Assembly: GCA_018389105.1 (NCBI GenBank)
Contig: JACATO010001125.1
Location: 1-64,000 of the forward strand
DNA: 64,000 nucleotides
From: Nautilus pompilius
Taxonomy: Eukaryota > Mollusca > Cephalopoda > Nautilida > Nautilidae
Direction: 5' to 3'
The notes below the pieces were generated by a model. The model was not told the DNA's origin, ran no database searches, and worked only from the letters and a program-made list of their open reading frames with translations. Position numbers and translations under genes: made by a program. Position 1 is the first letter of the stretch, and every line of letters begins with the position of its first letter. Of the stretch, positions 1 through 64,000 are shown one piece after another.

Positions 1-174
1 ACGTAACATAGCTCGTTTTTGCACAATCTCGATATTTCAAATTCATTCTTGTGACATCACAACGGCAGAGGAGAGTCGCTAGAATACTGCGACTCCAAGA
101 GACGATCTTACAGTTCGTCGCATAAGCGTTTGTTCTGGTTCCCGTGAAGGCGGCAGAAAGAGAGAAGAGGGGGG

Positions 175-218
<44 letters not shown>

Positions 219-282
219 CCAAGAGACGATCTACAGTTCGTCGCATAAGCGTTGGTCTGGTTCCCGTGAAGCGTGAAAGGCA

Positions 283-319
<37 letters not shown>

Positions 320-420
320 CCAAGAGACGATCTTACAGTTCGCGCATAAGCGTTGGTCTGGTTCCCGTGAAGCGTGAAGGCGGCAGAGAGAGAGGAGAGA
401 GAGAGAGAGATCCCGAGTCC
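1..420. repeat. Three copies of a ~100-bp unit separated by GA microsatellite
   Basis: A unit beginning with gactccaagagacgatct occurs at 91, 215 and 316. Each copy continues through a conserved stretch containing cataagcgtt and ggttcccgtgaag and then runs into a GA tract. The copies differ by small indels; for example copy 3 lacks tcg in the middle. Spacing is about 124 and 101 bp, set by the length of the GA tracts. This is local tandem amplification of a unit with an attached microsatellite. I see no coding potential, and the left edge may continue outside the window. Confidence 0.85.
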
Positions 421-1739
421 GGCTCGGATGAGTCTAAGCTCGCTTCTGTCCGGCTCAGCGGTGTGCTGGCGTTGAGGACGTGTGGAGCGCTGGACGTCCT
501 AGGGTGAAGATCAGCCGGTTTCGTACGGTCTGGGCAGAGATGGTCGAGTTCCGCAGACCCGCCGCGTCCGATTCGTTCCGGAAGGAACGTGCCGGGTTAG
601 CCTGGTCGCGTCGGGCCAAGCTGGCTAACTAGTCGCCTCGTACAGCGACCGCACCCCTCTACGCGTTGGGTGCATGTCGAGAGAGAACAGCTCGCGATTT
701 ACGGTTGAGTCCTGCGAGCCAGTTAAGGGGATGGATCTTGTTGTTGTCGTACTAAATCTACGCCTGCATGGTTCCCCGCCCTCGTTTGGCGGTAGTTGTA
801 CATCGTGAATTACATTTCTCAGAAAACTGCCACTGCAACCGTAAATGCGCGATGAGAGTCGACAAGCGGGTACATACATATACTCTGGCTGCGTCTTATT
901 CCCGAGAGAAGTTCATGGACAATGTTACGTTCCCAAAAAATCCCATTTTGTCGATACTTCCACGCAAGCACCCCTCCCCCAGACCCATAGCCCCTTAATG
1001 ACACTTATTATTATTTTATCTTCTTCTTCTTTTCTACTCGGGACGAAGTGGCGCGCGCCGTGAAATAGCTCGAGCTGAGGGATAGTCTTTGTGCGTCTTC
1101 GCCTACGTGGATTCACGGCGAGTACAATGAGCCATAGAATGGGCTACGTGTCGGCGAGCCGCGAGCGAGTCTGTCGGCACCGAATCCGTTGTGAGCGGGT
1201 GTCGTGTTACCGCCCTGCAGTTGCGAGCCAAATGTACTTTCCGAGTGCCGATCACCTCGTCAGTAATTTGGCCAAACGCGAACTGTACTAATTATTCCGT
1301 TAGATCTATAAAGTAAGACCGTTTAATGTGTTGGGACACGTTCCATTTGCTCTCTCTATAGAGCCGTCTCGATGACCGACTGTGGAATGGTGTTCAGATG
1401 ACGTATAACCCGCTCAGTAGGAATATAGCCCATCCTCTCTCACCCCACCCCACCCCCATCCGTGTAGTCTCTCAATGTCGGTCATGGCAGGAATTTGTGC
1501 GGGCCAAGACGTCTTTCTGAATCTTCCAACGGCATCGTCACGTTGGAAGGCGAACCCCTTCCCCCCACACACAACCAGCAGTGAGATATCTAACTGAGGG
1601 ATGCTGGATGAGAGCCTTTCCCGCACCTGTCGGCGGTCAGCATACTTTCGATTTTATTCAAATCTCCACCAGCCTCGGTTGATATACGGCCCCACGCTGG
1701 CATCATTCATTCACACCTACGGTCCACTGTAGCCGCTGT
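421..1739. other. Non-coding stretch, nothing recognised
   Basis: The first part (about 420-760) is GC-rich and rich in CpG, and the remainder is of mixed composition. Reading frames are short, overlap on both strands and mostly lack an ATG start. No RNA gene, splice-bounded exon or transposon domain was recognised. Confidence 0.4.
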
Positions 1740-2000
1740 TGTTGTTGAGCGAGTCGGACTTCCGATCAAGGCTCTTTCAATGGCATTGCATCCCGTAAAG
1801 ATGAGTGGCCCCGTTCTCTGCCGAGTCGTCCTCGTGATTGAGAGACGTTCGTCGAGCCGACAAGCGGCCAGCTCCACCCCGACACCGGGGGCTCCCCACA
1901 AGAACCCGGGATGTCGCTCTCGCGTCGGGCTGCTGTTGCTGGTATACGACTGCTGCTATATACCGCTCGCTCTCCGGTCAGACTTCCGATAAACTGCCGC
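1740..2000. repeat. Dispersed repeat family, copy A
   Basis: The core at about 1820-1935 matches a second copy at about 30324-30440. Shared blocks include gccgagtcgtcctcgt, gttcgtcgagccgacaagcg, gacaccgggggc, acccggga and cgtcgggctgctg. Both copies lie next to CTG/TTG-type triplet runs. Copy A is bounded by two short related words, cggacttccgat near 1757 and cagacttccgat near 1979, which could mark element ends. It may be a SINE or MITE, but no clear pol III A/B boxes or transposase were seen. Confidence 0.65.
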
Positions 2001-3480
2001 CCATTATCGCCAAACGCCACAAACCTGGAATCAACTGTAAATTCTTATATACCTTTAGACTCGACAACGCTGGTACAAAATCTGTGCACCATGAACTTGC
2101 CAGGAATGATGACGAAATCCATCATCGAACACGTGAAGTCAGCTGGGCCTAGAAACGGTTTGAAATCAGCGGAGAATCGACACCATCTCTATGTACAGTT
2201 TCTCCGCGCACCTCGCCATCGTTCTTCCTCCCCCCCCCCGAGGCATCGTCCGCTAAAGATGGAGAGGACGAGTCATCACGACGCAGACTTCAACTTAGAA
2301 TCGGCGAAGAGGCGAATCACTCGTTGGTGGCGGAGTGCAAGACGCGGGAATCCCAAATTCTTACTTAAAGGAATTATCCTAACAGAGGAACCTAACTGTT
2401 CCTGAATGACGGGATTTGCTGTCAGATCGAGCAAACACACGGGGGTGGTGGAGAGAGTCGAACTATGAGGAAACTTGGGGGAAAGGAAAAACGTGTACGT
2501 GCAGCTGTTTCATGAGGTCAACATGGTGTTGATGGACGACAACCAAGATGAGACTTTGGCTACTATTACGTGCGTACTATATAACAATAGTCGGTTCGGA
2601 TTGGCTGCTTTTATTAATAAACCTGAACAACTCGGATGGGATGTCTTGGGTTCGATTGTCCATTTGATTACATTTATTGCCTGCTTGTTGTTGCCCTTCG
2701 TTTATCATTTATAGTAACGATGACGATTTTAAACAACGATGTAAAGTTATCGGAGGCTGGATTCCCACTTTACATTTTAAAATAACAATAACGTTCGGAA
2801 CTCTCACGTTTTATGTTGTTGTTTGTCCAATATCCGGTATTGTTACGGCCGGAAGGGTTGCCTTATAAGGTCCGAACTAGATGGCGACGCGGAAGAACAG
2901 GATCAAATATCACTTCTAGTAGTGATGCGGTGGGAAAGGCCTTGGTCCACCCCACCAGATTAAAAACTGTGCCACGTGACCAGCCAGTTATTAAAGTACT
3001 TCCATCGTAAATAAAGAACGCGAAGACTTTAAGAGGTGGAAGGAAAAGTGAGAAGGTGGATATGGCGGCGCTTCGCGAGTGCGCGCGCGCGGGGTGGGTG
3101 ATATCGCAACCGAAGATGGGACAAGCGTCTTTGAGTGAGTAACTTAGTTGAGGCTTGGGGTGGGCGGGGAAGAGACGGGAGCGAGGATGCGGCGCAATAT
3201 GCTCTTCGCCTTCTGAATCCAGGTCTCCGCCGTTCAGCCGTGATAGGTCGCAATCCGACACGCACCACTTGGCTCGAAAGCGATGAAGTTACTGCAGCAG
3301 CAGTTGTTAAATTTCAAAGAGCAACAAAATATGTATCTTATACGTGGGATAGCCTCACCTAATTTTTCAAATCTTTTCCGAAAAATTTTCATTTCAGAAA
3401 TACGAACAGTTCTGTTTTTCAAGGGAACCTTAGCTTCAGAGACAGGGGAACGGGTGCCCAAAATGTAGTTTAGCAGAGAA
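2001..3480. other. Non-coding stretch, nothing recognised
   Basis: There are several open frames of 60-130 residues, none with domain-like composition and most overlapping another frame. A 164-codon frame (1911-2405) starts inside the dispersed repeat and does not resemble a known family. A short GC-only run near 3080 is simple sequence. I cannot support a gene here. Confidence 0.35.
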
Positions 3481-3550
3481 GCGAGAGAGAGAGAGAGAGA
3501 GAGATGGGGGGAGAGAGGAGAGAGATGGGGAGAGAGAGAGAGAGATGGAG

Positions 3551-3608
<58 letters not shown>
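3481..3608. repeat. GA microsatellite
   Basis: A nearly pure (GA)n tract is interrupted by gatgggg and gatggagag words. The same interruptions recur in the GA-rich tracts near 5.6, 26.0 and 44.8 kb, so these tracts share an origin or expansion mode. The frames across it are low-complexity artefacts. Confidence 0.9.
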
Positions 3609-3614
<6 letters not shown>

Positions 3615-4960
3615 AGTTATCTCAACACCACGTTCAGACGAATGGGTCCCTTTTCCTTGATTTCGAAGTCCACAAATGAGCTCGCGCTCCGTATCGAATC
3701 CCATCCTTCCGCCAAACTTAGCTGACAATTGGTGCCTCTCTCCCCATCTTTTAATTATAACGAAATAATTGCCAGTGATTAACTGGTGTTGCTACCCAAC
3801 GTTTTGCAAAAAGAGATCAGCTGGTGAAGACACAACACGATCGCTTGCTGGTGGATGAAGATTTTTACCATGCAACTATTTATCCAGAATGTAAACCTAT
3901 TTGAGCCCACGTCATCACCGAGTACATTTCAGTTGTTAGCATCTGAATAACAAAGAAAAGAACAGCAGATGGAGGCAAGAAACAGGAAAAAGGCCAAGAC
4001 ATTCGATGGGCACGGATACGATGACAGAATTGAGTTGACCTAGTCTTTGCATATATCACAAGAAGAATGATCTTCAAAGAAAATCCCGGTTTGAGGCAGT
4101 GTGGCCGGTCATAGTTGATGCCATAGCTGTTTAATGAAGCCTAACCTTGGTGGGAGAAGACAGAACGAGTCGAGTAACTAAGCGTTAATTGGTTAGGGGT
4201 GCGAAATGCGTAGGTGTACTGTTCTCCTAGAGACAAGGCAATGCACTGGATGGCATTGCATGAACGGTATCGCCAAAGACTGCCAATGCAGAGAAAGTGT
4301 TGATAGAGTGCTATCTAAGACAGCCAGTTTATGCTTTATATCTATGGGAGGTTTCGGACCATACCACCGTTAGAGTTCCCGGATTCATCTATCTGTCTCT
4401 CACACATAGCAGTGGGCGTGGCATTCCTTTCGACGCTCGCACACTGTTTGGTTTCAGATGGAAAACCTTGGTACAGCGCGGTTCCTTCAATAAAACACGG
4501 CGGTGCTGTACTCTAGTGGACAATAGAGTAGTCGCTACGCGGAACCGATATCGCAGATGCGATGACATAATGGAACGATCCCGTCTCGCTGTCTAAATTC
4601 GGAATGTGGTCTTAACGGCGAATTTTTTCGCTACGTTGCCATGACGACGACGTTATCGTCGCGCACAACCATGACGTCGGTCGGAGATCGAAGTTCCTCC
4701 GCTTTAGGTTTATGAAGATTATTTAGGTATCGATAGGCACACAGTCCAGACCTTATTGTAAATCAGTCCCCCCCTCATATAAGTTAATCTTATAATCGAA
4801 GCCTGAAGAGCTTTCGGGACATACGTGGCTGCTTCACGTTTCGAATTAGGAAAGAAACTTCAGGAAATAAGAAAATAATTCAAATTTAATTTATACATTC
4901 ATTTCGTTTTCATTGCTAATGTGTATTTATTATTGACGACGCAGAGACCACAAAATATCA
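3609..4960. other. Non-coding stretch, nothing recognised
   Basis: This is unique-looking sequence of mixed composition. A 99-codon frame (4297-4596) begins at GTG rather than ATG and resembles nothing known. No RNA gene or mobile element was recognised. Confidence 0.35.
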
Positions 4961-4968
4961 TTGTGTGA

Positions 4969-5025
4969 TGATGATGATGATGATGAACTGATGACATAAC
5001 TGTTTGCAATAACAATTGTCTTCTT

Positions 5026-5076
<51 letters not shown>

Positions 5077-5105
5077 TAATATAATAATAATAATAATAAT
5101 AATAT
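4969..5105. repeat. GAT and AAT trinucleotide microsatellites
   Basis: A short (GAT)n run near 4969-4986 is followed by a long (AAT)n run at about 5028-5105, with a few interruptions. Confidence 0.9.
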
Positions 5106-5585
5106 AAGGTTTTAAGCGTAAATCTTGTCAGTGGTCTTAGATAACTCTGCGTAATATGTCTCCTGTTTGTTTATTTGTGTTTTTTTTTCTGCACAAATTC
5201 CTAAATCTAATTCTAGTCCCAACCCGCCCTGTCCTAGAATTTCCATTATTCAGACAGGTGAACTCTCTCTGAACCGTCAAGGTCCTTAAGGAGATCAGCC
5301 CATCTCGTGGTTTAAACTTGTTCTTCCTCCCGCCGCTGCCTTACTAATGAGTAAAGATATAGCGCAGCACCACCCTCCTCCTTTTCCTCACTTGCACCTC
5401 AAATGCCCCGAGCTAACGAATTTGTTAGGCTAAGTGTAAGTAATAGCATCCCGTCTTTTTAAAATTTGAGTCTGGCCACCAAGCCAGCTCTCAAGAAAGA
5501 ATATACCGAAACATTTCGATCTTTTGCAGGCAGACATCGATATGTTCTTGTTGTATTTTTAAAGCCAAAAGCTCAAAAAAGAATC

Positions 5586-5587
<2 letters not shown>

Positions 5588-5646
<59 letters not shown>

Positions 5647-5875
5647 GAGAGAGAGAGAGATGGAGAGAGGAGAGAGAGAGATGAAGAGAGAGAGAGAGAG
5701 AGAGATGAAGAGAGAGAGAAAGCGAGAGAGAGAGAGATGGAGATAGGAGAGGAGAGAGAGAGAGAGGAGATGAGAGAGAGAGAGAGAGAGAGAGAGAAGA
5801 TGAAGAGAAGAGAAATAGAGAGAGGAGAGAGATGGAGAGAGAGAGAGCGGAGAGAGAGAGAGAGAGAGAGAGGAG
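5588..5875. repeat. GA-rich polypurine tract
   Basis: About 290 bases of purine-only sequence on the + strand: (GA)n with interspersed gatgg, gatgaag and gagg words. Three overlapping minus-strand frames of 108-127 codons rich in Ser/Leu come only from this tract and are not genes. Confidence 0.92.
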
Positions 5876-6585
5876 GATATGCGTAAGTACAGAGAGAAGC
5901 GGTTCGCCACTGTCTGTCAGAAACGTCTTGAAACAAACAATATAATGTAGCTGCAAAAATTGGCTACAATCTGAAATGTCCTCTGGGCCCGCTCATACAT
6001 CGTATTTTCACCTCGATGACGACGTCCCGTTACATTTCTTCCTCCTCTCCTCTCTGCCCTCTTTTGACCGGTCGCGAAGTGCTTATCCGGTTCTCGGCAG
6101 AAATTCGGAAATTCCAATTTTAGGCGAGCGGAGCAGCCGGACGGATCTCTCTTTCTCTCTCTCTCTTCCTCTCCCTCGTCGTCCACACTGATCGACCGTG
6201 AGTCTCCTGTCTTTCCTCCTCCCCCTCCCCTCCGCCAGCCGCTTCGCTGCCTGGGCCACGCAGACTTCGGCCCGTTTCACCTGCCCGCCCAGGTGAACTT
6301 CTCTCAGAGGGGCGATCCCCATCACTCGGGCGAGAGAAATCGGCTGAAGTTGTACGGCGCGGTGATCTAACTTATAATTCTCGAAAGCCTCCTATTATCC
6401 GAAGTGTGTGTGTGTGTGTGGGAGGGGCGAGTACTTGCTTCCTGATAGGCTAAAAGAGAATGCTTTTTATTTCAGTTTAATCTTCACGGAATCAATCTCC
6501 CACCCCCCCCATCGGTGTGGTGTAGTTTCGATTAGAGACACGAAAGGGAAAACAACGAGAAATCTGTACTTCCTGAAGCAATGAC

Positions 6586-6635
6586 TAATAACGACGACAA
6601 CGACAACAACACAACAACAACAACAACAAAACAAC

Positions 6636-6691
<56 letters not shown>

Positions 6692-6745
6692 CAACAACAA
6701 CAACAACAACAACAACACAACAACAACAATAATAATAAAATAATC

Positions 6746-6787
<42 letters not shown>

Positions 6788-6807
6788 TAATAATAATAAT
6801 AATAAAG
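6586..6807. repeat. Mixed AAC / AAT trinucleotide tract
   Basis: Alternating (CAA)n and (AAT)n blocks are followed by a homopolymer A run. The Leu- or Tyr-rich minus-strand frames here are artefacts. Confidence 0.92.
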
Positions 6808-6839
6808 CCGTCTTAATAAAAAAAAAGCTCCGGAATTAA

Positions 6840-7733
6840 CCGATAGCGTAAGTTTGGGAACTAATCTTTAAATCGATAAGCGCAAGGCTATTGTTATCGA
6901 TTGTTCGTTCACGGGCTGGGCAAACCTTTGCCGGCCTGGTGTATGTATCTCTGCCGGCCGTGGAGGAGGAGGAAGGAGGAGGAGGACATCTATAAGCTTT
7001 TTAAAATTCCCGTCGGTGTGTGTGTATTTCTATCGGCGGTTGGTCGATTGTCTGAGCGGGACCCGGACCGGGGTGGGGTGGGGTCGGGTGGGGGGGTCTA
7101 GCATCCTACCCGCTCTCTTTAAACTCAGCTAAAACAAAACAAAACAAAAAAAAAATAATTTCTCCCCCCTCCTCCCCATCTCCTGGTGTTTGGGCGAATG
7201 GTGTGATAAGAGCGCGCCGGGAGGGGGATAGGAAGGCGAGCAGCGTAAGCTTCAGGTGTCGCCGGAGGTTATAGAGAGAGGGGCGGCCAGGGATCCCCCC
7301 CCCTTCCTTCTCCCGCCCGCCCCAGGCCTCGCTGACTGGCGGTCGTCTTCCACGGCAGACTTTGAACCGGTCCCCGCTATCTCTCTCTCTCTCTCTCTAT
7401 CTCTCCCCCCCCCCCACCCCACTCGTCGCGCGCGAGAACCGGCTGGGCGGACGGCACGGCAAGGTTTTTGTTGTTGTTGTTTTTTTTTTCTTATATATAT
7501 ATATATATATCACAACGGCGACCCTTTTGGCTGCGGAAAATACGACCACACCTTCAATTGAGTTCGAAATGCGCTGACCTAGTTTCTGCCCCTCCCCTCT
7601 CTCTCTCTCTCTCTCCCTCTCCCCGAGAGAGGCCGAGAGCGATCTCTCCGCTTCGTTCGTGCAGAAGAGAAGAAGCGTAGACCCGGCAGCAGCTCGGCTC
7701 GGCGTGTACAAGATACCGACGAACGGGGGGGTA
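6840..7733 (+). promoter_or_regulatory. GC-rich region upstream of the NIDO gene, possible promoter and 5' leader
   Basis: The sequence becomes GC- and CpG-rich between about 6900 and 7780, immediately before the first coding exon, in an otherwise mixed background. It contains short TC tracts (about 7379-7405 and 7597-7622), a TA run (about 7491-7510) and a T run. No positioned TATA box or initiator can be assigned. The promoter role is inferred from position and composition alone, and the transcription start is unknown. Confidence 0.3.
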
Positions 7734-7989
7734 ATGGGTGTCCGGCGTCCGTCTCCCTGGACGTGCCCGCCGCCCGTCGGATGACCCTGGCGACATGAGA
7801 GGACGCCGAACGGCAGGATGTGATTGCTACTGCTTCAGGACATGCATGCGGACCCTGGAATATAATGTGTTCAGATGTACGGAGGATTGCGAGAGACCGC
7901 GTTGTTGTTCATGTCTGGTTACTGCTGACTGTGTTCTGCAGCCAGCCGTGCTGTTCCCTCCCTCTCTCCGACTTCTACCCCTTCAATAG
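7734..7989 (+). promoter_or_regulatory. Chain of three upstream ORFs joined by ATGA overlaps
   Basis: uORF1 runs from ATG at 7734 to TGA at 7782-7784. uORF2 runs from ATG at 7781 to TGA at 7796-7798. uORF3 runs from ATG at 7795 to TAG at 7987-7989. Each stop overlaps the next start as ATGA. uORF3 contains the main NIDO start codon (7865) in another frame and would compete with it. Its predicted 64-residue product is rich in cysteine, with about twelve Cys in its first 45 residues. If this stretch is in the mRNA, the layout predicts strong translational control by leaky scanning or reinitiation. Transcript evidence is needed to show that the leader includes it. Confidence 0.45.
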
Positions 7990-8101
7990 TACATTCGGGG
8001 ACTCCCAGACCCCTAAGCTGGACGACGGCACGATCCTCGCTGCTCACTTGGATTCGGACGGCGGATTTCCCCTTTTCAACAAAACCTGTCGAAAGATATT
8101 C
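7865..8101 (+). CDS. NIDO-domain extracellular protein (tectorin/SNED1-like), first coding exon
   Basis: This exon encodes 79 residues. The frame is open from further upstream, but the first in-frame ATG is at 7865, which has A at -3 and places a signal peptide at the N-terminus. A basic segment (residues 6-12) is followed by the hydrophobic core VVVHVWLLLTVFC (13-25) and a small Cys/Ser-rich stretch consistent with cleavage near residue 31. Next comes the typical entry to a NIDO domain: FYPFN (37-41), then GDSQTPKLDDGT (45-56). N-glycosylation sequons are at N41 and N72. The exon ends after a complete codon at a strong donor, gtaagt at 8102. NIDO domains occur in nidogen, alpha-tectorin, mucin-4 and SNED1, which are secreted or matrix proteins. 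Exon 2 joins in phase 0. Which family member this is cannot be decided without the downstream exons. Confidence 0.82.
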
Positions 8102-8508
8102 GTAAGTAACCCGAGCAGAAGTGACTTAGTCCACGTACTTCTGGTTCTTTCTTTCTGAAATCTAACACGTGCTTTTCTCGAAGATCTACACACACACACA
8201 CAACACGACTTCTCCTGACTTTAGGGTGGATCTCCCCACGTCAAAAAAAACACAAAACGGAAACGGCGAATGAATCAGTCAGAATCAATCGATCGATCTA
8301 TGAAAAAGCACTAAATCGTCCGTCTTTTAAATTTTAAAACTCCATTTTTAAAAAGTATTTCACTACGGTCCTCGAAAACGAGAAATAAGTACATATTTAT
8401 AACGTAATATTTACGTAAGAGTGATTAAAATATGTATGCTAATTCCACAAAACACAGTATAGATGGAGTCTATAGGTGACAGGAAATTTCTGATATTTTA
8501 AAAACTAA

Positions 8509-8519
8509 CATTATTATTA

Positions 8520-8559
<40 letters not shown>

Positions 8560-8908
8560 GTAGTAATTACTATTATTATTATTTATTATTATTATTTATT
8601 ATTATTATTATATTATTATTATTATTATTTATTATTATTAGTAATCACTATTATTATTATTATTATTATTATTATTAGTAATTACTATTATTATTATTTA
8701 TTATTATTAGTAATCACTATTATTATTATTATTATTTATTATTATTATAGTAATTACTATTATTATTATTTATTATTATTAGTAATCACTATTATTATTA
8801 TTATTTATTATTATTATTAGTAATTACTATTATTATTATTAGTAGTAATTACTATTATTATTATTCTTATTATTATTAGTAATTACTATATTATTGTTTA
8901 TATTAGTA

Positions 8909-8940
<32 letters not shown>

Positions 8941-8985
8941 TTATTATTATTATTATTATTATATTATTATTATTATTATTAAATA
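8509..8985. repeat. Long ATT tract with periodic agtaattact words
   Basis: About 480 bases of (ATT)n are punctuated by variants of tattagtaattactatta and tattagtaatcactatta. The inserts recur every 30-60 bases and are near-palindromic (agtaattact), so the array is a compound minisatellite rather than a plain microsatellite. A shorter (AAT)n follows at about 9056-9077. Confidence 0.93.
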
Positions 8986-9079
8986 TAAAACGAAATGTCT
9001 GAGTTGTGCAATCCAATCATTGATAAGAGTATTCCCAAAAGCTCTTTAATTCCATAATAATAATAATAATAATAATAGA

Positions 9080-9758
9080 CCAAATAGTACTAAATGGCTA
9101 GGTATTGTATATTGCTGACGACAGATGGCAGCACGCAGACAGGTCGTTTTCGCACCTATGACACCGCGACCAGATGTGTGGGCTGACTTTGTTTGTACCT
9201 TTCCGCCGAGCTGGCTGGCGTATTCAAGAGAGTTCTGCTGATCTTGTCACGGTTGTCGTACAAAAAACCAATCTACTCCGGCGCTGCTCTTCATTTCCAC
9301 ACTCGTGACACCAAAAGAAAAAAGAAAAAAATAATCAATTAGTTTTTCTCGTCTAGTGTCTTCGTTTTTTTTTTTTTTTTTCACGTTTACTTAACTTTTA
9401 AAGAAGAAAGGGTTGAAAAAATATATATAAATATATATATATTATAGTACGCGATTGTCCATAAGAGGGAGGTTAGTCGGCGCGCTGTGTTACTTGACAT
9501 TTATTTTTTCGAACTGTCTACGGGCCTGGAAGTGAGGCATGAACTTCTTCGCGAGGTCATACGGCGAAATTTGACCTGCACGCGGAGAAAATACGGGGTC
9601 CGCCCAACAGCAGATTGTGCGGTCTATAAATATCGACAGAGAAGGCTGCGTTAGTTCTGCCAAACGGTATATTTACCTACCTTGTCATTCCAACAGCTGT
9701 CTCGAACATTTATTGCGTGTTATCGCGGAAATCTCCGTTTCATAGAGACCTGAAACGA
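9080..9758. other. Intronic stretch, nothing recognised
   Basis: Mixed sequence with a T run near 9366 and a TA-rich run near 9420. No coding, RNA or mobile-element signature was recognised. Confidence 0.4.
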
Positions 9759-10842
9759 AACTTTTCTCTCTTTCTCCTTCTTCCTCCTCTCCCTCTCTCC
9801 TTTCTCTCTCTCTGCCCTCTCTCTCTCTTCTCTCTCTTCCTTCCTCTCTCCTCTCTCTCTCTCCTTCCCCCTCTCGCTCTCTCCCCTCCATGTCTTTCTC
9901 TCTCCTCCCTCTCTTCTTTCTCCCCTCTCTCCCTCTCTTTCTCCTTCCTCTCTCTCTCCTTCTCCTCTCCCTCTCCTCTCTCTCTCCCTATATTTCTCTC
10001 CTTCCTCTCTCGCCCTCTCTCCTTCCCCCCTCTCTCTCCTCCCCCCCTCTCTCTCTCTTCCCCTCCCTCTCCTCTCTCCCCACCTATCTCCTCTCTCTCC
10101 TCCCACTCTTCCCCACCTCCCTCTCCAGTCCTTTCTCTCTCTCTCCCATCTCCTCTCTCTCTTCTCCCCTCTCTCCCTCTCTTTCTCCTTCCTCTCTCTC
10201 TCTCTTTCCCTCTCCCTCTCTCTTCTCTCTCCCCTATATCTTTCTCCTTCTCTCTCTGCCCTCCCTCTCTCCTTCCCCCTCTTCTCTCCCCCCTCTCTCT
10301 CTCTCTCTTTCCTCCCCCTTCCTCTCTCTCCCCACCTCCCTCTCCTCCTCTCCTCCTCCCACTCTCTCCCCCACCTCCCTCTCCATGTCCTTTCTCTCTC
10401 CTCCCCCTTCTTTTCCTCTCTCCTTTCTCCCCCTCTCTCCCTCTCTTTTTCTCCCTCCTCTCTCTCTCTCTCTTCCTCTCCTCTCTTCTCTCTCTCTCCC
10501 CTATATCTCTTCTCCTTCCTCTCTCTCGCCCTCTTCCTTCCCCCTCTCTCTCTCTCCCCCCCCACCTCCCTCCCCTCTCTCCCTCCCATCTCTCCCCTCT
10601 CTCCCTCTCTTTCTCCTTCCTCTCTCTCTCTCTTTCCTCTCCCTCTCCTCTCTCCCTCCCCTATATCTCTCTCCTTCCTCTCTCTCCGCCCTCTCTCCTT
10701 CCCCCCTCTCTCCCCCCCCTCTCTCTCTCTCTCTCCTCCCTTCGTCTCTCTCCCCACCTCCCTCCTTTCTCTCTCCTCCCCCCTCTCCTCTCTCTCCCTC
10801 TCCCTCCTTCTCTCTCTCTCTCTCCTACCCCCGTCTCTCTTT
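9759..10842. repeat. 1.1 kb polypyrimidine (TC-rich) tract
   Basis: The + strand is almost entirely C and T for about 1,080 bases. A landmark word, ccctatatct or ccctatattt, recurs at about 9987, 10232, 10498 and 10658. Each is followed by ctccttcctctct and then a block ending in ccttccccc, so the tract is a degenerate higher-order repeat with spacing of 160-266 bp. Long frames on both strands (398, 381 and 346 codons) are Ser/Leu/Pro or Arg/Glu/Gly-rich artefacts of this composition. Polypurine-polypyrimidine tracts of this kind can form triplex (H-DNA). Confidence 0.93.
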
Positions 10843-12696
10843 ATTTTTGTTTGCCCTCCAACCATGGAAAGACATCGGCTCGTTTATGGATTGTTTTCCA
10901 TTACAATCGTTAGGCAGCGGAACAAACTAGGAAATCGCTAACGGAAGAAAAAAATAAAATTCCGTGAATGTACGTCTCCGAAAATACTTCATATGTCATG
11001 TAACTTCACACCATCTTCCTTCATTATGCACTTTCTTACCAAACCAAACCAAACACGTGTTTGGAAAATAAAAAAATAGCTGAATTAATTTGGCTATTTT
11101 TATAACGAGCAAATATTTTTTTTTTAAATTTTAGAACACACACACACAATCTCTGCTTATTGAAAGTAGATGATCATTTGTTACTTTACTTTATCATCGC
11201 CTCCCCTTCCCGTTAAACTCTTAAGTTACAGGACTTAAAAATATCTGAGACACTTGTCAGCGAAGCTTCATTTACATCATCTTTTTTTTGTTGCTACCAA
11301 GATGTAATTATCCCGCCATAAATTACTTATTTACCAAACTGTGTGATGTACAGAAAGCCCGGATTAGCCGAGCACCTGTCGGGTTACCTGTTTACCACTC
11401 TTCTTGAACTCAAAAATAAACAGAACTTTAAATTATTATACGATGAAACCCTCTGCTGCTGAAAATCAGATTTTAAACACAGATTAAAGAGTCTAACTCC
11501 ATAAGGTTAAGCCATCACCATTTTTGGGTTTCTCTTTCTTATGTGTGTCTAATATAGATAGACCTTTTTCTTTTTGGTAGTTTTTTGCTTTGTTGCGTTA
11601 TGTTCACTTGTAGTTTCTTTCCCACTATTCGCTACTTCCTTCAACCATCTTTTCTCCACCAACCCTTAAGTAATGTCGGTTGAGTCTTGTCAACTTCAGC
11701 GTACACGAAGAACAAGATAAACCGTTTTGATACTTAGCAGGAAAATATAAGAGCGTTTCCATGTTTTGAGTAGTATATTTAGACGATGAGAGTATGATGG
11801 AAGAACTGTAACTCTTGATGACTTTATTTATTTATATATATATTTTTGTCAAGCGTCCGGAAAAGAGTTAACTAATAGTTATCTTCGTTTTAACGTTTGC
11901 TAGCGAGTGCTCGGCGGAACACCAGGAACCAAATATTAGAAAAGGACTATTATCCGGCACCCATCGAACCAAGCAGGTTAAGAGATTTAAAAGTTTGGTT
12001 CACAGACACTCTACACACAATAATGGCAACCAGCAGCGCCACCATCTGCAAGCGTGGGAGAGTTTAACATTCGTGTCGCCGAGTGACGAACTTCCGTATA
12101 TGTCGGATGCATGTGTTTCGGGTGCCGGTTTCTAAAATATAGAATTGTTTTGAGATATTATACAGATTCCAGGTACTAAAGTTCCAGATAACAAAGACTT
12201 TACTGTACATAGTGCCGCATGGCGTTTGCATTGGCTTTGATGTCATAGCAGTGCACAGTGACTCGTATGGGTTTTGATGTCAGCACCTTTTAAAACACAG
12301 ATGAAAACTCTCCAGTATCCATAGGAAAACAATGTTATTATTTCTTATACCCATTTCATTAGTGATTTTAGAATAAGCAGGATATGTTTAAAAACGGTGG
12401 GAAATTCAGTGATTTTACATGTTTTTGTTGTTGTTATACTTAATAATGGAAATTATCGAAACATTGATATAGATATAATGATTATAATAAGGCAGCCTCG
12501 TGGCGAAAAAGATACACATACCCTTTTTGTTTTAGTTCAGTAAAGATTTAATTAGTAATTATCATTCACCCATTAAAATATGCAGAGAAAATAAAACATT
12601 GAGAGTTTTCATAGTTACGGTGGACTACCAAGGGTATTTATTACAAGGGTAAGTTGTTACAGCACTGGTAATTCCTAATTAAACGTATAGATGAAC
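10843..12696. other. Intronic stretch, nothing recognised
   Basis: AT-rich sequence with short A, T and CA runs. Only one 60-codon minus frame is present. No domain, RNA gene or element end was recognised. Confidence 0.4.
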
Positions 12697-13198
12697 GTTA
12701 CAGACGAGGCTGTAATCGACGTCATGCGATTACGTTATAGACGAGGCTGTAATCGACGTCAGATGATTACGTTTTAGATGAGGCTGTAATCGACGTCAAG
12801 TGATTATGTTATAGACGAGGCTGTAATCGACGTCATGTGATTACGTTATAGACGAGGCTGTAATCGACGTCATGTGATTACGTTACAGACGAGGCTGTAA
12901 TCGACGTCATGCGATTACGTTATAGATGAGTCTGTGACCGACGTCATGTGATTACGTCACAGACGAGGCTGTAATCGACGTCATGTGATTACGTTATAGA
13001 CGAGGCTGTAATCGACGTCACGTGATTACGTTATAGACGAGGCTGTAATCGACGTCATGCGATTACGTTATAGATGAGTCTGTGACCGACGTCATGTGAT
13101 TACGTCACAGACGAGGCTGTAATCGACGTCATGTGATTACGTTATAGACGAGGCTGTAATCGACGTCACGTGATTACGTTATAGACGAGGCTGTAATC
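12697..13198. repeat. 37-bp satellite array with 148-bp higher-order repeat
   Basis: About 13.6 copies of a 37-bp unit, containing agacgaggctgtaatcgacg and tgattacgtta, run head to tail. A diverged unit with tagatgagtctgtgaccgac occurs at about 12923 and again at 13071, exactly 148 bp (four units) apart, and its neighbours repeat too, so four-unit blocks have been copied. Every unit carries gacgtca and most carry ttacgtta or ttacgtca, giving two CRE/ATF-like half sites per unit. Confidence 0.95.
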
Positions 13199-14903
13199 CT
13201 TCGATCTTCGATGTACTCTTGGTGATCCCGGTGTATGTGCGGACTTAACAGCCGTGTGTCCCGTTCACCGCCCAGGCCTATTTGTCCTTGTTGTTTTTTT
13301 TGGGGGGCCCCTACAGTTACTTTTTTGATATCGCTGCCGAAAAGCAAAGTAAAACAGCAGGTGGGCTTCTCGTTTGCAGCCACGCCCTGATAACGACCGA
13401 CTCCTGTCGAAACGATTTAAGCTGTTTCTTCTCCTCCTCCTCCCCCCACCACCATTGTGCTGGATGGTACAACAATGACGTGGTCGCACTGCTGCGCGCT
13501 CGGGTCGTTGTCAACACAACAGAGAAGCTGTGAACCATCTCACGCTTTCAGCGAACGCGCGTGGGTCAACAACCAGTTCATTATTTTCAAATTAGTTTCG
13601 CTTTTCAAAGGAACGACTCGGTTTGTTTACATGTTTGTCAATTTCCTTTAAAGGACACCCGTCTCCCAGCGCGCGCTACGACTGATAACCACCACGGCTC
13701 AGCCTCGGCGTCCACAAGGCGTTGTTAATGAGAAGTTACGAGATGCATATATAAAAAAAAAAAAAACAACAACCCGCTCCGCCGTCGCCATACTGGTATT
13801 GATGACAGGGGCGGGGGGAGAGAGACGCCGGCCATCTTGAATTTATCAGCTCTTTTCGATAGTGGGAGTAAAACGAGTCGTGTGGCCTCAGAGCTGCCGC
13901 GAAAGGACCTAGAGCGCTACCGCGACGCGCACGAAGCCTTTCGTGGTGTTCTCGACAGGAGAGTGCCGTCCGCCTGCCTGCCCGTCTACGTACGAGCAGC
14001 GTCCGAATGATACCCCGGCCGGATGCCGACGCGGCGATGCTATTTCAGCCTGGGATCTCATCTGAACGTCCTTAAATTTAAAAAAAAAAAAGAAGAAGGA
14101 ACTGTTACAAATCAGTGACGTAGGCATTGCGGGAAAAAAAATGCGTAGTTGTCTCCCTTGAAGATTAAAAATACCTCTTCTGAATTTATATATATATATA
14201 TATATCTGTATTCCTCACCAAAAAGTTTCGATGTTTACATATTCTACTATATAGAAACTCGCGCACATTAAAATTCTCCTTGACATTTATTTGTGGTAAT
14301 TTGCGCGTCCTTGAATTTAGGGAGAGACAGCCACCCCTCCCCCCTCGGAGGGAGGAGGATGAGGGCCAAGAGTGCAGGGAAAGCTGTAATCGACGTCTCA
14401 CGATCGAAGGGTCAGAGGTTACGCATTCGGTACTAGCCCCGCACCAACCGGCACCGGAACACACACCGGTCCCCGCCGCCTTAAAAGCTACTGCATTTTA
14501 TTCAGTGGACTTCTCTTTGGCGACTTCCGGTGTCATCCAGGAAACATCCGGACGTTTTAGCGCTAATTCCCCCCGAGATTTGCATACATTTCTGAAAAAC
14601 GTGACTAATTCCCGTTTCTCTGTGTGATTTTTCCTTTCTCTCCCTCCTCCTCCTTCCCCTTCTCTCCCTCCCCGAGCACGGACCGAATAACATTCGACGA
14701 TAATCGCGCAGAAAGAGTGGAATATTTAACGGTGACCGGGATTCTCCCCATCCTTCCGCGAGCCGTGTATACTGCGTGCGCGTGTGTGTGTATACTGTAT
14801 ATATAGCCAGCCTTTCGGTGTCACGGATGACTGCGTAATCATCTACAACGCCCAACATCTACTTAGGCGCTGGTGCGGAACAACGCATTTGGCAAAAATG
14901 ACA

Positions 14904-14934
<31 letters not shown>

Positions 14935-17394
14935 CCCTTTTGTTGTTGTTTGTTGTTGTTAGTGGACGGACCCCCCCCCCAACCCACTACTCTTTCAAGT
15001 CATTTACGACTCTCGGACTAATGTTGGGAAAGGAGCAGGAAGTCCACGACACGAGGAACGTCTTTCCCGCCTAATCCGGTCGCGGGATTTCTATCACTGC
15101 TCGTGGATATCGCCTCCGCGGCTCACCGAGGCACTGAACTGCCATCTGTTACCGGAAGTTTTACTCCGTTCAACTTGTTTAGCAGCTTCCGTTGTTGGCG
15201 TCTCCAGATCTTTCCCCGCTGTATAAAGATCTCGATGAGAGGTGTCACTCGGTTTCAGATCTTCGCCAATCTCCCCACCATTGCTCAACGAGTTAGGGAG
15301 ACAGAAACGGGGCTTTGGTAACTCCGTGTTGTTCGCATCAAAATGGGTTTATGAAGAACCCTGCTAATTTTTCACTTGCAAAAAAAAGGGGGGGTAGGAC
15401 ATTCCAAATGATTTAATTTTAGGGTCTTTGGCTCTACGCGACGCCATTCTTCGCGAAGGACCGCGCACTCCCCTATTTGGTGTCAAAAGTCCCAAGATGT
15501 TCCCATAAAGTCACCATCTTAGACTGAGCGGTCCGGTCCTGGCACTCTTTCCATACAGGCTTTATTTAATGAGTCTGCCGACAGTTCTTCACCTCCCCCG
15601 ACCTGTCCCCTGCCTTTCCTGGGTCGTAGCCGGTGCCCAGAAATGAAGACGCCGCCATTCTCCGAAGGATTACGATCTTGGCTCCCCCTTTTTCTGGAAC
15701 GTAAGTTTAGAACCAACGAAGGTCAGTCCTACAGTTTGTGTCGGGGTACCTTTTGGGTTGTTGGTCGAAGCGGGTTTGGACAACCGCCAACGGGGATTCT
15801 TCCGGCTGAAGGAATCCCTCGTCATAAAGACAATACCGGCAGCAGCTGCTAGTTAGTAGCCGTCTCCAGACTGGGTCCACCAAACCACGCCCTGGCACGA
15901 CGGCTTCGTTTGCGGACGGGACCAGCCGCCAGCGGTAGACACTCCCACTCGTCGGGCAATTATTCCCCTCCCCTCCTCTCCTCACAGGCCAGCCGAGTCT
16001 GACATCGGTGGTCCGGTGTAGCACGAAGACTCTGCTGTCCCCCTATGATGATGATGATGATGATGATGATGCCGGAAAAGGAAGTCGGGGCTCCCGTCTC
16101 GGCGAGACCGAGCTTGTAAAGTGGATCCTGACACCAGCAGCGCGTCGCCTGCCTCTCACCTCCGCCAGGAAACGGCGCTGGGTCTGGAGAGCGGTCCATC
16201 TTCCTCCTTCCGCAAGGTCGTTTTTCTTTTCAGCTTTAAGGTACCCGAGACCCCTCGACGTCTGTGTGACGTCGCATAGCTCTGCCCGTACTCCGCATGG
16301 CCGATAGCAGAACGCCAGAATTTGCATTCACACCGACCTGCTAGGATCGTCCTATTTGTTATCTTAACACCGAAGAATCATTCTGATTTTTTTCTTCTTC
16401 TCTTATCAAGGTCACCTGCTCCTTATCACCGTTTTTTTTTTTTTTTTTTAAATGGCTTTTCCAGAGATTTAAAAACCAAAACCCACTCGTGGGTCTCCAT
16501 AGTATCACGTACCCCTCGGGCCGTCGCGGCTTACGTCACAACACGTGCTGTCAGCGCCATCTGACGTGACATTTGTGCTGGAAGCTAAAGAGAGCACGTG
16601 ATTCTATCCGTAGAAGATAATTACTCGGAAGCCATGCAGTTGGGGGGGTGGGCAATCAGGGTGGAATTCACGATCGCCCCGCTGTTAAGCCGCGTTGTCA
16701 GGATCGCGTTGGCACTCCTGCCCTGTCTCGCCACTCAGCAGAAACGTCCGTGTCGGCGCTGGGACAAAAAAATTAAATAGCACTAGCCAGCAAAAGCAGA
16801 CAGACAGACAGACAGACAGACACACACGCCGAGGCCGTCAGTATCAGGTTTGTTTTCTGGATTCAAGGTCATCCATCGCGTAACTAACCTTTATCGAAAG
16901 AACTTCGGTCTGATAGAAAGGGTCTGGGAGGGACCTATCGTGGATTAGGCGTCAGATATATGCGTCGTTATCAGCGAGCACAATGAACAACCTAGTTTTT
17001 TTTTTTTGTTGTATCTAGCTGTGAGCGAAGTAATAATGTTCTCCAAAAGCTGCAGACACTAACCATCCTCTCCGACAGAAAACCTTTCTGCAGTTAATAA
17101 GGAAGCAGATGGTTAACATTTGCGACAGTTTCTCTCTCCTATCTGGCTATTAGTAACTCGCACGAATATCCTCGATCCTCTGTTAGCCACCTAATATTAA
17201 TTAAAATGTCTATTGCATGTCTGCATTTGATCCAAAAAGTATCTCAATACAGACATATTTAAAAGGACTAAAAACATTATTACTTATTATAGGTCTATAT
17301 TAGATATTTTTACAGTTCATTCTGTATATATTTTTATTGCATTTGTTTTTTAGTTTATCTACATGAAAAAGAACAAATGTTCGTCTGGAAAACT
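13199..17394. other. Intronic stretch with short simple repeats
   Basis: Mostly unique sequence, in parts CpG-rich (13.5-14.1 kb, 14.3-14.6 kb, 15.1-16.3 kb). It contains a TA run near 14188, a CA run near 14904, a GAT run near 16046 and a GACA run near 16800. The word gctgtaatcgacgtc at 14383-14397 is an orphan piece of the 37-bp satellite unit. Frames up to 118 codons are present on both strands, but none has a recognisable domain or clear splice borders. Confidence 0.4.
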
Positions 17395-18262
17395 GTACTT
17401 TCGATAATCTCTTTGTTAATATTAATGAAACTATCTATACCCGATAATCGTTTTGTTAATGAAAATACCTATATCCGATAATTGCTTTGTTAACATTAAT
17501 GAAAGTACTTATATCTGATAATCGCTTTGTTAATATTAATGAAAGTACTTATATCTGATAATCGCTTTGTTAATATTAATGAAAGTACTTATACCCGATA
17601 ATCGATGTATTAATAATAATGAAAATACCTATATCCGATAATCGTTTTGTTAATATTAATGAAAGTACTTATATCCGATAATCGCTTTGTTAATATTAAT
17701 GAAAGTACTTATATCTGATAATCGCTTTGTTAATATTAATGAAAGTACTTATACCCGATAATCGATTTGTTAATATTAATGAAAGTACTTATATCCGATA
17801 ATCGCTTTGTTAATATTAATGAAAGTACTTATACCCGATAATCGATTTGTTAATATTAATGAAAATACCTATATCCGATAATCGCTTTGTTAATATTAAT
17901 GAAAATACCTATATCCGATAATCGCTTTGTTAATATTAATGAAAGTACTTATACCCGATAATCGTTTTGTTAATATTAATGAAAATACCTATATCCGATA
18001 ATCGCTTTGTTAATATTAATGAAAGTACTTATACCCGATAATCGTTTTGTTAATATTAATGAAAATACCTATACCCGATAATCGTTTTGTTAATATTAAT
18101 GAAAATACCTATATCCGATAATCGCTTTGTTAATATTAATGAAAGTACTTATACCCGATAATCGTTTTGTTAATATTAATGAAAATACCTATATCCGATA
18201 ATCGCTTTGTTAATATTAATGAAAGTACTTATACCCGATAATCCCTTTGTTAATATTAATAA
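17395..18262. repeat. 40-bp satellite array
   Basis: About 21 units of exactly 40 bp, each containing ccgataatcg, ttgttaatattaatgaaa and a cttat or cctat step. Two main variants differ at linked sites: one has gaaagtacttatacc and the other gaaaatacctatatcc. They alternate through much of the array, implying an 80-bp or longer higher-order unit. An early unit near 17450 is shorter because it lacks part of the attaat block. Each unit carries the palindrome ttaatattaa and a cgataatcg near-palindrome. Confidence 0.95.
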
Positions 18263-20599
18263 ATGTTGATATTCAATATTCTTGGTAAGGAGTGGCCGAA
18301 AACACCGCTAAACGCTGTGCGTACTTTATGGCTACTAGATGCTGCTATCCTCGCCTTCGTTACAGAGGCCGTCGTCGTCTGTACTTATTTTAGATGGGAG
18401 AGAAGTCAAATTCATTAAGCTGGAAACAGAAAGAAAAAGGCCACCTTTAAAAACACACGTCGGATTTTCCGCATAGTGAAAGCGAAGAGTTTCCGAAACG
18501 CGCCCACCTATATCAGGTTCACACCTCCCGACTCTGCTGGGCGAACTACAAATTCTGCCTGCCTTTGAAATCTATCTTAAGCTCCGAACAACACGCGCGC
18601 TGTTCGAACGGCTTCACGCCCTGACTTATCTCGGGGGCTCCTCTGTAGACTTTGGGGGGGGGGAACTCACCTACCTACCTACGGGATTGGCTGGTACCCG
18701 ACGTATCACTGACTACTGGCCTTAGTCCTCATCTCGCTTATTAATTAGTTTGTTTGATCGTAGAGGATGGGGGGGGGAGAGAGAGAGAGAGAGAGGGCAT
18801 CTTGAATTAACCCTCCCCACCCCGCTGTTGAATTTCTGCTTGTCTGTTTTATGGTGACTTGCTTTGCTTAGTTACGGGGGGGGGGGCGTTCCCGAGGTAT
18901 ATCTCGATGATCTATGCACTAAACGTACTTGATGGAGCCGAGGGCCCTATTGCATACTCGACAGGGCTTAATCGGCTCTATTGTCCAAAAATCTCATTTT
19001 AAAACTCTTTTCTCCGACAGTACAGCACGATGAAGCACGGATGGTGGGAGGGGGTGTGATAGGAATGCGTTGATTTCTGCCCCTCCCCCCTCCCTCTGTA
19101 CGCAACCAGTTTATCAGCTGATTCGGGTTCCCTCCTTGGAGGGCTAAATTGCCGTTTCCACTCCAGTACCGCCGTAAAAGGGTGGCGGTGGGGGAATAAA
19201 TCATTGGCGTCTTGCCTTCGGCGAGAAGATGGCTAAAGTTGAACAAACTCTTCACCGGTGCAGCGATCATGAGTAAGCATTGTTTCGGGAATGAAGTATC
19301 GGTGGGGGCCCTCCCCCCACACAGAACCTCACTCAGTCACACACAAGTCACAAGGCACTCACACCCACTCTCACAGACAGCCGCGCACGCTAGTCACACG
19401 TACACAGTCACACACGCACGCACGCGCGCCTGTATACCCCTTTCCGTCTCTATAATGTGGCTGGCATCGCATAACTTGCATCCAGACGCTTCTTAGCGCA
19501 CTAAGCCTCCAACGAGCGCCGTGACTGGGTTCCAGATATCAGCTGATGCTATTTCTATTCACAAAATAAATAAAAGCACAACGGCCGTCTGAGAATAGAT
19601 ATCTCTTGGGGATACCGAGCAGCGACGGTTCCACTTGTGTGTGTGTGTGTGTGTGTGGTTCCTCCCAACTTTCTTACTTTAATTGGACACACGCATTATT
19701 GAAGCTCCGGCTAACTCCACTAATCATTCCTTTATGTTCCAGGTTTATTCTGATGATTTATAGCACTACCACACCCCCCCCCACTAACTACCCTCCCTCA
19801 TCTCTTAACGGAAAATTGTGATTCAGTGGCATTTGGCGTACGGAGTGTAAGCAGTGTATCTAGAAGACTGCATTCAGATACGACCGAGTCACACGCCGAG
19901 TTGTAACGTGACTTGACGCCATTTTTTTTTGCTTCTAGGCTCTGGGTGCAAATGCAACAAAACAGGTATAAGTAAAAACAGACGTGTGGTACCCCGGAGG
20001 GTTAAGGAAGCTTAGTTGTTTGCGCACTTATTAAATATATATTTTAATATGTAATTTTTCTGTATATAGTTTATTAGTGCTAACTAGTATTAAAGGGTTC
20101 AAATGGGGGGGGGGGGTTGGATATCTGTGAATCCAAAAGGATTTTTCTCGCTCATGTCCGCATTTACTGCCGAGTTCAGTTTTTACCGAGACGCAGCTGC
20201 CTGGAAACGAATCAATGCCTTAACAGAAAGGAAAGAAGAAGAAAAAAGGCGTGTGTGGGGGGGGGGGGGGGGAATGGTATATTTACTAGTTCATCCGTAG
20301 AGAATAATCAACTTCTAATTATTTTACCTACTGTGTGTGGGGAGGTGAGTGTATAGTTAAATAAACAATTAGCGAGTAGTTTTTGCGTTGGCTGGCTACT
20401 ATTGGAGGTGCACGTGTTTCGGTAAATGCGATGGTGTACGTACTACACTACCGCTGACGTCAGCAGGCTTACTTACCATTACGTATTACCAGCCTGGACC
20501 CCCACCGCGTTCTCTTAGATTAACTCTTTCCATGGCCATATATATATTTGAGCATTCACGCGTGAATTGGACAAATTATAAAATCCCGTCCACGGTTCT
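18263..20599. other. Intronic stretch, nothing recognised
   Basis: Unique-looking sequence with short G runs, a GA run near 18778, a loose CACA-rich segment near 19330-19420 and a GT run near 19636. No coding or mobile-element signature was recognised. Confidence 0.4.
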
Positions 20600-21275
20600 C
20601 TCTCTCCCCCCTCTCTCTATATGTATACTGACGTCATATCTCTCCCCTGACGTCACCTATATCCGTATACTGACGTCACATCTCTCCCCTGACGCCACCC
20701 CCTCTCCGTATACTGACGTCACATCTCTCTCCTGACGCCACATTTCTCTCTATACTGACGTAACATCTCTCTCCTGACGTCACATCTCTGTATACTGACG
20801 TCACATCTCTCCCCTGACGTCACTTCTCTCTGTGCACTGACGTCATATCTCTCCCCTGACGTCACCTATATCCGTATACTGACGTCACATCTCTCCCCTG
20901 ACGTCACCCCCTCTCCGTATACTGACGTCACATCTCTCTCCTGACGTCACATCTCTGTATACTGACGTAACATCTCTCCCCTGACGTCACTTCTCTCTGT
21001 GCACTGACGTCATATCTCCCCCTGACGTCACCCCTCTCCGTATACTGACGTCACATCTCCTGACGCCACATCTCTGTATACTGACGTCACATCTCTGTAT
21101 ACTGACGTCACCCCTCTCCGTATACTGACGTCACATCTCTCTGTATACTGACGTAACATCTCTCTCCTGACGTCACATCTCTGTATACTGACGTAACATC
21201 TCTCCCCTGACGTCACTTCTCTCTGTATACTGACGTCATATCTCTCACCTTACGTCATCCCCTCCTCTCTCTCTC
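20600..21275. repeat. CRE-palindrome minisatellite, pyrimidine orientation (array 1)
   Basis: About 31 sites at roughly 20-bp spacing, of which by eye about 23 are intact TGACGTCA. The rest are mostly TGACGCCA or TGACGTAA. Spacers alternate between catctctcccc or catctctctcc and catctctgtatac or similar, so the basic repeat is often a dimer of about 40 bp. No site has lost its central CpG by transition. Minus-strand frames through the array are artefacts. Confidence 0.95.
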
Positions 21276-23329
21276 TCATTTGCGCTCCAAGTTAGGAGAC
21301 GAAACCAAAATCCCCCTTTGACTGGGCGAGAAGGAACGGAGGACTGGGATGGATTATTTCCGTTGAACTAAGTCGTTCTCGGTGCCCAGATGGCTTGCAG
21401 CAGCAACCGGTGTTCGATCCCGGTTTTCCGTCCTCTCCAGTCCCATTTCACTTTGCGTCTTTGACGGATGCCGTCGTCGTCCTTATCCTGAGATTTAAAG
21501 TAAATAACGCAAATTGTTGTCGTGCATATTTTTATTTTTCCGTTTTTTGGGAAGAGGGAGGCAGGTATTTTTGCCTTTTATTAAAAAAAAAAAAAAATGA
21601 TTGTCTGGCTTCAAGTCTTTAATCCATCTATTCTTTATTTTCCCCCACCGACTTGTTAGATGAGGGGCCGACGGCGCGTCTCATTATGCATATACTTCAT
21701 TTTGAATGAATCTTTTGTCGTTTTTCTCTTACGAATTCCAACGACCGGCACAAATGGAGACCAGGCGGACGACAGCACCAGCACCGAAGATAATATACTC
21801 CATTTAAATTTTAAGTGGGTGAAACGCGTTAAATAAAAAAGAATATATATATCCGCATAATTGTGACAGGTCAGAAACGCTGTAGGTCATCTCTAAGGGA
21901 ACGGTCGGGTCACGGCCGCGCCCCCCCCCCAACACGGATTCTGACACCGGAACCGGCTCCGGAGCGCTGATTGATGTTGCGGAAGGTTGGTTTTCGGCAG
22001 GAAACCCGATGGGAAAAAAAAAAAAAAAAATAGAGAGAGAGAGAGAGAGACGACCATTCGTCCCCACCGAGGTCCCTTAACACAGCCACGCCCTTGTTGA
22101 CTGCGACCTCTTTTATTTATTAGGGATACCGAGTTCTGGCGCTATTTTAGAAGTTCTTCTGGCATAGAAGCGAACCAGATACGGCAGCGGGTGATCTTCG
22201 CGAAGAGCCGGTACCTCCGGAACCAGGATTCGTCGCGCCTTTACTCGGGGAGGGGCCACCCCTCGCCCCTCGCGCCTCCCACCGATATCTACACACAAAC
22301 AGCGATCGCGCAATAAATATGCAAATCCGAAATGCGACAACGTCCAAAATCCTGTTCAGGCCGGGCTGGCGACGAGCTCGGGGGGGGGGTGAGGTTCTGC
22401 CTAACCCTAGGCGTTAGAGGCCTGGTTGGTGTACACGCCCAACCCCCTAGCGGAACTGCTGGGAAGTTATCCCCTTACCGCAACCGAGAACCCTTCTTGA
22501 TAATTAGACGGCACCAACAGCTAAATCAAAACGTTAGCAGTTTACCCGCCCCATGCGGGGGCCCTTCTTTGTCGTGTCTAGGTTGACGATTCCGATGTTG
22601 TTGCCCCCTCCCCTGGGCTGGCTAAAAGTACAGCAAGCGAAGCGGTGTCTGTTCCGTGTTCATCTGTTTGTCCCACCTCCTCCCCCGCGCGCTTCCTTTG
22701 ACAACCTTGACAGTAGCTTAGGTATATAAAACAGTTTTATCTTTATCGTTCTTGACAGATGCTTTTCTTTTTTTAATATTATGCATCAAACTTTGCGGTT
22801 AGTTGTGAGTTAAGTGAGAGGACTTTGCAGTCTTGTAGACATTTAAAGTCCTCGCTCCATATTATTATTATTATTACTTTTGTTATTTCTTCATCTACTC
22901 CAACAGCCAACATCTTTTATCTGGTTTTCATAACTAAAGAATTTATTTTTAACATTAAGCAACGTAAATGGAATGTCGAATTATTGTTGAAGGTCTCGGG
23001 CAGCCGGGCGGAATGGACCATCGGAGCTATTAGTACCGAAAACCTCAAGCGCGAGTGATTAGTAATACACTTTTCTTTACGGTCTACGTCTCTTGTGCGA
23101 AAATTCGCCCCCCGTATGTTTTGTTTTTGTTTTTTTTTTAACGGCAGATGAAGGATAATAAATACCGTGGCAGACAGACATATCGATCGGTTCTCGGTCA
23201 TGCTTTTAGTTCCTTCTACATTCTTTCGACAGCACCAGCTGTCAGTTCTTGAGAGACCGTGTAGAAGGGTTAAGATAGGACGGTGGGTAATTGGTAAAAC
23301 CATCACTACCACCGGGCCCACGAGAGGTG
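21276..23329. other. Intronic stretch, nothing recognised
   Basis: Mixed sequence with A and T homopolymers and a GA run near 22032. No supported gene or element. Confidence 0.4.
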
Positions 23330-24019
23330 GAGAGGGAGAGAGAGAGATATGACGTCAGTACAGAGAGTCAAACAGACAGAGACATGACGTCAGTACAGAG
23401 AGTCAAACAGACAGAGAGATATGACGTCAGTACAGAGAGTCAGACAGACTGAGAGATATGACGTCAGTACAGAGAGTCAGACAGACTGAGTGAGATATGA
23501 CGTCAGTACAGAGAGTCAGACAGACTGAGTGAGATATGACGTCAGTACAGAGTCAGACAGACTGAGTGAGATATGACGTCAGTACAGAGAGTCAGACAGA
23601 CAGAGATATGACGTCAGTACAGAGAGTCAGACAGACTGAGAGAGATATGACGTCAGTACAGACACAGAGAGATATGACGTCAGTACAGACAGACAGAGAG
23701 ATATGACGTCAGTACAGAGTCAGACAGACTGAGAGAGATATGACGTCAGTACAGAGAGTCAGACAGACAGAGAGAGATATGACGTCAGTACAGAGAGTCA
23801 AACAGACAGAGATATGACGTCAGTACAGAGAGTCAGACAGACTGAGAGAGATATGACGTCAGTACAGAGAGTCAAACAGACAGAGAGATGACGTCAGTAC
23901 AGAGAGTCAGACAGAGACATGACATTAGTACAGAGAGTCAAACAGACAGAGATGACGTCAGTACAGAGAGTCAAGCAGACTGAGAGAGATATGACGTCAG
24001 TACAGAGAGTCAGACAGAC

Positions 24020-24052
<33 letters not shown>
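23330..24052. repeat. CRE-palindrome minisatellite, purine orientation (array 2)
   Basis: About 19 units of 26-40 bp: atgacgtcagtacagagag followed by tcagacagactgagagat or a shortened version. All but one unit (tgacattag near 23920) keep TGACGTCA. The array ends in a pure GA run. Read on the opposite strand it gives gtactgacgtcatatctctc, the same core as array 1, so it is the same family in inverse orientation. Confidence 0.95.
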
Positions 24053-24054
<2 letters not shown>

Positions 24055-26040
24055 GTACTAACCATAACTTAGCGTTCTTTGGACTTTGGTCTGGGTTCTT
24101 GAGCATGCCTGCCTGCCTTACGAAAATAGGCGATATGTTGAACTGGAACCTTATCTTCAACACCGTCCCACCCAACCCTTAGCCTCCGCCCAGAACGAAA
24201 AACAGACCATTGCTCGATAATTGTATGAACAAAAATTAAAAGAAAACGTCTAGTTCTAAGGCAGGTTTATTTAGTTATTTATCACAGCTGTTTCTCTCTC
24301 CCCTTTACGGCGGCGTCACGTGTGTTCAGGGAACCGCTTAAGGGCTCTCGTCAAACGCCATCCTTAGATACAGTATAGACGGATACAAGGGTCTGTAACC
24401 AATACAAATCCGGCGCCTTTGGCGCAAGGAATGCACAGGAGCAGCGATAGCGTGCGGTCTCGCTCCGCGTCGAGTTGCAGGTAGGCAGTAGTGCCGAACA
24501 CGTCTGTTCGTTCGTCTGAGACGCCCCCCAACCACCTTATTGACCATGGCCGTCATCGCCGTAAAAAAAAATTCTAAATGGCCGGTTAACTCGGCCTCGA
24601 CAACTGGCTGCTGCCGTATTCCAGATCATCTTTGCGCTTGATTTTCAGAAGCCAGAACATTAAAATAAACAACAAAAAATAACGTCGAACCAGCAAACAG
24701 CAGCAGAGAGACTCGGACACGGATCTGCTTATTTGCCCTTTAATCTCTCTCCATCTCTTCTTTCTCAGGGACGAACGCGATAGCCCGTGCTCCCCGATAA
24801 ATGAATGCTCAGGATAGAGGCCGCCGTGTGGCAGGTATCGGTGACGAGGGGCTGGCTACATCTGTTTCTAGACCGCGTATGTTTTAGTCATTAACTCCGA
24901 TTGCGTCAGTTCCACGCGGTGGTGAGAGTTAGGTTTAGACACACACACACGTATCGGAAAAAAGTAGAATTACTCAGTAGCATCTGTGGCTATTCAAAGA
25001 CTTCTTTTGTGATTCCGTGTCGAGGCACCCGTTGTCTTCCTCGGCCAGTTCTAACTTTGCCGGATCGAATATCAGGCCCGCGAGCGCAGCTTCGACCCGG
25101 CTCGAGTTGAGTTTGAGCATCCAGCAGCATCAGCAGCAGCAGCATCAGCGTGGTTTTGAGTAGAATCTAGTTAAGTTGGTATAGTTGTTCAGACTTTGAT
25201 CACCTTGGTTAGCCATCGGGTTCGGGGGGGGGGTTATTGCTAGAATTCGATCAGCCCGTTCGGGCTTTCGTTCGATGAAGACATTGGGCACGGAGTCCAA
25301 ATCGCGACGACTCTGTTCTAGTCGCGTTGTCTGGGAATTACTTTCCAGAAGAAGTATTTAAAAAAAAAACAAAAAAAACAGAAATACCAGCGGTTGAGGC
25401 AGGTAATAGGGGTAATTCACACGCACCACCCCTCCTCCTACCACTTCCCGTGGAGCACCGCGGCAGGTTGACCGACCGACTGTCTGCCACGTGCTCGACA
25501 GCCCGTCTCAGCGCTAATAAATATCCCTTAGCTTGTTGTTCGCTTTTCCTGAGCGGAGATTTTAATTCCCGATAATGGGTGACTGATAGCCGCCTCCTCC
25601 TCCTCCTCCTCTTTTTCTCGCGAACTAAGTATTTGTTTGCCAAAGCCAAAAAATCAAATAGCCCGACTGACACCCGCCTCTCGCCTCGCGGTTCTTGAAT
25701 GAAAATCAGGAGGATGGCAGCTGCTGGGAAACCGTAGACGCCTCGTTCTCTCTCTCTCTCCCCCCATCCACGTATGGCAGCGGAAACGTGGTGGTAGTGT
25801 GTGTGTGTGCGCGTTTGGGAGGGGGTCAAGAGGAGTACCTTTAAAATAAATAATTCCGGGAGTCAGATATTATCGTGGTTTTCGAGGTGGGGGGGGGAGA
25901 AAATGGGGCTTGGTCTAAAAACAGCACTCGACGAGCGAGTGCGTGGTTTGGTTAACTCGCTCGCACGTGTGAGACGTGAGGTGCCGCGTCAGGGAACAGA
26001 CGGAAGGAAGCGGGAAGACGACAACGACGCGTCTGCGCCG
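24053..26040. other. Intronic stretch, nothing recognised
   Basis: Mixed sequence with a CAG run near 25123, A runs and a GT run near 25796. No gene or element was recognised. Confidence 0.4.
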
Positions 26041-26655
26041 CCGCTGCAGAAGGAGGGAGATGGCGAGAGAGAGAGATGGAGAGAGAGAGGGAGGGAGATG
26101 GCGAGAGAGAGGGGAGGGAGAGAGAGAGATGGAGGGAGGGAGATGGCGAGAAGAGAAAGAGATGGAGGAGAGAGGGAGATGGCGAGAGAGAGAGAGGGAG
26201 AGAGAGATGGAGGGAGGGAGATGGCGAGAGAGAGGGGGAGGGAGAGAGAGAGATGGAGGGAGGGAGATGGCGAGGAGAGGGAGAGAGAGATGTAAAGAGG
26301 GTGAGAGAGAGAGAGATGGAGAGAGAGATGGAAAGAGGGAGATGGCGAGAGGGAGGGAGAAAGAGATGGAGAGAGGGAGAGATGGCGAGAGAGAGAGAGG
26401 AGAGAGAGGAGAGAGAGATGGAGGGAGGGAGATGGCGAGAGAGAGGGGGAGGGGGAGAGAGAGAGATGGAGGGGAGGGGAGATGGCGAGAGAGATGAAAG
26501 AGGGTGAGAGGAGAGAGATGGAAAGAGGGAGATGGCGAGAGGGAGGAGAGGGGAGAGAGAGATGGAGGGAGGGAGATGGCGAGAGAGAGGGTGGGAGAGG
26601 GAGAGAAAGTGATTCGGTCGGTGTAGGGAAAAGGCTCTCTCTCTCTCTCTCTCTG
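26041..26655. repeat. GA-rich minisatellite with gatggcgag words
   Basis: A purine-rich tract built from gagggagatggcgagagaga and gatggagggagg blocks repeated at irregular 30-70 base spacing, ending in a TC run at about 26636-26654. Frames of 143-253 codons on both strands (Arg/Glu/Gly/Met or Ser/Leu/Pro-rich) are artefacts of this repeat. Confidence 0.92.
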
Positions 26656-29634
26656 GTCCGCTGTATCGACGCAAGTTGCTTACGCTTCTCTAGGGTTCGC
26701 ACGTGACGCCGGCGATTTAAATTAAGAGTTCTGCATTTACTCTCAATCACTACCGAATTGACGCCCTTTCGAATTCACGCGCGCGCGCAATGCCCTTGTT
26801 TTAATTCTTTTCAACGGTTGTCTCTCCCCTCGTTACTTTTTGTCTTTTTTGTTTTTTCACGATAAATTTTCGGTAGATAGAGGCGAGAAAATCAATCACC
26901 TTTCTGTCAGAACGGTGCCTATGAAGCAGGGATGGGGGCGGACGTGTAAAATGGTTGGGTCGGTTAGAGGAACCCTGACCTCACCGAAGACCGGAATGCG
27001 CTACTGACCGAAAGATCGGGACGGGATGAGTCGCCATCTGTAGCTGTCTACTTCCAAAAGAAGGGTTCCCGTGACCGCTTTAAAAAAAAAAAAAAAGAAA
27101 AAGGAGTTCTTACTGTCTTTGAGGAATGGTGCAGGGACTCTTCGCACAAAATCACACCTCGAGGTATTCATCCGCAAGGTGGACCGAATCACGGAGTAGA
27201 GGCTACCATCGCGCACCCATCTACGAGAACCGAAGAACACCCGGAAAGTTCTAAAAGTACATCATCATCATCGCCCGGCTAGCGCAACCCCGCGCAAAAG
27301 AAGAGAGACCTCTCAGGTGTAAAAGAGCTCTTGGGGATGCCTTCGGTCCCATAGCGGATGCGAAGACTCGCCGAGCCATGTCTATATGTGACAGTTGTAC
27401 ATTTTGGCGTTTTTCTTTAAAAGCCAAACGAATCTTCAGCCGAACCTCCCTGTTTGTTGGGAGACAATTTTTCGGAATTTTACCCATCAGCCACTTGCGC
27501 CTGGCGCAGCGAACTCTGAGCACGTGAACGTGGAGTCCGAACGAGCTGCGCAGAGCGTGAAACTCACTTGACTTAGGCGATGGACTGGAGGAAAGGGCGT
27601 AGTCTCTCTCTCTCTCACACACGCACGCACATATATATCCCGGGCCGTATGCACTTGAAATACTTGTAACCCGACCGCGTTCAGGCTACCGAGGGGGGAA
27701 AGCACCGGGTAGACTCTCTGTTTCCCCGGTGAGAGCGAGCCGTTGCTATGTGAGAAAACGTAGTATCCTGGAATGTCGATTAGGCCAGCTGTAACGAGTC
27801 GCGGTGCAGTGGGTGGGTTGACCGGAGAGGAAGGTGCTGGGAGGGGAGCGAGAGAGGAGGGTGGTGGTGGTGTTGGGCGCGCGCGGTCACCTGCCTCCCG
27901 ACCCGACTTCCATCAACACGTTTGCTTCCTGAAGCGCTGTAGCGCGCGGAACGTCACGAGGACGCGCGGACGTGAGCGAAGAACAGCGCAACCGGATCTC
28001 GTCGGCGGAGTCGCGTTCTCGATATCCCGGTGGGCTTGCGGCGCTCGATGCCGTTGTCCATCCCGGCTCAATCTAAAACTCTGCCCGCTCTAGGGGCTTC
28101 TTCTTGTCATCTCCGCCGCCCACCCGCGTCTGTCTCTGCGGGGTCGGATACAGAGCCTAGTTGTCGGTAGGTATCCTCCTCTCCGCTTTAATCTCGGGCA
28201 ACCCGGGCCTCAGTCTCGGACCCGTTGTGTTTCAACCCCTACCCTTCCCCCAAACTTCCCGTCTAAAGAATACCGCCTCCGACCAGAACTAGACGTCTTG
28301 GAGGAAAATGCCAGGAACGTAATTCCCTGTGCTATAATTCGCAGGTTTTGCAAGTTACAACGATTTCGGTCAGTCACGATCCTCGAAATCAACTTCCAAA
28401 CTTTTGGACGGAACCTATAACGCAACCAGTATATAGTAAATGTATTGGGGCGGTTCTTGGTAATTTGAATAGTAACGGAGGTTGGAAAGTCTGTTTTCAG
28501 CATTTCCCAAATAAGGAAACGGGGACTTTGTGTCAGAATTTGGCTGAACTATTTTGCAATGAAATACTTGTTTTTTACAGTTCCGCTGAACTCTTCCCAA
28601 CTTTTTGGAAAGTTTACCGACCGCATCTAAAGAGCTGTTTTGTTTGTTTGTTGTTTTTTTTTTGATATCTGTCTCTACATCCACCATGTATCCGACTTTT
28701 AGTCGCAGATACGCGAAACCATCCTCATCTTTACTCCTAGTCTGAGTTTCTCGTTTCGATATCCTACCTCGAAAAAGCCAATCACAGGCGCCCACAGGAT
28801 TTCGGTAAACGCGCGGAACTAGTCCGAGACAACCACGGAGAAGACCTCACCTCTGCCAGGAAGCGGAAGTAAGGGTCTTGCTACTTAAAAAAAAAAAAAA
28901 AGAAAGAAGAAATCCATTATTATCTCTTTTAGTGTTTTAAATTCGGCTGAATGGAAAGTCACAACTTCCGGTTTTTTGGACCCGCCGCTTGAAGTCCCTC
29001 GCATGCGCCTCGCTTTGCCCCATCGGTCTTATCGCATCACGAATTTCGTTTCGAACCACCGACCGAGGGTTTAAGTCTTGTTGGATATCCGTAATCCAAC
29101 CCCAACACGCACACACGCACACACACAGACAGATAGTTTTATTAGCCTTGCTTAGATTACTCATCTCCAAAAAGTCCCGTCCTCACGACGCGGCCATTAA
29201 CCGTCATGGGAATCGTTACCAAAGGCTCGCGTTGTGCCGGTATTATTTACCTACCCCATCCCTCTCTTCTCGGTTCGGGAGGGAGGGGGAGAGAGAGAGA
29301 GGGGGGCGGCGGTAATGCCTTGCCGAATGACGTCGGCACTCCTTAGAAAGGCTTTCAGGCGATCCCGGCGCAAATCGGTATTGGCAAGAGGGAGTTGGAA
29401 ATAGCTTGGCTGCTCCGAAGAATTTCGCCGATGAAGGAGGCGGATCTCGCGAACGAGGAAATATCTCCGCCGCCGCCGACGAAGATAACGCGAGCGTGTC
29501 GTTTTCTGAAGATATACGGTCGCCCCTGACAGTAGCACCAGTTCTCCCCGGAGACATTTATGGCAACGCCCAATATCTACTTAGTTTTCTGCGTACGAGG
29601 CTTGCGCACCGATCTCTCCAGCACCCTAACCCGA
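26656..29634. other. Intronic stretch, nothing recognised
   Basis: Largely unique sequence, CpG-rich around 27.8-28.2 kb, with a CA run near 29106 and a short GA run near 29290. Several frames of about 100-126 codons have no recognisable domain. Confidence 0.4.
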
Positions 29635-29986
29635 CCCTTAAAGATATGCAGATATTGTTAACGGGTTCGGATCGGTTCAATCATACATTAAGTAATAACG
29701 AGGTTTCCGTCTGGGCGTAGAATTTTCGGGTGTTAGTAGATTTAAACTGATCGGCAAATATATAATTTGTATCCTCCACAAGGGGGCGGGGCAGACTTAG
29801 CGCTTGGTTGGCCCTTAAAGATATGCAGATATTGTTAACGGGTTCGGATCGGTTCAATCATACATTAAGTAATAACGAGGTTTCCGTCTGGGCGTAGAAT
29901 TTTCGGATGTTAGTAGATTTAAACTGATCGGCAAATATATAATTTGTATCCGCCACAAGGGGGCGGGGCAGACTTAGCGCTTGGTT
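29635..29986. repeat. 177-bp tandem duplication
   Basis: The segment starting cccttaaagatatgcagat at 29635 is repeated at 29812, exactly 177 bp later, and both copies end with cttagcgcttggtt. By eye they differ at only about two positions (cgggtgtta versus cggatgtta, and atcctccac versus atccgccac). The duplication is recent, or one copy has been homogenised. It interrupts the open frame at 29406-29720, which is not supported as a gene. Confidence 0.95.
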
Positions 29987-30269
29987 TTACGAACTTGAGA
30001 AAGCAGCAACGGAATTATATGGATTATCTTCTCTTTGACATCTCTTTGCATGACTTAGGAGTGGGGGACATGCCCTTCATAGCCCTTCATAATTTCCTCT
30101 CTATATATCCTCATGATTTTATGGATCTAGAAGTAATGCCGTCGTTAACGTTAACGACTGTCATCGGATGGCGTTATCTACCGTCTCAGCCGTTATCTGA
30201 CGCGGGATTATCACAGAACGGGCTCCACTTTCGTTTGTTCAATGCCGATCTTTCGACGAAACGTTTCTA

Positions 30270-30500
30270 GTTGAGCAGGCTGCTGCTGCTGCTGCTGCTG
30301 CTGTTTAAGTGGTTGGACGTCCAAATGCCGAGTCGTCCTCGTTGCTGAGAGATGTTCGTCGAGCCGACAAGCGACCCGGTCCACCCGACACCGGGGGCCC
30401 CGCCCCAAGGACCCGGGAGGTCTCTCTCACGTCGGGCTGCTGCTGCTGCTGCTGCTGCTGCTTGGGCTCGGCCGTGTCTGTCAGTAACCACCGGAGGCAG
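30270..30500. repeat. Dispersed repeat family, copy B
   Basis: Second copy of the repeat at about 1820-1935. It is flanked on both sides by CTG runs: (CTG)n at about 30279-30303 and again at about 30437-30462. The core keeps gttcgtcgagccgacaagcg and gacaccgggggc. Same orientation as copy A. The triplet runs appear to belong to the element, because copy A has decayed versions of them. Confidence 0.65.
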
Positions 30501-31419
30501 GCTGGCTGAAAGAGTTTCCGCGGCGCACCCTAGGAAACGTCGTCGATCCAGTTTTTCATCTGCCTGATTGATGCTGCTTCTTGCGCTTTAAAAACGAGGG
30601 CAGGAAGTCGGATCCGGGCAGTTAGTACTCCAGAGGGCGTGGTGACATTGCTCGACCTCTGCAGGTTTTACAAGATGACCCCTACCTCCTCCCCCCCCCA
30701 ACCAGGCCTCATCCCAAACGCGCTGCTCGCAGGGGGAAAAAGTGCACAAGAGAGCTCTGGCGACGTGCAATTCAGCCTCGGGAGAAGCCCTCCTCCCCCC
30801 ATCGGCGGTTATTGCCTGAAAGAGTGTTTACCCAGCGGTTAGCCAGCCGGTTTCGGCTCACCCCGCCCGTCTCCGCTAGCCACGTGTCGACGAGTCGGCG
30901 TTCTTGACGGTAAAAGCCTGCTGCAGCGAAGGGGATGGGATGGATGGTGGGTAACCAACTCGATCGCGGCTCCAGAACCGACCCGCCGTATATCTCGTTG
31001 TACTTGGCATCTCACCAGCATCTTTCACACCCAGTCTGCTTTCCCTACTGCTATCGCTAAACCGAGCTTAACTGGTCGTCCCACTATTAAAGCCATCGTC
31101 TTAAAGCGGCTTTTCCTGAGATTTCCTCCGGGAAATGCGGAACCGGTCCGGACCGTGTGGCTTTAGGCAGCCGCATTACCATAGTTTGTCGGACCGAGCC
31201 ATCGGCTTTTCGATGGCGGATTAGGAGCCACGCAGATTTCACTGTCAAAGAAATAATTTTTAACCGATCGCCCTAAAACTAGAAATATTAGGGTTTGGGG
31301 TGGTGGGTTGCCGCAGGGTGCCCGTGCGACGAGTTGGCAGAGAGAGAAAGGGGGTTTGTGGCAGCTCCCGTTCGGTACCACTGGCCACGAGACAACCAAC
31401 CTTCGAGCCTGTGGATGAT

Positions 31420-31450
<31 letters not shown>

Positions 31451-32154
31451 CACCCGTGCATACTGCGCGGTTTGAAAATATGTCCTAATAAGCCCATGTG
31501 TTACGGTGCGCTGTAATTATCAAGTTAAAGCCGTGCATAAGTAAAAACATTTCTGTTGTTGGAAAAAGCAAAGAGGTCTTAATACAGGGATAATAATTAC
31601 TTCTATTCTGGGCCCCGCGAGTTCAAGGCGGCCGGCTCTGGATGTACTGAAAGGATAACGTTTAACTGATAATATATATACTTTTTAATTCTTTCTCTTT
31701 CTTTTGAAATCTTCAATTCATGTTGGAATGGGAGATGCGCTATCTACCCACCCCCCACCCACCGCTATATAGTGTTTCGGATCTGAAGCTTAAAAATAGT
31801 TGCAAGAAATTTCCTGAGAGAAGAGAGCGAGCAACCAATGAAATTTCGTGTTGTTCCACTAAGTTGTGACCGACTGACACAACTTGTTTCTGAAACTGGC
31901 ACAGATGTCAGTAAACAACGTAGAACCAACACCACTCCCCATCTGTTCTTTTATGCAGTCTAATTAAGTTGGGTGTTCCACCGGCACCCGCCCAATCGTT
32001 TCTTTTTCATACAGAGTCGCTTGAAAGGTTTTTCAGGTGCTCTGTCATAATCTCTACTTCCTGATAGTTGATCATTGGCCCGTGGTTTCAACATGCGCGT
32101 TTTACCGAACTAAAAGCGTCGATTACGCGCCCCCCCCACACACACCACTCCACT
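30501..32154. other. Intronic stretch with a short GA run
   Basis: Unique-looking sequence. (GA)n at about 31423-31450. No supported gene or element. Confidence 0.4.
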
Positions 32155-32755
32155 CGCTCTCTCTCCCTCTCTGTACTTGACGTCATCTCTCTCTCTTTCC
32201 TCTCCCTCTCCTCTCCCCTCTCTGTACGGACGTCATCTCTCTCTTTCCCTCTCCCTCTCTCTCCCTCTCTGTACGACGCCATCTCTCCTCTGTATCCGAC
32301 GTCATCTCTCTCTCTTTCCCTCTCCCTCTCTCTCCCTCTCTGTACTGACGTCATTTCTCTCTCTCTCTGTATCCGACGTCATCTCCTCTCTCTCTCTGTA
32401 GCCATCCGACTTCATCTATCTCTCTCTCTCCCTCTCTGTACTGACGTCATTTCTCTCTCTCTGTATCCGACGTCATCCCTCTCTCTCTCTCTCTGTACTG
32501 ACGTCATTTCTCTCTCTCTGTATCCGACGTCATCTCTCTCTGTACTGACGTAATCTCTCTCTGTACTGACGTCATCTCTCTCTCTGTATCCGACGTCATC
32601 TCTCTGTATCCGACTTCATCTATCTCTCTCTCTCCCTCCCTCTCTGTACTGACGTCATCTCTCTCTGTATCCGACGTCATCTCTCTCTCTCTCCCTCTCT
32701 GTACTGACGTCATTTCTCTCTCTCTGTATCCGACGTCATCTCTCTCTCTCTCTCG
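32155..32755. repeat. CRE-palindrome minisatellite, pyrimidine orientation (array 3)
   Basis: Alternating units of ctgtactgacgtcatttctc and ctgtatccgacgtcatctct, with TC runs of variable length between them. The cores alternate between full TGACGTCA and CGACGTCA. The array ends at a TC run at about 32753. Frames up to 161 codons across it are artefacts. Confidence 0.94.
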
Positions 32756-34421
32756 TCCTGGAACTTTCTTAGCTATTTGCTGGCACCATAACTGCAGCGA
32801 TGTCTCCCAGGCCAGACGAAGGGGGTTACAGGGCAATCGAAAACTTATGAAACAGAACAGAAATCATCACACAGCTAACTAGTGGGATTTGTTTGTTTGT
32901 TTTTTAACTCACTAACGTCGTAAGCTACTCGAATCGGTAAGTAGTCTCCCACAAACACTCCTCCCCTATAAGCGGGTGTGGTTTTGTATGAAGTCTAAAA
33001 CAACTTTCTATCCGCTGATAACCGAAGGCGGGATAGTTGGGGAGGGGCGGAAGTAATGCGACGCTAAACGAAGCCTGCTGGCTGCTAATTCGCCTACAGT
33101 TTTGACCACTGGAAAATTCGCTAGAGTTCTAGACGTACAGTAGCAGCCTGAGGATGAGGAGGAGGGGAGAGAGAGAGAGAGAGAGAGTGCGTGCCCCTGT
33201 TCAGTTTGCGAGGGTGGGGTCGGGGGCTCCTGTTGTGGCATTTAATTGTGGGAGCCTAATGATCGGCCGAGAGAACTTCAGCTCCAGCCTACTGATGTTG
33301 CTGCACGTAAAGAGATGGACCGGAGTAAACGCGGTCATGAAATATCCAACCGCTGTCCGGCAAAGGAGATCTGACCCGCGCCGCGTCAGATGGCTGACAG
33401 ACAGGTGCGTGGAAGCCGGAAGTGCCCTTCACGAATATTCGGAGATACCCGGATTCCTTGGCTCTCTTTTGAAGCGCTCACTCGTCCTTTCTTCGCGCTG
33501 GAGGCGATAGAAACTTGAAGTTATCCTGTTCCAAACCAGGGTGGGAGGGGGCATCGACCTAAGCGTCGGCTCCTCTCTTGAGATAAAATCTGGGCCCCAC
33601 CCGGAACAGACACGCTCACCTGTCGCTTGAAGGCAACAACTCTTGTTAGCAGGTGTGGGAAGATCAAATATAGATCCCACCAAAACCCCCCCGGATTTCT
33701 CATAAAGCATCGCTTGAAAGAGAATACATGAATAAAGCTAGGCAAATTACGGCCCCCAATTTTCGTTATAATGTGTAATTATTTTAAATAACGTTGTAAA
33801 CTGCTGACTTGGAAACCCCCCAAAATGGGGTGGGTGGGAAAACTCGTGCATTAAAAACTCAAAAGAAATAATATATAGTCACAAGGTAACAGTAACCCGC
33901 AATTAGGGTGGTGCTTTGTTCAAAAAAATATATTTCTGTCATTTATACGACTAAATACGTTCGTCCCCCCCACCCAACCCTGTCGGGGTTTAGGGATCTT
34001 TCACGAAGTGCAAACGTAAGACTAATCCAGTCGTACGTCTTTAGATCGTTTCAGCATCTGCTGTGTTAGAAATTCCCTTGGCATCTTGCTCTCTCTCGGT
34101 TGGCTTCTTTTCAAAATTAGAGAATTCCTCGGTAACGCCTATTCCTTCGCTTCATCTTTTATGCTATAAAGCGAATCAAAGGCGTTCAGACGATGTGTCG
34201 TTAGATAAAAATAATACAATGCCTTCTTTAGAATTTTCAATATATTGTCCTAAAATACATAGCACCTTTAGGGTGCATTCTTTCCATTAAAACTAAATGC
34301 TTGGGAACTTCTCGGAAATGGAATAGAAATATCTGAAGTGAGGGTTCAGCAAACTATATATGAAACGATACTTCGAGAAATCTTACAGTTTAAACGCAAT
34401 TCTTGTTTTCTGTCGGTTGAA
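32756..34421. other. Intronic stretch, nothing recognised
   Basis: Mixed sequence with a short GA run near 33165. A 118-codon frame (33154-33510) begins in the GA run and has no recognisable domain. Confidence 0.4.
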
Positions 34422-34735
34422 ATATCGATTCTCGTTACTCCGCGTTGGTACTAGATCGAATATAGGCAACATATCGATTCTCGTTACTCCGCGTTGGTGC
34501 CAGTCGAATATACGACAACATATCGATTATCGTTACTCCGCGCTGGTACTAGTTGAATACACGACAACATATCGATTATCGTTACTCCGCGCTGGTACTA
34601 GATCAAATATATGGATACGATACGACGACAACATATCAATCATCGTAACCCCGCGGAGATGCCATATCGAATACAACCAACTACGACAGTATATCGATTA
34701 TCGGAAAGCCGTAACGGACATTATGTCGATCATTA
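34422..34735. repeat. 49-bp degenerate tandem repeat
   Basis: Units start with atatcgattctcgttactcc or atatcgattatcgttactcc at 34422, 34471, 34520 and 34569. The first three steps are exactly 49 bp; later units are longer and diverged. The whole array is open in one frame (161 codons, 34360-34845), but because 49 is not a multiple of 3 the repeats are read in successive frames. The frame is therefore probably chance, not a repeat protein. Confidence 0.88.
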
Positions 34736-35565
34736 TCGCAAAGTTAGATTGCATCTCATTCATCAGCTACAGTAGGGATATTCTGCTCCTTCGGCAAGTA
34801 GAGGTTTGGGCGGAAGGTGGATGGACCGCTGCGAGCTTTAATTAGCAGCCGGCGAGCGTTTTTGTATATTTGAAACATTGGAAAGTTTTTTTGTTTTGTT
34901 TTCCTCGATATTTATCTCAAATCATTTAACGATCATTGTTTGGTAAAGAAAACAACAACAACAACACAACAACAAAAACGTACCGATAAACGGCAGGAAG
35001 TTATAGACAGACACCCTTCCGCCACCAGTCTTCTCCCTTAGCCTCTTCTGATTGATTCGAAAAGGGAGCTGCATCACGTGACATCTCAGTCTAGTCTGGA
35101 GGAACGTTCAACTACAACGAGGCTGGAACGGCATTCTCAACCCCACCCAACCACCCGCCGCCGGGGGAAGGGGTTTCACTAGAACGCCGATAATTGAAGG
35201 TAAAGAATGGATTTCTGTCCAACTCTCCGGCCCACTTGTTCGAATTAAAGATTCCCGTGAATGGATAAGCAATCTTGTATATGTATTTAAAAAAAAAAAT
35301 CCGCGAATAATAGCAATAATAATTAATAATAATCACCATCATCAGCATCATCTTTCAAGTCTGGTCCAGCGGTCGGAGTGACCTTGGTACTCGGTATTTA
35401 TCGATGGACTTTTGAAGTGACGGACTAACCCCGAGAACTCTTGCACGTGTACTATTCGAGAAAACTGGTCTCATAAAGCGATCTCGTCGCGCATCGTAAG
35501 AACCCTTGTCTCTGAGTGGCGGTCATTGTATGTGGAGGGATTATTTTTAAATAAACACACCCATG
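34736..35565. other. Intronic stretch, nothing recognised
   Basis: Mixed sequence with CAA and A runs near 34951-34975 and short CAT/AAT runs near 35310-35350. No supported gene or element. Confidence 0.4.
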
Positions 35566-35653
35566 TAGAGAGAGAGAGATATGACGTCAATACAGAGAGA
35601 GATATGACGTCAATACAGAGAGAGATATGACGTCAATACAGAGATATGACGTC

Positions 35654-35714
<61 letters not shown>
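35566..35714. repeat. CRE-palindrome minisatellite plus GA run (array 4)
   Basis: Four units of gatatgacgtcaatacagag at 22-28 bp spacing, flanked by GA runs, the right one about 55 bases long. All four keep TGACGTCA. This is the shortest array and may show the seeding state: a GA microsatellite carrying a few copies of the palindrome. Confidence 0.93.
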
Positions 35715-35719
<5 letters not shown>

Positions 35720-36159
35720 TGTTGACTAAAAGTAACGAATAACCAACACTGCACACCCCATCCTCCTTTTTGGTCTCTCTGTCGATGAATCTAGAATTGT
35801 AATATCAATGAATCTAAAATTGTAGTCTTAATACAACTGCAATCTTAGCCATAAGGGTTTTCTGTTATATCTTTGAGTCGGACGAAGCCGAAAACGGCAG
35901 CTCTGCATAGATTGGTATTTGATTGATTTTCCGGTGTCACACCGCAACCTGTCATCCGCTGAAATAGTAGCATTCCGAGTTCTACCGTTCGGTATGCTCG
36001 ATCCACAGGATATAACCATATTAGCAATTACATGATGTAAGGAATTTGTTTTTTTTTTTAGAAGCATCACATTTACTATTTGCAATAGCCTTTTTCTTTT
36101 TACTTGGGGTTTTTTGTAAAAAAAAAGGTTCTACTTTGTATGTATTGAGTAATCTCCCG
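35715..36159. other. Intronic stretch, nothing recognised
   Basis: Mixed sequence with short T and A runs. No gene or element was recognised. Confidence 0.4.
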
Positions 36160-36622
36160 CTCCTGATGTCATATCTCTCTGTGTATTGACGTCGTATATC
36201 TCTATATATACTGATGCCATCTTTATGTACAGACGTCATCTTCCTCTCCTGATGTCATATCTCTCTGTGTATTGACGTCGTATATCTCTATATATACTGA
36301 TGCCATCTTTATGTACAGACGTCATCTTCCTCTCCTGATGTCATATCTCTCTGTGTATTGACGTCGTATATCTCTATATATACTGATGCCATCTTTATGT
36401 ACAGACGTCATCTTCCTCTCCTGATGTCATATCTCTCTCTGTATTGACGTGGTATATCTCTATATATACTGATGCCATCTTTATGTACAGACGTCATCTT
36501 CCTCTCCTGATGTCATATCTCCTCTGTATTGACGTGGTATATCTCTATATATACTGATGCCATCTTTATGTACAGACGTCATCTTCCTCTCCTGATGTCA
36601 TCTTCTCTCTCTCTCTCTCTTG
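36160..36622. repeat. 86-bp higher-order CRE-like repeat (array 5)
   Basis: Units begin tcctgatgtcatatctctct at 36161, 36247, 36333, 36419, 36505 and 36590, so the period is 86 bp with one 85-bp step. Each 86-bp unit contains four related sub-units of about 21 bp with different cores: TGATGTCA, TGACGTCG (or TGACGTGG), TGATGCCA and AGACGTCA. This is a four-part higher-order repeat built from diverged CRE monomers, ending in a TC run. Confidence 0.94.
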
Positions 36623-37645
36623 CACTTCTATTATTCATTTTACCGTGATTCAGTAAGAGAGGATAGGTAGTATGTTTAATCGTTTTAATGAAGAATCTAA
36701 ACGATTCCGCTTTCTTCGTATATTAATATCGTTTTATCTACAAGAAACTTTATTTTCATACTAGAAGAAACGGCTATTTTTATATTAATTACTCAAACTT
36801 GGCCGAGGCGGGTTAAGGTTAAAGAATTCCAGCTGGAAACTCTGCGTTATAACATCAAACGTTTTGAAAGTGTTATCTTGTAGGATTAGAAGCGACCAGA
36901 CAGATATTTTGCCTCCATGTTCAATGATCCTGTTGTTTCGTCCGCACGGCTTCTTTAGAGTAAACAAGACGACGACGGCTCTTTAACAGTGCGCGCACAT
37001 TTCGCATAGCGAATAGTTTTTAAAACCCGTCCCGCCTGCTTTATCTGGTCAAGTTTAGAGTGCGCGCGAGACCATCCACGATTGCATGACCCGTGCCGTC
37101 GTAAATTAGCCCAGCCAGACATCAACGCAAATTAGCAACATGCAGCTGCACAACGTGATTCGTGTAATTAAAGAGCCAGCTTCATTGGCGAGGTATTAGC
37201 AGGCCCCATATTTCTCATAGTCGATATGGGTGTGGCGTCTTCTTGCCAGCTGGATACTGGCTTGATTGACAGCTCGCTCGCACCTGCCTGATTAAAGGGT
37301 TGGGGGGGAGGGAGGGGCTAAGCACGCCGTCTCGACGCAAACTTGTTGCTTGCCGATAAAATATGCGTAACTTCATTATAAAGATGCATTACTGAGACAT
37401 CCGTGCAGTTCCAGGGGGCGGCGGTCTTCTTAGGGTGCTTTCGGGTGAAAACACGTAACTCTGGGAGTTTGCTTCAGGCGTGTCGTATGGAGCAGGGATG
37501 GCGAGCGGGAACCTTGCAGATGAAAAAAAAAAGGGAAGGAAGAGAGAAACGATATACGAAATTCGAACGACTTCGCCCCGAGCAAACGTGACCGTTTTTC
37601 GTTCGTTTGTCGTCACGTCCTCCTCCTCCGCGCTGTCAATCACCG
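36623..37645. other. Intronic stretch, nothing recognised
   Basis: Mixed sequence; no supported gene, RNA or element. Confidence 0.4.
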
Positions 37646-37737
37646 AAAAGGAGAGAGATGGATGGAGAGAGAGAGATGGAGATATGGATGGAGATGGATA
37701 GAGAGAGACTGGAAGAGATGGATGGATGAGAGAGAGC

Positions 37738-37775
<38 letters not shown>

Positions 37776-37842
37776 GAGATCGCGAGATGGATGGATGTGA
37801 CTTGACTGGATGGATGAGATGTCTCTCTAGAGATCTGGATTT

Positions 37843-37880
<38 letters not shown>

Positions 37881-38030
37881 CGAGAGATGGATATGGATGG
37901 CCGAGAGAGCTGTACTGGTTGGGCAGGGATAGAGAGGCGAGATGGATGGAATGGATAGAGCGAGAGAGCTGGATGGCTCGCGAGAGAGGAGCGCTGAGAG
38001 AGAGAGATGTAGAGGCTGGAGGATTCGAGA
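37646..38030. repeat. GA / GGAT minisatellite
   Basis: Mixture of (GA)n blocks and gatggatgg words, with interruptions such as gagctag and gatcgcgag. Less regular than the CRE arrays and without the TGACGTCA core. The 156-codon minus frame and 111-codon plus frame here are artefacts. Confidence 0.88.
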
Positions 38031-39120
38031 TTGAGGATAGCGCGAGCTCTGGATTGCGCGATTTCTTGCTAGCGAGGAGAGATCTCGGTCGATTAAGGCT
38101 AAACAATGCGGCGCTGTCGTAATCCTAGCGGTTGGCGAGAGGGATGGTTAGTTACAAACCGGAATCGCTTGGCCGCTGCACTGAAGTGCAAAGGAACTCG
38201 CAGACCTTCCTTCTACAGCCGCGACCTCGAATGGTTTGGCTGGGAAGGGAATTAGATCTCCACAGGTGGGGGTGAGAGGTTTGCGGATTTGGAATTTAAA
38301 AAAAAACGAAAAGGTTACCGTATTAAAACCAGACGATGAAAAGCTAGGAAAAATTGAATAAAAATACTTAAAGCGGGTGAGAAACAAACATGATCATCAA
38401 TTCCACGATTAGATTTACACCCCCGGATGTAATTAATGGTATCATCTTCTCAGAGAACCCCGTCTCCTGATTTACTGTACTTTTGAGTGCAAAATCATCA
38501 CCTTTTTATCTTTAATTTTAGATTTTTCTTTTAAAAAAGTTGTTTCATTAACTTAAATTTTAGCCCAGGATCATCTTGATGCAAAATGCAAGTACCCAGG
38601 AGTACCTCCCACGACACTCCCAGGAATCTCTATATTATAGGGTCTTCTGAAGAATTGAAGGAAAGAACGAAGAGGTTATGTTAATTACAGCTGTAAACAA
38701 AGCATCAAGTGATGTCCAAGATGTTCTTGACTCGGAAACATCAGAATGGAAGGTTTCAGATCAGAGAATATCCATTGGGGCTGGGTGGGCACTACCTGGC
38801 AGGTAGAAAAACACAATATGTGGCGAAAGATGCAACATTTCACTCTCCAAGCTATCATTTACTTGGTGTCCGGTGTCCCTTCATATTGCACCGCAAAAAA
38901 CCATACAGTAGTTCAGATATGAGCCATCATCATAGTAGTGTGTTGTCATAAAACCATGCTGAATACTGCTGTTATGGGTACTTTTGCTTGATTTCGAACA
39001 ATATAGATTATATAGCAGTGGTTAATTTTGCCAGTTCTAACTAGGATTAGTAAATAAACGTGTTCAGTCAGGCTTGACTGATATGCTAACGAGTTTTTTT
39101 TTTTTTCCCCCGTTGGAATT
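38031..39120. other. Intronic stretch, possible outer part of a hAT remnant
   Basis: Mixed sequence. The last few hundred bases before 39.1 kb may belong to the hAT remnant that follows, but no transposase motif is readable here. Confidence 0.3.
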
Positions 39121-39940
39121 GCTAGTTAATTTCACAACAGGTTCTTTGTTGGAAAGAAAATCCAAGACAGTTTGTCAAGAAGTGTTTGCACAGTGATGAG
39201 AAACGTGCTTGTAGTAGATCAGTGGAAGAAAGCACTGAATCTTTAGTTGATGACTGCATCAGGGATCCTAATGTATGAACAATGCAAAGAAACAAAAGAT
39301 TCATCATCATTGGATGGAACCCGAACAGAAGAAAAAGAATATGTTGTAGAACGAATATGTGGCAATGTATGCAAAATTGTAGACGATCTGGAGCGCAGTT
39401 TTGATGACAGTAATGAATGTTTGCAGAATTTATGTTTATTCCAGGAAAAAAAACTAAATTGTCTACTAAAACTGGGGTACAGCCAGCTACGATTCTGGTG
39501 TTACTGAAGTTGAGATGGTGTAGGAACACTACTAGATTTCGTTCACTGACCTGATACTGAAATCTGATCAGTACAAGAGGTTAATTGGCCATAAATTATG
39601 CAGACCTGACTATCTGAACCTGCAAGCATTATCATCTTTTTCCCCCTTCTTTTTGCTTAGTAAATTGGTTGGATGTGTGCCAGATATGATCATCTTGTTG
39701 GAGCTGATTGTGGCTGTACCTGCGTCGAGTGTAGAATGTAGAAGCTGGATTACAACCCCCAAATTATATTGTATCAAAAGTTAGGACCTTGAGTAATAAC
39801 AGCCGATTAAAAAATGGCCTGATGAGAATTTCAGGAGGAAAGTGCGAGATGAATGAGTTTGATTTTTCACTGCAATTAAGAGGAAATCCAGAAAATCATA
39901 TAAACATTAATCAACACGTGTGATCTGTGCCAATCACTGA
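39121..39940 (+). pseudogene. Decayed hAT-superfamily transposase (KIAA1586/ZNF862-like), C-terminal part
   Basis: Around 39694-39900 two frames together give the C-terminal dimerisation region typical of hAT transposases. LLELIVAVPASSVEC is followed, after a frame change, by VRTLSNNSRLKNGLMRIS, matching the usual 'sV.CErgFS ... K..LR.rL....L..LM.I' layout. Upstream, 39247-39507 is open and contains a plausible spacer segment (ICGNVCKIVDDLERSFDD). In-frame stops and frameshifts show the copy is inactive. The N-terminal BED finger and catalytic residues were not found, and terminal repeats and target duplications were not identified. Confidence 0.6.
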
Positions 39941-40344
39941 CTTCTGAATTTCAGTTTCTATTCTGCAGTAAATAAATATATATATTTTTTGTTGCACAAA
40001 TTAAGCGGTATTGTTATTAACAGAGTATTTAGTAACGTGAACAAGTTTGTTTGACTCCATATGAGTAACATAAATGGATATTATTATTAAGCCTCCCAAT
40101 TAAAAAAAAAATACTTCTTTTTCCTTTATAACCAATGGCAAGGGGGGAGAGTTGGGTGGGGGTCCCTTTTCCCTTCTTTTGGACAGCCAACTTTGGGTCT
40201 GACAATCTGAAAATTCCAAATAGATCTGTGTTTTAATTACATATGTATCATTTCTGTATTTACAATTATGACAGTAGTGTAAGAAAGTTATGTAACTTTG
40301 GACCACATGTGTGTGCGCGCGCGTGTGTGCGTGATAATAAAAGA

Positions 40345-40772
40345 GAGAGATATGACGTCAGTACAGAGAGAGATGTCATTACAGAGAAAGATATGACGTC
40401 ATTACAGAGAGAGATATTACGTCAGTACATAGAGACGTCATTACAGAGAAAGATATGATGTCAGTACATAGAGACGTCATTACAGAGATATGACGTCAGT
40501 ACAGAGAGAGATATTACGTCAGTACATTGAGAGACGTCAGTACAGAGAGAGATATTACGTCAGTACATTGAGAGACGGCAGTACAGAGAGAGATATTACG
40601 TCAGTACATTGAGAGACGTCATTACAGAGAGAGATATTACGTCAGTACAGAGAGAGATATTACGTCAGTACATTGAGAGACGTCATTACAGAGAGAGATA
40701 TTACGTTAGTACATTGAGAGACGGCAGTACAGAGAAAGATATGACGTCAGTACAGAGAGAGAGAGATAAAAA
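40345..40772. repeat. CRE-palindrome minisatellite, purine orientation (array 6)
   Basis: Alternating units of gagatattacgtcagtacat, tgagagacgtcattacagag and gagatatgacgtcagtacag at about 20-25 bp. Cores are mixed: TGACGTCA, TTACGTCA, AGACGTCA and AGACGGCA. The dimer pattern (ttacgtcagtacattgagagacgtcattacagagagaga, about 45 bp including both halves) is repeated through the middle. It starts next to a GCGC/GTGT run near 40310. Confidence 0.94.
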
Positions 40773-41155
40773 ATGTCCTTAAGAAAGTCAATAGCACTGC
40801 TAAGTCGCTTGCTCTATAAATATTTATGCCGATTTTCTTCCTATTACTCACATCCTGTTTTTAATTTCTGCCTTTGTGACTTCGGAGCCCCACCCAACAA
40901 CTGAAAAACAACGCGATACAATGCGCGCTCGTTTCGTTGGGAAATGTTTTGTTCGCCTCGAGGCGGGGGGGGGGGGTGGTGGTGACGTCACGCCGGCCTT
41001 TCATCATCGATTGACGGTCTGCTAGGCGGGTGGGCGGCCCGAATTCCTGTTTGAAGCCAGCGGCGGACAGACACATCCCCCACCGCTCATTCTGTCTCTC
41101 TAAACCTTTTGTCACAACCTGCCTCAACCTATCCCCGGCCGAATTTGAAATACTA
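40773..41155. other. Intronic stretch, nothing recognised
   Basis: Unique-looking sequence with a G run near 40965; no gene recognised. Confidence 0.4.
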
Positions 41156-41230
41156 GGGACGTTCAAACGAAACTCGGCCAAGATGAGACTGCCGCTAATG
41201 GTATCCGGCCGGCTTTCATTTGAACGTCCC
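41156..41230. other. 75-base hairpin with 24-bp stem
   Basis: The left arm (41156-41179, starting gggacgttcaaacgaaa) pairs with the right arm (41207-41230, ending catttgaacgtccc). The stem has 24 positions with two mismatches and one G-U pair, and the loop is 27 bases. Size and shape are compatible with a microRNA precursor, but also with a tiny inverted-repeat element. No homologous miRNA was recognised. Confidence 0.5.
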
Positions 41231-41434
41231 CAGCATAACATTCCGTCGACGGAAACAAGGGTATATTATTTGTATTGAATAATCCGAGTAGAAATAAGGT
41301 GGCGACAATGAATTGTATGGCGATCTGGAATAATTTCCGAAATAACTTAAATGTCTACTGGCGGTAATATGAGTTACCTGGTTTTTAAATGTGCAATTTC
41401 TCCATAATAATAGATTCACTTTCTATTCTCTGTA
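41231..41434. other. Intronic stretch, nothing recognised
   Basis: Short AT-rich interval between the hairpin and array 7. Confidence 0.4.
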
Positions 41435-42100
41435 ATGACGTAATTTCCCTGTTCTCTATAATGACATCATCTCTATGTTCTTAATAATGACATCATCTCT
41501 CCGTTCTCTCTAATGACATCATCTCTATGTTCTTAATAATGACATCATCTCTCCGTTCTCTGTAATGACATCATCTCTATGTTCTTTATAATGACATCAT
41601 CTCTCCGTTCTCTGTAATGACATCATCTCTCTGTGCTCTGTAATGACGTCATCTCTCTGTTTCAATGACATCATCTCTCCGTTCTCTGTAATGATGTCAT
41701 CTATCCGTTCTCTGTAATGACATCATCTCTCTTTGCTCTGTAATGACGTCATCTCTCTGTTTCTTTATAATGACATCATCTCTCTGTGCTCTGTAATGAT
41801 GTCATCTCTCTGTTCTCTGTAATGGCATCATCTCTCTGCGCCCTGTAATGATGTCATCTCTCTGTTCTCTGTAATGGCATCATCTCTATGCGCCCTGTAA
41901 TGACGTCATCTCTGTGTTCTTAATAATGGCGTCATATCTCTGCCCCCCCTTAATGACATCATCTCTGTGTTCTTTATAATGGCGTCATCTCTCTGACCCC
42001 CCTGTAATGACATCATCTCTCCGTTCTCTGTAATGACATCATCTCTATGTTCTTTATAATGACGTCATCTCTCTGCCCTCTGTAATGGCGTCGTCTCTCT
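41435..42100. repeat. CRE-derived minisatellite with decayed cores (array 7)
   Basis: About 26 units near 26 bp, pattern ctgtaatgacatcatctctc. Cores counted by eye: TGACATCA 13, TGACGTCA 4, TGATGTCA 3, TGGCATCA 2, TGGCGTCA 2, TGACGTAA 1, TGGCGTCG 1. Most differ from TGACGTCA by transition at the central CpG on one strand or the other. Two unit types (ccgttctctgtaatgac and atgttctttataatgac) partly alternate, giving a 52-bp dimer. It ends about 100 bp before exon 2, followed only by a short T/C-rich stretch. Confidence 0.95.
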
Positions 42101-42199
42101 CTCCCTCCCTCCCCACCCCTACAGTTTTTCCCGACTCATTTACCCTCTGCTTAAGGTGATGTTATTAAAAAGGATGTGTCGACTTCTTCTCGTTTGTAG

Positions 42200-42499
42200 A
42201 TGACTAACAACGGAATTATTTCCTTCGACAAGTCGGACGATAATTACAAGCCGCAGAACTTTCCGAGGAAACAAGATCTCCAGCCGATCATCGCCCCGTT
42301 CTGGGCGGACATAGACGTTATGGAAGTTGGGGGTACTGTCTGGTACAGGAACGACTCTACCGCCAACTTATTGAACAGGTCCAGCCAGGAAATAAGGCGA
42401 TTTTTCCCTCGGCATAGAGACTTCAATGCATCCTGGATATTTATTGCTACATGGGACAACGTAGGGTTTTATGGAGCTAACAAAGAAGGGAAGACGAGG
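42200..42499 (+). CDS. NIDO-domain extracellular protein, second coding exon
   Basis: This exon encodes 100 residues, phase 0 at both ends, with acceptor cgtttgtag ending at 42199 and donor gtaagt at 42500. It opens with TNNGIISF, the conserved NIDO strand after the exon-1 part. APFWADID follows at exon residues 32-39, then VWYRNDST (47-54), SSQEIRRFF (61-69) and FNASWIFIATWDNVGFYG (75-92). The APFWAD and ATW...V.FYG blocks are diagnostic of NIDO domains, with alpha-tectorin the closest pattern I know. Sequons at N51, N59 and N76 support secretion. The remaining third of the domain (normally beginning VNTFQ) should be in the next exon. I searched the downstream acceptors by eye and did not find it, so it probably lies beyond 64 kb or behind an unusual junction. 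Confidence 0.88.
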
Positions 42500-44815
42500 G
42501 TAAGTTTCCTTTAATAGCTCTATAAGCTGCAACGTTAGTTAGAGTACGAAGCCCTTCCCATCACTCACAAGCAGATAGCGAGTCAAAGAAGCTCCAATTC
42601 CGAACTCTCCCGTATTCGTCGGAATTCCGGAGACAGAGGACATTGGCGAAGGCTGGAACGGCTTCAGCAGCAATAAACCTTACTGAAGGTAGAGGCGTGG
42701 AGACAGGACCTTAAAATCTTGGTTACAGAAACCACTTCGGGTTGTGGGAGGGAGGGGCTCGCTGTAGAAACGGTAAAACCCTGGTGTTATAATTCCCGCT
42801 TAGGAAGCTAGAAGAGAGAATGGCAAAGAAAGGAACGGAAACGTTAATAAACAATACTTTAAAGTAACTCTCTCTCTATATATATATATGTATGTTGAAG
42901 GTCATTATTTAATCTGACATGTTACACGCCTGCGTTTGGCATTTGCAAGATTATCTATTAAAAGAGAGTAACCATCACATAACGACAATCAACGTGTTCT
43001 TCAACAAAATGTGATGCAGAAACCGAAGGGTCATCATCATCACTATGTCGTCGTGCTATTGTCTGTGTTTGTTTCTCCTCTGGAGCAAATTGGGTCGCTT
43101 GAATGAGCCACCTTTCTCTGGCATGGTAGGAAAAGTTGGTTTCTAAGGGGAATGCAGTAGTACCCAGTTGCAGCAGCCTGGCAGACTGTAGGGCTCAGCA
43201 CTTGGCCATCCACCAGGCAACATATTTATTTATTTTGGCACTGATAGTCTTCCTATTCTTGAAAGAATGTTACCGGAGCACTAGGCTTACACCACGATCC
43301 AATACATAAAGAAACATTATTTGCTTTTCCCCATTTTAACATCCAGCCATGGATTTCACATGAATGAATGAATGAATTCTTTCTGGAGAATTAAATTGTA
43401 TGAGGCAAAACGCACATTAATTTTTTCTCGGGCAGAAGAGCGGATCTGAAAACTCCCAAAATTTAAGATCAAACGGACGACAGCAAATGGCATTTAGTTC
43501 TGTGACTGTATTAGTTGCTAGCAGCGTATGCAGTTTCTCATAATAATCCCAAATCCAGCATTGGTACGGAATGACTAACTGCAGGTTTTGGGTGGGTGGT
43601 ACATATACAAAATTATAATATTTACCTAATGAAATCTGATTTGTGTCAGTTCCAAGGGAGGGCATGCTTCCTTTGAGAGTGGTGTGATGACTGATTGGAG
43701 CATACTGGGCAAAAGAGGGAAGGAAGGTGCTCTAAAGTTGTGATGAATCGTAGTTCTTCAAATCGAATATTTGTAAATATAACGTCTATGAGAAGAATGT
43801 AAACAACGTCGTATCTTCTTTCCGTAGTGAGTAGGTGGTATTGCTGATTGATGACATTTTACTATGCAGATTATTGGGAAGTATGAAAAAAACAAATAAA
43901 AAAGTGATTTTTAATGCTTAATTTTAATAACAGGAATGCGCAGTGTGGTTAGCATGGAACACTGAAAGATGGGGCAAGAACAACGGCAGCTTTGTCTATG
44001 TACCCGACAGGTCTGGAAATTCCCAGCTGGAATAGTTCTCACGTCTGTTTTCAAATACATCGCCATAAACCTCCACCCCTCTTTTTCTCTTTTGGAGAAA
44101 ACGGTCTCCAAACCGCAGGATGGGAGAGGGGTCCTGTCATCTTTAAATTTCTGATTAGAAGCTGCTTGCTGGGCTCTAGTGGGCAGGCAAGAGCTCTCTC
44201 CCACCCCAACTCCCATGGCCTTTGTCTGCATTTTTAACGGATGGTTTGCTTGTCTTTACCACAAGGAAGCCCCCCTCATAGGTGAAAGCTTTCTTTCCTG
44301 GTAATGCTGTTTTGTTTGTAAATGGGATAAACCTGGTCTAATGAGCTTCAAATGTAAATCTGTGGCCTATTATGTCTTTAAACCCATTCACAGATGTACA
44401 CACACCTTTGTATCGACTGATCACCCCTTAATCTAGGAAGCCAGTTTTTTTTTTAAAATTTCTGATTGTCTGACTTTGTCTGTCTGTCTCTCTCTGTGTG
44501 TAACAGAAGTGTTTTTTTATATGAAGGCTTTTTTCCTGTATCCACACATGTCTTTTTTGGTTCCTTTTCTAAAGTTTGTAGGTGTTTGTATTTCACTATC
44601 CTCAGCTGATCTTACCACTTGGAGTTAAAGAAAATGCAGATTTTCATCTTGCTGATTGCAATTTTTTGTTTTTTTTTTAAAAAAAATCAAGCGTATACTT
44701 TAGTACATCCATATGAATATTCCTTTTCTCTTTATAACTGTACATTAGATCCAGAAACCTAAGGATTTTATTTTTTTCTTTTAAAACTCTTAGCTATGTA
44801 CCTGTAATGTAGAGT
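42500..44815. other. Stretch downstream of exon 2, nothing recognised
   Basis: Presumed start of intron 2 of the NIDO gene. Short TA and CAT runs only. A minus-strand ATG frame at 43417-43665 (82 codons) has protein-like composition but no recognisable domain and no clear splice borders. A possible acceptor at 43934 opens only about 33 codons before a stop. Confidence 0.35.
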
Positions 44816-44816
44816 G

Positions 44817-44921
44817 AGGGAAAAAGAGGAGAGAGAGAGATGGAGAGATGGATGGAGAGAGGGAGAGAGAGATGGAGAGATAGATGGAGAGAGAGGAGAG
44901 AGAGAGAGAGAGAGAGAGATT
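44817..44921. repeat. GA-rich tract with gatggatgg words
   Basis: Purine-only interrupted (GA)n tract resembling those at 5.6 and 26 kb. Frames across it are artefacts. Confidence 0.9.
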
Positions 44922-47900
44922 GTAATAGAAGCGAAGATGTTCAAAACGTTTCCATTGCTGTCGAAGATTTTGACCAACATTATGCTTGTTTCAGTAGCAT
45001 TTGGCCGCAGCTTCGATGATGCTGAGCCAGGGTATAAACTGAGCAGAAAGACAACTCTGCAGCCAAAAGGCCATGAATCTGAGACCAACTTGCACCACTG
45101 CGAAAACGTTAAAGTTCATTCCGAGAACAGTTAGGGGGGGGGTTGGTGTTGTTTGTTACTGGGAATTCATTGCCAAAATGTAGGCTCAGCATCTGGTTCT
45201 ATTGCTGATGATAAGATGGTGGGGGGGGAGAAAGTCAGAAATAACCTTATTTCCGAACACGTGTCATGAATAACTTTCCATTATATAAAATCTTTTCATT
45301 GTAGATCAGGATCGGTTTTATTTTTGTCCACCAAGGCTGATCTACATGTTCTCCTGAGCGTTTTGACTTTAGCTGTATCGCAGTAATAGCAACATCCGAA
45401 AATAATCCTCAATTGTTAGTACTGCTAGATTAAGCTCCCTTGAGCATCTGGAACCTCTCAGGTTTTTACTTTGAGGTTCCAGTTCCAAAAATGTAAAAGG
45501 TAGTGAAGAGTCTGTCCTTTTAAAAGAATGCAAAACATGAATTTAAGAGAAAAGTTCTATAAATATTGAAACACAATAATTGATGTTATACGGTATTTTC
45601 TAAAAGTGTATACAACCATTGTTCCTGTATGAGTGAGCTTTTTAAATGTTATATGTGAAGAGCTATGATCTTAGTTTGCCTTGTCTATTTTAAATGATTT
45701 CTGAATAATGTTGCAAAAAGAGGAGAAAAACAAGAAAGAAAATTCATTTTCCGCTAAAGGGGACCTAATTCAGTCAAGCTACTGATGTGGAAGTGGGAGC
45801 CAAGCTGTGTAGTTTTTCCCTGTTAACCACGTGGTTTAATGTGTTCAACGAATACCAAATACTTGTTTTCATTGCCACAAGAGATTTTCGTCAATTGTAA
45901 TTAAACAATTGTACACTTGGCATTTGTATTTGTGGAATAGTGAAAAGCACGCGCACCTGCGTGGACCTAGCTCGCCATTAGTGTATTCCCAGTATAGTTT
46001 GTTGGAAGGGTTCCAAGGGAAGAGAAATAGCCTTCACGATTAATACTCACCTGTAATCCAGTCCACTATTCAGCAGTTTTATTACTCCCGAGATTTATTT
46101 TGGAAATCGTTCGTTTAATAAGGAGAAAAAAAGTGCAACAAGACCAACAATTGGTATTTTCAGTTATTGAATTGTTGTTGTTTTTTTTTTTTACTATGGT
46201 CATGTGACAGATGACAAGCAGTAGAGTAGAGGTTGAAATTTACCTGCTAACTTCTACTTTTCTTCGGTATGACTCAGAAAACTCGTTTGATGAAACGCAC
46301 TCTCCTCCAGCAGGGCTTTATCCGACGATACACTTAATTTTAGGGTTAACTATACTCTGGGATTTTTTTTACCTGTGGCAGGTAATCAGATTACGAGGTC
46401 ACTGGCTGCTCCTCCTCCTGCTTAGCGGGTAGAAGATATAAGTGCAGTGGCGTCTTTTGTTGCTCACAGCCGTGTGTATGTGTACAGGGTGTGGCTCGAA
46501 GACAGCAAGGTGTATACAATTAAAGCCAAGGGGGGTATTTGTATTGTAAAATCTTAACTGTGGTAGTGAAAAGAAATAGTTTTGTTTCGTAAAGCATCGT
46601 GAAATATAAAGAAGCGTTGTTGTGGTTGGGAGATCTTAGTAAAAATAAAAGAGTATTTGAAGCAGTTTTCTGTAAAACCTAAAAATATAAAGCATCAGCC
46701 TCTTTAAAAATAAAAAAAAAAGACATATTTCACACGAGTTAATGATATCGGCACCAGATGCTGGAAGCAGTATACCTGGAGTTTTGCTCTACAACTGACC
46801 ACCGCTTCACCTGGGCAGTGGAACGAGAGAATACCTTTAAAGATTGGTCATAACTAACTTAGAAGGTGTATCCCAGTAATGAAACCATGTTTAAATAGAT
46901 TTGATAGGATTGTCGGGGTAGATTTGAAAATGCACCTTCTTAATTTTTTTTTTAAGGATGATTAAAAGGAACGTCGCTGCTGCTGTTGGAGAGGCATATT
47001 TTTTTACTGCTTGTGGCTGATGCAAAATCTGTGCTAAGAAAGGGCCACACCTTAACTGAATAAATGATCTTACTGGTCTACATATGGTGGCAGGCATGTG
47101 TGTGAATGCCTTACAGAAAACCACACCAGAAAACCACACCTTACTAAATACATAGCCAGGAGATGTTTGTACTTGGGTTGGGGGGGGGTGGCACAATAAA
47201 CCACTCAATACATTACATGTGAGAGAATGTTTTAATGGAGTAACAGTCTACTTGCTCTAGCTGCCATACAACATGGTCTTGAAGACTTGATAAATTGCTG
47301 GATATGCCGAAGATGACAGATGTCTCCCCAATGGAGGGGGGGGGGGTATGTGGTATGCAAGCTCCAAACCCCCTATGGGTGATTTAATGAAGAATGAGAG
47401 TTAGCCATGGTTTCTGTTATTTTGAAATTAAAAGAATAGGTTTCGTGTACGCATACAGTTTCTCAGGTTCACGTCGCGACAGAAGCAGGTATTCAATTTC
47501 AGTAGACCCCCCCCTCCCCCCGTCTTGGTCAAGCACCGCTGTTCTGCAAATTTACAACAAAAAGAAAACCAGCTAAAAGCGTCTGTCGTTCCCCTCTCCT
47601 CTTGGAGACCAGACTGCTGTAATAATCCCTGAAGAAGAAACAGCCAATTATTCTTTTAAAAAAAAAAAACTGTTTACAATTTAAGATACGTCCTCTACTT
47701 TTTTTATAATGTAACCTGTCACGGTTCACTGCTGCTGCTTGGGTAAGCTTGCTCGCACGGGTCTATGGAGAACATCCATCCGTATTTGCCTTCTCTAATT
47801 TGCTTCATTTTCTGACAGAAAGCGGTGGTACCTCCTGGTAATTATGAGTAAAGCCTTCCTGCTATTTACAGTCATTTTTTTTCCAGCATTTGGACTGTGA

Positions 47901-49525
47901 TGGATTTGACTGCGATAACGCACATCTAATAAAAGTAAGTTAGATTCTCTAACACACTTTTTTTTTTTTTTTTGTTTTTTCGCTAGCGCTTTGTAAATTA
48001 AATACAGGAGAGCAACTGGTAAAAAGGGGAGAGGTGAGGGGGGTGTGGTACGGTTGGCATTGACTACAATACAACACTGTACCTGCTGCATTTTTAAGTT
48101 TGCTGGGCTCCCAGCTGGACGGTCCTTCAGCTTCAAACAGACATAAACCAGAAATGCGCTCTATCCTCCCCGTCTCTCCCTTTTCCATGTGATGGTGATG
48201 ACGATGATGATAATACGATACAAGTGTTTGAAGTAAATGTCTTGGGAGGTCTGACTTTATCTTGAAAGTGTAACTCCGCCCCCTTTTCCTCAAAAAACAT
48301 GGATCCTCTAAGAGCTGACAGACAGGTAGACAGACAGACTCAGGTGTTGGGGAAAGTTTTGTTTCAGAGAAATAAAACTAGAGAACCTTTTATTTAACCC
48401 CCCCCTTTTTTTTGGTGTGAAGTTACTGTTTTAATTGGATACATTTTAGGAATATTGCGTCACGTCGGAATAAGACGACAACCCATCTGCTGTGCACATC
48501 CCGAAGCAACTGCTCTGATTAGGGGATGACATTTAAATCCCACCCTATGATAATTTAGCCCCTAAGGTTGTCATAGGTTACTTCAACACAGTGCATACAG
48601 GGGGGGAGATGTCTTATCCTCTCTTCACTTGTTCTATACTTTTAGCTGATGGGCAGGAAATTTCTCGAACAAATGAAAATGGTTGGCTTGAAATTTTGGT
48701 TCAGCTTTAGTTTAGAACACCACACACACACACAAAAAGATAAACTACCGGGTAAACATTTAAAATTTCTTTGGTAATTAGTTGAAAAAAATTAAAACTG
48801 ATTTCAAATGCATTGAAAGACTAGGGAGAAACAATCATCCCATTACCGACACACAACCTTAATGTTGCAACATTTTGCCAATACACTGTTTTGATGAAAG
48901 AAGAAGAAGAAGAAGAAAAAAGCAAAGATACATAGACTTTGAAAAGCATTTTAAAGATGGTTGAAATCAGAGATGCTCATTGAAAGGCATTGAGTACCTA
49001 CCTATATTGCACTGCGTTGTCATTAGAATATTCTTGACAATGCGTGTGTTGTTGACTGATCAGGAATTGCTAATTTAAAGTGATTATTTAAAAAAAAAAA
49101 GATATTAATGAGCTGAGTGATCAAGCTGCCATTGGGATCCTGTTTCTCCTATGGATAATACCTGACCCAGGTACCAGGCACAGTATAATGGATGATTGTT
49201 GAGGGTGTACCTTGATAAGAAACACATGGCTCCTGCCTACGAAAGGTAAACATTATTGTTTTTACTGTAGTTGAAGTTGATAACCACAGCAGCATTTGTT
49301 CTGATGCTGCAATACTTAATTAACCATGGGTGTCTCATAGAATCAATATTGGAGGTATGGGAGAGTGGGGAGACCCTTTCCTGTCTGTTTTTTCAGATAG
49401 TATTTAGCAGTTAAAACTATACAGGACTGACCACAGACACACCTGTCTGTCCATTTTCAGATAAACGCCCCCCAACTGGGGAATAGATTATTTTTAAAAG
49501 TAAATTTCATGATTCAGAAAGATGG
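44922..49525. other. Non-coding stretch, nothing recognised
   Basis: AT-rich sequence with A/T homopolymers, a GAA run near 48900 and short CA runs. Two weak exon- or peptide-like candidates (44937-45134 and 47887-47934) are listed as findings only. No further NIDO sequence was found. Confidence 0.4.
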
Positions 49526-50830
49526 AAAAAAGCTGTAAAGTCCTTTAAAGCTACCAAAATGATAAACCATTTAAAGGTGAAACAGGGCACCAAGTACCGC
49601 ACAGAAATGCTCCAGTAAAGAGAAAAGACCCTGCTGCTGGTACTGAAAAAAGGAAACCTGAAGAACTCAGGTCAGGTTGTGGTATAAAAAACATAGCTAC
49701 AAAAGAATCCCTTGACAAGAAGAAAACTGGTAGGACATCCTGGAGATTCTCAAACCGAGGCCATACATCAGAGAATAGGAGAGATGGTTGCTGCTGACTT
49801 ATGACCTTACTCCTTTGTAGCAGCCACTGAATTTAGAAAGCTACTCAATCACCTGTCTCCTAACTATAATATACCATACTGTAATTTTTTCAGTCAAACT
49901 GCGGTATCAAGATGTTTGCATCGCTGTTTTCAAAAACCTCTAAAAGATGCTACAAGAAGAAATGGCATGTATGTCATTGGCAACAGACATTTGGACAGCA
50001 AGTGCAGCTGGAATGTCACTTCTTGGTTTGATCAGTCAGTCATTGGCTAGCATCAGAAAGGCATGGAGCCATCCTAAATGTGATCCCATTTCCAGATTTA
50101 CGTATAGCCAACCACATAAGGGAACAAATTTTGGTTGATTTGAAGAAAGTTGAAGAAACATCACTGGCTAATGTCTTGTTTCATAGAGACAATGCTGCTG
50201 GCATGGTTGCTGAACTTTTTCAATATACCAGATTACTTTCACAATCTTGCTTTATCCATATTCTATAGCTATGTGTTATTGATATCATATTTAGGCAAAT
50301 AAGTAGTAAAGGATATCTTTCGTATTAACCGGGGATAGTTGGCCGTTTCAGCCATTCTTCCGCTGTCTCACTGAAGGTTCCAAACCACACGGTTTATACA
50401 GGATGTACCATCCACCCATTTGGAACGAACAGTTCATATTACATGCTATAACATAATACTGAACAAAGCTGCCAAATCATGTCACATGCAGTAGACCATA
50501 ATATTCTTAATCTAACTCCATGTCACTGGAGCCTACCTTTAAAAACTTTCTTGCCTCTCAAAACCCTTTGATGAGATCGCAGAAGTTCAGAAGGATGCAA
50601 CAACTTCCGCCATGATTCTGTCAATTGTAGCTATAGAACTCTTAGACAAAGCCACCATTAATACTTCTTTTTGAAGGAATCTTGACAACTATGGACCAAT
50701 TGAGAACAACTTTGCAAAGGTGTTCATACAAGTATTTGGAAAAATGAGAAATCCCGGTGCTTCCACAACATCCCTTTGCTTCAAACCAAAGTTCCAAAGT
50801 AAAGACATAAATATGGATAAAATAAGGCAT
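49526..50830 (+). pseudogene. Decayed ZBED-like hAT transposase
   Basis: Successive fragments in shifting frames follow the order of a ZBED-type hAT transposase. A BED-finger tail, ATKMINHLKVKQGTKY, lies at about 49550-49597. EAIHQRIGEMVAADL starts at 49757, followed by an in-frame TGA at 49802 and then PYSFVAATEFRKLL. SLATDIWTASAAG lies at about 49974, corresponding to the family's 'TTD.WTS' block that carries the first catalytic Asp. HRDNAAGMVAEL at about 50190 is the 'DNAAN' block with the second Asp, with C-H residues after it. FDEIAEVQKDATTSAM starts near 50567 and FKPKFQSKDI near 50790. At least one stop and several frameshifts make it non-functional. The C-terminal dimerisation block was not recognised. 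This is more complete than the remnant at 39 kb and seems to be a different hAT lineage. Confidence 0.78.
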
Positions 50831-53800
50831 TAGATGATGGGAGAAGATTAGGAAAATCCCCTAGAAGAAGTGTAATCATAGGTTCTGATAAAAGTGTTGA
50901 TGGTCATTGGATGCCAGAAACTTCAGCTTCTGTGACAGAACAAAACCACTGAGGAGAAATATTCTAGTTCTTTCTGGCCAAAAAAATATAAAAGCTTTCT
51001 ATTTACTGGTTACAAGGCCTAATGATTGTCCGTCCCAATGACTAATCACCAAAATGGTAGATTAGGCTGATTACTGATTACCTGCTGATCGATCAGCTCA
51101 TCCCTAATATACCAGTCTTTCAGCTTGCAGTCCAGCAGAGGAACCCCCCCCTTGTTGTCAGTTTTCTAGACAAAGAAGAGAAGTGCAGAGGTTAGCTGAC
51201 TAGGTAGGTTCCTATTATAACTCCATTTTTTTTTTAGATGTGGGAGTAAATCAATGTGGCTGGATAATGGAGAGCAAGAGTAAATCGATATGCGAGTTCC
51301 TTTCCAAAATCAACATTTAAAAGTAAAGTTTAATTTTTATTTTAATTTGGGGGGAGGGAGAAAGAGGAAAAACAAATTAATGTATGGGCTAATAACTTAT
51401 AAACGTTCTGCATATTTCAGTAAATAGTAGAATAAAATGTGTGTCTAGTACCTTGCTGCCCCCTCACCTCTAGTCAGCTTTGACGCACAGCACAAAAAAA
51501 GCATCTTTTATGTAGTTCAGTCGCATCTTGAAGGGGCTTTGTGGATGTAGAGATTTTAGTTAAAAAGGGAAACTAGGTAGTAATGGTTTAGCGTGGAGTA
51601 TCTTGCGGGGCCTAAAGAAGCATCGGAGTCTGTGCAGTTCTAACTTCCGTACACTACTGTTTGTGATCTAGATCTTCTCGGCATATATCCTAACCCTGAC
51701 TTTAGAGATCTAAGGACATCTGAAGGAGGTTCTTGCTGGGGTACCGATTTTGGTGACCAAGCAAGTTAACCAGGTACAGTTTGGGGCTTCTGAAAGGCGG
51801 CCTTGCAAAATATTCACCATTTGTACCTTGGTAAACTCTACCAGAGCTTCATCATTTTTAGATTTTGGGAGGAAGCCATACCAGTCTGCATCCAGACCAC
51901 TGGTCACCCAGTTTTACAAATTACGAGATGCACGGTAGAAATCACAGGTTAAATATCCTTATAATGATATTTTGGATACCTGTTTTTCTTTTGATGAGAG
52001 TGGAAAAGGTGGAAGGAGTGCACAGCTGTGATAGACAAACAGACCGGGTTCTCAAGAGAGGAAATGGCATCTGCCATATATTTCTTTAAAAGTACGAACA
52101 ATTTATGCCTACTGATCCCTTAAATTAATTGCTTTATGTAGATGAGTTATTACAGAAAAATGGGAGTTTTAGTAGTCCTGTTTTGTTAACATCCTTTAGG
52201 TAAATAACTTGCGGCTATCAAAATTAACCAAACCTGTTTAGTTTAACACACACACACACACACACACATGCACTCTCTTGAGGATTGGTTTGATGGAAGG
52301 TTTCACAAACGCACCACACACACTCACATCTTTTGTTTACTTGCCATCCAAAGAAAATGTCACTGGTACAGAGCGTTTTGTGGGATAAACAAATTGCCAC
52401 TAAAAGTCGTTCATTTACAGTAGCTGTCCATTTAAATATAAAAAAAAATAGATGACTTACAAACCTTTCTCTGGGCACTGAATCTTGAATGGCTGGACCA
52501 TTCTCGCGATAATCGAACAACCGAAATTTTCCATTGACACATTGTTACTCTGTCTTTCACCGACTGACGGGTGGCCTTCGTGTAGCATCTTCTGTCTTTT
52601 GATGCTGTGTAGATACAATATAAAGATGGTGCTCTGTGTCTATGGCCATTGGAGGTAAAGCGATGACTAGTTTCCATCATCAGGTGCTTGTTATGGTGAC
52701 AGGGTCACGAGAGAAGAATTCAGCAACAGATTAATTTCTTTCACCTTAAACAAACCCCCCTGAACCACCCACTGTGTTACTGGATTTACTTATTTGACTC
52801 AACACTGGTTTTCATCAAGCATAGAAGTTGCAATATCTTTTTATTTATTTATTTATTTTTTCTTTTCTGGTTTAAAGAGATAAACACGTGATGAGAAGTA
52901 AACAACTCTTGACTTGTCTTTTTTTTGTTCAGCATACCTAGCACCGATCATGTATGCAAACGCGATGACCCTAAAACAACAGGTGTAATCAAAAAAATCT
53001 TAACATAATAGGAAAGTTAACTGCCAAACCGAATAGGTTATGTGTTCTAAGCACTAAAAAAAACAGAATGTGCGTTGTTTATTTTGCTAAAAAATGAGTA
53101 TTTTTAATTAAAAAAATGTATAGATGATGCATATGTCAATAAAGTACTTTCAATATGGCAAAGATCAACTAGACATCAAATCATAATTCAACAAAAAATT
53201 AACTATATATATTGCCAAAAATTCTATGCATAATTCTCTACATTGGATAATTGCGACATCATTTGGATGATCTGACAGGGTATTAAAAAAACAAGTTACC
53301 AACTCTGCTTTAATGCTAAAAAATATTCATTTATATTGCACGTCTTACACAAGTAAAGAATGTTAAAGGGAATATACTTTTGTTTTGTCTGCAAGAAACA
53401 TATTTTCTAAAAGCAATTTTTTTTTGAAACAATTCTCAATTTTCCAATACGTAAACCAGCTTGAGAGCGTTTGGGTAGCAATGAAATCACACAATATCTC
53501 ATCATGTGTTTTTTTTCCCTTGTGTCCAAATTTGCTACTTGCAGACTTGTTTCCTGATTAATTGTTGCTGTTAAATATTTAAAGCACCCGGGAGATGATT
53601 ATTCTATTTGCATGGAGTAAACCATGAAAGGAATTTTAACAGGAAGAACGATAATTAGATTTTGATTTTCTTTTTCTTTTTTTATTAATGTGCCTTAGTT
53701 TACCGTTTCTTTGCTACTCACTCCTGTCCCTCCAGTTGAAGAAATGCAGACAGTGGACACCAGAAAGTCTTTTAAAGGATTTTATTGCTTCTATTGGTGT

Positions 53801-55199
53801 TATACACCAAAAAAATGTATATATATATATATTAAATTTAGGAAATTTGCCTCTCGGTTTAGCGGAAACTCTGTTTTTGATTTTTTGGTAAATTTCTATT
53901 GCTAGCTGCAGGCGTATGATCCCTGGTATGGGTGGGTGCAGATCTTGGAGAGCATTCCACGTAAAGTTTTAGGAAACAAAAAAAAATGCTGGGTGGAATA
54001 ATAATTCCCGCATTTTACACCACCGTGACAAAATAACTGCATCCTGAGTTGTTGGTGAAGACTATACGATGGTGTGGTGCTGGTTATATGATAGAAACTA
54101 TATATGGTATTGGAAATAACAATGGAAACAAAGGGAAACCTGGATATAAACAGCAGGTAACACACGAAGACGACTACATCCGGCAGATTGGGGCCCCAAC
54201 TTCATGTTTCAGAAGGAGCTGTGGTGCAGGGCTTTAAGGAGAATATGTGAAACCAGTACCGTTGACAATAGACGTGGTCGAGGAAGAGAGACCAAGCTCT
54301 CCAGGAGCGCCAAGGTCAGCAGGGACCTCGCAAAATGACCCAGCTGCAGGTGTTAGCGTTTCCTCAAAAGAGCAGGAAGATGCCGTAAAGTGGTCTTAAT
54401 GGATGTGTGGTTGCTGGAAAAATCTTTGCTGAGGAGGGGGCAACCGAGCGGTGATAACCATCACTGATACTCAGTAGTGAGAACCAGGAGGACCCAGTTA
54501 ATATGAGGGTTCCTGCTAAAACTCTGTACAGACACGAGTTGACCTGTACGGATTATAATTTTTTGCAAAACGGTGGACAACTAGAAGATCCAATGAAGCA
54601 ACATGCTGTCTGTTTGTGAGCTCAGGCAGTGAGAAAACCACAGTCTTGTGAATTGTCTTGCATCTTTAAAGGATCGAGTGGATGGAAGCGTGCACGCCAT
54701 GGAAAATATTTAAAGAAAAAAAAATACAGAAGAAAGGATGCGAATGAGAGTGAAACAAAGGAAGTGACCTTTGCTGCATTGAAACCTTGTCCATCTTTTG
54801 ATACAAGCAGGTCAAAAGTTGCTTGCACAAGAGTTAGTCTGTATCAGTAGGCCTTTGGGTTCATCTTTGACAACAATAGAGGTAGCCTTTTGAACTTCCC
54901 GGCCTTCTCTGCTCAGCAGGTAGCATGGAGTAGCCTGGTGTGGGGAATGCACTCTACCCGAACTCATTTTCAGGAGACACGTAAGACTGTATGTGCAAAA
55001 AAAAAAATAAAAAAATGTATGATTATGAACTCCAGCTCGAGTGACAGAAAGCAATTTTTTGGATACTTGGCCAATTAACCAAGCTTTGGGACAGTTAGAG
55101 AGGAAAAAAAAATTTCTTGCCCTCCCTACTGTGACCCTGTTTCAGCTGGCAACTAGAAAATTTTGCTGACTACCTAGCAATTACAGTGAAGAGAGCTGT
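50831..55199. other. Non-coding stretch, nothing firmly recognised
   Basis: AT-rich, with a CA run near 52246 and TA near 53818. The segment 54160-54360 contains a basic RRICETSTVDNRRGRGRET stretch that could be a decayed transposase or LINE tail, but it cannot be assigned. Other frames are short. Confidence 0.35.
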
Positions 55200-55727
55200 G
55201 TATCAGCCCAGGGTGTGGGAGTTTTCCATAAATCCAAAGGAATACTGAGTGCTGACAGCTACAGGAAGGTTCTCATCCATCATACCATTTCATTTGGCAG
55301 GAGGATCCCAAAGCATACAGCCATTGCAGTGACAAACCATCTGTGATGTAAAGATGCTGATGGAACAGTCAATGAGATGTCTCGGCCTCCACAAAATACT
55401 TATATGAACAGTTACTGAGGCTGTGTGTGTGTGTGTGGGGGGGGTTATATGGCCACTGGGAGAGTCAAATGGAAACCAAACACCTTGGATGAATTATGGA
55501 AAATGCTACAGGATATTTGGAACAACATTCCACTGTCATACAATAATAACCTTCATGGGAGCGTGAAAACAAAGGTTGTCATGTCCTATATAAAGCAAAG
55601 GGCTCACATAACAAATGCTAATGCATTACACAATGTATTAATTTTGTATTTGTATATCTTATGTAATAATGCATTGTGTCTGATTGTGTACCATCTCTCA
55701 CTTGCAGTAATTACTTATTATTTTTAA
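55200..55727 (+). pseudogene. Decayed Tc1/mariner transposase, C-terminal part
   Basis: In one frame from about 55217, GVFHKSKGILSADSYRKVL runs into RRIPKHTAIAVTNHL and a stop near 55344. This matches the 'G.mn...Y...L ... QDNDPKHTa' region of Tc1-like transposases, with the Q-D-N-D residues degraded, so the second catalytic Asp is lost. In another frame, 55460-55620 gives PNTLDELWKMLQDIWNNIP and a helical tail that match the usual 'L..L...W..IP' C-terminus. Earlier catalytic parts and the terminal repeats were not identified. It is inactive. Confidence 0.7.
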
Positions 55728-56519
55728 AAATGTTTGTTCTGACTTAAATTATTCGATGCTGTATCCTTACCAACTACTGGTGTTATTTGTGACTGAAAGT
55801 AGTTTAGAAGAACAGACTTTGATAATTTGCTGAATAAGATGGTGGTGGGGGGGGGGGAGTTCTGCTTTTGACTCTTTGAAATAAGGATGTTTCAAGAAAC
55901 ACCGTTGTGGGGAGGATAACAAAATGGATGTGTGCATCATCTAACCGACTAAGCGCATTGTGCGTGTTGTATAAGCAGCCATTTCTCGAAATAGGTTTGG
56001 GGTGTTTCTGATGCAAGAGTCAGCATCATCATTGACGTCAGATGTCCGAACAGCAGCACCCTCAAGGTTGATGATGTTTTCAGGTATTGACGATAATCCA
56101 GAATTATTTTTTCTTTAAAAAAAAAAAAAAATATTTATAAATAAACTGCCATTTTGAGTTTCTGAAGATTTTATAACAGAAATAAGCAGAAAGCACTTCG
56201 TTAGTACATAATTCGCATAGATTAATCGTAGTTCTGCAAAAGGTTTTGTTAGTTATAATTACTAGCATTTTGACAGAATGGAAGTTTTGAGATAATGCGA
56301 GCGAAGGAAACATTTCGTTTTTTTATAGTTATAATAACAGATTTGCTAAAGTTCCAGCATTAGACCTGTGTGTTTTTGTTTTGTTTTTTTTTTTAATTAA
56401 TGGAATTGTTTGATTAGTGCATTAAGTAAATTACCAGGAAGTGCAATTAAATGGTGATACCTTTAACCAATTTAGGAGTCATTAATGCTCTTGCCCTGGG
56501 GTTACCTCTCAAGACTGAA
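55728..56519. other. Non-coding stretch, nothing recognised
   Basis: AT-rich sequence with a G run near 55846 and A and T homopolymers. No gene or element was recognised. Confidence 0.4.
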
Positions 56520-56940
56520 AAGAGAGAGAGAGGTGGCGTCAGTACACAGAGAGAGATGGAGAGAGAGAGAGAGAGAGAGAGGAGGTCGTCAGTACACAGA
56601 GAACAGAGAGAGATGGAGATAAGAAGATGGAGAGAGAGAGAGAGGTGGCGTCAGTACACAGAGAGATGAGAGAGAGAGAGAGAGAGAGGGGGGTGGCGTC
56701 AGTACACAGAGAGAGATGAAGAGAGAGAGAGAGAGAGGGGTGGGTCAGTACACAGAGAGAGATGGAGATAAGGAGATGGAGAGAGAGAGAGGGGTGGCGT
56801 CAGTACACAGAGAGAGATGGAGAGAGAGAGAGAGAGGTGGCATCAGTACACAGAGAGAGATGGAGAGAGAGAGAGAGGGGTGGCGTCAGTACACAGAGAG
56901 AGATGGAGATAAGGAGATGGAGAGAGAGAGAGAGAGAGAC
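56520..56940. repeat. CRE-derived GA minisatellite, purine orientation (array 8)
   Basis: About eight to nine units of 40-60 bp: ggtggcgtcagtacacagag followed by agagatggagagagagagag. The core is GGCGTCAGTAC, so the left half of the palindrome is lost (TGACGTCA to TGGCGTCA), while the right half and the gtacacagagagagat spacer match arrays 2 and 6. It ends in (GA)n and a CTG run at about 56941-56953. Confidence 0.92.
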
Positions 56941-58489
56941 TGCTGCTGCTGCTCTCTCAAAATATCAGTGATTATGATAACCAGCATCTTTAAAGCTGCT
57001 TTTTTTTTTTTTTTCAAATATGCTGTCAATCTTATCGATCAAATAATATTTCAGCTTTTACATTGTCGTTATCTGTTAACGTTTTTACTTACTACACTAT
57101 TGTTTTAGCGGTACCATAGCTACTGCTGCTTATCACGCGCATCAACCATTCTACCTGCAGTTGACAACTACAGGTGCTGCTTCATGGGTTTTCACCTTGG
57201 CCCCCATTTTGGCAAATGTGCTTGTGTTTTATGTCCAAATGTACAGCTCAGTATTTTTATTGTAGGCTTATTGATGATGATACATTTTCAGTTTAAGGAT
57301 AATAGCCCTCCCAGATAGTCCCCATGTTTGTCATTCTTGTTGTAAGGCTGCCCCTTTTTGCCCTCCCTTCCCCCCACCTCCAAAAAAGAAGAGGAATCCG
57401 GCACACCTATGAGATGGCACCTGTCTAGCAGAGAGGGAATTCAGCTCTTTTTTAGATCACATCTATTTAAAATTTAAATCTCAGGTCTATTTTGGATGAT
57501 GTCAAGATGCTGGACAATCCTTGTTTGTCAGATATATCCACCAGGCTGTTTTGAATGGACATAGAACTTCCACTGTCCCTTTCATCCGTTTCCGTAAATC
57601 TTCATAAATCTTTTGTTGTTATCCCCCCCCAACCTTTTTTAATTTTCCCAACCCTTACGCACAAGAGGGCCAATTTTGCAATGTTTCGTTGGCTTGTTCT
57701 CCCCTTTGACAGTGTCAGTACAAGGCCCGCTCCACCAGAGGGAACCACACCCCCTCCCCTGGTTCTAGTATCTTAAACCTAGCGGTGGAGGAGTAGTACT
57801 CCCTTCTAGGACCCTTTAATGTTTTTTTTTTTTTTTTTTTAGACAATGCATGCAGGGCTGGGTGGGTGAAGACGAGCCAGGAGAAACCCATAGCAGGAAG
57901 GCAGGCTAAACCGTACCAGCCCAGTAGGCTGACTGACCACTGTCGTTCCTTATGTTAATAAATATAAACTAAATAGTATATTATAACTGAAGGTAGTCAA
58001 GTAGGGAAGTAGAATTATAAAGAATTGCGATGTGCTTACAAAAAAACCCCCTGAAATTACACAAATGTTTGCCGCAAAAGCTAAAGAATCTTAAGCCCAC
58101 CGAACCAAAAAGAAAATAATAACTGTAATGGGTTAAAGTTTGGTAGAATTAGACTGTGAAACAGATGTCTAAACAAATTTGAACGAAAACAAGTAAAGGA
58201 AAAAAAAAATTCTCCTCCTTTTTTGCATATTCAGTGGAATTCTAGAAGGAAATAGGTTATTCAAGGTTTATTCTTTTATGGCAAATTGTTGCAAGTTACT
58301 GCTTCAAACCCACCCCAAAACAGCAACAACATTTGTAAAACAAAAAAAAAAGAAGAAAAAAGTAATAGGGGGGTCATTAGCCCATTTATGGCTGGGTGCA
58401 GTTTTGAGTGTAATGTACTTAGCATATCTCCTGGCTTATAAGTCCTTGATTTTAATCTTACCCAAAATGAGTAATGTTTTAAAGTTGTT
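56941..58489. other. Non-coding stretch, nothing recognised
   Basis: Mixed sequence with T and A homopolymers. No supported gene or element. Confidence 0.4.
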
Positions 58490-58942
58490 CTCTCTCTCCA
58501 GCTCTCCTCTCTCTATCTCTCTCCTCCTCCCCCTCGCTCTCTCTCTCTCCATCTTTCTCTCCATCGCTCTCTCCCCTCTCTCTCTCCATCTTTCTCCATC
58601 TCCCCCTCTCTCCAGCTCTCCACCTCTCTCTCACTCACTCTTTCCATCTCTCTCTCTCTTCTTTCTTCCTCTCTCTCTCTATCTCTCTCTCTCTTTCTCT
58701 CCATCTCCCCCCCCCCTCTCTCTCACTCTCTCCCTTTCTCTATCTCTCTCCTTTTCCCCCCTCTCTCTCTATCTTTCTCTCCATCTCCATCTCTCCCCCC
58801 CTCTCTCTCTCTCCATCTTTCTCTCATCTTCCCCTCTCTCCAACTCTCCACCTCTCTCTCTCTACTCACTCTTTCCATCTCTCTCTCTCTCCATCTTTCT
58901 CTCCATCTCTCTCTCTCCATCTTTCTCTCCATCTCTCCTCTC

Positions 58943-58999
<57 letters not shown>

Positions 59000-59001
59000 A
59001 C
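58490..59001. repeat. TC-rich tract with ctctccatctttctctcc minisatellite
   Basis: About 510 pyrimidine-rich bases. The word ctctccatctttctctccat recurs, and a longer block (ctctccagctctccacctct ... ctcactctttccatctctct) occurs at about 58608 and, slightly changed, at about 58835, spacing near 227 bp. The 242-codon plus frame and the minus frames are artefacts. Confidence 0.92.
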
Positions 59002-59635
59002 CTTGATTAAAATAATGCTAATCTATTTATCAGGAATTATGAATCAATTTTGTTGGCTCATCAGTAAAAGAAATTGCAAAGGAGGACGTTTCAATGAAAA
59101 ATATCACATGACCCAACTTATGTAGGTTTTAAATGTGGAGGATTTTTGATACGCATGTGCTTGTGTGTATGTAATCATGCGCTAATAAATTGATTAGCTA
59201 CAAAATACGGCGCATATTTAATTTGTGAGTCTACAACTATGACTATCAGTATATTATATAGTTTTTTAATGGGTGTGTCTTTAAGATGACACATTAATTA
59301 ATGGCCTTTAATTTCTCTATAAAAATTGACTTTCAGATGAAGAATACATTACTATCTTAAAGCAAGCAAATAAACACACAGGAATGATGATTGAACTGTC
59401 TGCATCCACCCTGTTGTGTTTAAATTTCTTTCATAAGCTGCCAATTTCAGCTGATATTGCTCTCCATGTCACTTACAGCACTATCCAAACTGCATCACCT
59501 GTGGATTTTTATTCTGCAAGGTGTGGGTGATGGTGTGTAATGCATAAAACCATGCCTATCATCTAAATATTTGCATCGCAGTGATTTTCTGACAGTCAGC
59601 CGAAATAAATGCATGCTTTGCCATACTGCTCAGAG
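59002..59635. other. Non-coding stretch, nothing recognised
   Basis: AT-rich unique-looking sequence before the SINE pair. Confidence 0.4.
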
Positions 59636-59890
59636 TACCGGGTCACGGTGGAGGTTGGTGGAATGCTGCAGCATGGTTAGGTGCCAGTGTCGAGGGCTCT
59701 GGTTCGAACCCCAGTCGGGTTGGTACTTCCCTGGCATTGTTTGTCTCTTCTCGTTCTTCGTTACCAGCCAACTGTGTGGGGGGGGGGGGGGGGGAGAGTG
59801 GGGGAGGGGGTTTAGGGTTGTCTCCCTTGTGGGCACTGGCGTAATGCAATGATGGCAACAATTACCCATAAACAAGAGGGGTGACCGGAG
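59636..59890 (+). mobile_element. tRNA-derived SINE head, + strand
   Basis: A B-box match, ggttcgaacccc, lies at 59701-59712. A weaker A-box-like segment, gcagcatggttaggtgcc, lies about 30 bases upstream (59668-59685). This is the internal pol III promoter of tRNA-derived SINEs. The downstream body has a G run and ends unclearly near 59890. Target duplications were not identified. Confidence 0.6.
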
Positions 59891-59929
59891 ATTGTTCATT
59901 CCAAAATTGGTAAACTCCATAATACTTCA

Positions 59930-60240
59930 CTCGCCCCATAACCCCGAAGGTTGATGGGGGCACCTTGAGAGGTGTGCGTGTGTGTGTGTGTGTGTCTAGG
60001 GCATTTTTGCAAACCTGGCATTGCCCCATCCCCCTCCAGGTTGAGAGTCAAGGTGGGTGGCAGTGCCCTGAGGAGGGCTGCACAGCTGGTCCGGACTTTT
60101 GGCATCTTATCAGCAGCAGCAGCATGCACCTCTGACCCCCCTCCCCCGCACCAGGGATCGAACCCCCCACGACGATACAAGGATTGACGAACGAACTCGC
60201 TACCCACTGCACCGCATGACGGCGTCTAAACACCACACAC
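59930..60240 (-). mobile_element. tRNA-derived SINE head, - strand, facing the first
   Basis: On the - strand, an A-box-like tgcagtgggtagcgag (60197-60212) is followed by the B box ggttcgatccc (60153-60163) at the spacing of a tRNA gene. The body then runs toward lower coordinates through a CTG run (about 60109-60120) and a CA run (about 59975-59995). It lies head-to-head with the + strand SINE, so the two bodies converge. Confidence 0.6.
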
Positions 60241-61993
60241 GGTGGGCTGAAAACACTTACAACTCTATCATTTTTCATGTCACGAAAAAGGGAAAAAAAA
60301 TTTTGTCCTTTGACGTTTGCTTCCTTATGTTTTCTTTAAAATGTAGACATGGATTCTCCGACACGCACGGGCACAGGTTTACGCTGATAAGCTATTTATT
60401 TCAAATTCTCACGTCAGTAAATAACATCACGGGGTTGATAACGCGCGCATCTCTGTCGGAAATTGTTGTTTGTTTGTTTTAATCGTTTGCTGTCATCATC
60501 GATATTGCATGAAGTCTTGCAACTCATACGTCTCTAACCCTCCGCATATATCATGTCGGCAGCTCTCTCTTTACGTCCCTTGTACCACTGGTCCTACCCC
60601 AGCCTAGAAGCCATTAGGTAGCTTGTGTTGAACTGGCTGTATGGTAAGTAGTCAGTCAAATATACTGGCACTGCTAAAAAATAAAAAAAAAAAACGCAGT
60701 TTGAGTGATACGGATTTGGCATACATCTCCCATGACTTAACCTATTGCTGAGAAACAACCCCAGGTGGTACACAGAGGGTTAAAATATTTACTGACTTTT
60801 GCTTTTCGCTTATGGTGTACACAACTAACCTGTATCTTAATGATAAAGTAAAATCCGGTGAGAAGCTACCGGAAGTGATGGATAGCGGTGCTTTAGCATA
60901 AGAACGAAGGAAATTCATTCCATAAATTATCGTTGCTCTCTTTGAGTCGTCCTTCCCTCTCTTATGGTATTTACAAGCACTGGAGTTTTACTTTTAAATC
61001 GGCGTGGAGGGAGCTGAGTTGAGGTTGTCACCTATTTCTCACTATCAAAGGCTAAATTTCAATAGGCAGAAAACTCTATAATGTCTACTAGTTGACCAGA
61101 GTGCTATAATTTACAACTAATTGACAAAACACTTAAGAAGACTTGTTGTTTGGCACTGGGGTTGAATCTAATATTTTGATGTATAAGTTTGCTGTTGTTT
61201 TTTTTCTCCCCCCTCCAGCATTAAGCTACACGAATCCAAGTTGATGGCCAACTGAACCTTTCACACTTATTGCAGGATATTTTAATTAGAGATATTTTAA
61301 GACCAATGAAATTCCTATTCTGGCATCTGCCGCAGAATGCAGAACGTTTTTCCCAACTTCAAACCAAAGGTAGAATTTTGGCCTATTCCCAGTTAACGAG
61401 TCTGTCAATGCAAGCAGATGCATCTAATTAAATTCGACTCTACGAAAAAAGATGACTTTTTATCTTTGCATAGGTTAACCAGAGAAAAGAAAAAAACAAA
61501 AAACAAACAAACATATTTATTAATCAACGACATCTGGATTATCCATATTTAAAATACACACACACACACAACACACACACATATATATATATATTTATTA
61601 TCAAAGATGCATTGAAAAACTCTCTATAGAGAGACAGGCCAGTCTTTGTCCCCTCCTTGTTTTTGGTTTTATGATACTAGGATCAGTTTCGATTAAAAGC
61701 TTGGCCAAAATAGAATCGCTGCAGCTAATCCTATCTGACCCTGCACCCTGGACCAACTCCCTCTTAAGTCGGCCCACCTCCCTAATAGTCAAACAGCCAG
61801 TAAAATTATACCTTTAATGGTACATGTGGAAGAAACAATAGTGTGAATGAACTGCTAAATACTGTTCAAAATCATTTCCCCAAAAGTTACGGCGGCCCCT
61901 CCCTTTCCGGGATCGTAAACTTCCAAGAGAAAGATATTTACTTTCTCCTTAACTTAAACAAAATGAACTTGCAGGTGTTTTTCTGATAATCTT

Positions 61994-62024
<31 letters not shown>

Positions 62025-63589
62025 TTTTTGCCAAATGCTCGATAGTGTTTTTTGTTTCATTTTCTTACTCCAGGAGGCATTTGAAGACTTGTCCGTCATT
62101 TGTCTGTTGGATAAGTTTCATGTACATCAGTTTTATAATGGAAACAAGCAAAAAATGCATCACCCAGACTGCTCTCGAAGGCTCAGAACCATGCATGACG
62201 CGTAAATATAAGTTGCCCCTTTTTTTTATTTTGGCGAAAATGATGTCTCAAGAATAGCTAGAGTATGATTCTATTTACATAGCGTAGCCCTCTATATTAT
62301 ATATATATATATATAGAGAGAGAGGTGGTGACAGAAGTTTCCTGTCTTAGAAAAGTTATAGATTGGGGTGTCTGTACTCTCAAACTAGCAGCAACTACGC
62401 GGAGGTTGCCATTTCTCGTGTGGAACATTTGTAATTGCAGACTCTTTGTGTTTTGAACTTGTGGCTGCTGATGGTGTCAGCGACTTCAAGGCTGTTGATT
62501 GAGAGAGACGCAGTAGTCATTAGTTGAAACCACGGAAGAGAGAGAGGAGGAGCCCATGTTGCGGTATTTGCACGGAGATTCTTCATGAGCAATACTAGTT
62601 TCTGTTCTGCCATCTCACCAAGATTCTTAGGAAAGAACTAACTGTTTGCGAACACCCTAACCGGCCTGTTTGTGCTGAATGTGCGTGGGCCTTCTCCATG
62701 CATCCCACCGATTGGGATTCTTTTAAAAATCAGCTCATTGTCCTTCCTCATTGAACACCCTTGTTTCTCTTTGCAGTCGGATAGCCGATGGCGGTTTTCT
62801 GTTTTGCATAACTGTTCGTTCCAGGCTGCACTGTCTCTTATTCTACGGATTATCAGCACCAAGAAGAACATTTATTTGGTGGTTTCTGATCCAAGTCCCT
62901 GGGACTGATTTGGTGTTCAACCTTAGTGTCTAAAGGTTTTCCCCCCGAAGTGGTCAGATGTTGGAATCATCGCATTTGTTGGTTGACCTTGAATCCTTTG
63001 CCTCTTGCTTCATCTTGTTATACATATCTTGCGGTTATTATTATCATTGTGTTTTTTTTAAAAAAAAAAAAAAATTTGCCAACACAGCGAACTTACCTTG
63101 GTGAATCTGGCAGTGCAACTGGGTTTGCCTACCTGCTCTCCTCCCATCCTCCCTCCCTGCTGTTCTGTTTTCCAGACATTTAAGGGTAATTTGTTTTTGT
63201 GATCTGAGAGCTGTTCCCTTCCATATTCCTCTGTTTAAAAGCAAAATCTTACATTGGTGCAAACTAAGGAACAAAATGCTACATTTCATAACATTTTTCC
63301 TTCTTAATGACACTTTCCTCTCTGGCTTTTCTTGCTCCATTATCCCATTTTTCTTTCTTTGTAGTTAGACAATGAACTTTTCGGATTGAGAACTAGATTA
63401 GGGTAATAGCGTTGTAAAGGAATAACAAGATTTGTGCTCTGCGGGGCTTGAATTCACAAATTGCCAAAGAGACTGGTGGTTGCGGAAGATCCCTTCTAGT
63501 TCTGTATGCTTTTCCGGTACTGATCATTAGACCAGGTTAAAGGGAAAAAAAAAAACAATATTTGGTGATTAACAACGGTAGCTAAGCCA
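60241..63589. other. Non-coding stretch, nothing firmly recognised
   Basis: AT-rich, with CA/TA runs near 61556-61592, a TC run near 61992 and TA/GA near 62300. A minus frame at 61601-61792 (63 codons, not starting at ATG) has ordinary protein-like composition but no recognisable family. Intron 2 of the NIDO gene may extend through here. Confidence 0.35.
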
Positions 63590-64000
63590 TCTATGCCAGC
63601 CTTGCGGTTGCAGTACCTAAGAGCGTTGCTTATTTATGGGCACTGTCCTGAGGGGAGAGGGTGGGGTTGGAATGTCGTCAACATCATCTAATGATGATTG
63701 CAAGGCTGTTGCAATAGACACTGGAAGTGCATGACTGTGATCTGGACATTTTTCTCTCCATCCCACGACTGATTTCAGAGACAGTTGTTACGTGGTACTG
63801 AACAACAACACCGCGATTAGAGCCACGCTTCATAGTCTCCACCATCTTTTCCGCATCTTGATACTCCAGATTTAGAACTAACCAAATCACCTTAGTATTA
63901 AAATTTTCCATGAGCAGTTTTTGACAAGCACCATCCCCAACCGCGCTATAACCTGCTCTTCCTCCTAGATGCTGCAACTTAATTTTTTTTCTTCTTTTCT
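63590..64000 (-). pseudogene. Unidentified protein-like reading frame at the window edge (possible exon or decayed retrocopy)
   Basis: On the - strand the frame is open from beyond the window edge (64000) to a stop at 63684. It reads GGRAGYSAVGDGACQKLL, then VIWLVLNLEYQDAEKMVETM and RGVVVQYHVTTVSEISRG, a balanced composition unlike the artefact frames elsewhere. No ATG start is needed, because it remains open upstream. A second frame overlaps the end and continues as REKCPDHSHALPVSIATALQ and DDVDDIPTPPSPLRTVPINK to a stop near 63628, which looks like a natural C-terminus. A single frameshift near 63765 would link them, suggesting a decayed gene copy. I do not recognise the family. Confidence 0.35.

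What the first reader, a model, noticed from the sequence alone, without database searches (positions are those of the whole stretch)
20600..42100. A family of minisatellites built around the CRE/ATF palindrome TGACGTCA fills the giant intron
Seven separate arrays (20.6, 23.3, 32.2, 35.6, 36.2, 40.3 and 41.4 kb) plus one outside the intron (56.5 kb) carry the same 8-base palindrome in different spacers and periods (about 20, 22-24, 26, 37, 45 and 86 bp). They occur in both orientations. Shared flanks (gtac next to the core, then gagagat or atctctc) show common ancestry rather than chance. An 8-bp TF-type palindrome as the conserved heart of a mobile or seeding repeat family, arranged as dozens of sites in one gene's intron, is unusual. 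Possible explanations are (1) selection for CREB/ATF or bZIP binding, (2) a palindrome that promotes slippage or recombination within GA tracts, or (3) spread by a carrier element. The sequence alone does not decide.
Basis: partly seen in the sequence, partly recalled or inferred. Interest (0 to 1): 0.72.

Follow-up and report, generated by a model that had tools for sequence, protein, structure and literature searches.

The report
Genome-wide minisatellites with a CREB-like core
The arrays are real and belong to one family of short tandem repeats, a 23-letter unit holding a consensus CREB/ATF-type site inside GA repeats, found at very many places in this animal's genome, so the case is less about one gene's intron and more about an unusual genome-wide supply of such sites whose function is untested.

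Summary
The observation largely holds: TGACGTCA occurs 63 times in the window (0.81 expected), 60 of them in six arrays. Two of the eight named arrays (36.2 and 56.5 kb) hold only relatives of the core. The reading changes once the genome is searched: TGACGTCA-N15-TGACGTCA occurs at 4,110 places in the 727.6-Mb assembly, the reversed control at 0. The consensus is a 23-bp unit, TGACGTCA-GTACAGAGAGAGATA, of fixed polarity, embedded in GA tracts. In the rows listed, the core between fixed flanks is 94.5% identical per base and the spacer between fixed cores 88.1%: the units are homologous and the core drifts about half as fast. Flanks of 33 loci share no carrier at the array edges. Flanks are CpG-rich at 24 of 24 loci, against 24 of 100 background pieces, but those loci were found by an intact-CpG query. 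Best reading: a dispersed minisatellite family spread and amplified through GA-tract homology (route inferred), with bZIP binding a plausible, untested reason for core retention. A CRE/M26-type recombination hotspot is the boldest reading not excluded.

The parts
20622..21264 (-). array, 42-bp double unit (19+23 bp), 23 exact TGACGTCA
   Evidence: purine strand is minus
23339..24054 (+). array, 35-39-bp unit, 18 exact TGACGTCA, ends in a GA tract
32160..32754 (-). array, about 21-26-bp units in CT tract, 7 exact TGACGTCA and CCGACGTCA variants
35571..35713 (+). short array of 4 units of 23/19 bp close to the genome-wide consensus, running into pure (AG)n
36152..36610 (-). array of an 86-bp higher-order unit made of four diverged core units (TGATGTCA, TTGACGTCG, TGATGCCA, AGACGTCA); no exact TGACGTCA
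40342..40762 (+). array, units of 23 bp and about 18 bp; 4 exact TGACGTCA, 6 TTACGTCA
41422..42100 (-). array, 26-bp unit, mostly TGACATCA/TGATGTCA/TGGCGTCA, 4 exact TGACGTCA; ends about 100 bp before the splice acceptor of the NIDO exon
56520..56940 (+). array, about 43-bp unit with TGGCGTCAGTACAC in GA tract, in CpG-poor DNA; no exact TGACGTCA
12695..13198 (.). possible distant relative: 13.6 copies of a 37-bp unit with cGACGTCAtg, no GA tract
   Evidence: relation to the family not shown
42200..42511 (+). nidogen-like (NIDO) exon; context of the 41.4-kb array
   Evidence: PF06119, E 5.8e-28, 98.6 bits; acceptor at 42,199 read by eye

Best explanation
The arrays are members of one dispersed minisatellite (short-array satellite) family of this genome. 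Its consensus unit is 23 bp, TGACGTCA-GTACAGAGAGAGATA, lying in GA tracts of CpG-rich, by inference unmethylated, DNA. Copies reach new GA tracts because the unit is itself half GA repeat: a break or stalled fork in one GA tract is repaired from another (gene conversion, template switching, or reinsertion of excised circles), which carries the core across in a fixed polarity. Unequal exchange and slippage then amplify and homogenise each array, giving private periods (19+23, 26, 35-39, 86 bp). The TGACGTCA core is kept partly by descent and partly, perhaps, because a CREB/ATF-type bZIP protein binds it. Shown: the family, unit, polarity, GA embedding, CpG-rich setting of the sampled loci, absence of a shared carrier in the sample, and slower drift of the core in the rows listed. 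Inferred: the route of spread, methylation state and any protein binding.
For: Genome-wide counts with low controls: 710 N14 pairs, control 0; 4,110 N15 pairs, control 0; 384 flank-selected pairs, control 1; 2,690 flank-selected units, control 31. The unselected 8 bases between fixed flanks are the exact core in 61 of 100 listed rows (rows) and 63 of 100 (rows). Consensus and polarity over 319 exact cores in 30 loci. Array edges sit in purine/pyrimidine runs: 34 of 60 edge windows of 60 bp have a run of 16 or more, against 29 of 731 windows of the same size further out; 21 of 30 arrays have such an edge. All 86 matches among 66 flanks of 33 loci: 38 between window flanks (overlaps and array matches), 22 purine/pyrimidine-rich, 20 core-bearing, 6 other, none of these 6 at array edges. 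Flank CpG o/e at least 0.7 at 24 of 24 loci against 24 of 100 background 2-kb pieces; GA tracts 4.28 bp/kb in 5 CpG-rich and 0.29 in 15 CpG-poor background stretches. Spacing differs from array to array.
Against: A few loci have spacers poor in GA (L003 with two cores only, L032). The route of spread was not observed: no related genome, empty site or read data could be searched. The core's lower divergence (5.5% against 11.9% per base) is not predicted by pure copying and slippage, the less so as the core holds a CpG. The CpG-rich setting was measured only at loci found by an intact-CpG query, which biases it; the 56.5-kb array of the window lies in CpG-poor DNA.
Confidence: 0.6

Rival explanations
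1. Selection for CREB/ATF (bZIP) binding: arrays act as clustered regulatory sites, and copies that keep a bindable core persist.
For: Core drifts about half as fast as the spacer between loci although it holds a CpG; in the arrays fetched, core identity given an exact flank is 0.81-0.87 and flank identity given an exact core 0.72-0.79 (with the variant flank ATACAGAGA it is only 0.48); pooled within-array substitutions 56 of 1,242 core positions against 168 of 2,538 others in nine window arrays (sums over, core defined within 2 mismatches on the TRF consensus). Commonest variants (TGATGTCA, TGACATCA, TTACGTCA) are, by recall, still bZIP-type sites. CpG-rich, perhaps open setting.
Against: No fixed spacing or helical phasing. 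Of the nine window arrays the core varies less than the rest in three, about equally in four, neither varies in one, and in the 32.2-kb array it varies more (0.129 against 0.040). Variants at the CpG are what mutation alone would give; parts of the flank are conserved nearly as well; thousands of loci are more than enhancers need. No binding or expression data.
Confidence: 0.25
2. bZIP-bound meiotic recombination hotspots: as at S. pombe M26/CRE, an Atf/CREB protein bound to TGACGTCA opens chromatin for Spo11, and recurrent breaks at the core breed minisatellites and copy the unit into other GA tracts.
For: The M26/CRE motif makes hotspots in S. pombe and S. cerevisiae (passages of PMC3534124, and PMC9775316). 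The window has 13 merged tandem arrays (period 9 or more, at least 2.5 copies) against 2 in 200 kb of background. Arrays cluster: 15 of 19 loci of contig C1 lie in its first 333 kb.
Against: PMC9775316 states that the CRE inside ade6 itself is not bound and is not hot. GC of array flanks is not significantly above CpG-rich background (0.407 against 0.390, P 0.16), so no sign of GC-biased conversion. Hotspot motifs normally erode (established knowledge). No recombination map.
Confidence: 0.12
3. [quoted passage not shown]
For: Short satellite arrays inside Helitrons are known in an oyster (passages of PMC10048060); the family is dispersed in the same way.
Against: 66 flanks of 33 loci, all against all: no shared sequence at array edges; the six matches that are not GA-rich, core-bearing or between window flanks are a roughly 90-bp dispersed element (four rows) and two short matches, all hundreds of bases from the arrays at unequal distances.
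Confidence: 0.1
4. Structure-driven amplification: each palindrome is complementary to every other copy, so a single strand of an array folds into hairpins with an 8-bp stem and a GA loop that make polymerase slip and breaks form.
For: One unit alone does not fold (0 kcal/mol) but three tandem stretches do (-8.4, -14.5, -11.6 kcal/mol, z -3.8 to -6.5). Where two changes occur in the listed rows, 5 of 10 rows are again palindromes (TAACGTTA 4 rows at one locus, TGAATTCA 1 row), more than I would expect by chance; a symmetric protein would favour the same.
Against: Any palindrome would serve, yet alternative ones are rare: 5 copies against 325 exact cores, 5 of 100 rows at 2 of 52 loci, 0 of 5 two-change rows; the commonest variants break the palindrome. 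Can add to array growth but does not explain this sequence.
Confidence: 0.1

Closest known systems
Dispersed short-array satellite DNAs of the Pacific oyster (passages of the review PMC10048060)
   Same: Short tandem arrays scattered along chromosomes without large blocks, in an invertebrate genome
   Different: There dominantly inside Helitrons; here no carrier found, the unit is 23 bp and half GA repeat, and holds a consensus CRE palindrome
Jeffreys-type minisatellites with a shared core (recalled, no call)
   Same: Arrays with different periods sharing a short core, clustered in some regions
   Different: Core is an 8-bp TF-type palindrome in GA tracts, flanks homologous as well
S. pombe ade6-M26 / CRE hotspots (passages of PMC9775316, PMC3534124)
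   Same: Core contains the CRE; possible link between bZIP binding and recombination
   Different: M26 is a single site, not an array; no recombination evidence here
GGAA microsatellite enhancers bound by EWS-FLI1 (search listing and starts of abstracts only)
   Same: Tandem repeat made of transcription-factor sites
   Different: Those are microsatellites bound by a tumour fusion protein; here no binding data

Membership tests
Dispersed minisatellite / short-array satellite family | Same unit tandemly repeated at many separate loci | tested here: met
   L001-L004 and L025-L044 read
Dispersed minisatellite / short-array satellite family | Array-private variants from local homogenisation | tested here: met
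   private periods; 94 distinct spacers, 8 of them shared between loci
Transposon with internal tandem repeats (Helitron type) | Shared sequence or ends next to the arrays | tested here: not met
   66 flanks of 33 loci; old or very diverse carriers not excluded
CREB/ATF regulatory array | Exact consensus CRE, kept better than its surroundings | tested here: met
   (between loci, first listed rows only, the two sides from differently selected loci); within arrays the effect is small and mixed
CREB/ATF regulatory array | Occupancy by a bZIP protein and effect on transcription | not testable with these tools
   no ChIP, ATAC or expression data
M26/CRE recombination hotspot | Raised meiotic breaks or crossovers at the motif | not testable with these tools
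   indirect proxy, GC rise in flanks, not significant (P 0.16)
Palindrome/hairpin-maintained repeat | Palindromy kept by paired changes | tested here: inconclusive
   TCACGTGA 3 and CGACGTCG 2 copies against 325 exact cores; but TAACGTTA (4 rows, one locus) and TGAATTCA (1 row) are 5 of 10 two-change rows, and 0 of 5

The most novel reading that the evidence does not exclude
A self-spreading repeat whose engine is a host bZIP protein: CREB/ATF binding to TGACGTCA opens GA-rich chromatin in the germline, breaks there copy the unit into other GA tracts, and the genome has so acquired thousands of clustered consensus CREs that can both steer recombination and wire new genes to cAMP or stress signalling.
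Probability: 0.12. Interest if true: 0.85.

Novelty: new variant of a known kind. Interest (0 to 1): 0.52.

Why it matters
If the sites are bound, one animal genome carries thousands of ready-made clusters of consensus CREs scattered by a simple repeat, a natural case of how a transcription-factor site can be broadcast without a transposon. It also offers a test of whether the CRE-hotspot link known from two yeasts reaches animals. If they are not bound, it is a clear case of a minisatellite family that spreads, as it seems, through microsatellite homology.

Tried and rejected
Carrier element: rejected for this sample. Hairpin as the whole explanation: alternative palindromes rare, though not absent. 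Fixed helical spacing of sites: not seen. Chance: rejected. Rfam match in the window: none at gathering score. Host gene: of 20 open frames given to Pfam one reached its family's cut-off, NIDO. Naming the organism: COX1-like nuclear copies read with the invertebrate mitochondrial code look mollusc-like by recall only; not settled. A published description: the listings showed none, in one library only. Never answered: a second palindrome control (TGAGCTCA pairs) and a variable-gap count. A decayed-form search (TGACATCA-N15 pairs, 322 places, control 0, against 4,110 intact pairs) was meant to show arrays in methylated DNA, but its loci could not be cut out, so the compartment result rests on intact-core loci.

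Weak points of the counts. The tallies use only the first rows listed by the tool (100 of 384; 100 of 2,690; 50 of 4,110; 50 of the 710), which come from the first contigs. The two sides of the core-spacer comparison come from differently selected loci (18 fixed bases, 16). The extrapolation to about 2,200 loci with an exact 23-bp pair is rough. The background of 20 stretches of 10 kb comes from three contigs that themselves held arrays, at even steps. The 24 flank loci are all distinct loci in the list (50 of 710 places). A first comparison of purine runs used windows of unequal size and is replaced. One search printed 59 of its 86 matches; one search sorted all 86. In this check I moved the structure rival from 0.08 to 0.10 and its membership row to inconclusive because of the palindromic variants.
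Full report
What is in the window. TGACGTCA occurs 63 times in 64 kb where 0.81 is expected. Sixty of these lie in six tandem arrays at 20.6, 23.3, 32.2, 35.6, 40.3 and 41.4 kb. The arrays at 36.2 and 56.5 kb hold only near relatives of the word. On the purine strand the sequence reads GAGAGATA-TGACGTCA-GTACAGAGAG; arrays lie on both strands of the window. The 86-bp unit at 36.2 kb is a higher-order unit of four diverged core units about 19-25 bp apart (read by eye), and the 42-bp unit at 20.6 kb is a 19+23 double unit. An array at 12.7 kb with a 37-bp unit holds GACGTCA without the GA flank; its relation is open.

The family is genome-wide. The window is the first 64 kb of a 179.5-kb contig in an unnamed 727.6-Mb assembly of 2,558 contigs. 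Core pairs at N14 spacing number 710 and at N15 spacing 4,110; the reversed pattern, itself a palindrome of the same composition, gives 0 in both. The consensus unit is TGACGTCA-GTACAGAGAGAGATA, 23 bp. Twenty-seven loci hold the 50 listed N15 places, which scales roughly to 2,200 loci. Loci are clustered: on contig C1, 19 loci from the lists, 15 of them in the first 333 kb of 1.05 Mb.

Core against spacer. Selecting by flank leaves the core unselected. Between GAGAGATA and GTACAGAGAG the eight bases are TGACGTCA in 63 of 100 listed rows and on average 94.5% identical per base over 35 loci. Between longer fixed flanks the figures are 61 of 100 rows and 94.7% over 52 loci. Selecting by two exact cores leaves the spacer unselected: 88.1% identity to the consensus over 27 loci, 29 distinct spacers in 50 places. 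At the rarer N14 spacing the commonest base of the spacer is found on average in 65.9% over 24 loci. So the core changes about half as fast as the spacer, but the whole unit is homologous. Inside the nine window arrays the difference is small: 56 of 1,242 core positions against 168 of 2,538 others differ (sums over), the core being the steadier in three arrays, about equal in four, without change on either side in one, and the less steady in the 32.2-kb array. In the arrays fetched, the commonest single-change variants are the two CpG transitions TGATGTCA (11 loci) and TGACATCA (12 loci) and the polar TTACGTCA (8 loci; its mirror form on the purine strand once), the last suggesting an inherited subfamily.

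Setting. The genome is split into CpG-rich and CpG-poor stretches, the pattern of mosaic methylation known in many invertebrates (established knowledge; methylation itself not measured). All 24 array loci from the list have flanks of CpG o/e 0.82-1.30, against 24 of 100 background 2-kb pieces at 0.7 or more. GA tracts are about 15 times denser in the 5 CpG-rich than in the 15 CpG-poor background stretches, so the arrays may simply follow GA tracts. Array edges sit in long purine or pyrimidine runs: 34 of 60 edge windows of 60 bp hold a run of 16 or more, 29 of 731 windows further out. In the window the 56.5-kb array is the exception, in DNA of o/e 0.37.

The host gene. A nidogen-like exon at 42,200-42,511 follows the 41.4-kb array after a splice acceptor, so that array is intronic if the exon is not the first. 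No upstream exon was found among the 20 frames tested, so the size of the intron is not confirmed. The window has 13 merged arrays of period 9 or more and at least 2.5 copies against 2 in 200 kb of background: it is a repeat-dense place, as parts of C1 are for this family.

How it works, most likely. The unit is half GA repeat, has one polarity with respect to it, sits in GA tracts, and shows no common carrier in 66 flanks. The simplest account is spread between GA tracts by homology-based repair or reinsertion, then local amplification. That step is inferred. Slower core drift needs an extra cause; binding by a CREB/ATF-type protein is the natural candidate. Structure may help: neighbouring cores do pair, and at two loci the core has changed to another palindrome (TAACGTTA, TGAATTCA), but such replacements are few against hundreds of exact cores. 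The link to CRE-dependent meiotic hotspots in two yeasts is a lead; one review says that not every CRE is bound or hot.

What is known. Dispersed short satellite arrays are known, for example in an oyster, where they dominantly lie in Helitrons (passages). Tandem repeats that act as transcription-factor platforms are known (GGAA repeats; listing). The listings of four searches showed no account of this family. I file it as a variant of dispersed minisatellite families: new are the consensus CRE core, the GA embedding and the scale, not the kind.

Noticed in passing
L050-L094 (genome contigs): A scan for three TGACGTCA at exact 22-bp pitch found 45 stretches in prokaryotes, 38 of them in few genomes: 15 in Prevotella (AATA-TGACGTCA-TATTT, fixed core, variable spacers) and 23 in one Verrucomicrobia MAG, Tb.RUG.75 (inverted flanks). 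Spacers unlike the window family; looks like a separate bacterial dispersed repeat with a fixed palindrome.
   Followed up: partly
window 41145-41239: About 90-bp element with inverted ends (gggacgttcaaacga...tcatttgaacgtccc) matching L001 and L003 at 69-74%: a dispersed MITE-like element, not at array edges.
   Followed up: no
window 39247-39504, +: Open frame with a sub-threshold match to Mediator subunit 2 (E 2.1e-4, 21.9 bits, cut-off 26.8).
   Followed up: no
window 17402-18260, 29635-29986 and 34422-34611: Tandem repeats of 40, 177 and 49 bp without the core: the region is rich in tandem arrays in general.
   Followed up: no
window 1-43000 against 44000-64000: CpG o/e in 2-kb steps falls from 0.60-1.38 before about 44 kb to 0.29-0.67 after it, a likely methylation boundary soon after the NIDO exon.
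   Followed up: partly
G000, 117 matches: Many nuclear copies of mitochondrial COX1 pieces, a large share with the same match borders (196-283, 281-346), as if one nuclear insertion had been multiplied.
   Followed up: no
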